DNA of 44,860 bases, taken from contig CAIKWE010000011.1 of the NCBI GenBank assembly GCA_903831085.1, positions 1-44,860 of the forward strand, in the 5' to 3' direction. Numbering within the stretch: the first letter of the stretch is position 1; each line of letters opens with the position of its first letter. The notes beneath the pieces are model-generated. The model saw only the letters and a program-made list of their open reading frames with translations. It was not told the DNA's origin and did not search any database. The position numbers and the translations under genes were made by a program. Of the stretch, positions 1 to 44,860 are shown in pieces. The stretch comes from an uncultured Verrucomicrobiota bacterium. Lineage in GTDB: Bacteria > Verrucomicrobiota > Kiritimatiellia > Kiritimatiellales > Tichowtungiaceae.

Positions 1-21
1 AAACTCGTTGTTTTCGCGCAT
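1..21 (-). CDS. 5' end of a gene cut by the window edge
   Basis: On the minus strand an ATG at 21-19 opens a frame reading MRENNEF before the window ends. A strong ribosome site (AGGAGG, minus strand at about 31-36) lies within the last codons of the upstream chemotaxis-type sensor gene, whose TAG stop is at 26-24, only two bases before this ATG. The tight spacing implies translational coupling and co-transcription with that sensor. The upstream protein ends in a PAS domain without a kinase, so a kinase or response regulator is a plausible identity, but seven residues cannot show it. Confidence 0.6.
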
Positions 22-23
22 CG

Positions 24-3000
24 CTAAAGTCCTCCTGATTCCACCCGTTCCGTGGTTGCGACGGCATACATTTTTCCGGTCTCATCCAGCAAAGCGGTCG
101 AGATAATCGAAACCTTCACGACCGCGCCTCGTTTGGTGATCCGTTCGGTGCGATACGGCTCCAGAATTTTTGCCTGACCCAACTGGATCAGCTTGGCCAG
201 CGCGTCCTTGCGCAGGGATTCGGGAATCCGGTCGCGCACGTTCATCTTCAGCGCCTCGGCCTCGCTCCAGCCGTACATCCGCACCGCGCCCGGATTCCAG
301 GCAAGGGTTTGGCCCTTCAAATCCTGCACCGTGATGGCATCGTGCGCATCGCGCACCACCACCGCCAGACGGAGCAGTTCATTGGCTTTTTGCAGTGCTT
401 CCCGCGTCCGCACCACCTCGGTGATCTCCACAAAGGTCATCACGGCGCCCTCGATCACATTGGCGAGCGTCCGGTACGGCTGAATGCGCAGCGTGTACCA
501 CTTGCTCGCCGTGGTCTGCACGTCCACCTCTTTGGGAATCAGCGTGTCCAGCACCGCCTGCGTATCCGCCACCAGATGGTCGTAGTCCTTCAGGTTGGAA
601 ACAATGTGCGCCACCGGACGCCCCGCATCGGCCGGGATCAGATTGATGATCTCGCTGACGGTCGGCGTGAAGCGCATGATGCGCAGTTGATGATCCACAA
701 AGACGGTGGCGATCCCGGTACCGGACAGCAGGTTGTTCATGTCGTTATTGGCCCGCGTCAGATCCAGCATCTTGATTTGCAGTTCGGTGTTAACCGTGGA
801 GAGCTCTTCGTTGACCGATTGCAGTTCCTCCTTGGAGGTTTCCAGCTCCTCGTTGGTGGATTGCATTTCCTCGTTCACCGACTGCAATTCCTCGTTGGAC
901 GATTTGAGCTCTTCGTTGGAACTCTGCATTTCCTCGTTCGCGCTCTGGAGATATTCCTCCTTGGCGCGCAATTCCTGCTGGAGCGCCGCAATGCGCACAT
1001 CTACGGATTTTTCTCCGTGTGGGGTCACACGGCCTACAGGTGCGTCGTCCATGTCTTCTGTAGGCCGGGTGACCCCACCCGGCGTTTCTTCCAGAATGAC
1101 CAGAAAGAGCGGCGCCTCCGGCGACGCGCCAGCGCCGGTCGTCACGGGGCGAACCGTCAGGTTGACGGTGGTGAAATGGCCGTTAGTTTTAACGCGCAGT
1201 CCCGGATGGCACACCGTCTCTTTAATTCCGACGGCTTTGTGCAGAGCTATGGTCAGTTCGTTGCGCAATCCTTCACGAGCCATTTTCAGAATGTTGTTGA
1301 TGCCCGTTTCGCCGGAAGCCAGCTCCAGAAATAGGCCGGTGCGACCATGAAGATAGAGAATGTCGCCGTGCCCGTTAACCAGCGCGCCCGCCGCGATGAC
1401 CTGCTGTAAAAGCGCCTGTTCGGTCAGCTCGCGCAGCGGTAGTTTTTCAGAGAAGACCTGCTTTCCGGCGACTCGCGACGGAAGCGCCACGTCCACCGCT
1501 GTCAGGATCGGAACAAAATGGTCGATGGCCGCGCGCCGTATGCCGATAAAATCTTCTTTGCGCTGATAAATCTTTTGTTTGCTGTCCAGCGCGGCAAACA
1601 GCCCGTTGAAATCGCCGGTGGTTTCAGACGTGCCCAGAAAGAGCACACCGCCCGGATTCAGCGCGTAGTGAAACAGCGGAATGAGTTTCTTCTGCAACGT
1701 ACTGCCCATATAGATCATGACGTTGCGGCAGCTGATCAGGTCGAGCTTCGAGAACGGCGGATCTTTGACCATGTCCTGCTCGGAAAAGATCACCATATCG
1801 CGGATGCCTTTATGGATGCGGTAGGTGTGGCCGCCGGGCTCGAGCGTGAAAAAGCGGGCCAGCCGTGCGGGCGAGATGTCGGCGGCGATACTGGCCGGAT
1901 AAATCCCGGCGCGGGCGGTGGCGATAGCCTGACGGTCGATATCGGTGGCGAAGACCTGAATCGCGAAACCTTTTTTCCGCGCCTCCATGCCTTCCGCCAG
2001 CAGAATGGCGAGGGAATAGGCCTCCTCGCCGGTCGAGCAGCCCGTCGACCAGACGCGGATCGCGGACTCCTCGCGCTTATTGGCAAAAATCTTTGGAACC
2101 ACCTTTTCTTCCAATATCCGGAAGGCCTCCGGATCGCGGAAGAAATTGGTCACGCCAATCAGCAGGTCGCGGAAGAGCGCTGTCACCTCGGCGGAATTCT
2201 GTTGCAGGTACTTGACGTAGCCGTCGATCGATTCGATCTGGTTGATGGCCATGTGCCGTGCGATGCGCCGGTCGATAGTGTTCGGTTTGTAGTGGGAAAA
2301 GTCGTGACCGGTCTGGGCGCGCAACAGGACGAAGATTTTCTTCATCGCGGTCTCGGGCAGGTGTTCCGTGGTGATGACCATCAGGAAGGAGTTGCTGAAA
2401 GTATGAGCCGCATACGCCATGATTCTGTCCGGCATTTCTTTGGGCAGAAGTTCAAAGTCCACCAGACCGGTGGCGATGGCGCTGCACGGCATCCCGTCGT
2501 ATTCGGCGGATTCAGGCTTTTGAGCCACAACCAGTCCGCCTTCGCCCTTGATGGCCCGTATGCCCGCGGTGCCGTCACTGCCGGTGCCGGAAAGCACAAC
2601 ACCGATCGCCCGCTCGTGCTGATCGTTCGCCAACGACCGGAAGAAAAAGTCGATCGGCAACCGCTGACCGCGCGGCGCAGCGGGTTCCAACAGCTGAAGC
2701 GTTCCGTTGATAAACGCCATGTCGCGATTGGGCGGGATGATATAGACGCAGTTAGGCTGAACCGTCATCCCGTCCTCGACCTCAAATACCGGCATGCGGG
2801 TGTAGCGCCGGATCAGGTCGGTGAGGATGCTCGTATGGTCTGGAGCCAGATGCTGAACCAGCACAAAGGCCATACCCGGATTCGCGCCAGCGGGCATCCC
2901 GGAAAAGAACGCCTCAAACGCCGCCAGCCCGCCAGCCGATGCGCCTATTCCAACGATTGGAAATCCGCTCGGAAGTGCGGCGGGTTCGGCCTCAGTTGCC

Positions 3001-3047
3001 TGAGCTTTTTGTTTCGGTTTTGGAGCGGTTTCTTTCTTCTTCGTCAT
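24..3047 (-). CDS. CheB-CheR-PAS hybrid chemotaxis-type signalling protein
   Basis: A 1007-residue cytoplasmic protein. The CheB methylesterase domain (about residues 28-215) has the catalytic triad in place: Ser37 in GIGASAGG, His66 in VQHLAP, Asp158 in SGTGSDG. A CheR methyltransferase follows (about 235-500) with SAM-site motifs STGCSTGEEAYS, FATDID and LISCRNVMIY. Next come a glutamate-rich coiled coil (about 680-750, EELQS/NEEL repeats), a PAS domain (about 755-870) and a second PAS/PAC domain to the end. There is no histidine-kinase or receiver domain, so output probably passes to another protein, perhaps the gene starting at 21. An in-frame palindromic repeat encodes residues about 655-678 in the linker before the coiled coil. 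The palindrome at 2948-2962 overlaps the codons of the first CheB strand. A GGGGAA ribosome site precedes the ATG. Confidence 0.93.
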   Translation of the reverse strand: MTKKKETAPKPKQKAQATEAEPAALPSGFPIVGIGASAGGLAAFEAFFSGMPAGANPGMAFVLVQHLAPDHTSILTDLIRRYTRMPVFEVEDGMTVQPNCVYIIPPNRDMAFINGTLQLLEPAAPRGQRLPIDFFFRSLANDQHERAIGVVLSGTGSDGTAGIRAIKGEGGLVVAQKPESAEYDGMPCSAIATGLVDFELLPKEMPDRIMAYAAHTFSNSFLMVITTEHLPETAMKKIFVLLRAQTGHDFSHYKPNTIDRRIARHMAINQIESIDGYVKYLQQNSAEVTALFRDLLIGVTNFFRDPEAFRILEEKVVPKIFANKREESAIRVWSTGCSTGEEAYSLAILLAEGMEARKKGFAIQVFATDIDRQAIATARAGIYPASIAADISPARLARFFTLEPGGHTYRIHKGIRDMVIFSEQDMVKDPPFSKLDLISCRNVMIYMGSTLQKKLIPLFHYALNPGGVLFLGTSETTGDFNGLFAALDSKQKIYQRKEDFIGIRRAAIDHFVPILTAVDVALPSRVAGKQVFSEKLPLRELTEQALLQQVIAAGALVNGHGDILYLHGRTGLFLELASGETGINNILKMAREGLRNELTIALHKAVGIKETVCHPGLRVKTNGHFTTVNLTVRPVTTGAGASPEAPLFLVILEETPGGVTRPTEDMDDAPVGRVTPHGEKSVDVRIAALQQELRAKEEYLQSANEEMQSSNEELKSSNEELQSVNEEMQSTNEELETSKEELQSVNEELSTVNTELQIKMLDLTRANNDMNNLLSGTGIATVFVDHQLRIMRFTPTVSEIINLIPADAGRPVAHIVSNLKDYDHLVADTQAVLDTLIPKEVDVQTTASKWYTLRIQPYRTLANVIEGAVMTFVEITEVVRTREALQKANELLRLAVVVRDAHDAITVQDLKGQTLAWNPGAVRMYGWSEAEALKMNVRDRIPESLRKDALAKLIQLGQAKILEPYRTERITKRGAVVKVSIISTALLDETGKMYAVATTERVESGGL
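1013..1085. repeat. In-frame double-hairpin palindromic element, family A copy 1
   Basis: Two 25-base arms (1015-1039 and 1058-1082) form an imperfect inverted repeat around a 18-base loop. Each arm contains its own hairpin: CCGTGTG/CACACGG around GGGT (1015-1032) and CCGGGTG/CACCCGG around ACCC (1065-1082). CCTACAG and CTGTAGG join them as a central stem. It lies wholly inside the cheBR coding sequence and keeps the frame open, giving residues of the form PGGVTRPT...VGRVTP. The second copy is at 27427-27489 in the PfkB kinase gene, in the same reading frame. Confidence 0.9.
2948..2962. repeat. TTCCAA-N3-TTGGAA palindrome, site 1
   Basis: Exact core with spacer CGA, inside cheBR. On the coding strand it reads FPIVG, overlapping a conserved CheB strand that leads into the catalytic GIGAS motif. 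The DNA motif therefore uses conserved residues rather than an insertion. Confidence 0.9.
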
Positions 3048-3147
3048 AGTGTCATTCCCCGTAATGCGGGCTCATGCTACCACCGGAAGTCAGTGGAATA
3101 CAAAGACTAAACACGGTCAAATCTGCAGGTGTTTCCCTGTGGGTGCT

Positions 3148-5259
3148 CTAGGGGGTTCTGGTGATTTGGACTGCGGGTTTTCTGCCCATAAGGTCCACCA
3201 GATCGGCGGTGATGTTGAGCGCTTCGTCGAGGATCGGATCGTCCTTATCGGCCTTGTCGCTGTCGAGCGCCGCATCCTGAAGTTTTTCCATATCCTTCTC
3301 GGCCACAAGTTCGCCGACGCGATCAGAAACTTTCAGGGATACCTCGGGATTTTCCATCCGGCTGCGGATGCGGTCACGCCGCGCCAGAAAGGTGGTAAAG
3401 GCCGGATTTCCTGCTCTGCGTACGGAGGAGTGTTCTTTCAGCTCCGGAATGGCCGGTTTGACGGATTCCGCCCACGGACGGTAATAGGCGCTGCGCACCT
3501 GCGACCAGGGCAGGGCGTGCGGCAGATACTCTTCGCCGATTTCAAGTGAGTCATAAAGCGAGGGGAGCACCACGTCAGGCATAACACCTTTCAACTGTGT
3601 GGAGCCGCCCGCAATGCGGTAGAAGCTGGCCGTGGTGACCTTGAGCGAGCCGAGATCGTCGTTGAGTTTGGAAAGCGGATAAACAGTCTGCACAGTGCCT
3701 TTGCCGTGTGTTTTGCTGTCCCCCACAATGACGGCACGGCCATAGTCCTGCAGCGCCGCCGCGACAATTTCGGAGGCCGAGGCGCTCAGCCGGTTGACCA
3801 GCACAACCAACGGGCCGCTGTAAACGGTCTCGGGATCGCCGTCAGGCAGAACGGAGACTCCGCGTTGTTCGCGAACCTGCACAATCGGGCCGACCGGAAT
3901 GAAAAATCCGGCGATGTCGATGGCCTCCAGCAACGAACCGCCGCCGTTGTTGCGCAAGTCGAGGATGACGCCGTCCAAGCGGTTGGTCGCAAATCCGTTA
4001 AGGATGCGGCGCACATCAGTGGAGGCGCGGCGCGCATTATCGTCGCCGTTGCGCGCGGCTTCGAAGTTGGCGTAGAACTCGGGCAGGGTGAGTACGCCGA
4101 TACGGTACGGCACACCGTTGGTTTCGGTGAACGCCTTCACTTCTCCTTTGGCGGCCTGCGCTTCCAGTTTCACTTCGTCGCGGATGAGATCGATCGTTTT
4201 GGTGCGTGTGCCGGTGGTATCGTCAGCAGGAATGACGGTGAGCACCACTTTGGTTCCTTTTTCTCCGCGGATGATGCGCACGGCTTTGCTGAGCGGCCAG
4301 TAGAGGATGCTTACCGGCTCTTTATCGCCCTGTGCAACGGCAATGATTTTATCGCCAGGCAGGAGTCGTCCATCCTGTTCTGCCGGGCCGCCCGCGATAA
4401 GTTTTTCAATCTTTGCGGCGCCGTCTTCGCTGCGCAGGGTTGCACCGATACCGACCAGTGAAAGGCTCATGTTAATGTCAAAATCTTCGACGCCGCGCGG
4501 GGAGAGATAATCGCTGTGCGGATCGTAGCTGTGGGTGAAGGCGCTCAGATAGCGTTCCAGAAGAAATTCGCGGTCAAAGTTGTTTTCAATCAGCAGCTGA
4601 TACTGTTTATAGCGCTCACGGACAGAATCGACGGGTGTAAGCACCTTGGCCGCTTTGACTCCGGTGACGGCATTCGTGGTTTTCGGTTTTTCTTCGTCTG
4701 CGCCGGCATCAATGGCCGCAACGCGGGAAACGAAATCATTCTTAATCTTTTTACGCCAGAGGTCGTCCCATTCCGCTTGATCGGCCGGCCAGGGCGCGGT
4801 GTCGCGTTTCCAATGGTAGGTTTCCGTCTGATTCAGGTCAAAGCCCTTGTCGAGGAGCTGATTGACGTAGGCGACGCGGTTGGTGACCCGTTCTTTGAAA
4901 CGTTTAAAGACGGTTTGCGAAAAGTCGACCTTACCCGATTTGACCTGATCGGCCAGATTGGTGGCCTGCAACCGGAACTCAGCGATGTCAGAGGCGAGGA
5001 AAAAGGAATGGTCGTAGTCGAGCGAATCGATAAAAAGCATTAACGCGTTGGTGGCGATCGCGCTGTTAAAGTCGTCACGGTTAAGATGGATGTGGGGCAG
5101 GCGGTCGGCCACCCTCGCGGCGATCCGTTCAACCGGCAGCGTGTCCGGCGGCGGCGCATTGGAAACGACAGCGGCAGAGGCGACGGTAGAAACTTTAGGC
5201 TTTCCGCATCCGGCCAGGGCGGCGGCGAGCAACAGTAGATAGATCGGGTGTCTACGCAT
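3148..5259 (-). CDS. prc: Tail-specific / C-terminal processing protease, lipoprotein
   Basis: A 703-residue peptidase of family S41 that degrades or trims periplasmic proteins from their C-terminus. The N-terminus is a lipoprotein signal with lipobox LAGC (Cys18), so it is probably membrane-anchored in the periplasm. A PDZ domain lies at about 265-350. The protease core has [10 protein letters not shown] (about 440), the Ser region SASASE (about 492) and the Lys region HGKGTVQT (about 520), which carry the Ser-Lys dyad. The C-terminal region (about 560-700) matches the DUF3340 extension of E. coli Tsp, and the length agrees with Tsp. It is transcribed divergently from pgi and lies 100 bases upstream of cheBR on the same strand. 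Confidence 0.93.
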
Positions 5260-5268
5260 ATCCGTCCC

Positions 5269-5287
5269 AAGGTATCACAAATACCTT
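5269..5287. promoter_or_regulatory. Inverted repeat in the prc leader
   Basis: AAGGTAT-CACAA-ATACCTT, a perfect 7-base inverted repeat 10 bases upstream of the prc ATG in the prc-pgi divergent gap. It could be an operator or a leader hairpin near the ribosome site. No T-run follows, so it is not a terminator. Confidence 0.4.
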
Positions 5288-5387
5288 CCGAAACAAGCGC
5301 ACGTTCTCCGAGTTTACCTCATTTTTGGTTTTATCCTGGCGCCTACAGCGGCTACTCTGCCTGCCTGATTTTAACCGGAGGAATTCG

Positions 5388-6995
5388 ATGCTCACAAAAC
5401 GTCCTGAATGGAAGGAGCTTTCCAAACATTGGAAAAAGATCGAATCGAAGCACTTGCGCGATCTGTTTGCCGCCGACCCGCAGCGCGCTGAAACTTTTTC
5501 ACTGACCGCCTGCGACCTGCTTTTGGACTACTCGAAGAATCGCGTCACGGACGAGACCATGCGTCTGTTGGTAGAACTGGCCGAGGCGGCGGAATTGCGC
5601 GCAAAAATTGAAGCGATGTTCACCGGCGAGAAGATTAACCGCACGGAAGACCGCGCGGTGCTCCATACGGCGCTCCGCGCACCGCGCACCGCCAAAGTGC
5701 TGGTTGACGGCGAAGACGTCATGCCCGGTATTCATGCCGTGCTCGATCAGATGGAGGCGTTCTCAAACCGCATTCGTTCCGGTGCTTGGAAAGGTCATGC
5801 CGGCAAGCCGATCAAGAATATCGTCAACATCGGCATTGGCGGTTCAGATCTCGGCCCCGTCATGGCCTATGAAGCGCTCAAGCCGTATTCGCAGCGCAAT
5901 CTGACGATCCGTTTTGTTTCCAATGTGGACGGCACGCATATCGCCGAGACCGTGCGCGATCTGAACGCCGACGAGACGCTGTTCATCGTCGCTTCCAAAA
6001 CCTTCACCACGCAGGAAACTATGACCAACGCCGAGACGGCGCGGACGTGGCTGCTGGCGGCGCTGAAAGACAAATCCGCCGTCGCTAAACATTTCGTGGC
6101 GCTTTCCACCAACGCCGCCGAGGTTTCGAAGTTTGGGATTGATACAGCCAATATGTTCGGTTTCTGGGACTGGGTCGGCGGCCGTTACTCGCTCTGCTCG
6201 GCGATCGGTCTGCCGGTGATGATCGCGATCGGCCCGGAAAACTTCCGTAAGATGCTCGCCGGTTTCCATGCGATGGATTGTCATTTCCGCATCGCGCCGT
6301 TTGAGAAAAACATGCCGGTCATCCTCGCGCTGCTCGGCATCTGGTATAACAACTTCTTCGATGCCGCCACGCAGGCGATCCTGCCGTATGACCAGTATCT
6401 GAGCCGCTTCGCCGCCTACTTCCAGCAGGGCGACATGGAATCGAACGGCAAGTCCATCACACAGGACGGCAGGCGTGTGGAGTGGCAGACCGGCCCGGTG
6501 ATTTGGGGGGAGCCCGGAACTAACGGTCAGCACGCTTTCTATCAGCTGATCCATCAGGGCACCAAGCTGATCCCGTGCGATTTCATCGGTTTTGCCAAAT
6601 CACAGAATCCGCTGGGCGACCACCACGCCAAACTGATGGCCAACTTCTTCGCGCAGACCGAGGCTCTCGCCTTTGGAAAAACTGCGGAAGAGCTGAGGGC
6701 GGAAAAGACGCCTGCCGAACTGATCCCTCACAAAACCTTCGAAGGCAACCGTCCGACCAACACCATCATGGCGGAAAAACTGACGCCGGAAGTGCTTGGC
6801 CAGCTTATTGCCCTCTACGAACACAAAATCTTCACGCAGGGCATGATCTGGGACATCTTCTCCTTCGACCAGTGGGGCGTGCAGCTCGGTAAAGTTCTGG
6901 CATCCGCCATTCTGCCGGAACTGACTGGCGATTCGAAGCTCAAGCACGATACCTCCACCAACAAGCTGATCCAATGGTTTCGCGCTCATAGATGA
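5388..6995 (+). CDS. pgi: Glucose-6-phosphate isomerase
   Basis: A 535-residue enzyme interconverting glucose-6-phosphate and fructose-6-phosphate in glycolysis and gluconeogenesis. It carries the family signatures [14 protein letters not shown] and [14 protein letters not shown], the sugar-phosphate loop ([18 protein letters not shown]) and the GDMESNGKS region. Length matches the E. coli-type enzyme. The frame is open further upstream, but ATG 5388 is chosen because GGAGGA (5377-5382) sits 5 bases before it and homology starts there. A TTTCCAA-N3-TTGGAAA palindrome occupies codons about 11-16. Confidence 0.96.
5419..5435. repeat. TTTCCAA-N3-TTGGAAA palindrome, site 2
   Basis: Perfect 7+7 palindrome with spacer ACA, 31 bases inside the pgi coding sequence, read as SKHWK. 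Confidence 0.9.
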
Positions 6996-7002
6996 TCATA
7001 GC

Positions 7003-7030
7003 TTGAATTCGGGGCACGTTCTGGAATAAT
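7003..7030 (+). promoter_or_regulatory. Candidate sigma-70-type promoter of clpC
   Basis: TTGAAT (7003-7008), 16-base spacer, AATAAT (7025-7030). The -10 matches consensus at 5 of 6. It would start transcription near 7037, leaving a short leader with AAGGAA as ribosome site before the ATG at 7056. No heat-shock inverted repeat (CIRCE) is visible. Confidence 0.5.
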
Positions 7031-7055
7031 CGCGGCTCATTAAGGAAATGGATTT

Positions 7056-9515
7056 ATGGAAAACTTTACCCCCAGAGCCCAGCGAGTTCTGCACCTGGCC
7101 CGCAAAGAGGCCGAGCAGTTCAACCATAACTATGTCGGCACGGAGCATATTCTGCTCGGCCTCGTCGCGCTCGGCAGCGGCGTGGCCGTCAGCGCGCTTC
7201 AGTCGCTCGGCGTGGATTTGCAGTCGCTCCGCCTCGAAGTCGAAAAAGCGGTCGGTACCGGCACCGACACCAAAACCGTTGGTAACATTCCGTTTACACC
7301 GCGCGCCAAAAAAGTGCTGGCGCTGGCGACCAGTGAGGCTCGCTCGCTGAACCACAGCTACGTCGGAACAGAACACATCCTGCTCGGTCTGCTCCGCGAA
7401 GGCGAAGGGATCGCCGCCCGCGTGCTTGAAAATATGGGCGTGGATCTCGAAGAGGCCCGCGAAGAAATCATGGCGATGCTCGATCCCGACTACGACGGTT
7501 CCATGGAGGCTCATGAGGAAGAAGCTCCGCCGTATGGAACTCAGCAGAAGACCGCCGACGGTCAGGCGATCAAAACACCTGCGCTCAACGCCTTTGGTCG
7601 TGACCTGACGGAAATGGCGAAAAAGGGCGAACTCGATCCGGTCATCGGACGCAAAAACGAAATTGAACGTGTTATTCAGATTCTCTGCCGCCGCACCAAA
7701 AACAATCCGGTGCTGCTTGGCGAGGCAGGCGTCGGTAAAACCGCCATCGCCGAAGGGCTGGCGCAGTCCATTGCCGACGGCACGGTTCCGCAGCTTCTGG
7801 CTGACAAAAAAGTGATCACGCTCGATTTGGCGCTGATGGTAGCCGGCACCAAATACCGCGGACAGTTTGAAGAGCGCATCAAAGCGGTCATGGACGAAAT
7901 CCGCAAAACGAAAAACACTCTGCTGTTTCTCGACGAGCTGCACACCATTGTCGGCGCCGGTTCGGCGGAAGGCACGATGGACGCCGCCAACATCATCAAA
8001 CCCGCACTTTCGCGCGGCGAGTTGCAGTGTATTGGTGCCACGACGCTCAACGAATACCGCAAGTCGATTGAGAAAGACGCCGCGCTTGAGCGCCGCTTCC
8101 AGACGGTTATGGTCAATGAGCCGACCATTGAAGAAACCGTGCAGATTCTTAAAGGGCTTCGCCCGAAGTACGAAGAGCACCATCACACCAAAATCAGCGA
8201 TGCCGCGCTCGAAGCGGCCGTCAAACTTTCCGCGCGCTATCTGCCCGCCCGGTTCCTGCCGGATAAAGCCATTGACCTGATTGATGAAGCGGGCGCCCGC
8301 AGCCATATCGCCAACATGGTCAAGCCGCCGGAATTTCAAGAAATCCGTCAGCGGCTGATGGAAGCTCAGCACAAAAAAGATGTCGCCATCCGCGAGCAGA
8401 AATTCGAGGAAGCCGCCGCCATGCGCGATGCGGAGCGCAAAGCCAAAGAAGAACTCGACGCCGCGATGAAGACGTGGGAGTCGGAGCAGAAAGAAAATAT
8501 TTCGACCGTGGACGAAGAGGAAATCCGTATCGTCGTTTCGAAGTGGACCGGTGTGCCTGTGGATAAAATGGGCGAACAGGCGCTGGCCAAGCTTCTCCAG
8601 ATGGAAGCGCAGATCGAAAAAAGTGTCATCGGCCAGAACGAAGCGGTTTCGGCTATCAGCCGCGCTCTACGCCGCTCGCGCGCCGAACTCAAAGACCCTC
8701 GCCGCCCGATCGGCTCGTTTGCCTTCCTTGGCCCGACCGGCGTCGGAAAAACCATGCTCGCCAAAGAGCTGGCGCGTTTCATGTTCGACGATCCCGACGC
8801 ACTCATTCAGATCGACATGTCCGAATACATGGAAAAATTCACCTCGTCGCGTCTGGTCGGTTCGCCGCCCGGCTACGTCGGCCACGACGAAGGCGGACAG
8901 CTCACCGAGCGTGTGCGCCGCCGTCCATATTCCGTTGTTCTTTTTGACGAAGTCGAAAAAGCCCATCCGGACGTCATGCACATGCTGTTGCAGATTCTGG
9001 AAGAAGGCCGCCTGACCGACAGTCTCGGGCGCAGCGTCGACTTCCGCAATACCGTGGTCATCATGACCTCCAACGTCGGCGCCAGCCACATCTCTAAAGG
9101 CGGGCTGGGCTTTGCGCCGGAGCGCGAAGAGAACGACTACGAAAAGCTCAAGACCGTCATGATGGCCGCCTGCAAAGAAACCTTTAAGCCGGAACTGGTC
9201 AACCGTCTCGACGACATCATCGTTTTCCGTCAGCTCAACGAAAAGGATATCGAAGTCATCCTCGGCCTCGAAATCGCCCGCGTGCAGGAGCGTGTCTCTG
9301 GACGTAAAATCGCGATCGAGCTGTCGGAAGAGGCCAAGCAGTTCCTTATCAAAAAGGGATTCGACAAAGCCTACGGCGCGCGGCAGTTGCGCCGCTCCGT
9401 CGAACGCAATCTGGAAGATCCGCTGGCCGAAGCCATTTTGCGCGGCGAGGTCAGCAACGATAAACCCGTCGCTGTCGGCATTGCCGGTGAGAAGCTGACG
9501 TTTATTCAGAACTGA
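7056..9515 (+). CDS. clpC: ATP-dependent Clp protease ATPase subunit ClpC
   Basis: An 819-residue class I Clp/Hsp100 unfoldase that feeds substrates to ClpP. Two N-terminal Clp repeats (about 1-150, each with [11 protein letters not shown]) precede the first AAA+ module (Walker [10 protein letters not shown] at about 222). A UVR-type coiled-coil motif ([13 protein letters not shown], about 450) identifies ClpC rather than ClpA or ClpB. The second AAA+ module has Walker [10 protein letters not shown] (about 558) and Walker [12 protein letters not shown]. The LGF loop (GGLGFAPE, about 684) is the expected ClpP contact. No clpP or mcsAB/ctsR genes are adjacent. It has its own promoter and stands between pgi and tyrA. 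Confidence 0.96.
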
Positions 9516-9520
9516 TGCGT

Positions 9521-9537
9521 TTTCCAAGGGTTGGAAA
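9521..9537. repeat. TTTCCAA-N3-TTGGAAA palindrome, site 3
   Basis: Perfect 7+7 palindrome with spacer GGG, 5 bases after the clpC stop. It is the only exact site in an intergenic region. No T-run follows, so it is not an intrinsic terminator. Confidence 0.9.
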
Positions 9538-9608
9538 ATCAACGCCTTACGCTTCCAATGTCTGTGAAAAACAGGTAGAACCCATCCGATGTTTGGAAAG
9601 TCACGCCA

Positions 9609-10445
9609 ATGAAAACAATTGCCATACTGGGAACGGGGCTGATGGGTTCGTCGCTGGGTCTCGCGCTGAAAAAGCGTGGGGTTCCGGTGCTCATCCACGC
9701 CTATGCACGGCGCGCCGAGACCCGCGAAGCCGCGCTGAAACTCGGTGTCGCCGACGCTGTTTTTGACGATCCGGCGAAAGCGGTCAAAGATGCCGATTTG
9801 GTTGTTCTCTGTGTGCCGGTTTTGACGATTCCTGAACTGGCGAAGGCTTGCCGCGCCGGTCTCAAGCCCGGCGCTATTCTTACCGACGTTGGAAGCACCA
9901 AAGCCTGTCTGAATACGCTGATGGCGAAGGCGCTGGAAGGAACCGGCACGGAATTTATCGGTTCGCACCCGATCTGCGGCTCCGAACAGCAGGGTATCGA
10001 GGCGGGCGATGCGGATTTATACGAAGGCGCCGTGACCGTCGTGACGCCGACCGCGCAGGCGGACAAGGCTTCTGTTGAAAAAGTTTCCAACCTTTGGAAA
10101 AGTGCAGGATCGTCGGTGACGGTCATGGATGCAAAACAGCACGATGCTGTTCTGGCGGCGACCAGCCATCTGCCGCATGTGGTTGCGGCGGCGCTGGCGC
10201 TTTCGGCCGGTGACAACGGCCTGTTTTGCGGCAGCGGTTTTCGCGATACAACCCGCATTGCGGACGGATCGCCGCAGGTCTGGAGCGATATTGTCTGCAC
10301 CAATGGTCCTGCGCTGAAGGTGGCCTTAAAAAATTTCCGCGAGAATCTGGATGAACTGGCAACGTTGCTCGATGAGGGCAATGGCGAAAAACTGGCCGAC
10401 TGGTTTGCCGCCGCCCGTGACAAACGCAAGGAGCTTCTCGGTTAA
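9609..10445 (+). CDS. tyrA: Prephenate dehydrogenase
   Basis: A 278-residue NAD(P)-dependent dehydrogenase of tyrosine synthesis (prephenate to 4-hydroxyphenylpyruvate). A Rossmann glycine motif GTGLMGSSLG is at residues 8-17. The prephenate-site motif GSHPICGSEQQGI is at about 118, and SHLPHVVAAAL follows. It is the stand-alone form, without a chorismate mutase or ACT domain. It heads the tyrA-aroA-cmk/plsC-proS cluster and its stop overlaps the aroA start (TAATG). The TTTCCAA palindrome at 10084-10100 is read as SNLWK. Confidence 0.93.
   Translation: MKTIAILGTGLMGSSLGLALKKRGVPVLIHAYARRAETREAALKLGVADAVFDDPAKAVKDADLVVLCVPVLTIPELAKACRAGLKPGAILTDVGSTKACLNTLMAKALEGTGTEFIGSHPICGSEQQGIEAGDADLYEGAVTVVTPTAQADKASVEKVSNLWKSAGSSVTVMDAKQHDAVLAATSHLPHVVAAALALSAGDNGLFCGSGFRDTTRIADGSPQVWSDIVCTNGPALKVALKNFRENLDELATLLDEGNGEKLADWFAAARDKRKELLG
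10084..10100. repeat. TTTCCAA-N3-TTGGAAA palindrome, site 4
   Basis: Perfect 7+7 palindrome with spacer CCT, inside tyrA, read in the SxxWK frame. Confidence 0.9.
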
Positions 10446-11752
10446 TGCACACAAAAACGGTTTATCCTGTTTCAACATTCGGCGGCGAATTGCGCGTTCC
10501 CGGTGATAAGAGCGTTTCGCAGCGGATCGCCATGCTGGCGGCGCTGGCGAAAGGCACGTCGGAGGTGAGTGGTTTTCTGCGCGGCGAAGATGCAATGAGC
10601 ACGATGAGCGCCATGTGCTCGCTGGGCGCATCGGCAAAGTTCGAAGGCGACATTCTGAAAATTACCGGAACGGGCGGAAAGTTCAAAGAGCCTGCCAATC
10701 CGTTGGATATGGGCAATTCCGGTACCGGCACACGTCTGCTGGCGGGTTTGCTGGCCGGACAGAAGATGACGGTGACGATGACAGGCGACGCATCGCTTTC
10801 GCGCCGTCCGATGGGCCGCATTAAAACGCCGCTGGAGCTGATGGGTGCGCAGATCGAACTGACGGGCGAAAAGGGCACGTTGCCGATGACGGTTCGCGGC
10901 ACGCCGCTGCGCGGCATCCGCTATGAGTTGCCGATGGCTTCGGCGCAGGTAAAATCGTGTGTGCTGCTGGCCGGACTTTTTGCGGAAGGCAAGACGACGG
11001 TGATCGAGCCGCGCCCGACGCGCGACCATACCGAAAAACTTTTCCAAACCTTGGGAATTCCTCTGCATATCGACGGACTGGAAATCAGTCTGAACGGCTT
11101 CGGCCCGAACGGTCCGCAGATTACAGCCCGTAGGCTGACGGTGCCGGGCGATTTTTCGAGCGCGGCGTTCTGGATCGCCGCCGTTGCAGCCCGTCCAGGC
11201 GCGGAACTGATTGTGCGAGGCGTTGGCCTGAATCCGCGTCGCACGGCGCTGCTGGATGTACTGAAGCGGATGGGCGCACTGATTAAAACAGAGATTGTCG
11301 AGGATCATGGCGACCCGATCGGTACGGTTTTTGTGCGCGGCGCGAAGTTGCGCGGTACGGAAATCGGCGGCGATGAAATTCCTAATTTAATTGATGAACT
11401 GCCGATGCTGGCGGTGACGGGCGCGCTGGCAAACGGCGATACGGTGATCCGCGACGCGGCGGAGCTGCGGGTGAAGGAGTCGGACCGTATTGCGGTGACG
11501 GCGGAACATCTACGGGCGTTTGGTGTGGATGTGAAGGAGCATGCGGACGGCATGACGGTGCGCGGTCCGGCGAAACTGCACGCACCGCCGGAACCGCTGG
11601 CGTCGCACGGCGACCACCGGATTACGATGTCGATGGCGATGCTGGCGACGTTTGCCGATGCTCCGGTTAAACTGGAGCAGGTGGAGTGCGTGGCGACATC
11701 ATATCCCGATTTCTGGAACCATTTGGAACAGCTGGGCGGAAAGGTTGAATGA
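10445..11752 (+). CDS. aroA: 3-phosphoshikimate 1-carboxyvinyltransferase (EPSP synthase)
   Basis: A 435-residue shikimate-pathway enzyme joining shikimate-3-phosphate and phosphoenolpyruvate. It shows the PGDKS motif (Lys22), GNSGTGTRLLAGLLAG (about 92-107), RRPMGRIKTPL and LRVKESDRI (about 342-350). The start overlaps the tyrA stop by one base and the stop overlaps the next ATG (ATGA), so the cluster is translationally coupled. The pairing with tyrA makes this an aromatic amino acid segment. Confidence 0.96.
   Translation: MHTKTVYPVSTFGGELRVPGDKSVSQRIAMLAALAKGTSEVSGFLRGEDAMSTMSAMCSLGASAKFEGDILKITGTGGKFKEPANPLDMGNSGTGTRLLAGLLAGQKMTVTMTGDASLSRRPMGRIKTPLELMGAQIELTGEKGTLPMTVRGTPLRGIRYELPMASAQVKSCVLLAGLFAEGKTTVIEPRPTRDHTEKLFQTLGIPLHIDGLEISLNGFGPNGPQITARRLTVPGDFSSAAFWIAAVAARPGAELIVRGVGLNPRRTALLDVLKRMGALIKTEIVEDHGDPIGTVFVRGAKLRGTEIGGDEIPNLIDELPMLAVTGALANGDTVIRDAAELRVKESDRIAVTAEHLRAFGVDVKEHADGMTVRGPAKLHAPPEPLASHGDHRITMSMAMLATFADAPVKLEQVECVATSYPDFWNHLEQLGGKVE
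11041..11055. repeat. Near-match TTCCAA-N3-TTGGGA palindrome
   Basis: One mismatch from the core (TTGGGA for TTGGAA), spacer ACC, inside aroA, read as FQTLG. Confidence 0.6.
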
Positions 11753-13086
11753 GTAAACAGCGGATTATTGCAATTGACGGGCCGGCGGCTTCCGGAAAAT
11801 CGACCGTGGCGCGCGAAGTGGCGAAACGGATGAACTGCATCTATGTGGATTCGGGCGCATTTTACCGCGGCGTAACCTGGAAGATGATTCAGGAAGGCGT
11901 GAATACTAAAAATCCATTGCTGGTGCTTCCGGCGCTGTTGAAGTCAAAATGGAAATTCGATGTACGTGATGGCGCGGTGTTTTTCACGATCGACGGCGTT
12001 GAGCCCGGCGAGGCGCTGCGCGGCAAGGAAGTCCGCGAAGCGGTTTCAGATATTGCGGCGATTCCGGGAGTTCGCATCTTTGTGGTGCGCGAGTTGCGCA
12101 AGCTGAAAAAGCTGGGTTCGCTGGCGATGGAAGGCCGCGATATCGGCTCGGTGGTGTTTCCGAAAACGCCGTATAAATTTTATCTGGACGCCAATCCCGA
12201 AGAACGGGCGAAACGCCGCCATGCGGAACTGGTGGCGAGCGGCGAAACCGAGAAGGCGCAGGAAGTACTCGAGTCGCTTCAGCGGCGCGATCAGAAAGAT
12301 TCTTCGCGTAAGACGGCACCGCTGAAAATCGCCGTCGGCGCTTATGTTATCGATACGTCGGGACACAACATCGAAGAGGTTGCCCGGATTCTGATGGACC
12401 GTATCGCGGAGCTTGAAAAGCCGCGCAGTGAAAAAATGCTCAACCCGATTTGGTACAGCATTACCTGTAATTTTTTCTGGGTCTGTTTGCGCCTGAGGAA
12501 CAGGATCAAATTCTACGGATTGCGGAACGTGCCGAAGACTGGCGGGGTGATTGTCGCTTCGAATCATGCCAGTTATATCGATCCTCCGGCGGTCGGCGCC
12601 TGCACTTACCGGACGCGGATGACCCATTTTATGGCCCGCGATACGCTGTTTAAAAAAGGGTTCATGAACTGGTTTCTGCACAAAGTCGGCGTGATCCCGC
12701 TGGATCGAGACAAGGGCGATGTTAAGGCGATGAAAACTGCCATTGCGCTCTTGAAAGACGGGGCTTCTGTGGCGCTGTTTCCTGAAGGAACCCGCTCGCT
12801 GGACGGAACATTACAGCCGGCAAAGCCTGGAATTGGTTTCCTGGTGGCCAAGGGCAATGCTCCGGTGGTGCCGGTTTATGTTCACGGCTCCTATGAGGCG
12901 TGGTCTAAGAACAGCGATGGATGGAAACCCAAACCAGTCTCTGTTATCTTCGGACAGCTGATCACGCAGGAGCAAATCCGCGGACTGGGCGAAGGTCGCG
13001 AAGCCTACGGGTTGATCGGCGAACTGATCATGAAACGGATTGCAGAACTGAAAGAAAAATTTGAAAAAGGACTGATTCATGAGTAA
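11749..13086 (+). CDS. cmk-plsC: Cytidylate kinase / lysophosphatidate acyltransferase fusion
   Basis: A 445-residue two-domain protein. Residues about 1-225 are (d)CMP kinase, with P-loop GPAASGKST (11-19), YVDSGAFYRG and MEGRDIGSVVFP. Residues about 235-445 are a PlsC-type 1-acylglycerol-3-phosphate acyltransferase, with NHASYID (about 273) and FPEGTRS (about 344), the HX4D and EGTR catalytic motifs. The two halves are in one uninterrupted frame with a short charged linker. It would couple nucleotide phosphorylation and phospholipid synthesis only by physical linkage; a direct metabolic channel is not obvious, although CDP-diacylglycerol links CTP and phosphatidate. The start overlaps aroA by 4 bases and the end overlaps proS by 8. 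Confidence 0.93.
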   Translation: MSKQRIIAIDGPAASGKSTVAREVAKRMNCIYVDSGAFYRGVTWKMIQEGVNTKNPLLVLPALLKSKWKFDVRDGAVFFTIDGVEPGEALRGKEVREAVSDIAAIPGVRIFVVRELRKLKKLGSLAMEGRDIGSVVFPKTPYKFYLDANPEERAKRRHAELVASGETEKAQEVLESLQRRDQKDSSRKTAPLKIAVGAYVIDTSGHNIEEVARILMDRIAELEKPRSEKMLNPIWYSITCNFFWVCLRLRNRIKFYGLRNVPKTGGVIVASNHASYIDPPAVGACTYRTRMTHFMARDTLFKKGFMNWFLHKVGVIPLDRDKGDVKAMKTAIALLKDGASVALFPEGTRSLDGTLQPAKPGIGFLVAKGNAPVVPVYVHGSYEAWSKNSDGWKPKPVSVIFGQLITQEQIRGLGEGREAYGLIGELIMKRIAELKEKFEKGLIHE

Positions 13087-14584
13087 ACAGGCGAAGACAG
13101 CGATTTCCCCGACGCGGGAAGAGAATTATCCGGAGTGGTATCAGCAGGTGGTGCGCGCCGCTGAACTGGCCGAGAACAGCGACGTGCGCGGCTGTATGGT
13201 GATTAAGCCTTGGGGTTATGCGCTGTGGGAAAATATCCGTACGGGGCTCGACGGTTATTTCAAAGCGACCGGGCATGTGAACGCTTATTTTCCGCTTTTT
13301 ATTCCGCTGAGTTATCTCGAAAAAGAGGCGGAGCACGTTGAGGGCTTTGCCAAAGAATGCGCCGTGGTGACCCATCACCGTCTTGAAGCGGGGCCGGATG
13401 GAAAGCTGGTTCCGGCGGGTGAGCTCGAAGAGCCGCTGGTGGTGCGTCCAACCTCTGAAACCATTATCGGCGCGACCTACGCCAAATGGGTGCAGAGCTA
13501 CCGCGATCTGCCGATTCTGATCAACCAGTGGGCCAACGTGGTCCGCTGGGAAATGCGCACCCGGCTGTTTCTGCGCACAACAGAATTTCTCTGGCAGGAG
13601 GGGCATACGGTTCACGAGACGAAGGAAGAGGCGTGGGAAGAAACCGTTAAGATGCTGAATGTCTACAAACAGTTTGCCGAAGAATATATGGCGATGCCGG
13701 TGCTGATCGGCGAAAAGACTGCTGGCGAGCGTTTTCCCGGTGCGGTGAACACTCTTTGCATCGAAGCGCTTATGCAGGACTGCAAAGCGCTGCAGGCGGG
13801 AACGAGCCATTTCCTCGGCCAGAATTTTGCGAAAGCTTCCGGCATTAAGTTTCAGTCGCGCGAAGGGCGGGAAGAAACCGCGTGGACAACGTCATGGGGT
13901 GTTTCGACACGACTGATCGGCGGAATGATTATGACGCACGGCGATGACGACGGCATGATTATGCCCCCACGTTTGGCTCCGTCGCACGTGGTGGTTCTGC
14001 CGATTATCCGCAACGACACGGACAAAGAGAAGATCATGCAGTATTGCAACGAAACCGCCGTCCTGCTCCGCGCGCAGAGCTATGCCGGACGTCCGGTTGA
14101 GGTCGTTGTGGACGACCGCGACATCAACGCCGGCGAGAAGGGTTGGCAGTGGGTCAAGAAGGGTATCCCGCTCCGCGTGGAGATCGGTCCGCGCGATATG
14201 GAAAACGGCGGGGTCTATGTGGCGCGCCGCGACAAAGGCGCAAAGGAAAAATACGGACAGAGCCGCGCCGAATTTGTATCCACGATCGCCGAGGTGCTGG
14301 GCGACATGCAGAAAAACCTTTTCGATCGCGCTTGTGCGTTTCGCGCGGAAAATACCCGCATGATCGACAGCTGGGACGAATTTGTTACGTTCTTCAAAGA
14401 GGGTCGCGGCGGATTTGCGCTGGCGCACTGGGACGGCACGGAGGAAACTGAACAGAAAATTAATGATGAATTATCTGTGACCATCCGCTGTATTCCGTTT
14501 GATTACGAACAGAGCGGCTCTGGAAAATGCGTTGTCAGCGGACGGCCAAGTAAGGGTCGCGTTGTTTTCGCAAAAAGTTATTAA
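13079..14584 (+). CDS. proS: Prolyl-tRNA synthetase, archaeal/eukaryotic type
   Basis: A 501-residue class II synthetase of the short type lacking the bacterial editing insertion (the usual bacterial enzyme is about 570). Diagnostic features are the start region NYPEWYQQVVRAAELAE, VVRPTSETII, RWEMRTRLFLRTTEFLWQEG and the GGMIMTHGDDDGMIMPP stretch, followed by the anticodon-binding domain and the C-terminal domain of this subtype. The ATG overlaps the preceding gene by 8 bases. Its first four codons (ATGAGTAAACAG) are identical to those of cmk-plsC. Confidence 0.95.
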   Translation: MSKQAKTAISPTREENYPEWYQQVVRAAELAENSDVRGCMVIKPWGYALWENIRTGLDGYFKATGHVNAYFPLFIPLSYLEKEAEHVEGFAKECAVVTHHRLEAGPDGKLVPAGELEEPLVVRPTSETIIGATYAKWVQSYRDLPILINQWANVVRWEMRTRLFLRTTEFLWQEGHTVHETKEEAWEETVKMLNVYKQFAEEYMAMPVLIGEKTAGERFPGAVNTLCIEALMQDCKALQAGTSHFLGQNFAKASGIKFQSREGREETAWTTSWGVSTRLIGGMIMTHGDDDGMIMPPRLAPSHVVVLPIIRNDTDKEKIMQYCNETAVLLRAQSYAGRPVEVVVDDRDINAGEKGWQWVKKGIPLRVEIGPRDMENGGVYVARRDKGAKEKYGQSRAEFVSTIAEVLGDMQKNLFDRACAFRAENTRMIDSWDEFVTFFKEGRGGFALAHWDGTEETEQKINDELSVTIRCIPFDYEQSGSGKCVVSGRPSKGRVVFAKSY

Positions 14585-14604
14585 CCTTCATCGGAGGAAA
14601 TTCC

Positions 14605-15195
14605 ATGGCAAAAGGTAGATTCAAGATTCAGGGAACGAAGGATTTTCTGGTTGCGGCGGTCTTTTGCGGATTTCTTTGTGCCTGGTCGATTCGTGATGCC
14701 TGGTTCCCGACCGAAAAGGTTCTGAAAAAACATCCGCCCGAAATCGCGGTGGCCTTTAAAATGTCCGGCGTGATCAAAAACATTCCGGTTAAGGCAGGTG
14801 ATGATATCCAAGGCAAGACCATGCTGGCCAGTCTCTACGATGACGGCTACCGCGCTAAAGTGGCCGAAGCCGAGGCTGCTTTTGAGGCCGCGAAGACCGC
14901 CAAGGATCCGGCAGTCGAGGAAAAGCGGGAAGCACTGATGAAGGCTCGTGCTGATCTGGAGACCTGTACAGTTAGCAACACGGATGTGACATGGATGACG
15001 ACACACGGCGAAGATGTGCTGCGCGGTACCGTTACACGAGTTCTGGTGCAGCCTGCTACGCAGATTGAGGCTGGTGTGCCGGTGCTTATGATTAAGCCCA
15101 CCGACAGCTTCTACGGGTTCAATAAGACGCTGGCGGCACTGACCTTTATCGGAATGATCATTGCGCTGATTTTTCACCGGATTGCATCGCGTTGA
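14605..15195 (+). CDS. HlyD-like small membrane protein with a biotinyl-lipoyl-type hybrid motif
   Basis: A 196-residue protein with one N-terminal membrane segment (about 10-30) and one near the C-terminus (about 172-190). Between them are a half-barrel (VAFKMSGVIKNIPVKAGDDI), a short alpha-helical hairpin (about 85-125) and a second half-barrel (VLRGTVTRVLVQPATQIEAG). This is the layout of membrane-fusion adaptors of secretion or efflux systems, but much shorter and with a second membrane anchor. No transporter or outer-membrane channel gene is adjacent, and I do not recognise the family. GGAGGAA sits well before the ATG. It follows proS by 20 bases and may be the last gene of that operon. 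Confidence 0.7.
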   Translation: MAKGRFKIQGTKDFLVAAVFCGFLCAWSIRDAWFPTEKVLKKHPPEIAVAFKMSGVIKNIPVKAGDDIQGKTMLASLYDDGYRAKVAEAEAAFEAAKTAKDPAVEEKREALMKARADLETCTVSNTDVTWMTTHGEDVLRGTVTRVLVQPATQIEAGVPVLMIKPTDSFYGFNKTLAALTFIGMIIALIFHRIASR

Positions 15196-15218
15196 TAAAA
15201 AACGGTTTGGAATAGAGC

Positions 15219-15246
15219 TTGACCGTACAACCAGCCGCACTAAGAT
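15219..15246 (+). promoter_or_regulatory. Candidate promoter of the HU/IHF-hisS-aspS operon
   Basis: TTGACC (15219-15224), 16-base spacer, TAAGAT (15241-15246), in the 117-base gap before the HU/IHF gene. Confidence 0.5.
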
Positions 15247-15262
15247 TGCCAGCCTGTTCAAA

Positions 15263-15281
15263 GCTGTAACCTGTTTACAGC
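15263..15281. promoter_or_regulatory. Inverted repeat in the HU/IHF leader
   Basis: GCTGTAA-CCTGT-TTACAGC, a perfect 7-base inverted repeat between the candidate promoter and the gene. It may be an operator or a leader hairpin. Autoregulation is an inference only. Confidence 0.4.
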
Positions 15282-15312
15282 CAAGACCATTCGAGAGGTA
15301 TTGGGGGACGAT

Positions 15313-15594
15313 ATGACAAAGAGAGATTTAGTGGTTCGTATTGCTGATGAGACCGGCCTCATACAGCAGGATGTCGCAGCCATTCTCCAGAAGTCGCTGG
15401 ACTATATTGTCGAAGCGCTGCAAAAGGGCGAAACCGTTGAGTTCCGTAACTTCGGCGTGTTTGAAATCAATATCCGTAAAGCCCGCATTGGCCGCAATCC
15501 CAATAAACCGGAAGACGTCGTGACCATTCCTGAACGTCGTGTCGTCAAGTTCAAGCCCGGCAAGATCATGAAACAGAAGATCACCGGCATCTAG
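15313..15594 (+). CDS. HU/IHF family DNA-binding protein
   Basis: A 93-residue nucleoid protein that bends DNA as a dimer. The fold is recognisable from MTKRDLVVRIA, the GETVEFRNFGVFEI segment and the DNA-wrapping arm containing RIGRNPNKPEDVVTIPERRVVKFKPGK. The RNPxxPE arm and tail resemble IHF subunits somewhat more than HU. The ATG at 15313 is preferred to an in-frame TTG at 15301 because family homology begins at MTK. hisS follows after 3 bases. Confidence 0.92.
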   Translation: MTKRDLVVRIADETGLIQQDVAAILQKSLDYIVEALQKGETVEFRNFGVFEINIRKARIGRNPNKPEDVVTIPERRVVKFKPGKIMKQKITGI

Positions 15595-15597
15595 ACC

Positions 15598-16842
15598 ATG
15601 GCCTCCACATCGCACCAACCCGTCCAGGGCATGTCCGATATTGCTCCTCCGGATGTCGCACTCTGGCAGATGATCGAACAGCGGGCGCGCGAAGTTTTCG
15701 CGCGTTATCGTTTTTCGGAGGTTCGCACGCCCGTCCTGGAGAAGCTCGAACTCTTCACCCATTCACTCGGCGACACCACCGATGTGGTGACCAAAGAGAT
15801 GTACACGCTGGAAGACCGCGGAGGTCGCAAACTGGCCCTGCGCCCCGAAGGAACTGCCGGAGCCATCCGCTATGTCGCTTCCGGCGGTGAGGAAACCGCC
15901 AATGCGCGGATTTTTTACATGGGCCCCATGTTCCGCTGTGAGCGCCCGCAGGCCGGCCGCAAACGTCAGTTTCACCAGATCGGTCTTGAAGCCGTCGGCG
16001 CGCCCAATCCGCTGGCCGATGCCGAAGTGATCGCCCTGCAGGTTCATCTGCTCGCCGCATGGGGACTGAAGGGCGCTAAAATCCGCCTCAACACCATTGG
16101 ACTGCCGGAAGACCGCGCCGCCGTGCTTGCAGGCTTGCGCAAGGCGATCCTTCCGCGTCTGCATGAACTGCCGGAAGAGGCTCAGCAACGGTTTGAAACC
16201 AATGTTCTGCGTCTGCTCGATTCGAAAGATCCGGTGGTGAAGAAAATTATCGCGGAGGTTCCTTCGGTTATTGAATTTATGAGCGCCAGTTCACGCGCCT
16301 ATCTCGACACCGTCATCGCGACGCTCAAAAAACTCGAGATTGACGTCGAAATCGATGCCACTCTTGTGCGCGGTCTCGACTATTACGTTCATACGGTTTG
16401 GGAAGTTGTACACGGCGGCCTCGGCGCGCAGAACGCGCTCTCGGGCGGCGGCCGTTATCGGATACAGCTCGATGGAAAAGCCGTGGACGGCGTCGGCTTT
16501 GCCATGGGAGTCGAGCGGGTTATCGCCGCGCTCGAAGCCACCGGTGTCACCGCCTCGCAGTTCGCGCCGCCGCCGCCGGTTTTCATCGTTTCGCTCGGCG
16601 AAGTGGCGCTGAACGAAAACCTGCTTCTGCTTCAAATGCTGCGTCAGCGCGGCATCGCCTGTGAAATGGAACTTTCTGCCCGTAAGGTGCAGGCGCAGAT
16701 GCGCCGCGCCGATAAAGTCGGAGCGCAGGTTGTTGTTATTCGCGGCGACACCGAACTTGAAAAAGGAACCTTTGTTGTGAAAAACATGGCTGACGGCTCG
16801 CAACGCGAAGTCGAACTGCCTGAACTGATAAAACTTCTGTAA
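15598..16842 (+). CDS. hisS: Histidyl-tRNA synthetase
   Basis: A 414-residue class II synthetase charging tRNA-His. It has motif 2 (LRPEGTAGAIRY, then MFRCERPQAGRKRQFHQIG), the histidine-specific LVRGLDYYVHTVWEV, motif 3 (GFAMGVERVIAAL) and a C-terminal anticodon-binding domain (VFIVSLGE...GAQVVVIRGDTE). Only 3 bases separate it from the HU/IHF stop and no good ribosome site is visible, so translation probably depends on coupling. Confidence 0.96.
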   Translation: MASTSHQPVQGMSDIAPPDVALWQMIEQRAREVFARYRFSEVRTPVLEKLELFTHSLGDTTDVVTKEMYTLEDRGGRKLALRPEGTAGAIRYVASGGEETANARIFYMGPMFRCERPQAGRKRQFHQIGLEAVGAPNPLADAEVIALQVHLLAAWGLKGAKIRLNTIGLPEDRAAVLAGLRKAILPRLHELPEEAQQRFETNVLRLLDSKDPVVKKIIAEVPSVIEFMSASSRAYLDTVIATLKKLEIDVEIDATLVRGLDYYVHTVWEVVHGGLGAQNALSGGGRYRIQLDGKAVDGVGFAMGVERVIAALEATGVTASQFAPPPPVFIVSLGEVALNENLLLLQMLRQRGIACEMELSARKVQAQMRRADKVGAQVVVIRGDTELEKGTFVVKNMADGSQREVELPELIKLL

Positions 16843-16843
16843 G

Positions 16844-16862
16844 GGTGGGATTGCATCCCGCC
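16844..16862. repeat. Hairpin between hisS and aspS
   Basis: GGTGGGAT-TGC-ATCCCGCC, an 8-base stem (one G-T pair) with a 3-base loop, directly after the hisS stop. No T-run follows. It resembles small REP-type palindromes rather than a terminator. Confidence 0.5.
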
Positions 16863-16886
16863 TCTGCACAAAAAATGGAATGAACT

Positions 16887-18674
16887 ATGCATAAATTTCG
16901 TACACACACCTGCGGAGAGCTCCGTAAAGAAAATGTCGGACAGACCGTACGTCTCTCTGGCTGGGTCAACACCATCCGCGACCACGGCGGCGTGCTGTTT
17001 ATAGACCTGCGCGACCACTACGGCATCACCCAGATTGTGATCAGCCCGGACAAGGCGTTCTACAAAAACATCGAACATTGGCGCGTCGAAACCGTCCTTT
17101 GCTTTACCGGTGATGTTGTTGCCCGCGACGCCTCCGCCGTTAACCCGAAGCTGATCACCGGCGGAATCGAACTGGTTGCCGAAACGATGGAAGTGCTCGG
17201 CGAATCTGAAGTGATTCCGTTTCAGGTCAACAAGGAAGAGGAATGCTCTGAAGCGTTGCGCCTCAAATACCGCTTTCTCGACCTGCGCCGCAAGAGCCTG
17301 CACGACAATATCGTTTTGCGTTCCAAAGTTATTTCCCGCATCCGTCAGCTGATGACCGAACAGGGCTTTTTAGAATATCAGACGCCGATTCTCACCAGCT
17401 CGTCGCCCGAAGGCGCTCGCGACTATCTGGTGCCGAGCCGCATTCACCCCGGCAAATTCTACGCTCTGCCGCAGGCCCCGCAGCAGTTCAAGCAACTGCT
17501 GATGGTTTCCGGCTTCGACCGCTATTTCCAGATTGCACCATGCTTCCGCGATGAAGACGCCCGCGCCGACCGCTCGCCCGGTGAGTTTTACCAGCTCGAT
17601 ATGGAACTGAGCTTCGCCACGCAGGACGATGTTTTTGCCGTGAACGAAAAACTGATGTCCACCATCTTCAAAGAGTTCAGCACCAAGAAAGTGGATGGCA
17701 CGCCGTTTATCCGGATTCCCTACCGCGAAGCGATGGAAAAATACGGTTCCGATAAACCGGATCTGCGCAACCCGCTCATTATGCAGGATGCCAGCGACAT
17801 CTTCCGCACCTGCGGCTTTAAAGCGTTCGCCGGTGTGGTTGAAAAGGGTGGTGTGGTTAAAACCATCGCGGTCAAAGGCTGCGCCGGACAGCCGCGCAAG
17901 TTCTTCGACGATATGGTCGCCTTTGCGCAGTCGGTTGGCGCCAAAGGTCTCGGTTACATCAGCTGGGTCGATGGCGAGGCCAAAGGACCGATCGCCAAGT
18001 TTCTCAGTGCGGATGAACTCATGAAACTCAAATCTCTTGGCGGCGCCGGAGACGGCGACACGATGTTTTTCATCGCGGACACGCTTAAGGGTGCCCAGAG
18101 CATCGGCGGCGCGGTGCGCACCGAACTCGGTCTGCGTCTGGATCTGCTCGAAAAAGATGTTTTCCGCTTCTGCTGGATTGTCGATTTTCCGATGTTCGAA
18201 CTGGACGACGAAGGCAAGGTGGCCTTCAGTCATAACCCGTTCTCGATGCCGCAGGGTGGCATGGATGCGTTGCTCACCAAAGACCCTCTCGACATTCTGG
18301 CGTACCAGTACGACATTGTCTGCAACGGCACGGAGCTTTCCTCCGGCGCGGTGAGGAATCACAGTCCTGAAACGATGATCAAGGCGTTTGAAATCGCCGG
18401 TTACGGCAAAGAAGTGGTCGAGTCAAAATTCCCGGCGCTTTACCGCGCCTTCAAGTACGGCGCGCCGCCGCACGCCGGTATCGCCCCCGGCGTGGACCGC
18501 ATGGTGATGCTGCTGGCCGACGAGCCGAATATTCGTGAAGTGATTGCCTTTCCGATGAATCAAAAGGCCGAAGACCTCCTGATGGGCGCGCCCGGCGAAG
18601 TGGAACTTAAACAGCTTCGCGAACTGCACATCAAACTCAACCTGCCGAAGAAGCAGGAAAAAGATGCAGAATGA
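16887..18674 (+). CDS. aspS: Aspartyl-tRNA synthetase, bacterial type
   Basis: A 595-residue class IIb synthetase. An N-terminal OB-fold anticodon domain ([23 protein letters not shown]) precedes the catalytic core with [31 protein letters not shown] and [21 protein letters not shown]. The bacterial GAD insertion is present, and motif 3 ([13 protein letters not shown]) is near the end. Length matches the bacterial subtype. The stop overlaps the ATG of the next gene (ATGA). Confidence 0.96.
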
Positions 18675-19378
18675 GTAACGTAAAACGTTCCATCATCATT
18701 CCGTTTTATAACGAAGAAGCCTGTGCGCGATCCGTTCTGGATGAGGTGCGGGCCTGCCAGCCTGACGCGGAAATCATCGCGGTGGATGATGGAAGCCGCG
18801 ACGGAACGTGGGCGGTTATCTGCGGCACGGCCTCTGTAAAAGGTTTACGGCTGACCCAAAACCGCGGTCAGAGCGCCGCGATGTATGCCGGTATGCGCGC
18901 CGCTTCCGGCGACGTGATTGTACTGATGGACGGCGACGGGCAGAACGATCCGGCTGATATCGAGAAACTGGTTGATCTGTTGCAGCAGGGAAGCTGGGAT
19001 GTTGTCTGCGGTCAGCGGGTCAAACGGCGCGACACCTGGAGCCGTCGCATTGCCTCCAAGTCGGCCAATGCGATCCGTAGAAGTATTCTGAATGACGGCA
19101 TCAGCGACACCGGCTGTTCGCTCAAAGCGTTCCGCCGCGAACATGTTGAACTGCTGGTTCCTTTTAACGGACTGCACCGTTATCTTCCGGCGATTTTCAA
19201 GCACGCGAACCTGCGCATTACCGAGATACCGGTTAATCATCGGGCACGGACTCTAGGCGTATCGAAATATACGAACTGGAACCGGGCACTGCGCGGTATT
19301 TATGATCTGTTTGGTGTCCGATGGCTTCTGAACCGTAAAGTTGTTTACCCGAAGATGGAGCAGCACAATGAATCATGA
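18671..19378 (+). CDS. GT2 glycosyltransferase of the dolichol/undecaprenyl-phosphate type
   Basis: A 235-residue inverting glycosyltransferase with a GT-A fold: [17 protein letters not shown] (Asp39/Asp40) and the metal-binding DGDGQND (87-93). It has no C-terminal membrane segments, as in DPM1-like enzymes that transfer a sugar to a polyprenyl phosphate. The overlap with the LAB_N gene and the convergent ArnT-type gene at 19670 suggest it makes the lipid-linked sugar used by that transferase. The donor sugar cannot be read from the sequence. It overlaps aspS by 4 bases. Confidence 0.88.
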
Positions 19379-19673
19379 ACTGTTTATGATCGGGCATTGG
19401 ATTGTCACGCCGTGGAAACTGATCGGCTATGTCGGTGTGTTTCTTTTCGGCGGACGCTGGTTTGTGCAACTCATTGCTTCAGGCTTGGAAAAGAAACCAA
19501 CTTTTCCACGGATATTCTGGTATATGAGCCTCACAGGAAGTGTTTGCCTGCTGGCGTATTTCACCTTCGGTAAAAACGATTCCGTCGGCATTTTATCCAA
19601 TCTGTTTCCGGCGTGTGTTGCCGCGTATAATCTGTTTCTGGATATCACCCACCGGCGCCGTAAGACCGCTTAG
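19368..19673 (+). CDS. Lipid-A-disaccharide synthase N-terminal domain (LAB_N) membrane protein
   Basis: A 101-residue protein with about three membrane segments and the LAB_N hallmark [14 protein letters not shown] plus [14 protein letters not shown]. Such small proteins are commonly encoded beside polyprenyl-phosphate glycosyltransferases and ArnT-like enzymes; a sugar-lipid flippase-like role is an inference. ATG 19368 is chosen because homology begins at [11 protein letters not shown]; the frame is open a little further upstream. It overlaps the GT2 gene by 11 bases, and its stop overlaps the convergent stop of the next gene. Confidence 0.85.
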
Positions 19674-21373
19674 GGGATCTGGTTTCCCATTTGCCAAAGA
19701 ATCACGCTTTTTCCCCGGTACTCATGGGAGAAACGGATTTTTGAGTTTTCCGGCAGTGTGGTTTTGCCCTCGTGCTGATAGCTGATGAACAGGGTTCCTG
19801 GATGGCTTGCGGCAAAATCAAGAATGGCGTCTGATCCGCTATCCAGCGCAGTAATCGGTTTGTTTAGTCGCCCAAGAAATTGGTACTGACCGTGGTACTT
19901 TCCGATATTCGCGACTGGGAGCCCTTCATCCATTTTGCCTTTTATAAAAACAGCCGTTTCTTTCATGTCATAATCATCCATGAAGCTTTTCTTGGCTTCA
20001 ACGAGCGCACACAACAGCACCAGTGTCATACCTATGGCTACTCGTTTGAACGCGTGGCTGGTCGAGCGGAAAGGCCGCAGCAGAAAAAGTCCGGCGACCA
20101 GAAGTCCGGTCGCGGCGAACAAGGTGTCGCCGTGTTCCAGACGTCCCACATCGCCGCCCAGATCGAAAAACGGAACCGCCAATGCGACAAGACCGAGCAG
20201 CAGGAATAGGCCCCCGAGAATTTTTACAGAAGTTTTGCCGGCGAGGCCTTCGGCACGGGCGATATTCCGGCCGATCAGAAGCACACCGGCCGGAATAAAC
20301 GGAATCAGATAGTGAACCTGTTTGCCGCTGATCATGGAAAAAATAAGCAGGGGGAGCCCCATCCATGCCATGCAGAAGCGGGTTCCGGTGTCTGGCATTT
20401 TTAACTGAAGTTTTGCAAAGGAGGGCCGGAAGAGAATCCATGGGAAAAAGAAAAGCGGCACGATGGGCAGATACCACCAGAACGGCCGGCGGTGCGCAAA
20501 CGACGAGGTGACCCGGTCTACCGTCTGTCCTACCAGAATAGCGCGGCGGTACGTTTCGCCCCCTTGAGACGCAGCGGGAAGTGCCCATAGCAAGGCCACA
20601 GCGAATCCGAGTGCCGCAACGCCCAGGATGCTCAAATACCATTTTGGGTAGCGCCGGATGTCCCTCCAGTAGACCCATAGCAAGGTTCCGACATATAATC
20701 CCAGCAGGGGTCCGACAAATAATCCCAGCGCAACAACGCCTAGAACGAGCCAATACCATTTTGGAAAACCCAGCTTATCGCGTCGGAGATCCCACCAGAC
20801 CCGGAAGAGGGGAATGGAGAGAAGATAAACGAATACAGCCGGACCTTTTGTCAGCAGTCCGCCGGCAACACCGGCTGTTAACATCCACCAGCCGCCCCGT
20901 TGTCCTTCGGCGGCGCGTAGCGTTCCCAGCAGTCCGAGAAGAATCCAGAAGGTGAGAACCATGTCGAACATGATGGCGACGGACCAGGCATCCCAGATTG
21001 CGGTGGAAGCCAGAATCAGCGCGGCACAAACAGCCGTTTTTCGTTCCTGCGGCCAAAGCCGCAAACTGATCCGGTAGACAAGGATCAGACTCAGAAGACT
21101 GAAAATTCCGGGAATCAGCCGTGGCGTGAAATCATTTACACCGAAAAGCGCCCAGCCGGCATGCATTAGCCAGAACAGCAGCGGCGGTTTATGAGAATAG
21201 GGTTCGCCGTTCAGGTAGGGCACCAGAAAGGAATGTTTGTTCCACATTTCCCATGCGGCGGAAACATAGCGCGTCTCGTCAATCGGTGTGATGGGCAAGG
21301 CGATGGTTGCGCACAGGCTCATCAACAAAACGAGCAGCAGCGGCAATTTCAGGTCGGCGAACATCTGTTTCAT
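19670..21373 (-). CDS. ArnT/PMT-family lipid-linked sugar transferase
   Basis: A 567-residue polytopic membrane glycosyltransferase (GT39/GT83 type) with about 12 hydrophobic segments and the catalytic-loop motif PIDETRY in the first periplasmic loop, then SHKPPLLFWLMH. These enzymes move a sugar from a polyprenyl phosphate to lipid A or another acceptor in the periplasm. An alternative TTG start at 21409 lies just after AGGAAG and may be the true start. The C-terminus is a soluble domain. A central segment (about 200-265) contains an internal tandem duplication. The gene follows the four-repeat membrane protein by 35-70 bases on the same strand. Confidence 0.85.
   Translation of the reverse strand: MKQMFADLKLPLLLVLLMSLCATIALPITPIDETRYVSAAWEMWNKHSFLVPYLNGEPYSHKPPLLFWLMHAGWALFGVNDFTPRLIPGIFSLLSLILVYRISLRLWPQERKTAVCAALILASTAIWDAWSVAIMFDMVLTFWILLGLLGTLRAAEGQRGGWWMLTAGVAGGLLTKGPAVFVYLLSIPLFRVWWDLRRDKLGFPKWYWLVLGVVALGLFVGPLLGLYVGTLLWVYWRDIRRYPKWYLSILGVAALGFAVALLWALPAASQGGETYRRAILVGQTVDRVTSSFAHRRPFWWYLPIVPLFFFPWILFRPSFAKLQLKMPDTGTRFCMAWMGLPLLIFSMISGKQVHYLIPFIPAGVLLIGRNIARAEGLAGKTSVKILGGLFLLLGLVALAVPFFDLGGDVGRLEHGDTLFAATGLLVAGLFLLRPFRSTSHAFKRVAIGMTLVLLCALVEAKKSFMDDYDMKETAVFIKGKMDEGLPVANIGKYHGQYQFLGRLNKPITALDSGSDAILDFAASHPGTLFISYQHEGKTTLPENSKIRFSHEYRGKSVILWQMGNQIP
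20584..20767. repeat. Internal tandem duplication within the ArnT-type gene
   Basis: A roughly 90-base unit is repeated in frame: CCCATAGCAAGG recurs at 20584 and 20674, and TACCATTTTGG ends both units. A smaller tandem (TCCGACAxATAATCCCAGC, near 20687 and 20711) is nested inside. The protein has two similar membrane segments beginning FPKWYWLVLGVVALG and YPKWYLSILGVAALG. Confidence 0.75.
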
Positions 21374-21444
21374 AAGCCGCAATGTAGCGTTCCGGCGGTT
21401 ATTCTTCAACCGCTTCCTGCCGGTTGTTCAGAATTATTTTGCGC

Positions 21445-22197
21445 TCAATGCACTTTGGCGGCAGGACGGTGTTTGAAGGCGAAGAGGCAGATCGCAATCA
21501 GGACAATGAGCACGGCAGAGGCGGAGAAGCGTCCGAGCGCGAGGCCGCCATGATCGAGCGGCTTGTCGAGGAAGTCGCCGACGACCGCGCCGAGCGGCCG
21601 CGTCAGAACAAACGCCGTCCAGAACAGGGCGGTGCGGTTGATCCGTTTTACAAAATAGAGTCCCGCGACGATGGCCAGCATTCCGCAGAATATCAGTGCG
21701 CTGTTGGCATACCCGAAACCTTCTGAATCAGCCGTCCAGTCGCCAAGCGCCGTTCCCAGCGTTTGCGAAAACATGATGGTCATCCAGTAAAACATTTCGG
21801 CCTTGGGCGAGCTGACGGAAGTGACGGATATGGAACCCATGGTGCGGTGCCACAGGAGTAGGGAAGCGGCCAGTAACGCGAGCAGGATGGCGGTTCCGCC
21901 GGCATAGCCGATGCCGAGTGAGCGGTCGGCAAAGTCCGCCAGTGTTGTGCCGACTGTGGTGGTTGCAATGATGGTGACCCAGTAGATGATCGGATGAAAC
22001 TTCGAGGCTTTGATCTGAAAGAAGACAGCAAGTAGAAACAGGGCGGCAAAGATGCCGGTGCTAACGAGGTAGCCGAGATTCAGCGACATGGATAATGCGT
22101 CGCCGTCGGTTTCGCCGAGCGTGGTGGCCAGAATTTTAATAATCCAGAAGAGCCAGATCACTTCCGGAACCTTGCTGAAAACTTTTTGATCTTCCAC
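21445..22197 (-). CDS. Four-repeat integral membrane protein (COG4705-like)
   Basis: A 250-residue membrane protein with about seven hydrophobic segments. The striking feature is a motif repeated four times at regular spacing: ATTLGETDGD, TTTVGTTLAD, SQTLGTALGD and TRPLGAVVGD, i.e. T-x-x-x-G-x-x-x-x-D in each quarter. The resemblance is to uncharacterised membrane-anchored proteins of the COG4705 group, which I recall only as of unknown function. Intramembrane acidic residues in four-fold repeat suggest an ion-conducting or transport role, which is inference. It uses a GTG start with AAGGAG 5 bases upstream, 17 bases after the histidine kinase stop. Confidence 0.75.
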   Translation of the reverse strand: MEDQKVFSKVPEVIWLFWIIKILATTLGETDGDALSMSLNLGYLVSTGIFAALFLLAVFFQIKASKFHPIIYWVTIIATTTVGTTLADFADRSLGIGYAGGTAILLALLAASLLLWHRTMGSISVTSVSSPKAEMFYWMTIMFSQTLGTALGDWTADSEGFGYANSALIFCGMLAIVAGLYFVKRINRTALFWTAFVLTRPLGAVVGDFLDKPLDHGGLALGRFSASAVLIVLIAICLFAFKHRPAAKVH

Positions 22198-22214
22198 GTT
22201 TACTCCTTATTCGT

Positions 22215-23675
22215 TCAGGCGGGATAACAGTTTGATTGATCGAATCCGGAGGTGTTTTTTACCGGGTACTCCAGAACCATGCGAAAAGTTTCAGGTGAGG
22301 GCAGGCAGGCATGAACATGAATTCCCAGCCGGGTGGCGATTGTTTTGACCAGCGATAAGCCGAGCCCGCTGTGTTTTGAAGCCGTGCGCGAAGAGTCGTG
22401 ACGCCACAGTGGTTCAAACAGATGTTCCAGATCGGCCGTGCATAGCGCCGTGTTGGGGTTTTCGATAGAAAATTGCCATGAACCTTCTTGATGCGAGGAT
22501 AATGTGCAACGGATCGTTGCTTCGGACGGACTGTACTCTATGGCGTTTTCCAATAGATTGCTCAGAACCATCTTGAGTAAGACGGAATGGCTTTTCACGA
22601 TGACTTCGGCGGGGATGGTTTCCGCTAGAACTATTTTCCGCTCGTTAGCTTTCGCGGCATACAGATCTCGGATTTCTTTCCAAAGGGTGGATAGATTCAC
22701 AGGGTTTAAATCGGTTTCAACGGCGTTTTGCTGGCGGGCCAACTCCAATAATTTACACGTTATGTCTTGCAGGCTGGTGACCGAATCCAGAGTTTGCTGT
22801 GCCAGATTTTGCGTGGCTTCCAGATCATCCGGCCATTTCAACGCCACCTCGGAAGCTATGCGCAACTCAGAAAGAGGGGTGTTGATTTCATGCGCGATGT
22901 CGGCGGTGAGACGTCTCTCGCGTTGAAATGCCTCGTTTAGGCGTGCAATCAGAAAGTTCAACTCTACGGCGATAGGAATGAGTTCAACGGGTAAATGGTC
23001 TGTGGTAATTTGCGTTGCAGTCAACGAGTTGGCTTCCAGTGCTTCCACCTCCTGAGTCAGCCGGTTGATCGGGGCCAGTCCTTTGCGTAACGCCCGGCTG
23101 ACCATCCATCCGGTCAGTGTCAGCAGAAGGATTCCGGTTGTCAGGATTCCGAAGCGCACTTCCGCCAAAAGGTGATCCAGATCCGTCCGCTCACGGGCAA
23201 AAACGAGTCCCATCGCAAACGGATGTTCTGCGGCCTCTTTTGCCGCCGGATTACGCAGTTCGCTGGACGGAAAAAATCCGACTCCGGCGGCGCGTCCGCG
23301 GCGTCCGTTGGGCAGCCGGATATTTTGGAAAGCGGGCCGAGCCTCCGTTCCAAATTTAGGGCGGAGCGAGGCGTCTCCCAGTGAACGCGATTTGGACAGA
23401 ACAGTACCGTCGCGCAACCAGAGCTGATAATACTCCCCCATGTCGGGACGGTCGAATTCCGGCAGGGAGTGTTCAGTAAATTCCAGATTGATTCCGGCGC
23501 GATCAACCTCCGGAAACAGAGTCAGGAGCCGGGTTTTTGTCAGCAAGGTTTGGTCAAATTGCTTGAGAAGCGCCCGCTCAACCAGAATATACAACGCACT
23601 GAATCCGGACAGCATCAGGATTCCGGTGCTTACGATCAGCGCGACCGTCAATTGCGAACGAATTGATTTTTTCAC
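22215..23675 (-). CDS. Sensor histidine kinase, QseC/PmrB type
   Basis: A 486-residue inner-membrane kinase. Two membrane segments (about 10-32 and 175-197) flank a periplasmic sensor domain of about 140 residues. A HAMP-like region follows, then the HisKA domain with DIAHEINTPL, and a HATPase with the N-box NLLENAIEYS and GLGLSLVK. All catalytic boxes appear intact. It overlaps the response regulator by 4 bases. The sensor loop is not particularly acidic, so a metal or peptide ligand cannot be assigned from the sequence. Confidence 0.93.
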   Translation of the reverse strand: MKKSIRSQLTVALIVSTGILMLSGFSALYILVERALLKQFDQTLLTKTRLLTLFPEVDRAGINLEFTEHSLPEFDRPDMGEYYQLWLRDGTVLSKSRSLGDASLRPKFGTEARPAFQNIRLPNGRRGRAAGVGFFPSSELRNPAAKEAAEHPFAMGLVFARERTDLDHLLAEVRFGILTTGILLLTLTGWMVSRALRKGLAPINRLTQEVEALEANSLTATQITTDHLPVELIPIAVELNFLIARLNEAFQRERRLTADIAHEINTPLSELRIASEVALKWPDDLEATQNLAQQTLDSVTSLQDITCKLLELARQQNAVETDLNPVNLSTLWKEIRDLYAAKANERKIVLAETIPAEVIVKSHSVLLKMVLSNLLENAIEYSPSEATIRCTLSSHQEGSWQFSIENPNTALCTADLEHLFEPLWRHDSSRTASKHSGLGLSLVKTIATRLGIHVHACLPSPETFRMVLEYPVKNTSGFDQSNCYPA

Positions 23676-24346
23676 ACCCGAACCTCCAGAACATAGCCGA
23701 GACCTTTGCGGGTTCGGATAAAAACGGTTTGGCCGGGAGCCGTCAGCTTTTTTCGTAGAGTACAGATCGCGGAATCGATCACATTGCTGAAAACCTCGGT
23801 GTTCTCATCGTATAAATGCGCCTCGATTTCTGTACGGGTAACGAGGTTGTCGGCACGGGCGATTAGATATTCCAGCAAAGCGTATTCACGCGGCTGCAGA
23901 TCCATTTGCTGCCCGCTGCACTCAACCGTGCGGCCGGACGTGTCGATTGACAGATTGCCGACATGCAGATTCGGATTCCGCATCCCGCGTTTCCGGCGGA
24001 GCAGGGCTTCCACCCGTGCGAGGAGTTCCTCCAGCGCAAAGGGTTTTGTGAGATAATCATCTGCGCCGGTTTTTAACCCCTTTACCCGGTCATCAATTGC
24101 ATCCAGCGCGGTCAGGATCAGCACCGGCGTTTCTTGTCCATGATCCCGCAAGCGATGCAGAAGATCCAGCCCGTTGAGTTTCGGAAGCATCAGGTCAAGG
24201 ATGATCAGATCGTACGGATTGGATTCTGCCAGCCAAAGAGCGGATTCGCCGTCCTCAGCGACATCGACCGCATAGCCTGTTTTGCGTAGCGTAATTTGCA
24301 ACGAGCGCAACAGGGGGCGCGAATCTTCTGCAATCAGAATTCTCAT
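23672..24346 (-). CDS. OmpR-family response regulator
   Basis: A 224-residue two-domain regulator. The receiver has the acidic pocket (Glu7, Asp8), phospho-acceptor Asp51 and Lys101 in LTKPF. The C-terminal winged-helix DNA-binding domain (about 125-224) ends with TVFIRTRKGLGYVLEV, typical of OmpR/PhoB/QseB. It is the first gene of the regulator-kinase-membrane protein-ArnT-type cluster. The likely targets are this cluster and the PepSY gene upstream. Confidence 0.95.
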   Translation of the reverse strand: MRILIAEDSRPLLRSLQITLRKTGYAVDVAEDGESALWLAESNPYDLIILDLMLPKLNGLDLLHRLRDHGQETPVLILTALDAIDDRVKGLKTGADDYLTKPFALEELLARVEALLRRKRGMRNPNLHVGNLSIDTSGRTVECSGQQMDLQPREYALLEYLIARADNLVTRTEIEAHLYDENTEVFSNVIDSAICTLRKKLTAPGQTVFIRTRKGLGYVLEVRV

Positions 24347-24414
24347 CAGGTCATCCGGTTTTTGTTTCAGAAGGGTAGTCCGTTGTCACGGCAAGATCAA
24401 TGGTTCAAAACGAA

Positions 24415-24448
24415 CAGATCGCCGGGGCGGTTGCCGCCCGGTGATCTG
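24415..24448 (-). terminator. Strong hairpin between the PepSY gene and the response regulator
   Basis: CAGATC plus a GC-rich stem form about 15 base pairs with one bulged G around the loop TTG. On the minus strand the following bases are TTCGTTTT, a weak T-run. It is probably a terminator or attenuator that ends PepSY transcripts or reduces read-through into the two-component genes. Confidence 0.55.
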
Positions 24449-24475
24449 CGGGTTCAACACATGCCTGAGGGGTAA

Positions 24476-25027
24476 CTAGTCTTTATGGTTATCCTCGTCT
24501 TCGCCTTTTGTAACACCCAGCACGATGCCTTCTGCACTGACGGAAACAATTTGCTCAACACCGTTATCCTTCACTTCGACTTCATAGACGGTGCGTCCAC
24601 TTTTCGTTTTGCAATCGGCTTCTTTTATTTTTCCGTTTGGAAACGTTTTGGCCGCTGCGGCCCGAACGGACTCCGGCAGATCGGCCGGCTTGATTTCTTT
24701 TCCGTCGTCATCATCCTTTTTCAAACGCTTTTCGCGTTCAACCATAAGCAACGTTCCGTCGGCCTTTGTTTCCATGGAATAAAGGAACTCTCCGGATACC
24801 ACTTTGATTTCGTAGCTGACCCGCTTGTCTTTTTCCTCTTTTTCGGCCCGTTTCATTTCGCCCTGCGGGAACACACGCTGAACGGCTTGGACGACGGCCG
24901 GAGGAAGATCTTTCACCGCGATTTTTACCTCATCATCCCCAAACAGTCCGAACCATCCGGCGCTTGCCACTGACGCGAACAAGCCCCACACGAGTGTCGA
25001 AGAAAAAATCATCATTTTTGCATTCAT
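24476..25027 (-). CDS. Secreted PepSY-like (DUF2874-type) protein
   Basis: A 183-residue protein with a cleavable signal peptide (VWGLFASVASAG, cleavage likely after ASA near residue 23). Two tandem PepSY-like repeats follow, each with a DLPxxVxxAxxxxFPxGxxKxA core: about residues 38-95 (DLPPAVVQAVQRVFPQGEMK) and 108-175 (DLPESVRAAAAKTFPNGKIK). The proteins of this type are periplasmic and poorly understood, often beside two-component systems. The C-terminus is very acidic. AAGGAA lies before the ATG. Confidence 0.82.
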   Translation of the reverse strand: MNAKMMIFSSTLVWGLFASVASAGWFGLFGDDEVKIAVKDLPPAVVQAVQRVFPQGEMKRAEKEEKDKRVSYEIKVVSGEFLYSMETKADGTLLMVEREKRLKKDDDDGKEIKPADLPESVRAAAAKTFPNGKIKEADCKTKSGRTVYEVEVKDNGVEQIVSVSAEGIVLGVTKGEDEDNHKD

Positions 25028-25050
25028 CGTTCATTCCTTTTTGTTGCGAG

Positions 25051-25117
25051 TTTATACCAGTTTCGTGTCCTTATGGATAACGCAGGATACCGTGTCGTGA
25101 TAGGTTCTATCCATAAG
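25051..25117 (-). promoter_or_regulatory. Promoter region of the PepSY gene with an inverted repeat
   Basis: On the minus strand TATAAA (25056-25051), preceded by TGG, is a good extended -10 but has no good -35. Upstream, CTTATGGATA (25070-25079) and TATCCATAAG (25108-25117) form a perfect 10-base inverted repeat with a 28-base gap. A weak -35 plus an upstream inverted repeat fits an activator-controlled promoter, possibly bound by the neighbouring response regulator. The rest of the 25028-25220 gap shows no gene. Confidence 0.45.
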
Positions 25118-25220
25118 CGCTCATCTTTTTGCTGAGTGCACCCTATCAAAGACAAGATTACGAATAGATTACCCTGCCGGCTATTTTTAAGGGCAGAATG
25201 GATCTGCCGCGTGGCGCCGA

Positions 25221-27017
25221 TCAGTTCGCCTCAAGAGCTTCCTGCCGCTGACGCAGAATTGTTTTGGATGTCCCGCAGAGATGCGGATCGCGGTACGGAA
25301 TGCCCCGACGCTCATCAAAGCTTCCAATGATTGGAAAATTCAAATCTTGCGGGCGTTTGGCGGCGATGGTGCCGTTGCCCATCTGATGTCCCGGTTTCGT
25401 TTCGCCAATCAAAAATCCGGCCTCCCGCATCGCGCCGCGCACCGGCAGCGAAGAGGAATAGGTCAGCAAAACGCCGTCCAGCTTCATCACGCGGTAAAGC
25501 TGCTGGAAAAATTCCACTGTCCATAGCTCCGGACAGTGCTGGCTCGAAAACGGATCGTGGAAGACGATATCGAATGACTCGCTTTCCAAACCTTGGATGA
25601 GCCAGCGGGCGTCGCCCCACCGGATTGCCAATTGATGATTGCCACTTCGTTGCCCCGTGTTCGCGGAGCCCAGCTCGCCAGAGGCTCGGTTGCCGATTGC
25701 CGATTGGTTGGACGTTAAGAGCCCCCGAAGAACTTTTCTCCAGTCAACCGGATCGGTTTCCAAACATTGGAAAAATTCCGAAGCGGCGCGGACGACGCGT
25801 TTATCCATTTCCAGCGCGGTGACGTCCAGCCGGTGTTTTGCGCCTGCCGCCGCGCAGAACGCCGCCAGTGAGTTGTTTCCGAGTCCGAAGCAGACATCGA
25901 GAAGTTTCAGGTTCGAGGTTTTAAGTTTTAAGCCCAAGCCGGATGGCTCGACGAATTTTTTCTGTGCTTCCAGCCGCGCGCCGCTCTTCGTGTGGTAGTG
26001 CTCTTTCCAGTCCTCGCTGAAAAACGTGATCGAACCATCATCGGTGATGACCGGCAAGGTGGAAGAGGCTTCCAGCCTCTGGCCAGCGGCAGGGATGCCG
26101 CTTCCACACAAATCGCCCTGCCGGACTTCGCGCATTTCCATTTGTTGGATGACATAATCAAGAAACTGTCCTTTCTCAAGGTGCCAGTGCGGGGCGACCA
26201 GATCTTCATCCGGCGTGTCGGTCGAAATGCGCATGACCGGAATATCGGCAGGAATGCGGCGCAGGAAGTCCATCAGCGCTTCGGCATATTCCCAGTGGTT
26301 CAACACCGACGGCGGATTTTTCGCCAATTCTGTTCCTTTGATGATATGCAGATTGTGAATCTTGATTCCGGCAATCGGCAAGGTGGCCAGTTCTTCCGCC
26401 GTGCGGTTCCAATCCTTGGAAACTTCATTTGGTAGTCCAATGATCACATGCGGCGCAACATGGATGCCGCACTCTGCCAGATCGAGAATGGCTTTTTTGC
26501 TGCACGCCCAGTCGTGACCGCGGTTAATCCGCTTGAGTGTTTCGTCATTCGCTGTCTGCACGCCGAGTTCCACCCACACTTCGACTTTTTCCTTCAGCGC
26601 TTCCAGAAAACGGAGCGCTGCTTCCGGCAGACAGTCGGGGCGCGTTCCGATGCTGATGGCCTCAAATTTTATGTTTCCCGCACGTTGAGGAAAAACACTG
26701 TGCCCCGACGCAGTCGGTTCCAGGCATTGGAAAATCAGTTTCTGCTGGGCCGGATCGGTCAGGTCAGCGGTGAAAGCCTGAATGTAGAGCATCAGCTTCT
26801 GCGCCTTGTAGCGCCGTTTCGAAAATTTGATCGCCGCTTCAATCTGCTCGACCAGACTTTCCTGTCGCTGTGTCTGCTGAGCCCGCGAACCGTTTTCGGA
26901 ACAGAATGAACAGCGGCCGTGCGGACAACTACTGGCAATTTCGACCGGAACCCGGAACAGCGCGTCGCCGTACCGCTCAATCATCCATTGTTTGTATTGT
27001 GTAAAAGGTGAGATCAT
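25221..27017 (-). CDS. Radical SAM (MnmL/YtqA-like) fused to MnmD-type tRNA wobble-uridine methyltransferase
   Basis: A 598-residue two-domain protein. Residues 1 to about 303 match the YhcC/YtqA (TIGR01212) radical SAM family: Fe-S cysteines Cys31, Cys36 and Cys39, then SIGTRPDCLPEAAL, VWVELGVQTANDETLKRINRGH and GIKIHNLHIIKGTELA. Residues about 321-598 match the methyltransferase part of MnmC/MnmD: DDGSITFFSEDWKEHYHTKS, LDVCFGLGNNSL, then FHDPFSS...ELWTVEFFQQLYR and GAMREAGF. In Bacillus, MnmL is reported to convert cmnm5(s2)U34 to nm5(s2)U34 and a separate enzyme methylates it, so this fusion may do both steps. ATG 27017 is chosen over an upstream TTG lying in the repeat at 27022. Several repeat insertions and five palindrome sites lie within it. 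Confidence 0.85.
   Translation of the reverse strand: MISPFTQYKQWMIERYGDALFRVPVEIASSCPHGRCSFCSENGSRAQQTQRQESLVEQIEAAIKFSKRRYKAQKLMLYIQAFTADLTDPAQQKLIFQCLEPTASGHSVFPQRAGNIKFEAISIGTRPDCLPEAALRFLEALKEKVEVWVELGVQTANDETLKRINRGHDWACSKKAILDLAECGIHVAPHVIIGLPNEVSKDWNRTAEELATLPIAGIKIHNLHIIKGTELAKNPPSVLNHWEYAEALMDFLRRIPADIPVMRISTDTPDEDLVAPHWHLEKGQFLDYVIQQMEMREVRQGDLCGSGIPAAGQRLEASSTLPVITDDGSITFFSEDWKEHYHTKSGARLEAQKKFVEPSGLGLKLKTSNLKLLDVCFGLGNNSLAAFCAAAGAKHRLDVTALEMDKRVVRAASEFFQCLETDPVDWRKVLRGLLTSNQSAIGNRASGELGSANTGQRSGNHQLAIRWGDARWLIQGLESESFDIVFHDPFSSQHCPELWTVEFFQQLYRVMKLDGVLLTYSSSLPVRGAMREAGFLIGETKPGHQMGNGTIAAKRPQDLNFPIIGSFDERRGIPYRDPHLCGTSKTILRQRQEALEAN
25322..25337. repeat. TTCCAA-N3-TTGGAAA palindrome, site 5
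   Basis: Exact core with spacer TGA, in the MnmD-like domain, read as FPIIG on the minus strand. Confidence 0.88.
25583..25597. repeat. Near-match TTTCCAA-N3-TTGGA
   Basis: The left arm is complete and the right arm stops at TTGGA (then T). Spacer ACC. In the MnmD-like domain, read as IQGLE. Confidence 0.6.
25624..25710. repeat. Low-complexity direct-repeat insertion in the MnmD-like domain
   Basis: Short direct repeats (ATTGCCA/ATTGCCG-like units near 25624, 25638, 25691 and 25698) surround an 80-base segment that encodes residues about 437-465. The encoded protein segment is Ser/Asn/Gly-rich and lies between a helix and the GDARW strand, where the MnmC family has a variable loop. It looks like an inserted intergenic-type repeat that stayed in frame. 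Confidence 0.45.
25757..25773. repeat. TTTCCAA-N3-TTGGAAA palindrome, site 6
   Basis: Perfect 7+7 palindrome with spacer ACA, in the MnmD-like domain, read as FQCLE on the minus strand. Confidence 0.9.
25901..25932. repeat. AAGTTTCA-type repeat within the mnmL-mnmD gene
   Basis: Degenerate tandem units of the form AAGTTTCAGGTTCGAGG then TTTTAAGTTTTAAG encode LKLKTSNLKLL before the SAM-binding strand. A related sequence (GGTTTCAAGTTCCAAGTTTC, 44462-44481) lies between cysE and tRNA-Pro. Confidence 0.4.
26059..26107. repeat. In-frame double-hairpin palindromic element, family B
   Basis: An outer stem GTGGAAG (26059-26065) / CTTCCAC (26101-26107) encloses two hairpins: AGGCT-TCC-AGCCT (26066-26078) and GCGGCA-GGGA-TGCCGC (26086-26101). 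It encodes residues about 304-320, exactly at the junction between the radical SAM and MnmD-like domains. The architecture resembles family A although the sequence differs. Confidence 0.8.
26407..26422. repeat. TTCCAA-N3-TTGGAAA palindrome, site 7
   Basis: Exact core with spacer TCC, in the radical SAM domain, read as SKDWN on the minus strand. Confidence 0.88.
26718..26732. repeat. Near-match TTCCAG-N3-TTGGAA
   Basis: One mismatch in the left arm, spacer GCA, in the radical SAM domain, read as FQCLE on the minus strand, the same residues as at 25757. Confidence 0.6.
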
Positions 27018-27021
27018 TTTT

Positions 27022-27101
27022 ACAGAAGGTAACAAAGGTTAACGGAGGATGTTCATAAAGCGTGCATCCACACTCCTTTGTTTTCCTTCGTTTCCTTCTG
27101 T
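27022..27101. repeat. ACAGAAGG inverted-repeat element, copy 1
   Basis: Left arm 27022-27038 (ACAGAAGGTAACAAAGG) and a longer right arm 27075-27101 (CCTTTG...CCTTCTGT) form an imperfect inverted repeat. It fills the whole gap between the mnmL-mnmD start codon and the pfkB-type stop codon. Copy 2 is at 28733-28811. Confidence 0.75.
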
Positions 27102-28069
27102 TAGGATTCTTCCATTTTGATTTGCGGGACGAGGACGGCGATCTGTCCGGGGTTCACAACGCCCGGCTCAATATTCATGGCGTTGGAGGTGCCGCAGGCG
27201 AGGCCGAAGACAAATGCCTCAACCAGTGAATGACCTTTGGCCAGCGCGTAGGCGGTTCCGGCGCTGACAGCGTCGCCGCTTCCGATCGGATTAAGCGCTT
27301 TAATCTGCGGAACGGTGAAGGTGTACGACGCGCCGGGAATAAACAGCATGGCCGGCGCTTTGCCCTGTGTAATGCCGACAGCGCCCGCACCCTGCGACAT
27401 CAGTTCTTCCGCCAGCTCTTTGATTTCGCCGGGTGAGGTCACCCGGCCTACAGTGCCGGTTTTTGTAGGCCGGGTGACCGCACCCGGCGTCTTAATGGTT
27501 AACGCCAATTCTTCCGCATTAATCTTCACCACGGCGGGACGGTGTTTCAGCGCGGCGAGCAGCGGCGCTCCATACGTATCGAGCAGAACCTTTTTACCGT
27601 CGGTCAGCGAAAGCAGTTCGGCGTAAATATTCTGCGGCGCATGCGGTGGCAGATTGCCGGAAAAAACAATGCGGTCAAAATCGCCTTGGAGTCCGGCGAA
27701 GGTTTTGACGAACGCTTTCCATTCGCTGGCGGAGAGCGGCGCGGTGTTTTCGACCAGCTCGGTGCAGCCGTCGTAGTCACCGGAAAGCAGCGTCTGACAG
27801 ATGCGGGTTTCGGCCTTGGTTTCGACCCAGCGGCAGGGAAGCTGTTCCTTTTCGAGCAGATCGCGGACAATATCGCCGTTGCTGCCACCGGCGAAACTCA
27901 GCATCAGCGGGGAGCCGCCGAGAATTTTGAGCACCTGGGCAGTATTGGTCGCCTTGCCGCTGGCGGCGATGGAAACCTTGCGGGCGCGGTTCACCTCGCC
28001 GGGCCGGAACGAGTCGTACTCGATCGTGCGCTGGAGCGCCGGAAAAAATCCACAGCAGAGTATTTTCAT
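27101..28069 (-). CDS. PfkB-family sugar kinase, 1-phosphofructokinase/tagatose-6-phosphate kinase type
   Basis: A 322-residue ribokinase-fold kinase of the FruK/LacC branch, phosphorylating a hexose phosphate with ATP. It shows the N-terminal strand of the family, the ASGKATNTAQVLKILGG motif, VFSGNLPPHAP, VVKINAEEL (the NxxE motif region) and the catalytic NPIGSGDAVSAGTAYAL with its Asp base. The substrate (fructose-1-P or tagatose-6-P) cannot be decided. An in-frame palindromic element encodes residues about 194-215, in a surface loop just after the NAEEL helix. No clear ribosome site precedes the ATG, and no PTS genes are adjacent. Confidence 0.88.
   Translation of the reverse strand: MKILCCGFFPALQRTIEYDSFRPGEVNRARKVSIAASGKATNTAQVLKILGGSPLMLSFAGGSNGDIVRDLLEKEQLPCRWVETKAETRICQTLLSGDYDGCTELVENTAPLSASEWKAFVKTFAGLQGDFDRIVFSGNLPPHAPQNIYAELLSLTDGKKVLLDTYGAPLLAALKHRPAVVKINAEELALTIKTPGAVTRPTKTGTVGRVTSPGEIKELAEELMSQGAGAVGITQGKAPAMLFIPGASYTFTVPQIKALNPIGSGDAVSAGTAYALAKGHSLVEAFVFGLACGTSNAMNIEPGVVNPGQIAVLVPQIKMEES
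27427..27489. repeat. In-frame double-hairpin palindromic element, family A copy 2
   Basis: Two 26-base arms (27427-27452 and 27464-27489) are complementary with one mismatch around an 11-base loop. Each arm holds a perfect hairpin: CCGGGTG-AGGT-CACCCGG and CCGGGTG-ACCG-CACCCGG. It lies in the PfkB-type gene and is read PGAVTRPT...VGRVTSPGE, matching the protein output of copy 1 in cheBR. Confidence 0.9.
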
Positions 28070-28078
28070 AGGAGAGAG

Positions 28079-28148
28079 TTAACCACGAATGCACACGAAT
28101 CGACACGAATAATTTTAACCATGGATGAACACGGGTTTACACGGATAG
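28079..28148. repeat. TTAACCACGAATG-type dispersed repeats (two units)
   Basis: Unit 1 (28079-28110) begins TTAACCACGAATG and carries CACGAAT three times. Unit 2 (28115-28148) begins TTAACCATGGATG with ACACGG repeats. Together they fill the gap between the hypothetical gene's stop and the kinase start. Similar strings are familiar from intergenic regions of many environmental bacteria. Another copy is at 28667-28699. Confidence 0.65.
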
Positions 28149-28149
28149 T

Positions 28150-28656
28150 TTACATCCTGCGGGAGTCGTACGCCCAATGGAGGAGGGCCTGGCGCTGTCT
28201 AGGGCGGCAGGAAAGGTCTCCAGGGGTGCAGTTTTTGTCGATCTGCGTAATGTGGCGGCGCATCGCTTTCCAGCGTTTAATCTGCCGTTCGTCGTCAGGA
28301 TGCCTGCGTCCGGCGTAGTAGCGGCAGTACCACTGAAACCAGCCGCGCGGGTCGTCGTCATCAATCCATCCCTTTTCACGCCAGTATGAAAGCGGCTTGG
28401 ATGCGTTGATTTTAAAATAGTTGAGTTTCGGGTCGCGCTTTTCGGGCGACAGCTTCGCCTTGGCGAACCACGACTTGGGAAATTCGGCGCGGCAGTCGGT
28501 CATGTACTTTCCGCCGAAGACCCCGAGTTCCAGCATTTGTTTGGGTGTCAGCTCCGGTTCAAACTCCGGATCAAAATTTTTCCCCGCCGGTTCCGTTAAG
28601 AAATAACGGTAATCCGTCTGCATCTTGTCGTTTACAATGACTTCGCGCGGCTTCAT
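28150..28656 (-). CDS. Conserved hypothetical protein rich in Trp, Tyr, Arg and Lys
   Basis: A 168-residue soluble basic protein with no signal peptide or membrane segment. Visible features are the N-terminal KPREVIVNDKMQTDYRYFLT, a GVFGGKYMTDC motif, and a C-terminal half dense in aromatic and basic residues (WFQWYCRYYAGRR, DERQIKRWKAMRRHITQI) that could bind nucleic acid. I have an impression of similar conserved hypotheticals but cannot name a family. ATG 28656 is preferred to an upstream in-frame start that would run through the repeat at 28667-28699. Confidence 0.7.
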   Translation of the reverse strand: MKPREVIVNDKMQTDYRYFLTEPAGKNFDPEFEPELTPKQMLELGVFGGKYMTDCRAEFPKSWFAKAKLSPEKRDPKLNYFKINASKPLSYWREKGWIDDDDPRGWFQWYCRYYAGRRHPDDERQIKRWKAMRRHITQIDKNCTPGDLSCRPRQRQALLHWAYDSRRM

Positions 28657-28666
28657 GGGGATAAAA

Positions 28667-28699
28667 TTAACCGCGAATGAACGCGAATGCACGCCAATG
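28667..28699. repeat. TTAACCGCGAATG-type dispersed repeat
   Basis: TTAACCGCGAATGAACGCG followed by AATGCACGCCAAT, related to the unit at 28079. It abuts the start codon of the hypothetical gene at 28656. Confidence 0.6.
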
Positions 28700-28732
28700 G
28701 GAATATTTTTTACCTACAACGGCGTATTATTT

Positions 28733-28811
28733 ACAGAAGGGAACGAAGGGCAACAAAGGAAGAAGCTGACAGGGGTGGGAATATCCTTCGTTTTCCTTTG
28801 TTTCCTTCTGT
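28733..28811. repeat. ACAGAAGG inverted-repeat element, copy 2
   Basis: Arms 28733-28759 and 28785-28811 (27 bases each, imperfectly complementary) around a 25-base centre, in the divergent gap before the pseudouridine synthase gene. The arms match copy 1 at 27022-27101. Confidence 0.8.
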
Positions 28812-28836
28812 GAAGTAAATCACTAGAAAGAACGCG

Positions 28837-29799
28837 ATGAAGCGGGAAATGGTTTTTGAAGTGCCTGAAACGGCGGACGGAACAGCGGTGGCTGATTTTC
28901 TCGCCGCGCGCTTTCCCTACCATGACCGGGCGGGTTGGTGCGACCGCATCGAGGCCGGGGCTGTGACAATTAACGAGAAACCATGCGTTTCAGAAACCTC
29001 GCTGCGAACCGGTGACCGGTTGAGCTATGAACCCGACAGCCGTCCAGAACCGCCGGTTGATTTCAATATCGTCATCATATCGGACGACGACGATCTTCTG
29101 CTGATTAATAAGAGCGGCAATCTGCCGTGCCATCCGGGCGGACGTTATTTCAACCATACACTCTGGGCGTGGCTGAAAAAGGAACAGGGGCTGGAATACT
29201 TCACGTTCGTCAACCGCATCGACCGCGAAACCTCCGGACTGGTTGTCATTGCGAAGAATTTCGCGACATCCGAAAACTGCCGCAAACAGTTTTCCGGACG
29301 CAAGGTCGTGAAGTGTTACCAAGCGCTGGTCGAGGCGACGGACTTTCCGGCGGAACTCGAAACTGTCGGATGGCTGGTTGCCGACACCGATTCCGCCATC
29401 CGCAAAAAGCGAAAGTTCATCCCAGATGGCGCGTCCGATACGCCGTCGTCTGCCGATGCCGAATGGGCGGAAACAAAGTTCCGGCTGATTAAACAGTGTA
29501 ACGGCATCGCGCTGATCGAAGCGGAGCCGCATACCGGACGGCTTCATCAAATCCGCGCCACGCTGCTGGCGCTGGGATACCCGATTGTCGGTGATAAACT
29601 GTACGGCGTGGATGAAACTCTTTTCCTGCGCTTTTGCAAAGACACTCTCACAGACACCGATCGCGCACGGTTACGTATGGAACGTCAGGCTTTGCACGCA
29701 TCCGGACTCAGCTTTCGCCATCCGAAGTTTGGAAAACCAGTCGCGATCGATCTCGATCTGCCTGACGACATGCAGCAATTGCTGATGACGTTGCTTTAG
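28837..29799 (+). CDS. RNA pseudouridine synthase, RluA family
   Basis: A 320-residue enzyme isomerising uridine in rRNA or tRNA. An N-terminal S4 RNA-binding domain (about 12-75) precedes the catalytic domain with NRIDRETSGLVVIAK (catalytic Asp129), CYQALVEA and HTGRLHQIRATLLALGYPIVGDKLYG. This matches the RluA/RluC/RluD family, but the target site cannot be assigned. The C-terminal part has a small extra segment (DETLFLRFCKDTL). It stands alone, divergent from the hypothetical gene. Confidence 0.92.
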   Translation: MKREMVFEVPETADGTAVADFLAARFPYHDRAGWCDRIEAGAVTINEKPCVSETSLRTGDRLSYEPDSRPEPPVDFNIVIISDDDDLLLINKSGNLPCHPGGRYFNHTLWAWLKKEQGLEYFTFVNRIDRETSGLVVIAKNFATSENCRKQFSGRKVVKCYQALVEATDFPAELETVGWLVADTDSAIRKKRKFIPDGASDTPSSADAEWAETKFRLIKQCNGIALIEAEPHTGRLHQIRATLLALGYPIVGDKLYGVDETLFLRFCKDTLTDTDRARLRMERQALHASGLSFRHPKFGKPVAIDLDLPDDMQQLLMTLL

Positions 29800-29832
29800 C
29801 GTGAATTGATGTTTTGCGCAAAGGGGACACCG

Positions 29833-29861
29833 TTGACTATTCTCAAAATGAATTTTATGGT
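29833..29861 (+). promoter_or_regulatory. Candidate promoter of the DUF2726 gene
   Basis: TTGACT (29833-29838), 17-base spacer, TATGGT (29856-29861). It lies 74 bases upstream of the ATG at 29935. Confidence 0.45.
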
Positions 29862-29934
29862 TCGGGTGTAATCCGGTTTGATAACTGCATATCGTTTATC
29901 AGTCTGATGTCCGTTTAAAAATGGATTAAATTTT

Positions 29935-30498
29935 ATGACACTACTTGGCTCATTGGTTCTCATCATGGCTTTCCTGTTTGGGGTCATCAAAATTTTTGAA
30001 CTGATGCGAGGGTCGAGGAAGGAAAAACGATCCGGAAACGGGAGCCATTCGGTTGCTCTGAGAAACTGGGAATTGCCAAAAGAAGAGCCGGAAGAAAATC
30101 TATACCGGTCGAGGCGGACGATTCTTTCACCCGCCGAACAGACTTTTTTCAAGGCGCTATACAAAGCCGCAGTGCCAGATCACGGAATCTCGTTGAAGGT
30201 TCGTGTTGCCGACATTTTGCAATCAGAAGGAACGGGTAGTGAATACATGCGCAACTTTGGCCGGATAAAAGCGAAGCATGTCGATTTTCTTCTCTACGAT
30301 GCAAAGACCTTCCAAATCACAGCGGCCATAGAGCTGGATGACAGCAGTCATAGGAGACAGGATCGACGGGAACGTGATGATTTTCTAAACGAATCTTTTG
30401 CAAAAGCCGGCATCCCGCTTTGCCGGTTTCAGGCAAAATCTTCGTATGATCCGTGTGAGATCGCAGAAAAAATCGGAATGAAACTAAGTCCTGAGTAG
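29935..30498 (+). CDS. DUF2726 protein with an N-terminal membrane anchor
   Basis: A 187-residue protein: one N-terminal membrane segment (about 3-22), a basic linker, then a DUF2726 domain (about 62-185) starting at LSPAEQTFFKAL. The domain carries KHVDFLLYDAKTF, AAIELDDSSH and AGIPLCRFQA, an arrangement like the restriction-endonuclease fold (Asp and Glu-x-Asp on adjacent strands). Nuclease activity is unproven for the family. The gene is convergent with the STE24-type protease gene and the stops nearly touch. Confidence 0.8.
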   Translation: MTLLGSLVLIMAFLFGVIKIFELMRGSRKEKRSGNGSHSVALRNWELPKEEPEENLYRSRRTILSPAEQTFFKALYKAAVPDHGISLKVRVADILQSEGTGSEYMRNFGRIKAKHVDFLLYDAKTFQITAAIELDDSSHRRQDRRERDDFLNESFAKAGIPLCRFQAKSSYDPCEIAEKIGMKLSPE

Positions 30499-30499
30499 A

Positions 30500-31729
30500 T
30501 CAAAATCTTCTCAACGCCTTAATCCGCTCCAGTACCGGCGGGTGAGAGTATTCGAGGAAAACTTTGAGCGGGTGGGGCGTGAGGTTGGAGAGGTTGTCCA
30601 CCGAGAGTTTTTTGAGGGCGCTGATCATTTCGCCGGGCGCTTTGGTGGTTTCGGCGGCGAAGGCGTCGGCTTCGTATTCGTGTTTGCGCGAGAGAATATT
30701 GCCGAGCAGTCCGAGAATCATGCTGATCGGCGCGTAGAGAAAGCCGAAGAAGATGAATCCGGCGTAAAGCGGCGTCCCTTCGATGCCGAACGCGGTGTAG
30801 AGTCCCTGTTTGGTGATGAAGAGCGACAGGATGAAGAGCATCAGCAGTGACGAAGCCAGCGAGATGACGATCCCTTTTTTGATGTGGCCGAGTTTGCAGT
30901 GTCCGATTTCATGCGCCAGCACGCCGACCAGTTCGCCGGTGGTGTGTTTTTCGATCAGCGTGTCGAAGAGGGCGATCCGTTTGGTTTTGCCGAAGCCGGT
31001 GAAGTAGGCGTTGGATTTGGTGGAGCGTTTGGAGCCGTCGATTTTGAAGATGCCGCTGAGTTTGTATTTTTGTGCGTCGGCGAACTCTTCGATTTTCATG
31101 CGCAGTTCACCCTCTTCGAGCGGGGTGAATTTATTGAAGAGCGGCAGGATGACGACCGGCGCAATGAACATAATGAAAAGCTGGATAACCGCCAGCGCGC
31201 CCCACGCCCAGAGCCAGGCGTTCGAGACGGTGTTGAATATCCAGAGGATGAGTGCGAAAATCGGCGCGCCGAGCAGGACGGTGAGGAGCAGTCCTTTGAG
31301 GATGTCGACGACGAAGGTTTTCGGGGTGGTTTTGTTGAAGCCGTATTTTTCCTCGATGACGAAGGTGTCGTAGATGCTGAACGGAATCCCGACGAGCTGT
31401 CCGAGCAGAATGAGTATTCCGCCGAAAACGAGACCCTTTACGATCATGCTAGCGGAAGCGGTCTGCGCGATGCCGTTGATCCAGCTGAAGCCGCCGAGCA
31501 GGATAAAGGCGATGGTGAGCGGGAGCATAATGGCCGCCTGAATCTGCTCAAAACGGGTGGTTTCGCGCAGGTAACGCTGCGATTTGGCGTATTTTTCCGC
31601 GTCGTAGATACCCTGAAACTCCGCCGGAATTTCCGTGGAGACGTTCCGGACGTTGAGCGTTTCGACAATCAGGTCGAGGAGCCAGTTGAAAATCAGCAGG
31701 GCGAGGATAAAGATCAGATATGCGTTCAT
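30500..31729 (-). CDS. STE24-like M48 zinc metalloprotease
   Basis: A 409-residue polytopic membrane protease. Zinc ligands are in VGVLAHEIGHCKLGH (HEXXH at about residue 272) and the downstream Glu in SRKHEYEADAFAAE. The long N-terminal membrane part (helices from about 5, 70, 98, 150 and 180) and the ILPLFNKFTPLEEGELR stretch are those of CAAX prenyl protease 1 (STE24), and the length is right for that family rather than the shorter HtpX. In bacteria it is likely a membrane-protein quality-control protease. AAGGAC precedes the ATG. Confidence 0.93.
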   Translation of the reverse strand: MNAYLIFILALLIFNWLLDLIVETLNVRNVSTEIPAEFQGIYDAEKYAKSQRYLRETTRFEQIQAAIMLPLTIAFILLGGFSWINGIAQTASASMIVKGLVFGGILILLGQLVGIPFSIYDTFVIEEKYGFNKTTPKTFVVDILKGLLLTVLLGAPIFALILWIFNTVSNAWLWAWGALAVIQLFIMFIAPVVILPLFNKFTPLEEGELRMKIEEFADAQKYKLSGIFKIDGSKRSTKSNAYFTGFGKTKRIALFDTLIEKHTTGELVGVLAHEIGHCKLGHIKKGIVISLASSLLMLFILSLFITKQGLYTAFGIEGTPLYAGFIFFGFLYAPISMILGLLGNILSRKHEYEADAFAAETTKAPGEMISALKKLSVDNLSNLTPHPLKVFLEYSHPPVLERIKALRRF

Positions 31730-31752
31730 GTTGTCCTTTTTTCTAAACTAGA

Positions 31753-31774
31753 GGGCGAAAACATGGTTTCGCCC
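31753..31774. repeat. REP-type palindrome, family C copy 1
   Basis: GGGCGAAA-ACATGG-TTTCGCCC, an 8-base perfect stem, followed by TTACAG. A sister copy (32203-32231) lies inside the RAYT transposase gene. It is located just upstream of the STE24 start and downstream of the RAYT stop. Confidence 0.8.
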
Positions 31775-31917
31775 TTACAGTATGTCTCTTTCGGCGATTA
31801 CATAGCCACCCGTACAGTATATCTCTTCCGGACGATTACATAGCCGCCCTTACAGTGTATCTCCCTCGGGCGATTACATAGGCGCCCTTACATGTCTATG
31901 GCGGCTACACGCCGCCC
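31775..31917. repeat. Tandem array of 37-38 base units
   Basis: Three contiguous units (31775-31811, 31812-31849, 31850-31887) share TTACAGTxTxTCTC, CGATTACATAG and a closing CxCCC. A shorter fourth unit (31888-31917) contains the hairpin GGCGGC-TACAC-GCCGCC. The units abut without spacers. The array occupies the gap between the STE24-type and RAYT genes and begins directly after the family C palindrome. Confidence 0.85.
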
Positions 31918-31920
31918 TTA

Positions 31921-32523
31921 TTACACCATCCACGGTTCATACATATATTCCTCAGACGGTTCGTGTACAGCATTTGTTCCAAGGTACAGTTTGTCCAGTT
32001 CCCATTTTGACGGATTGTTGCGGATGTATTTCCGGATGCGGTTCAATTCGTCATCGTCCCGCACAATGTGTTCCCAGTAATTGCGCTGCCACAATTTTCC
32101 GGGAAACGGTTTCCAGCCAAGTTGTTCAACCCCGCGGATGTAGGCCGTGGTCGTCATCCGTTTGAACCACGATACATATTGCCCCAATCCCCGGCGACGA
32201 TTCTGTAGGGGCGAAACCATGTTTTCGCCCCTTTCTGCGACAGGCAGACCGGATATGGATAAAATCCCATGGAAATGATTGGGCATTAGTACGCATTCGT
32301 CGCAATGAACATCCGGGTATTTTTCAGGCAGTTTTGTCCACCACGATAACACCATTTCACCGGCATCGTTCAGCGTCATGGTTTCACCGGCGATCTCGCC
32401 GAAAAACGGAATCCGGTGTTCGGTACACAGGGTCAGAAAATAACAGCCGGCAGACGAGTAGTCGTATTTTTGAAGCCGGATTGATCGGCGATGGTGTTTG
32501 TCGGGGTCGTACGGCACAAGCAT
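31921..32523 (-). CDS. REP-associated tyrosine transposase (RAYT, IS200/IS605-like)
   Basis: A 200-residue single-domain Y1 transposase. The HUH motif is in [11 protein letters not shown] (about residue 80) and the catalytic Tyr in [10 protein letters not shown] (about 118). The C-terminal block [20 protein letters not shown] and [13 protein letters not shown] is characteristic of RAYTs. ATG 32523 with AAGGGA upstream is chosen; the open frame running on through leuC on the opposite strand is not used. A family C palindrome lies in frame in the gene (residues about 97-107, GENMVSPLQ). Adjacent palindromes and the tandem array are its likely substrates. Confidence 0.9.
32203..32231. repeat. 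REP-type palindrome, family C copy 2, inside the RAYT gene
   Basis: CTGTA, then GGGGCGAAA-CCATGT-TTTCGCCCC with a 9-base perfect stem. It matches the copy at 31753-31774, where the flank is TTACAG, the complement of the CTGTA flank here. Confidence 0.85.
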
Positions 32524-32572
32524 TCCCTTTTTTATTGATGCGGACGGAGCAGAAAATATACCCTGCGTCGCT

Positions 32573-33973
32573 ATGAGTAAAACACTGTTTGACAAGATTT
32601 GGGATGCACACGTCGTCAAGGATCTGGGTAACGGCGAGGTGCTACTGTATATCGACCGCCATCTGGTGCACGAAGTGACCAGTCCGCAGGCTTTTGAAGG
32701 TCTCCGTCTGGCCGGCCGCAAGGTGCGCTGTCCGGAGCGGACTTTTGCCACAATGGACCACAATGTTCCGACGGACGAAAACCGGATGAACATTACCGAT
32801 CCGATCGCCAAGGCGCAGATTGATGCGCTGACGGAAAACGCGGCGGAAACCGGCGTAACTCTTTTTCCGCTGGGCGACGATCGCCAGGGCGTCATCCATA
32901 TCATCGGACCTGAGCAGGGTATCGTTCTGCCGGGCATGACGGTGGTTTGCGGCGACTCGCATACGGCGACACACGGCGCGTTCGGTTCGATCGCGTTTGG
33001 TATCGGCACCTCCGAAGTGGAGCACGTGTTGGCGACGCAGACGTTGCGCCAGACGAAGCCGAAAAACTATAAAGTGGAATTTACCGGCAAACTGCAAAAG
33101 GGCGTGACTGCCAAAGACATGGTGCTGAAACTGATCGGTATTATCGGCACGGCGGGCGGCACCGGCTGCGCGTTCGAGTTCTGCGGCGAAGCGATCCGCA
33201 GCCTTTCAATGGAAGGGCGCTTGACGATCTGCAACATGGCGATTGAAGGCGGCGCTCGTGCCGGTCTCGTTGCGCCGGATGAAGTGACGTTTAAATACAT
33301 TCGCGACGGAAATCGTCATTATGCGCCAAAAGGTGATGCGCTGACGAAAGCCGTTGCTGAATGGAAGAAACTTTATACCGATGAAGGGGCGAAGTTTGAT
33401 CATGTGCTGACGATTGACGTGAGCGATCTGGCTCCACAGGTGACCTGGGGAACCAGCCCCGGCATGGTGACGGACATTACCGGAAAAGTTCCGGCACTGG
33501 ACGCCGTTCCGGAATACAGTCCGGCGGATGTGCGCGCGGCGCTGGATTACATGGGTCTTGAGTCCGGCATGAAGATGATCGACATCAAGATCAACACCGT
33601 TTTTATCGGCAGCTGCACCAACGGACGCATCGAAGATTTGCGCGAAGCCGCCGCGGTTATCAAAGGCAAAAAAGTCGCCAAAGGTGTGCGCGTGCTGGTG
33701 GTGCCCGGTTCCGAAGCGGTGCGCTATGCCGCCGAAAAAGAACGGCTGGACCGCATCTTTGTCGAAGCCGGCGCCGAGTGGCGTTATGCCGGTTGCAGTA
33801 TGTGTCTGGCGATGAACCCCGACAAGCTGAAGGACAAGGAGCGTTGCGCTTCAACCTCCAACCGCAACTTTGAAGGTCGGCAAGGCAAGGGCGGACGGAC
33901 GCATCTCGTCAGCCCGGCGATGGCCGCCGCCGCCGCTGTGGCAGGTCACTTTGTAGATATCCGGGAGTTTTAA
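32573..33973 (+). CDS. leuC: 3-isopropylmalate dehydratase large subunit
   Basis: A 466-residue aconitase-family enzyme of leucine synthesis (2- to 3-isopropylmalate) with a 4Fe-4S cluster. The cluster cysteines are in [12 protein letters not shown] and in [10 protein letters not shown]. Further signatures are [15 protein letters not shown] and [21 protein letters not shown] 32573 fits the family start ([14 protein letters not shown]); no good ribosome site is visible. Partner leuD follows after 2 bases. leuA and leuB are not in the window. Confidence 0.97.
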
Positions 33974-33975
33974 TC

Positions 33976-34587
33976 ATGGAAAAATTTAAAACATTTACAG
34001 GGGTGGTCGCCGGTGTGGATCGCGCAAACATTGATACCGACGCGATTATTCCGAAGGAATACCTCAAGTCGATTAAGCGGACAGGGTTCGGCGCCGCGCT
34101 TTTTTCCGACTGGCGTTACAAAAACGACGGCTCGGATAATTCGAGCTTTGTGCTGAATAAACCGGAAACCGCCGGCGCGCAGGTTCTGGTAGCGCGTAAC
34201 AATTTCGGCTGCGGATCAAGTCGCGAACACGCCGTCTGGGCGGTTCAACAGTACGGCTTTAAGGTGGTTATCGCTCCGCGACAGGACGACGTTCCGGCCT
34301 TTGCCGATATTTTCCGCGGCAACTGCGGAAAGAACGGATTGCTGACGATTGAGATGACCGCCACGCAGGTGAATGAGATTTTCCAAGCATTGGAAAAAGA
34401 GCCGGGCGTTAAAGCCACGGTGAATCTGGATGCGCAGACCGTCATGATTCACGTAAAGGGCGGTGACAAGGTTTATCCATTCAGCGCCGATCCGGTGCTT
34501 CGGAACAAGCTGTTGAATGGTCTGGACGATATCGCCCAGACGCTCCAGTATGCGGCCGACATTGCGGCGTATGAAGCGCGGCACTAA
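33976..34587 (+). CDS. leuD: 3-isopropylmalate dehydratase small subunit
   Basis: A 203-residue swivel-domain partner of LeuC: DRANIDTDAIIPKEYLK, NFGCGSSREHAVWAVQQYG and the conserved FRGNCGKNGLL. Length matches the family. GGGAG overlaps the end of leuC and probably serves as its ribosome site. The TTTCCAA palindrome at 34380-34396 is read as FQALE. Confidence 0.97.
   Translation: MEKFKTFTGVVAGVDRANIDTDAIIPKEYLKSIKRTGFGAALFSDWRYKNDGSDNSSFVLNKPETAGAQVLVARNNFGCGSSREHAVWAVQQYGFKVVIAPRQDDVPAFADIFRGNCGKNGLLTIEMTATQVNEIFQALEKEPGVKATVNLDAQTVMIHVKGGDKVYPFSADPVLRNKLLNGLDDIAQTLQYAADIAAYEARH
34380..34396. repeat. TTTCCAA-N3-TTGGAAA palindrome, site 8
   Basis: Perfect 7+7 palindrome with spacer GCA, inside leuD, read as FQALE. 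Confidence 0.9.
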
Positions 34588-34602
34588 AACCGGGAGCGGC
34601 TT

Positions 34603-35637
34603 ATGCAAAACCAGCGCGTGTTGATTCCATTGATCGGCGTCATTGCCTTGGTGATGGTCGGGTTTGTCCTGAAAACGGCGCAGGCCGTTATTCTGCCGCT
34701 GGTCATTGCCTGGTTTCTTTCCTACCTCTTCGCGCCGCCGGTCAACTTTCTGGCGCGGCACCGCGTTCCGACGGGCCCGGCGGTCGCCGTGGTCATGATT
34801 CTGCTGTTCGGGTTTTTCTATCTGACCGGTCTTTTCCTCTATGAGCGCTCGATGGCGTTTGTGGAGGAATATCCGAAATACGCCGATCAGTTCACGCAGA
34901 TCACCGCAGTTGTCGCGGAACGCTATACCATGCCGTCGTGGCTGTCTTTCGGTCAGATTGATTGGAAACAGCAGATCGGACAGCACCTGATTGCCTTTTC
35001 TGGATCCTTCATCACGTTCACCGGTAATCTGGCGATGGTGCTTATTTTTCTGATTTTCATGCTGCTCGGCAAACCGTATTTCGAAAGCAAAATCCAGCGG
35101 GCTTTTCCGGACGCTCAAGGCAAACGCATTGCGACAGTGACTGCTTCTATCGCGGGCCAGATCAGCCGCTATCTTTATGTTAAACTGCTTCTGAGCACGG
35201 CTTCCAGCCTGCTGGTCTGGATTGTACTCGTTATCGGCAAGTCGGATTTCCCATTCACCTGGGCGGTGCTGACGTTTCTGCTCAGCTTTATTCCAAACAT
35301 TGGAACGGTTGTGGCCTCAATCCCGCCGGTATTGCTGGCGTTCGTGCAGTTCTATCCCAACTTCTGGGTGGCGGCGGGTATTGCGATCGCGCTGCTGATC
35401 ATCCATCAAGTCATCGGCTGCTTTGTTGAACCGAAGGTTCTGGGCGACAAACTCAATCTCAGCCCGATGGCCATTCTGCTCTCGCTGGTTTTCTGGGGCT
35501 GGCTGTGGGGTATCACTGGCGCATTGCTGGCCGTGCCGATCGCCGCCGCGGTCAAAATTGTCTGCGAAAATATCGAAATGCTAAAGCCGGTCGCCGTGCT
35601 GATGGGCGCGGATACGCACGACTCGAACCCGGTGTGA
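34603..35637 (+). CDS. AI-2E/PerM-family membrane transporter
   Basis: A 344-residue membrane protein with about eight hydrophobic segments and an extracytoplasmic or cytosolic region near 85-135. The family motif is LSFIPNIGTVVASIPP, followed by FVEPKVLGDKLNLSPMAIL and the C-terminal WGWLWGITGALLAVP. Substrates of this family vary (autoinducer-2 export, ion antiport) and cannot be assigned. The TTCCAA palindrome at 35291-35305 falls exactly on the conserved IPNIG codons. It lies between leuD and nadC in the same orientation. Confidence 0.88.
   Translation: MQNQRVLIPLIGVIALVMVGFVLKTAQAVILPLVIAWFLSYLFAPPVNFLARHRVPTGPAVAVVMILLFGFFYLTGLFLYERSMAFVEEYPKYADQFTQITAVVAERYTMPSWLSFGQIDWKQQIGQHLIAFSGSFITFTGNLAMVLIFLIFMLLGKPYFESKIQRAFPDAQGKRIATVTASIAGQISRYLYVKLLLSTASSLLVWIVLVIGKSDFPFTWAVLTFLLSFIPNIGTVVASIPPVLLAFVQFYPNFWVAAGIAIALLIIHQVIGCFVEPKVLGDKLNLSPMAILLSLVFWGWLWGITGALLAVPIAAAVKIVCENIEMLKPVAVLMGADTHDSNPV
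35291..35305. repeat. TTCCAA-N3-TTGGAA palindrome, site 9
   Basis: Exact core with spacer ACA, on the conserved IPNIG codons of the AI-2E-family permease. Confidence 0.88.
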
Positions 35638-35646
35638 TGGAGGGAT

Positions 35647-36510
35647 ATGAAACTGCCGGACATCCTTTCGTTTCCTGAAGTGAAACTGCGCATCCGCGAA
35701 GCGCTAGCCGAAGATCTCGGCTCGAAGAAACTCGATGCCACTTCGTTCGCGCTGGTGCCGAAAGGTGAGATAGCCAAGGCACATCTTGTCGCCCGTGAGA
35801 AGGGCGTACTGGCGGGCGGTTCGGTGGCCGCTGAAGTTTTTCGGCAAGTGGATTCATCTCTTAAGATCGTTCAGAAGAAGAAGGACGGTTTTGTCATTAA
35901 ACCCGGCGATGTCGTATTGAGCATTTCCGGTTCCGCTCGAGCCATGCTGATCGCCGAGCGCACCGCGCTCAATTTTGTCCAGCGCATGACCGGTATCGCC
36001 ACCATGACCCGCCGCTATGTTGAAGAAGCCGATAATCCGGACGTGCTGATTCTCGACACCCGTAAAACCACGCCGACCCTGCGGACGTTTGAAAAATACG
36101 CTGTTGTCTGCGGCGGCGGCACCAATCACCGTTACGGTCTGTTCGACCGCGTTCTGATCAAAGACAATCATCTGGCTCACTGGACGCGCAACGGCGGAAC
36201 GCTTGCCGGTTCGATCACCGAGTCGCGCAAGAAATACCCGAACCTGCTGGTCGAAGTGGAAGTGGACACCGTTGAACAGTTGAAAGAAGTGCTGGTTGCA
36301 AAACCGGACTGGGTGTTGCTTGACAACATGCCGCCACCCAAACTGCGTAAATGCGTCAAACTCTGCGCCGGAATTTGCAAAACCGAAGCCTCCGGCGGTG
36401 TGAATCTCAAAACCATCCGCGAGATCGCTAAAACCGGTGTGGACGCTGTTTCTGTTGGTGCTCTGACCCATTCCTCGCCGTCGGCCGACCTAGCCCTCGA
36501 CTTTGTCTAA
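35647..36510 (+). CDS. nadC: Nicotinate-nucleotide pyrophosphorylase (quinolinate phosphoribosyltransferase)
   Basis: A 287-residue enzyme converting quinolinate and PRPP to nicotinate mononucleotide in NAD synthesis. Motifs are ERTALNFVQRMTGIAT, LDTRKTTPTLR, NHRYGLFDRVLIKDNH, VEVEVDTVEQ and EASGGVNLKTIREIAKTGVD. The length is right. GGAGGG precedes the ATG. The coaX ATG lies 1 base after its TAA. Confidence 0.96.
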   Translation: MKLPDILSFPEVKLRIREALAEDLGSKKLDATSFALVPKGEIAKAHLVAREKGVLAGGSVAAEVFRQVDSSLKIVQKKKDGFVIKPGDVVLSISGSARAMLIAERTALNFVQRMTGIATMTRRYVEEADNPDVLILDTRKTTPTLRTFEKYAVVCGGGTNHRYGLFDRVLIKDNHLAHWTRNGGTLAGSITESRKKYPNLLVEVEVDTVEQLKEVLVAKPDWVLLDNMPPPKLRKCVKLCAGICKTEASGGVNLKTIREIAKTGVDAVSVGALTHSSPSADLALDFV

Positions 36511-36511
36511 A

Positions 36512-37240
36512 ATGTCTGCAAAACCCACAACGCTCGTCGTCGATATCGGCAACACCAGCACTTCGCTGGCTGTGGCACGCGGCCTTACGCTTTCTTCAAT
36601 CCAGCGTACACCGTCGGCAACACCCGCGCTTAAACTTCACGCCGTTCCGAAGCGGGCGGTGATTGCCTCCGTGAAACCCGGCGTTAACAAGAGCTGGGAA
36701 AAGTTTCTGAAAGCAAAGGGTGTTGCAGAAATTCTTTGGGTGAATCATACCGTCAATCTGGGCGTACCGGTTTCTTATCCGAAGCCTGAAACCATCGGCG
36801 CCGACCGTCTCGCTAACGCCTGCGAAGCCGCGGCGGACTACGGTACGCCTGTTGTCGTTTGCGACTTCGGTACGGCGCTGACGTTCGACATCGTTAAAAA
36901 ACGGGAAGGGTACGTTGGCGGCATTATCTGTCCCGGACTGCCGCTCATGTTTGACTATCTTGCCGAAAAAACGGCGCTGCTGCCGCATATCAAGCCGGCG
37001 AAGACGAAACATATCGTCGGCAGGAGCACAGGAGAGGCGATGACCATCGGCGCACACTTCGGCTATCTCGGTATGGTGAAAGAGATTTTGGCTCAACTTA
37101 AAAAAGAGCTGGGACGCAGCACCAAAGTCTGCGCCACCGGAGGATTCGCCAAGTGGGTTTTCGAGGGCTGGGCTCACCCGGTTCCTGTCGACCCGCACCT
37201 GACTCTCAAAGGTCTCGCCCGCATCGCAACACTCAACTGA
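36512..37240 (+). CDS. coaX: Type III pantothenate kinase
   Basis: A 242-residue kinase of the ASKHA fold making 4'-phosphopantothenate, the first step to coenzyme A. It has the P-loop-like VVDIGNTSTSLAVA, the GADRLANACEAA motif, CDFGTALTFDIV and GGIICPGLPLMFDYL. ATG 36512 is preferred to an upstream TTG within the nadC end. In many bacteria birA lies between nadC and coaX; here the genes are adjacent with no birA remnant. Translation is probably coupled to nadC. Confidence 0.92.
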   Translation: MSAKPTTLVVDIGNTSTSLAVARGLTLSSIQRTPSATPALKLHAVPKRAVIASVKPGVNKSWEKFLKAKGVAEILWVNHTVNLGVPVSYPKPETIGADRLANACEAAADYGTPVVVCDFGTALTFDIVKKREGYVGGIICPGLPLMFDYLAEKTALLPHIKPAKTKHIVGRSTGEAMTIGAHFGYLGMVKEILAQLKKELGRSTKVCATGGFAKWVFEGWAHPVPVDPHLTLKGLARIATLN

Positions 37241-37249
37241 TTTTCTCAA

Positions 37250-37975
37250 TTATTTTTCTAAACCGATTGAGAGAATTTCATCATCAGTCGTACCTTCGGA
37301 GTGAATATAGGGCATGGTTCTGAACAGGCTGATCCTCTGCAGTTGATGGAGTACATCAGAGATCCGTTGTACCGACTCAACGCATCCTTCGATTTCCTCG
37401 AGTTCTCTCGCATCGGTCGTAAATTTTTGCAGGAGAGACAACCGCACTTGTAAAACGGTGGCTGGCTGGCCGATATGGTGACAGGCCGCCCCCAGAGTCT
37501 GGATCATAACGCGGTGCCGTTCGGCCTCCAGCAGGGTCTGTTGCTGATTTTCAACAGTTTTCCGTAACATGTGCTCTATACGCAACAGTTCTTCTGATGC
37601 CGCGATCTGACGCCGCATTTCCACGAGCACGTTATTAAAGTTTTCCTCGATATACCTGAGGTCGTCCGAATCCATTGTGTCAGTCAACGCAATCTTTTCA
37701 GGCAATGTGCCTTCTGCAATTTCCGTAACGTATTTCCGGATCTTCATAATATTGTCCGGATATTTCCGCAGAACCACATACCCCAGACGAGCAACCTGGA
37801 TTGTTAACGCAAGAATGAGGGCAATGACCGGAAACGTAAGTTGATTCTTGTCATATATCATGCCCATATAAAACAGTGCCAATGACGGAATAACCACTGT
37901 CAACACAATCGCGATCTTGGCCTGACTTCTCGCATTGTGCGCTACCATGGAGCGTTTATTGAACCAATGTTTCAT
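37250..37975 (-). CDS. Membrane histidine-kinase-like protein lacking the ATPase domain
   Basis: A 241-residue protein with two membrane segments (about 20-41 and 46-69), a HAMP-like region (about 70-125), a coiled coil, and a DHp-like helix with LGAACHHIGQPATVLQVRL (His166/His167), the H-box of two-component kinases. The protein ends about 55 residues after the second DHp helix with no N, G1 or G2 boxes, so it cannot bind ATP as a normal kinase. Possible roles are a phospho-acceptor scaffold or a regulator of another kinase by mixed dimers. No response regulator is adjacent and the downstream sequence shows no HATPase remnant. It is convergent with coaX. Confidence 0.75.
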   Translation of the reverse strand: MKHWFNKRSMVAHNARSQAKIAIVLTVVIPSLALFYMGMIYDKNQLTFPVIALILALTIQVARLGYVVLRKYPDNIMKIRKYVTEIAEGTLPEKIALTDTMDSDDLRYIEENFNNVLVEMRRQIAASEELLRIEHMLRKTVENQQQTLLEAERHRVMIQTLGAACHHIGQPATVLQVRLSLLQKFTTDARELEEIEGCVESVQRISDVLHQLQRISLFRTMPYIHSEGTTDDEILSIGLEK

Positions 37976-38027
37976 TCAGAACCTTCTGCTCTTTATGGAA
38001 TGTATCCGAGCTCCCGCCGATGAATCT

Positions 38028-38049
38028 GTGTGTAAAAACAGCTACACAC
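38028..38049. promoter_or_regulatory. Inverted repeat upstream of the kinase-like gene
   Basis: GTGTGTA-AAAACAGC-TACACAC, 53 bases upstream of the kinase-like ATG, in the 257-base gap 37976-38232. The rest of the gap is AT-rich, contains a nine-T run near 38132 without a good stem, and shows no gene. Confidence 0.35.
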
Positions 38050-38232
38050 CGAGCATACTTTCATCATATCAGTTTCACAACTGGTCTCCCGGTTTCTAAA
38101 CTACCGGAAGATTACTACCCACTCTCCGAAATACAGTTTTTTTTTGTGGATTTAATCCCTGCTTTTTATGTAGTGGATTTCCTTGCACACAACCCCGTGT
38201 GTCCGAAAACGTTTACAGCGCACAAGCCAATA

Positions 38233-39180
38233 CTAGACTTTCCGCAGCAGGAGCCAGAGGAAGAACGGTCCGCCGAGCAGTGCGGTGATCAGCCCAGCCG
38301 GCATTTCAACCGGAGCGAGCAGAGTGCGCGCAAGACCGTCGCAGACCACCAAAAACGCTCCGCCGAAAAGAATGACTGCAGGGAAAAGTTTCCGATGATC
38401 GGAGCCGATGAATTGCCGACAGATATGCGGCACCATCAGTCCAACAAACGCGATCGGCCCGCAGAAGGCGACGGCCGCGCCGGTCATCAGTGAAGCGGAG
38501 AAGAACAACATTTTTTTTGTGCGGTCGACATTTACGCCGCGCGCGCCGGCCAGCTCTTCGCCGGTCAGAAGCAGATTCATCTCGCGCGTCAGTAAAGAGG
38601 CGATGATCAGGCCGATCGTCGTAAAGACCGCCAGATGGATCGGCGTGGTGAACCCCACCACCGAAAAGCCGCCCATCAGCCAGCGGATCATGCGGAAAGT
38701 TTCGCCCGGATCGCTGAGATACTGCATCAGCAAAATCAGACTGGAGAAAAATAGATTCACCGCTACGCCAGCCAGCAATAGCGTCGTGGACGAAAATCCG
38801 CTTTTGACCCGCGCCAGTCCGTAGACCAGCAGAACCGTAACAAGCGCGCCGAAAAATCCGGCGATGGAAGCTCCGGCAACACCGGCGAAAAGCAGCGGCG
38901 CGCCGAAACGCATCCAGATGACGGCGCCGAGCGCCGCGCCGCCGGAAACGCCGAGAGTGTCCGGCGTCGCCAGCGGATTGCGAAAGAGCGCCTGAAAAAT
39001 CATGCCGCTGGCCGACAGCGCGATACCTGCCAGAAACGCCGTCAGCACGCGCGGAATCCGCAGTTTCATCAGAATCTCTCGACCCATCGGATCGTGCAGC
39101 ACATCGGTGCTTCCAATCATTGGAAACACAAGGAGCGTTGCCAGAGCCAGCAAAGTCAAAATGGTGAATTTTGTTTTCAT
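38233..39180 (-). CDS. btuC: Vitamin B12 ABC transporter permease
   Basis: A 315-residue FecCD/BtuC-family permease with about nine to ten membrane helices. It shows LRIPRVLTAFLAGIALSASG, FRNPLATPDTLGVSGGAALG, MGGFSVVG, and the coupling region with GPIAFVGLMVPHICRQFIG (the EAA-like loop that contacts the ATPase). The B12 assignment comes from the cobalamin riboswitch and btuB at the head of the operon, since the family also serves iron siderophores. The ATG overlaps the btuD stop by 4 bases. It is the last gene of the operon; no clear terminator follows. Confidence 0.9.
   Translation of the reverse strand: MKTKFTILTLLALATLLVFPMIGSTDVLHDPMGREILMKLRIPRVLTAFLAGIALSASGMIFQALFRNPLATPDTLGVSGGAALGAVIWMRFGAPLLFAGVAGASIAGFFGALVTVLLVYGLARVKSGFSSTTLLLAGVAVNLFFSSLILLMQYLSDPGETFRMIRWLMGGFSVVGFTTPIHLAVFTTIGLIIASLLTREMNLLLTGEELAGARGVNVDRTKKMLFFSASLMTGAAVAFCGPIAFVGLMVPHICRQFIGSDHRKLFPAVILFGGAFLVVCDGLARTLLAPVEMPAGLITALLGGPFFLWLLLRKV
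39111..39126. repeat. TTCCAA-N3-TTGGAAA palindrome, site 10
   Basis: Exact core with spacer TCA, near the 5' end of btuC, read as FPMIG on the minus strand. Confidence 0.88.
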
Positions 39181-39938
39181 TGCTCGGATGCCGGGGTGAG
39201 GGTTTCTTTACGGACAAAGGCGGTTTCAAAAAGCTCTTCGAGCGGCGCGGGTTGAATCAATTCCTGCGGTGTGCCGGTGAAGAGAGTCCGACCGTCTTTC
39301 AGGGCGATGATACGGTCGCTCCAGTGGGCGGCGCTGTTGAGGTCATGGTTGACGGCCAGAATGGTTGCGCCGCACTCGACGTTGATTTTTTTCAGCAGCG
39401 TCATCACTTCCGTCTGGTGCCGCCAGTCGAGAAAGGTGGCCGGCTCGTCGAACAGCATGACCGGTGTTTCCTGCGCCAGCGCGGCGGCGATGTAAACTTT
39501 CTGTCGCTCTCCGCCGGAGAGTGTACGAAGCGTCCGGCTTCTGAATTGCGCCGTGCCGGTGATTTGCAGCGCCCGCTCGACGGCATCGTCGTCGCGTTTT
39601 TGCGCTGGCGACAGCGCAGACAGGTAAGGGTAGCGGCCCATCATGACAAAGTCATAGACCGTGAGAGGAAACTCGATATCGTGCGTTTGCGGAACATAGC
39701 TGACCTGCCGCGCCAGCGCACGGCTGTCATAACTGCGGCATTCGGTTCCGCCGATTTTCGCCGAGCCTTTGTGCGGATACATGCCAAGCAGACAGCGCAG
39801 CAGGGTGGTTTTGCCCGCGCCGTTCGGGCCGATGATTGAAACATATTCGCCTTCGGTGACCGAAAACGAAACCCCGCGCAGGATTGGCGTTCCGTTCAGT
39901 TCAAGTGCAAGGTTTTCAATCTGGATGGCATTATTCAT
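39177..39938 (-). CDS. btuD: Vitamin B12 ABC transporter ATP-binding protein
   Basis: A 253-residue ABC ATPase: Walker A GPNGAGKTT (37-45), Q-loop YVPQTHDI, signature LSGGERQKVYIAAALAQ, Walker B VMLFDEPATFLD and switch His in AVNHDLN. It powers the BtuC permease. ATG 39938 is chosen because homology starts at MNNAIQIENL; it overlaps btuF by 8 bases. An in-frame start further upstream would run into btuF. Confidence 0.92.
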   Translation of the reverse strand: MNNAIQIENLALELNGTPILRGVSFSVTEGEYVSIIGPNGAGKTTLLRCLLGMYPHKGSAKIGGTECRSYDSRALARQVSYVPQTHDIEFPLTVYDFVMMGRYPYLSALSPAQKRDDDAVERALQITGTAQFRSRTLRTLSGGERQKVYIAAALAQETPVMLFDEPATFLDWRHQTEVMTLLKKINVECGATILAVNHDLNSAAHWSDRIIALKDGRTLFTGTPQELIQPAPLEELFETAFVRKETLTPASEQ

Positions 39939-40770
39939 GGAGGGCTTTGGCGAAATCTTCGAGAAGGAGAACAAAACGGGGACCCGGAATCCAGGCGTAA
40001 TCGTTGGTCATCACGACGGCGCGATACGGTTTCCAAGCATTGGAAGTGAAGTTTCCGATGTTTGCCGGCCGCTTGCTTGCGCCAGCGAGCGACGCGGGAA
40101 GAATATCGATGACCACATCAGGCCGCATGGTTGTGAGCCCTTCGGGCGATATTTCCGGATATCCTCCGGAGCTCTCGCAGGCGTTGACGCCACCGGCACA
40201 TTCGATCAGTTCGTCATAGAAGGTTCCTTTGGCGGCGACATACATCCGGCTCAGACTTTCGTCGTGTCCAACGCAGACAAGCACTTTTGGTTTCCGACCT
40301 TCGGGAAAAATTCTGTGCTCTGACGCAGTCAGTTCCAAGGTTTGGAAAAGTTCATGTGCTTTTGTTTCTGCGCCGCAGGCTTTGCCGATGGTGAGGATCG
40401 ATTGCATAATTTCAGCGATGTGTTCGTGTGAAACGCCGATGAAGCCGATGCCGAGCGCTTTGAGCTGTGTTTCAGTTTCCTTTTGCGTTGTGAGGCCGAT
40501 GACGAAGTCGGGCTGCAGCGCGACAATCATTTCCCAGTTCGGATCGTAGAGCCCGCCGACGGAAGGTTTGTTAGTGACGTCGGGCGGGTAGGAGCAGAAC
40601 CGGCTGACGCCGACGACTTCGTTGCTGAGGCCGAGCGCATAAAGAATTTCGGCGGTGCTGGGTGCCATGGCGACCACGCGCAGTCCGGCGTGCGGCTTCT
40701 GCGTAGTCCGCTCCCCGCACCCGGCGAGGAGCAGGGCGGCGGCGAGTAAAGTCATCAGGCTGGTTTTCAT
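39931..40770 (-). CDS. btuF: Vitamin B12-binding lipoprotein
   Basis: A 279-residue class III periplasmic binding protein with a lipoprotein signal (LLLAGC, Cys18) where E. coli BtuF is soluble. Motifs are VVAMAPSTAEILYALGLSNEVVGVSRFCSYP, split here as the two ends of one helix-strand unit, then GGLYDPNWEMIVALQPDFVI and PDVVIDILP. Its start overlaps the btuB stop by one base (TAATG). The gene contains two exact TTCCAA palindromes, read as FQTLE and SNAWK. Confidence 0.88.
   Translation of the reverse strand: MKTSLMTLLAAALLLAGCGERTTQKPHAGLRVVAMAPSTAEILYALGLSNEVVGVSRFCSYPPDVTNKPSVGGLYDPNWEMIVALQPDFVIGLTTQKETETQLKALGIGFIGVSHEHIAEIMQSILTIGKACGAETKAHELFQTLELTASEHRIFPEGRKPKVLVCVGHDESLSRMYVAAKGTFYDELIECAGGVNACESSGGYPEISPEGLTTMRPDVVIDILPASLAGASKRPANIGNFTSNAWKPYRAVVMTNDYAWIPGPRFVLLLEDFAKALHE
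40030..40045. repeat. TTTCCAA-N3-TTGGAA palindrome, site 11
   Basis: Exact core with spacer GCA, in the 3' part of btuF, read as SNAWK on the minus strand. Confidence 0.88.
40333..40348. repeat. TTCCAA-N3-TTGGAAA palindrome, site 12
   Basis: Exact core with spacer GGT, in the middle of btuF, read as FQTLE on the minus strand. Confidence 0.88.
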
Positions 40771-42587
40771 TAGAACACAAGTTTGGTGCCCGCGTAGGCG
40801 GAGATACCAGCGGTACCGTAGCCGTCAACTAGTTCGTACTTTTCGTTAGTCAGGTTTTCAACGCGTCCATAGATCAGTAGGTTTTTAGTCAACTGGAACC
40901 CTGCACCTGTTGTGAGTAATAAGTATTTATCTAGCGTTACCCCTGGGCCATCGTTTCGTTCGCCTGCAAAAGTGGCGGACAGGTATAGATTGAGTTTTTC
41001 AGTTGCTTGGAAATCGGCTCGTGCATTGATTTCGTGTTTTGGTTTTCGGCGCTCGTAAAATGCACTCGGGTCTTTATCGTCTACAAGCAAATACGTGTAG
41101 TTCAGGTTGAGCTTCAGATTATCGGTTGGCTTGGCATCTAAAAATGTTTCGAAACCCTTAGTTTCGACGTTCGCAGACTGAACGTAGCTGTACGTACTGT
41201 TGTCGTAGGAAGTTGTGTCTTTTAGCCAGGTTTGAAACCATGTGACGCCTCCTTTGAGTTGATCTTTTATCAGGTTCTGCTCAAGTCCGATTTCACCGCC
41301 AAGGCTTTTTTCCGGTCTGAGTTTTGGATTGCCACCATAAGGATCATGGAGCTGATAGAGCGAAGGTGAGCGGAATCCGGTTCCCAGAGAGGTTTTTAAC
41401 TTGGTTCCGGTTTCGTCCAGCAGATAGGCGCTTGTGAGCCGGTAAGTGTTTGCGTTACCCGCTTGCTCATGCTCTTCGTGCCGAATGCCGGCTGTGGTAA
41501 AAAATCTGTTAAAAAAATTGAATTGATCCTGCAGATAAAGGCCAATGGTCTGATTTTCGTAATCGCCCCCGAAAGAGTCTTTGTAGTCTTCATTTTCCCA
41601 TTCGGTTCCAGCTGTGAGGGTATTTTTTTCGTTGAGAACGATGTTATTTTGCCAGTCAGCATGGAGAATTTTACCAGCATAGTCACCGCCCCAAGAATAA
41701 TCCCGGTAATTTTCGGTAATGGCAAGTCCGCCTTTTTGTTCCCATATTTCATTAAACAAAGACAGGCGACCTTCTGTACGAAAATAGGTTTGATCGGCAT
41801 CATAACGGCTAGGATCATTGGGCGTGGCTGGAAAACCGCCATCGTAATCCCCCTTCGTGTCTACATGACGAAAAACAAAGTCGACCCCGGCGTACTCAGA
41901 GGGCGTAATGCCCACTCTAGAATGGATGGTTGTGTTTTTATAACCGTCATCTTCTGTCCCCCCCTTTAGTGCAGAAAACCCCGCGGTTTCATAGCGAGAA
42001 ATACTCGCGCAATAGTTGGCAAAATCATTTCCACCCTGCGAACCGCCAGCGGTACGCAAAGTACGGTAGGAGCCAGTCTCCAAATCAAAATAATTAGATG
42101 GCGGACCTTCACCGTGTTTGGTGCGGATATTGATAACTCCGCCGATGGCATCCGAGCCGTATAGTGTACTTTGCGGGCCGCGTAAAATCTCAATTTGCTC
42201 AATGTCATCGGCGGTTAAATGTGCTAGATCAGGTTGGCGAACCGGCGATGTAGGATCGTTAACAGGTATACCGTCGATAAAAATTTTTACGTGCTCGGCT
42301 TTAGAACCCCGAATATAGAGTGAAGATTGTTGCCCTGGACCCCCACTCTGATTAAATGAAATTCCGGGCGTAGTCTGTACCGCATCCACTACATTTTTTA
42401 GCTGGTATCGCTCAATGTCTGAGCCGGTTACAACGCTGACGGAACTTCCAACATGATCAATCGGAACCGGTGTTTTTGTTGCCGTGACGACGATGCGTTC
42501 CGCAGCAAAGACGGTGTTGGTGGTTTCGGCACGGAGGCCGATGAGCAATGAGCCGCTTAACACGGCTCCGAGAATCCATTTCTGCAT
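40770..42587 (-). CDS. btuB: TonB-dependent vitamin B12 outer-membrane receptor
   Basis: A 605-residue beta-barrel receptor. A signal peptide (about 1-20) is followed by a TonB box (RIVVTATKTP), a plug domain (about 35-155, ending QIEILRGPQSTLYGSDAIGG) and a 22-strand barrel ending in aromatic-terminated VF. LGTGFRSPSLYQL and NLTNEKYELVDGYGTAGISA are typical of BtuB-class receptors, and the length equals E. coli BtuB. A cobalamin riboswitch lies immediately upstream and the btuF ATG overlaps its stop. Confidence 0.93.
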   Translation of the reverse strand: MQKWILGAVLSGSLLIGLRAETTNTVFAAERIVVTATKTPVPIDHVGSSVSVVTGSDIERYQLKNVVDAVQTTPGISFNQSGGPGQQSSLYIRGSKAEHVKIFIDGIPVNDPTSPVRQPDLAHLTADDIEQIEILRGPQSTLYGSDAIGGVINIRTKHGEGPPSNYFDLETGSYRTLRTAGGSQGGNDFANYCASISRYETAGFSALKGGTEDDGYKNTTIHSRVGITPSEYAGVDFVFRHVDTKGDYDGGFPATPNDPSRYDADQTYFRTEGRLSLFNEIWEQKGGLAITENYRDYSWGGDYAGKILHADWQNNIVLNEKNTLTAGTEWENEDYKDSFGGDYENQTIGLYLQDQFNFFNRFFTTAGIRHEEHEQAGNANTYRLTSAYLLDETGTKLKTSLGTGFRSPSLYQLHDPYGGNPKLRPEKSLGGEIGLEQNLIKDQLKGGVTWFQTWLKDTTSYDNSTYSYVQSANVETKGFETFLDAKPTDNLKLNLNYTYLLVDDKDPSAFYERRKPKHEINARADFQATEKLNLYLSATFAGERNDGPGVTLDKYLLLTTGAGFQLTKNLLIYGRVENLTNEKYELVDGYGTAGISAYAGTKLVF

Positions 42588-42609
42588 TTTCTTTTCCCTG
42601 CCCCTTACG

Positions 42610-42730
42610 CGGAGGCTGTTAAAGGTTCCGGCAGAAAGGCGGTGTTCCGGCTTTTACGGTTGCGCGACAGCGGCTGGTTTTCACAGCACTTCCCCTGCGC
42701 TTTCTGCATCAGGGACGGACGGTAGAGGCA
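42610..42730 (-). promoter_or_regulatory. Cobalamin riboswitch upstream of btuB
   Basis: Read on the minus strand, the leader contains GGGAAGTGCTGTGAAAACC (42694-42676), the B12-box GCGCAACCGTAA (42665-42654) and GCCGGAACACCGCC (42652-42639), in the order and spacing of the cobalamin riboswitch core (GGGAA...GTGAAAA...CGCAAC.GTAA...GCC.G...CC.GCC). A CCCTG/CAGGG stem precedes the core. Binding of adenosyl- or aquo-cobalamin should repress btuB translation; GGAGG-like bases at 42611-42614 on the opposite strand are not part of it. Boundaries are approximate. Confidence 0.92.
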
Positions 42731-42747
42731 AGAGGCAGGGGGGTCAA
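42719..42747 (-). promoter_or_regulatory. Possible promoter of the btu operon
   Basis: Minus strand TTGACC (42747-42742), 17-base spacer, TACCGT (42724-42719). The -35 is good and the -10 poor (3 of 6). It lies between the rplT terminator and the riboswitch core, where a promoter is required. Confidence 0.35.
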
Positions 42748-42768
42748 GAAATGTATTCGTTGCGGCAC

Positions 42769-42797
42769 AAAAAAACCCGGCCGCGGTTGCGGTCGGG
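42769..42797 (-). terminator. Intrinsic terminator of rpmI-rplT
   Basis: Minus strand CCCGACCGC-AACC-GCGGCCGGG (one A-C mismatch) followed by seven Ts. It lies 25 bases after the rplT stop and separates the ribosomal genes from the btu operon. Confidence 0.85.
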
Positions 42798-42822
42798 ATT
42801 TTCGATGCTCAGCCGAGATGCG

Positions 42823-43179
42823 TTAAGCAATTGCGGCTTTAGCGGTCTGAATCAGCTTGATGAATCCGGCTTCGTCGTAGATGGCGATTTCAGAAAGCAT
42901 TTTGCGGTTCAGGGTGATGTTGGCTTTGACCAGTCCTTCAATGAAGCGGCTGTAAGTGATCCCGTTGGCTTTGCAGGCGGCGTTGATACGCACGGTCCAA
43001 AGGCGGCGGAAGTTGCGCTTTTTCAGTTTGCGATGGACGAAGGCCATCGCCTGTGCGCGGTCAACCGCTTCGGTGGCCATACGGAAAAGTTTGCTGCGGT
43101 TACCGTAGAAGCCCTTAGCGAGGTCCAGACGGTTTTTTCTGCGGCGGCGCGAGGCCGGTGCGTTAGTGGCTCTTGGCAT
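42823..43179 (-). CDS. rplT: 50S ribosomal protein L20
   Basis: A 118-residue 23S rRNA-binding protein required early in 50S assembly. The basic N-terminus (RRRRKNRLDLAKGFYGNRSKLF) and core (RLWTVRINAACKANGITYSRFI, LNRKMLSEIAI) are typical and the length is right. AGGAG precedes the ATG. It follows rpmI by 19 bases. In many bacteria infC heads this operon, but here cysE lies upstream. Confidence 0.98.
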   Translation of the reverse strand: MPRATNAPASRRRRKNRLDLAKGFYGNRSKLFRMATEAVDRAQAMAFVHRKLKKRNFRRLWTVRINAACKANGITYSRFIEGLVKANITLNRKMLSEIAIYDEAGFIKLIQTAKAAIA

Positions 43180-43198
43180 GGTTCATACTCCTGTTAAA

Positions 43199-43396
43199 TT
43201 AAGCGTAGGGAATGGTTCGTGAGATGCGTTTTTCGTCGGTTTTCGCGACGAGATTGGTGCCCCCGAGACGGCGGCGCTGCTTGCGGCTCTTGCCGGTCAG
43301 AATGTGGCTGCCTCCCATGTGGGAATATTTCAGTTTGCCGGTTCCCGTTTTCTTAAAACGTTTGGCCGCAGTCTTTTTGGTTTTCTGTTTCGGCAT
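43199..43396 (-). CDS. rpmI: 50S ribosomal protein L35
   Basis: A 65-residue basic protein: PKQKTKKTAAKRFKKTGTGK, the SHILTGKSRKQRRRL motif and the conserved C-terminal RTIPYA-type end. AGGAG lies 7 bases before the ATG. It is the first gene of the rpmI-rplT operon under its own promoter. Confidence 0.98.
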   Translation of the reverse strand: MPKQKTKKTAAKRFKKTGTGKLKYSHMGGSHILTGKSRKQRRRLGGTNLVAKTDEKRISRTIPYA

Positions 43397-43430
43397 AGTG
43401 TGCTCCTAAAGTGGTACGTAAAAGCGCAGA

Positions 43431-43459
43431 AATATAGGTAAGGGGTCGGGGTGAGTCCA
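43431..43459 (-). promoter_or_regulatory. Candidate promoter of rpmI-rplT
   Basis: Minus strand TGGACT (43459-43454), 17-base spacer, TATATT (43436-43431), the -10 matching at 5 of 6. It lies 35 bases upstream of the rpmI ATG. Confidence 0.55.
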
Positions 43460-43481
43460 GCTTTTAAATTACTTTTTCGCG

Positions 43482-44432
43482 TTAGATTCCAAGCCCGCCC
43501 AGAAGACCGTCGGTATCCTTTGTCCGCACGGCGACACCGGCACCGGTTTTGGTCACAAAACTGTGCGGAGGAACGCTGTCGAGCAGGAAGACATTGCCGC
43601 CGATCACCGAGTGGTGACCGATGACGGTTTTGCCGCCCAGCACGATGGCGTTGGCGTAGATAATCACATTATCCTCAACAGTCGGATGGCGCTGAATGTG
43701 TTTAATCGGATTTCCGTGTTCGTCCAGCGGAAAGCTTTTCGCGCCGAGGGTGACGCCCTGATAGATTTTAACGCCTTGTCCGATTTTCGCCGTTTCGCCG
43801 ATCACCACTCCAGTGCCGTGGTCAATGAAGAAGCCTCTCCCGATAGTCGCGCCGGGATGAATATCGATGCCTGCCTTGGAATGGGTCCATTCATTCATGA
43901 TACGCGGAATGATCGGCACATCGAGGCGATAAAGCTCGTGTGCTATGCGGTGCGATGTGATCGCCATCACACCAGGGTAGGCGATTTTAACTTCGGCATA
44001 ACTCAGCGCGGCGGGGTCGCCGTTATAGGCGGCCTTCACGTCATCAATCAGCATTTCGCGGATAAACGGCAGCCGCGCCATGAATGTGTCCAGAATCCGC
44101 CGGGCCTCGGCGGGAACATCCGGCAGTGCCGGAATTTTTTCCCGGCGGCCGGATTCCGACTGCCAGCGGAAAGGAACAGCGCGTTCAATCTCCGGAAGAA
44201 TCCTCTGCGAAACCTCTTTGAGCTGTTTGTCGAAATAAGTTTCAAGCGACTCTTCTTCGGACGGATACATGCCGGGGAACATCACATGGATAAGAATTTT
44301 CAGCGCCTCGACGACACGGCCGGCGGCGGGATAATTCCACAGCACATTTTCCGGACGGTCTTCGTGTCCGGTCGAATAAAGTCCGGACAGCGCCTTAACA
44401 GTTTCTTTTATGGATGACGGGGTCTTGTTCAT
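43482..44432 (-). CDS. cysE: Serine O-acetyltransferase
   Basis: A 316-residue left-handed beta-helix acyltransferase making O-acetylserine for cysteine synthesis. The catalytic region has RIAHELYRLDVPIIPRIMNE and GIDIHPGATIGRGFFIDHG, followed by hexapeptide repeats (VVIGETAKIGQGVKIYQGV). The N-terminal alpha-helical domain (about 150 residues) is longer than in E. coli CysE and resembles the EpsC/plant-type long form. The C-terminus ends GLLGGLGI, similar to the Ile-terminated tail that docks into O-acetylserine sulfhydrylase. No ribosome site is obvious. No cysK is adjacent. Confidence 0.95.
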   Translation of the reverse strand: MNKTPSSIKETVKALSGLYSTGHEDRPENVLWNYPAAGRVVEALKILIHVMFPGMYPSEEESLETYFDKQLKEVSQRILPEIERAVPFRWQSESGRREKIPALPDVPAEARRILDTFMARLPFIREMLIDDVKAAYNGDPAALSYAEVKIAYPGVMAITSHRIAHELYRLDVPIIPRIMNEWTHSKAGIDIHPGATIGRGFFIDHGTGVVIGETAKIGQGVKIYQGVTLGAKSFPLDEHGNPIKHIQRHPTVEDNVIIYANAIVLGGKTVIGHHSVIGGNVFLLDSVPPHSFVTKTGAGVAVRTKDTDGLLGGLGI

Positions 44433-44461
44433 GCGTGAGCAGTTAAGTGGGGATTGCTTTT

Positions 44462-44481
44462 GGTTTCAAGTTCCAAGTTTC
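44462..44481. repeat. AAGTTTC-type repeat between cysE and tRNA-Pro
   Basis: GGTTTCAAGTTCCAAGTTTC, near-tandem TTTCAAGTTCCAAG units, resembling the sequence embedded in the mnmL-mnmD gene at 25901-25932. It lies 30 bases upstream of cysE. Confidence 0.35.
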
Positions 44482-44503
44482 ATCATTCTTGGGCACTCCT
44501 GCG

Positions 44504-44532
44504 TTGACCGGCTTTTTTTCACGTGCTAGCTT
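44504..44532 (+). promoter_or_regulatory. Candidate promoter of tRNA-Pro
   Basis: TTGACC (44504-44509), 17-base spacer, TAGCTT (44527-44532) preceded by TGC as an extended -10. It would initiate about 10 bases upstream of the tRNA 5' end. Confidence 0.5.
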
Positions 44533-44548
44533 CTCACGCTTCAATTGT

Positions 44549-44625
<77 letters not shown>

Positions 44626-44643
44626 TATCCAAACAACGAATTC

Positions 44644-44674
44644 ACAGCACTTTGCAAAAGGTGCTGTTTTTTTT
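44644..44674 (+). terminator. Intrinsic terminator after tRNA-Pro
   Basis: ACAGCAC (44644-44650) pairs with GTGCTGT (44661-44667), and the run of eight Ts (44667-44674) follows. It lies 19 bases after the tRNA. The rest of the gap to 44783 shows no gene; an attachment site would be expected at the tRNA 3' end, but the matching copy would lie outside the window. Confidence 0.88.
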
Positions 44675-44783
44675 GTCTGCCTCGTGCGGCTCAGACTACG
44701 TGGGAAACTACGGGTTTGGCCGTTTGATTCGCCCGCTTTGTTTAGAAGCGGTCGAGATGTTTCAAAAACAAACGGAGGCAGAT

Positions 44784-44860
44784 ATGAGTCTGGAAATGCA
44801 GAAGAAAAAGGATGGTTCACTTCGCTCAAAGTGGTGGTACGGACGGTTCACGGTAAACAG
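44784..44860 (+). CDS. 5' end of a probable tyrosine recombinase (phage/ICE-type integrase), cut by the window edge
   Basis: ATG 44784 with a good ribosome site (GGAGG, 44774-44778) opens 25 codons: MSLEMQKKKDGSLRSKWWYG then RFTVN. The KKKDGxLRSKWWYGR pattern is the start of many tyrosine recombinases, where the N-terminal strand is rich in K, S, W and Y. Location 158 bases downstream of tRNA-Pro, reading away from it, is the usual placement of an integrase in an element inserted at a tRNA gene. No catalytic residues are in view, so the assignment rests on 25 residues and context. Confidence 0.55.
   Translation, partial: MSLEMQKKKDGSLRSKWWYGRFTVN

Follow-up and report, generated by a model that had tools for sequence, protein, structure and literature searches.

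HIP1 (GCGATCGC) of the cyanobacteria is described as a highly repeated palindrome that also occurs within genes, is patchy in its distribution and has an unsettled function (PMC4390886). The DUS of the Neisseriaceae and the USS of the Pasteurellaceae are described as present in hundreds to thousands of copies in coding and intergenic DNA, including terminators, and as occurring in dialects (PMC3630211). Lrp/AsnC operators, as these accounts present them, are 13-17 bp inverted repeats that lie on the same face of the DNA two or three turns apart, and are degenerate and clustered at target promoters (PMC2995911, PMC10201364). In Streptomyces, the GATC-binding nucleoid protein Gbn is reported to be sequence-specific and to bind more than 2,800 regions (PMC9239103). 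For the word analysed here, no earlier description was found in the literature among the matches listed.

The word has the consensus (T)TTCCAA-N[G/C]N-TTGGAA(A), with 12 fixed bases, a 3-base spacer and a core, TTCCAA-N3-TTGGAA, of 15 bp. The first-pass annotation claimed 12 exact cores in the window (the whole stretch of DNA analysed, 44,860 nt), and all 12 are present (Table 1), against a mean of 0.01 in dinucleotide shuffles, with none of 100 shuffles reaching 12. Six were placed correctly and six lie one base further on (5420, 9522, 10085, 25758, 34381 and 40031); its three near matches are also there with one mismatch each, that at 26718 as given and the other two at 11042 and 25584. Eleven of the 12 exact sites were said to be inside genes, and 11 do fall in ORFs with Pfam matches. 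At the 25758 site four named relatives also carry the word with other spacers, and at the 26407 site two named relatives carry it with another spacer. Of 259 arm pairings, 258 have k=3 and 1 has another k within the range 0 to 14, and in the window TTCCAA-Nk-TTGGAA is present at k=3 only when k is scanned from 0 to 29. Of 296 sites, 289 have G or C at the spacer centre. The proposed 17-base palindrome is strict in its core, but its flanking T/A is a preference only: in the own-genome sample, 84 of 112 arms have T at -1. Change occurs in one arm without compensation in the other, the letters rather than the pairing being kept: variants with the same change in both arms number 6, 4, 1 and 1 in four samples, against 67, 36, 44 and 58 single-arm variants.

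Table 1. Exact and one-mismatch copies of the word in the 44,860-nt window.
Feature	Position	Location	ORF strand
Exact site	2948..2962	CheB-CheR ORF 24-3047	-
Exact site	5420..5434	phosphoglucose isomerase ORF 5325-6995	+
Exact site	9522..9536	between ClpB/ClpC-like ORF (end 9515) and prephenate dehydrogenase ORF (start 9609)	
Exact site	10085..10099	prephenate dehydrogenase ORF 9609-10445	+
One-mismatch site	11042..11056	EPSP synthase ORF 10445-11752	+
Exact site	25322..25336	radical-SAM/methyltransferase ORF 25221-27035	-
One-mismatch site	25584..25598	radical-SAM/methyltransferase ORF 25221-27035	-
Exact site	25758..25772	radical-SAM/methyltransferase ORF 25221-27035	-
Exact site	26407..26421	radical-SAM/methyltransferase ORF 25221-27035	-
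One-mismatch site	26718..26732	radical-SAM/methyltransferase ORF 25221-27035	-
Exact site	34381..34395	aconitase C-terminal-domain ORF 33976-34587	+
Exact site	35291..35305	AI-2E-type transporter ORF 34603-35637	+
Exact site	39111..39125	FecCD-type permease ORF 38233-39180	-
Exact site	40031..40045	periplasmic-binding-protein ORF 39931-40770	-
Exact site	40333..40347	periplasmic-binding-protein ORF 39931-40770	-

The word is dispersed, as had been proposed, and not confined to this locus: its own genome holds 379 exact sites against 1 for the reversed control word. Its range is a single class, assumed to be Kiritimatiellia, in which counts are very uneven; at least 10 sites are present in 63 of 193 genomes of the class, with a maximum of 3,044, and 0-5 per listed genome in other classes of the phylum. 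Within the genus, counts range from 62 to 793, and this tenfold spread suits drive as well as function. Placement along the chromosome of the own genome is as expected of random placement in 10-kb bins (29 bins, mean 1.83, variance 1.79), and even spacing is rejected. For this reason the stretches of 11.1-25.3 kb and beyond 40.4 kb, which the first-pass annotation singled out as empty, need no explanation.

Most sites of the own-genome sample lie inside genes, and sampled coding DNA holds 33 sites against 0.79 in codon shuffles, far above expectation. With this excess and the spread beyond the locus, neither result that the first-pass annotation named as refuting its reading was obtained. The word is indeed used in all three reading frames with codons fitted to it: at the third codon positions of the 12 fixed bases, 681 of 792 (0.86) are identical to orthologs of site-rich relatives, against a background of 0.51 in the same comparison and 100 of 198 (0.51) in the spacer. 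The word is kept in these orthologs, 198 comparisons giving 106 exact copies, 44 with one mismatch and 48 with two or more. Within genes, conservation is at the level of DNA and the spacer is free, which shows that a DNA-level constraint steers codon choice and, in conserved enzymes, even residues. The earlier view that this is not a copied element also stands, since the coding sites lie in aligned codons with no gap at the site in 313 of 336 ortholog comparisons (a gap in 23) and the DNA between neighbouring palindromes varies from locus to locus; a copied inserted unit is accordingly rejected. One insertion was seen, an array within a 24-base stretch missing from 6 of 8 orthologs. In G403, the richest genome, the sites show no preference for gene orientation: 5 of 6 convergent, 6 of 8 divergent and 7 of 16 tandem gene gaps are occupied. 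Genic and intergenic shares in the samples are approximate, as genes were called with a simple custom caller, and genic counts are slightly low, the 2948 site for instance being called non-genic because the caller chose a later start. By this caller, 6 of 7 sites in G056 are in genes, contrary to the trend of the five-genome sample. In each of G449 and G032, one copy of the word lies in an apparent intrinsic terminator stem.

The strongest clue to mechanism, absent from the first-pass annotation, is the helical phasing of neighbouring sites in most sampled lineages. Distances between neighbours are mostly whole helical turns, at 31/32 bp and also at 22, 42, 52, 63, 74, 84 and 94 bp, with a period of about 10.4 bp. 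Over distances of 16-130 bp, Rayleigh power at 10.45 bp is 15.6 in the own genome (n=20), 29.7 in genus relatives (n=35), whose stretches share inherited pairs and include one (L087) picked for holding arrays, and 120.9 in the rest of the class (n=159), where several stretches were picked because they hold arrays. When distances below 34 bp are dropped the respective values are 6.7, 16.1 and 31.6, and with distinct distances only the genus set gives 11.1 (n=15). Phasing is lost beyond 130 bp in the own genome (0.51, n=20). The sample from G159, a genome of 1,177 sites, has no phasing at 16-130 bp (0.99, n=15), and across that whole genome exact pairs at 30-32 bp begin at only 11 sites. The own genome as a whole has 13 such pairs, where simple arithmetic on site counts predicts about 0.2, and G403 has 1,103, where it predicts about 4; the reversed control has 0.

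The presence of a fixed word kept inside genes and its recurrence at whole turns point to protein binding along the chromosome. We infer reading by a protein, acting as a cooperative dimer in an architectural role, and we see about an even chance that the word is the genome-wide docking site of such a putative protein of the class with a chromosome-wide role. This putative reader would be a two-fold symmetric DNA-binding protein, dimers of which would occupy dispersed sites singly and would touch on one DNA face where sites are whole helical turns apart, mostly three. Its role would likely be chromosome-wide, in architecture or broad silencing, and not the control of one regulon. Sites would arise mostly via base substitution where tolerated, would be kept by selection or drive at the DNA level, and would decay in lineages that no longer use the word. 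More tentatively, the word may constitute a sequence-coded chromatin, in which the strict palindrome marks where dimers dock and whole-turn spacing marks where they polymerise on or wrap DNA. Selection or drive would have distributed such a palindrome along the whole chromosome, codons included, at a density that varies among lineages from zero up to about 0.45 sites per kb; the hosts' phages would carry it too. Among three candidate families (RAYT, Lrp/AsnC and ComEC) compared across 193 class genomes, none explains site counts and the reader was not found. In favour of docking are the strict symmetry and arm spacing, the G/C centre, the uncompensated arm changes, the third-position identity, the coding excess, the phasing and the gap occupancy in G403. 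Counting against it, besides the missing reader, are the unphased sample of G159, the loss of phasing beyond 130 bp in the own genome, the picking of array-bearing stretches, the inherited pairs of the genus set and the spread of counts within the genus.

The main rival to docking, which we consider unlikely, is that the word is a signal for DNA uptake or recombination which has spread by molecular drive: competent cells would favour DNA bearing it, and it would build up wherever it can be tolerated, whether in codons, gaps, terminators or prophages. Site density and the tolerance of coding sites are consistent with this, as are the lineage-specific spacers that resemble dialects, the near all-or-none state of the orthologs and the copy inside a terminator stem; Neisserial uptake sequences are described as likewise dispersed, also in terminators (PMC3630211). 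A ComEC-family protein (PF03772) is present in 61 of 63 genomes with at least 10 sites, but 118 of 130 site-poor genomes have it as well, a similar share (p 0.15 in a 2x2 table of the 193 genomes, tallied by eye and ignoring relatedness), and neither G118 (271 sites, 94% complete) nor G458 (24 sites, 65% complete) yielded a match. Uptake alone, moreover, gives no prediction of whole-turn spacing. We also count against it that, to our knowledge, known DNA uptake sequences are not palindromes.

It is doubtful that the word is just the ordinary operator of a single global transcription factor such as an Lrp-type regulator. Lrp dimers are described as reading imperfect inverted repeats of 13-17 bp, two or three turns apart on one face (PMC2995911), and the word, at 15 bp and with spacings of 22 and 31/32 bp, has this geometry. 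The comparison covered presence of the family in the 193 class genomes and then 40 fetched genes. PF01037 is present in 62 of 63 genomes with at least 10 sites against 102 of 130 with fewer (p 8e-5, from a 2x2 tally by eye of 193 genomes ignoring relatedness), and sites lie at most 300 bp upstream of a PF01037 gene in 4 of 5 fetched genus genomes and in G403. However, relatedness confounds this class-wide association, site-free genomes have this protein too, its recognition helix is not constant across the members of the genus that have the word in common, and among the other 15 fetched site-rich genomes (non-genus, G403 included) upstream sites occur only in G403. Convergent gaps and mid-gene positions are also occupied, and the arrays of low-count genomes adjoin unrelated genes (judged by eye), so that no regulator emerged. 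NrdR boxes are another 31-32 bp geometry.

Very unlikely is a HIP-like by-product, in which a methyltransferase acting on the word would bias mismatch repair and so turn near matches into exact ones. Such a mechanism has been proposed for HIP1 (Elhai 2015, PMC4390886), and the near all-or-none ortholog state would fit it; phasing, however, is not predicted. A methyltransferase site of twelve fixed bases around a 3-base spacer would also be a long one.

REP/RAYT elements and RNA hairpins, like the Lrp-type protein of the class, fit poorly. REP-type palindromes mobilised by RAYT transposases are a highly improbable source: the word is palindromic, denser between genes and found in arrays, one of them in the 24-base stretch described above, and other repeats resembling true REPs exist in these genomes, but the aligned codons, the rarity of gaps and the varying intervening DNA argue against it, and the RAYT family (PF01797) is present in 58 of 63 genomes with at least 10 sites against 109 of 130 with fewer (p 0.18, 2x2 over 193 genomes by eye, relatedness ignored), while neither G151 (183 sites) nor G386 (111 sites) yielded a match. 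RNA hairpins or transcription terminators have the slightest chance of all, for although the palindrome could self-pair and the copies in G449 and G032 lie in apparent terminator stems, RNA pairing is rejected on the uncompensated arm changes, and the phasing tracks the DNA helix and own-genome sites are mostly inside genes.

The observation made in the first-pass annotation is confirmed, on a larger scale than that annotation saw, and its interpretation partly supported: its likening of the word to HIP described the abundance well, and it missed the class restriction with uneven counts, the nearly fixed G/C centre and the helical phasing, the last of which is new here. Iterated genomic words such as HIP1 are still without an agreed function. 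This word carries its own clue in its phasing, and the idea of a protein-docking code is therefore directly testable. A constraint that steers codons and residues also bears on the reading of the class's protein alignments and gene calls.

Like HIP1, the word is a highly repeated palindrome, in genes too, with a patchy distribution across one bacterial group, and its abundance against the control word and against codon shuffles is that of a HIP; unlike HIP1, it has 12 fixed bases, a free 3-base spacer and a G/C centre, and forms helically phased arrays in most sampled lineages. It resembles the DUS and USS in copy number, in coding and intergenic placement, in its terminator copy and in its dialect-like spacers, and differs in being palindromic and phased and in that site number shows no clear relation to the presence of ComEC. 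In contrast to Lrp/AsnC operators, it is a strict word found throughout the genome irrespective of orientation, and the Lrp-type protein of the class does not track it. REP/RAYT elements are likewise dispersed palindromes that are denser between genes, whereas this word, at the coding sites examined, was formed in place by substitution and shows no clear link to RAYT presence. The sequence-specific nucleoid role reported for Gbn is of the kind proposed for the putative reader of this word; the Gbn word, however, is short, common and, as far as described, not itself enriched (PMC9239103), whereas that of this class is long, enriched and phased.

The 12 exact copies of the palindromic word TTCCAA-N3-TTGGAA that the first-pass annotation had picked out by eye in the window were all confirmed, against a dinucleotide-shuffle expectation of 0.01, and its three near matches are one-mismatch sites. 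The genome of origin (GCA_903831085.1; 2,138,574 bases in 60 contigs) holds 379 sites, versus 1 for a control, the word read backwards. The word is common to many related genomes and not confined to the locus of the window: 63 of 193 genomes of the class Kiritimatiellia have at least 10 sites (site-rich) and 130 have fewer, as counted by eye, with a maximum of 3,044 in G403 (about 6.7 Mb). In a survey of 387 genomes of the phylum the word was matched in 144 and was abundant only in this class, counts outside it being 0 to 5 among the genomes listed. The assignment to Kiritimatiellia rests on the named sequences nearest to one protein of the window, seven MAGs labelled Verrucomicrobiota, Kiritimatiellaeota or Pontiellaceae. 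Counts span 62 to 793 across the 11 genomes of the genus, and both states occur within some genera (G256 110 vs G242 1; G074 170 vs G267 2; G174 151 vs G038 5). G435 and G440 have 376 and 245 sites, and G081, from the genus of the window, has 567 on one contig of 3,882,676 bases, with 54.6% G+C in a 45-kb sample; an excerpt of a published account gives 3.88 Mbp and 53.1% G+C for a cultured relative and 7.40 and 8.66 Mbp for two further genomes (PMC10880615). Three of the five sites of G038 lie in a single stretch (see table) possibly acquired from a site-rich relative. No earlier description of the word was found among the literature matches listed for the word itself, Kiritimatiellia and uptake sequences.

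The two arms are held at a fixed distance, with a spacer of 3 bases found 258 times in four sample groups and any other value from 0 to 14 once. The central base of the spacer is G or C at 289 of 296 sites, and the arms tend to be bordered by T, with A at the opposite end (84/112 in the own-genome sample). The preferred spacer varies by lineage, being ACA in 13 of 56 sites of the own genome and 18 of 63 of its genus relatives, TCA in 32 of 34 in G403, and GCC in 42 of 65 in another genus, g4. In the larger samples the commonest one-mismatch form is A to G at the sixth base (27/67 in the own genome, 23/44 in G159 and 21/49 in g4), with G403 the exception. Changes matched in both arms are rare compared with single-arm variants (6 vs 67 in the own-genome sample; 4 vs 36, 1 vs 44 and 1 vs 58 in the other three), and thus the letters are conserved and base pairing is not.

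That codon choice has adapted to the word, as first proposed from the window, is borne out by codon-preserving shuffles of 250,146 bases predicted as coding in the own genome, where 33 sites were observed and 200 shuffles gave a mean of 0.79 and a maximum of 4; four other genomes gave 23 vs 0.72, 11 vs 0.13, 2 vs 0.04 and 8 vs 0.13. All three reading frames are used, as had been claimed (15, 11 and 8 sites). Conservation in relatives likewise acts at the level of DNA. We compared 46 distinct coding sites with genus orthologs in 313 ungapped comparisons (23 gapped ones excluded), in which one column may be counted in both directions; in orthologs from site-rich genomes third codon positions at the fixed bases were identical in 681 of 792 cases, whereas identity was 0.51 over the remaining gene sequence and spacer positions agreed in 100 of 198. 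Corresponding values for site-poor orthologs were 298 of 460, 0.52 and 45 of 115. The word was intact in 106 of 198 site-rich orthologs, with one mismatch in 44 and two or more in 48; among 115 site-poor orthologs 12 had no mismatch and 37 had one, which looks like decay of the word. In the radical-SAM/methyltransferase gene, the window and two relatives encode SEDWK and three others (L028, L029, L031) encode SNDWK with the exact word, this version differing from the window at six bases of which only two, in the E/N codon, alter the protein. At an FQxLE position five genomes carry the word with spacers TGT, TGT, ACT, CCC and ACC.

Density per kb is greater between genes than within them in all five genomes of the shuffle test (0.61 vs 0.13 in the own genome; 4.83 vs 0.04 in G403), although in G056, against this trend, six of seven sites lie within called genes. 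In G403, of the intergenic gaps 40 bases or longer, those between convergent genes carried a site (no more than one mismatch) in 5 of 6 cases, those between divergent genes in 6 of 8 and those between tandem genes in 7 of 16, so the word is no promoter feature in that genome. G449 and G032 each have one copy within a putative intrinsic terminator stem.

Neighbouring sites are helically phased, their distances clustering at 22, 31/32, 41-43, 52/53, 62-64, 73/74, 83/84 and 93-95 bp (best-fitting period 10.4 bp), with some off the period (e.g. 17, 35, 37, 48, 59 and 67). Rayleigh power at 10.45 bp over 16-130 bp was 15.6 in the own genome (n=20), 29.7 in genus relatives (n=35) and 120.9 in the rest of the class (n=159), and 6.7, 16.1 and 31.6 with distances below 34 bp removed, in samples that include inherited pairs common to the genus relatives and, outside the own genome, several stretches selected for holding arrays. 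At 131-400 bp the genus relatives gave 22.3 (13.6 for distinct distances) and the own genome 0.5; there was no clear phasing beyond 400 bp, nor in G159, from a neighbouring family (0.99, n=15). A selection-free measure, the whole-genome count of exact pairs at 30-32 bp spacing only, detected such pairs in 64 of the 193 genomes of the class, with 13 pairs in the genome of origin and 1,103 in G403, and none for the backwards control among the matches listed. The sequence between neighbouring palindromes differs at each locus.

A scan of viral contigs for phased pairs returned four stretches on three contigs, and one of these contigs has matches to terminase, major head and transposase proteins. 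Besides four phased intergenic sites, this phage contig has a 130-codon ORF with two exact sites, and the product of the ORF reads FPVVGK, FSNHWK and FQSLEK in order; 31 leaves a remainder of 1 on division by 3, so that a phased array within a gene displays the word in successive frames.

Coordinates of arrays, isolated sites and other repeats
Stretch	Position	Feature	Observation
L144; L145 (phage contig)	3188-3580; 650-767	four phased intergenic sites; two exact sites in the 130-codon ORF	intergenic sites 31, 31 and 41 bp apart
L087 (match in L116)	~10139-10184	phased pair inside a 24-base stretch	present in G449 and G130 (both copies degenerate in G130); absent from six other genus orthologs
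L043 (G038)	1332-1378 and 12182	three sites in one 15-kb stretch	adjoin genes resembling, by eye, a restriction-modification system
Window	25638-25695	other dispersed repeat, matching many places in genus genomes	within radical-SAM gene
Window	26053-26108	as above	within radical-SAM gene
Window	~27421-27492	as above	within ORF 27101-28069

Some of the other dispersed repeats of the window match both strands, and they look like ordinary REP palindromes.

The abundance of sites and their placement regardless of orientation favour a chromosome-wide role. A putative cooperatively binding dimer predicts the combination of strict symmetry, a fixed centre in an otherwise variable spacer, conservation at the level of DNA and distances of whole helical turns. 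Comparison of Lrp/AsnC proteins, the REP transposase RAYT and the competence protein ComEC with site counts across class genomes did not find this putative reader. The presence of RAYT and of ComEC does not clearly follow word abundance. An Lrp/AsnC regulator is the obvious candidate by site geometry, according to an excerpt of PMC2995911, and PF01037 is present in 62 of 63 site-rich genomes and 102 of the 130 others; the word lies at most 300 bp upstream of an Lrp-type gene in 5 of 20 site-rich genomes (a raw count), four of them among the genus's five. This regulator fits poorly as the reader, since genomes without sites have the same protein and the recognition helix varies among genus members sharing the word. 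One Lrp-type gene (L148-L187) is found in 164 of the 193 genomes of the class; the effector domain shows good conservation and the recognition helix is variable even inside the genus, so that DNA binding by the protein may be weak or of another kind. The main rival to the dimer is biased uptake or some other drive, which also fits the uneven counts between genomes, the near all-or-none state of the word in orthologs and its lineage dialects; this rival could operate via the same protein-DNA contact as the putative dimer.
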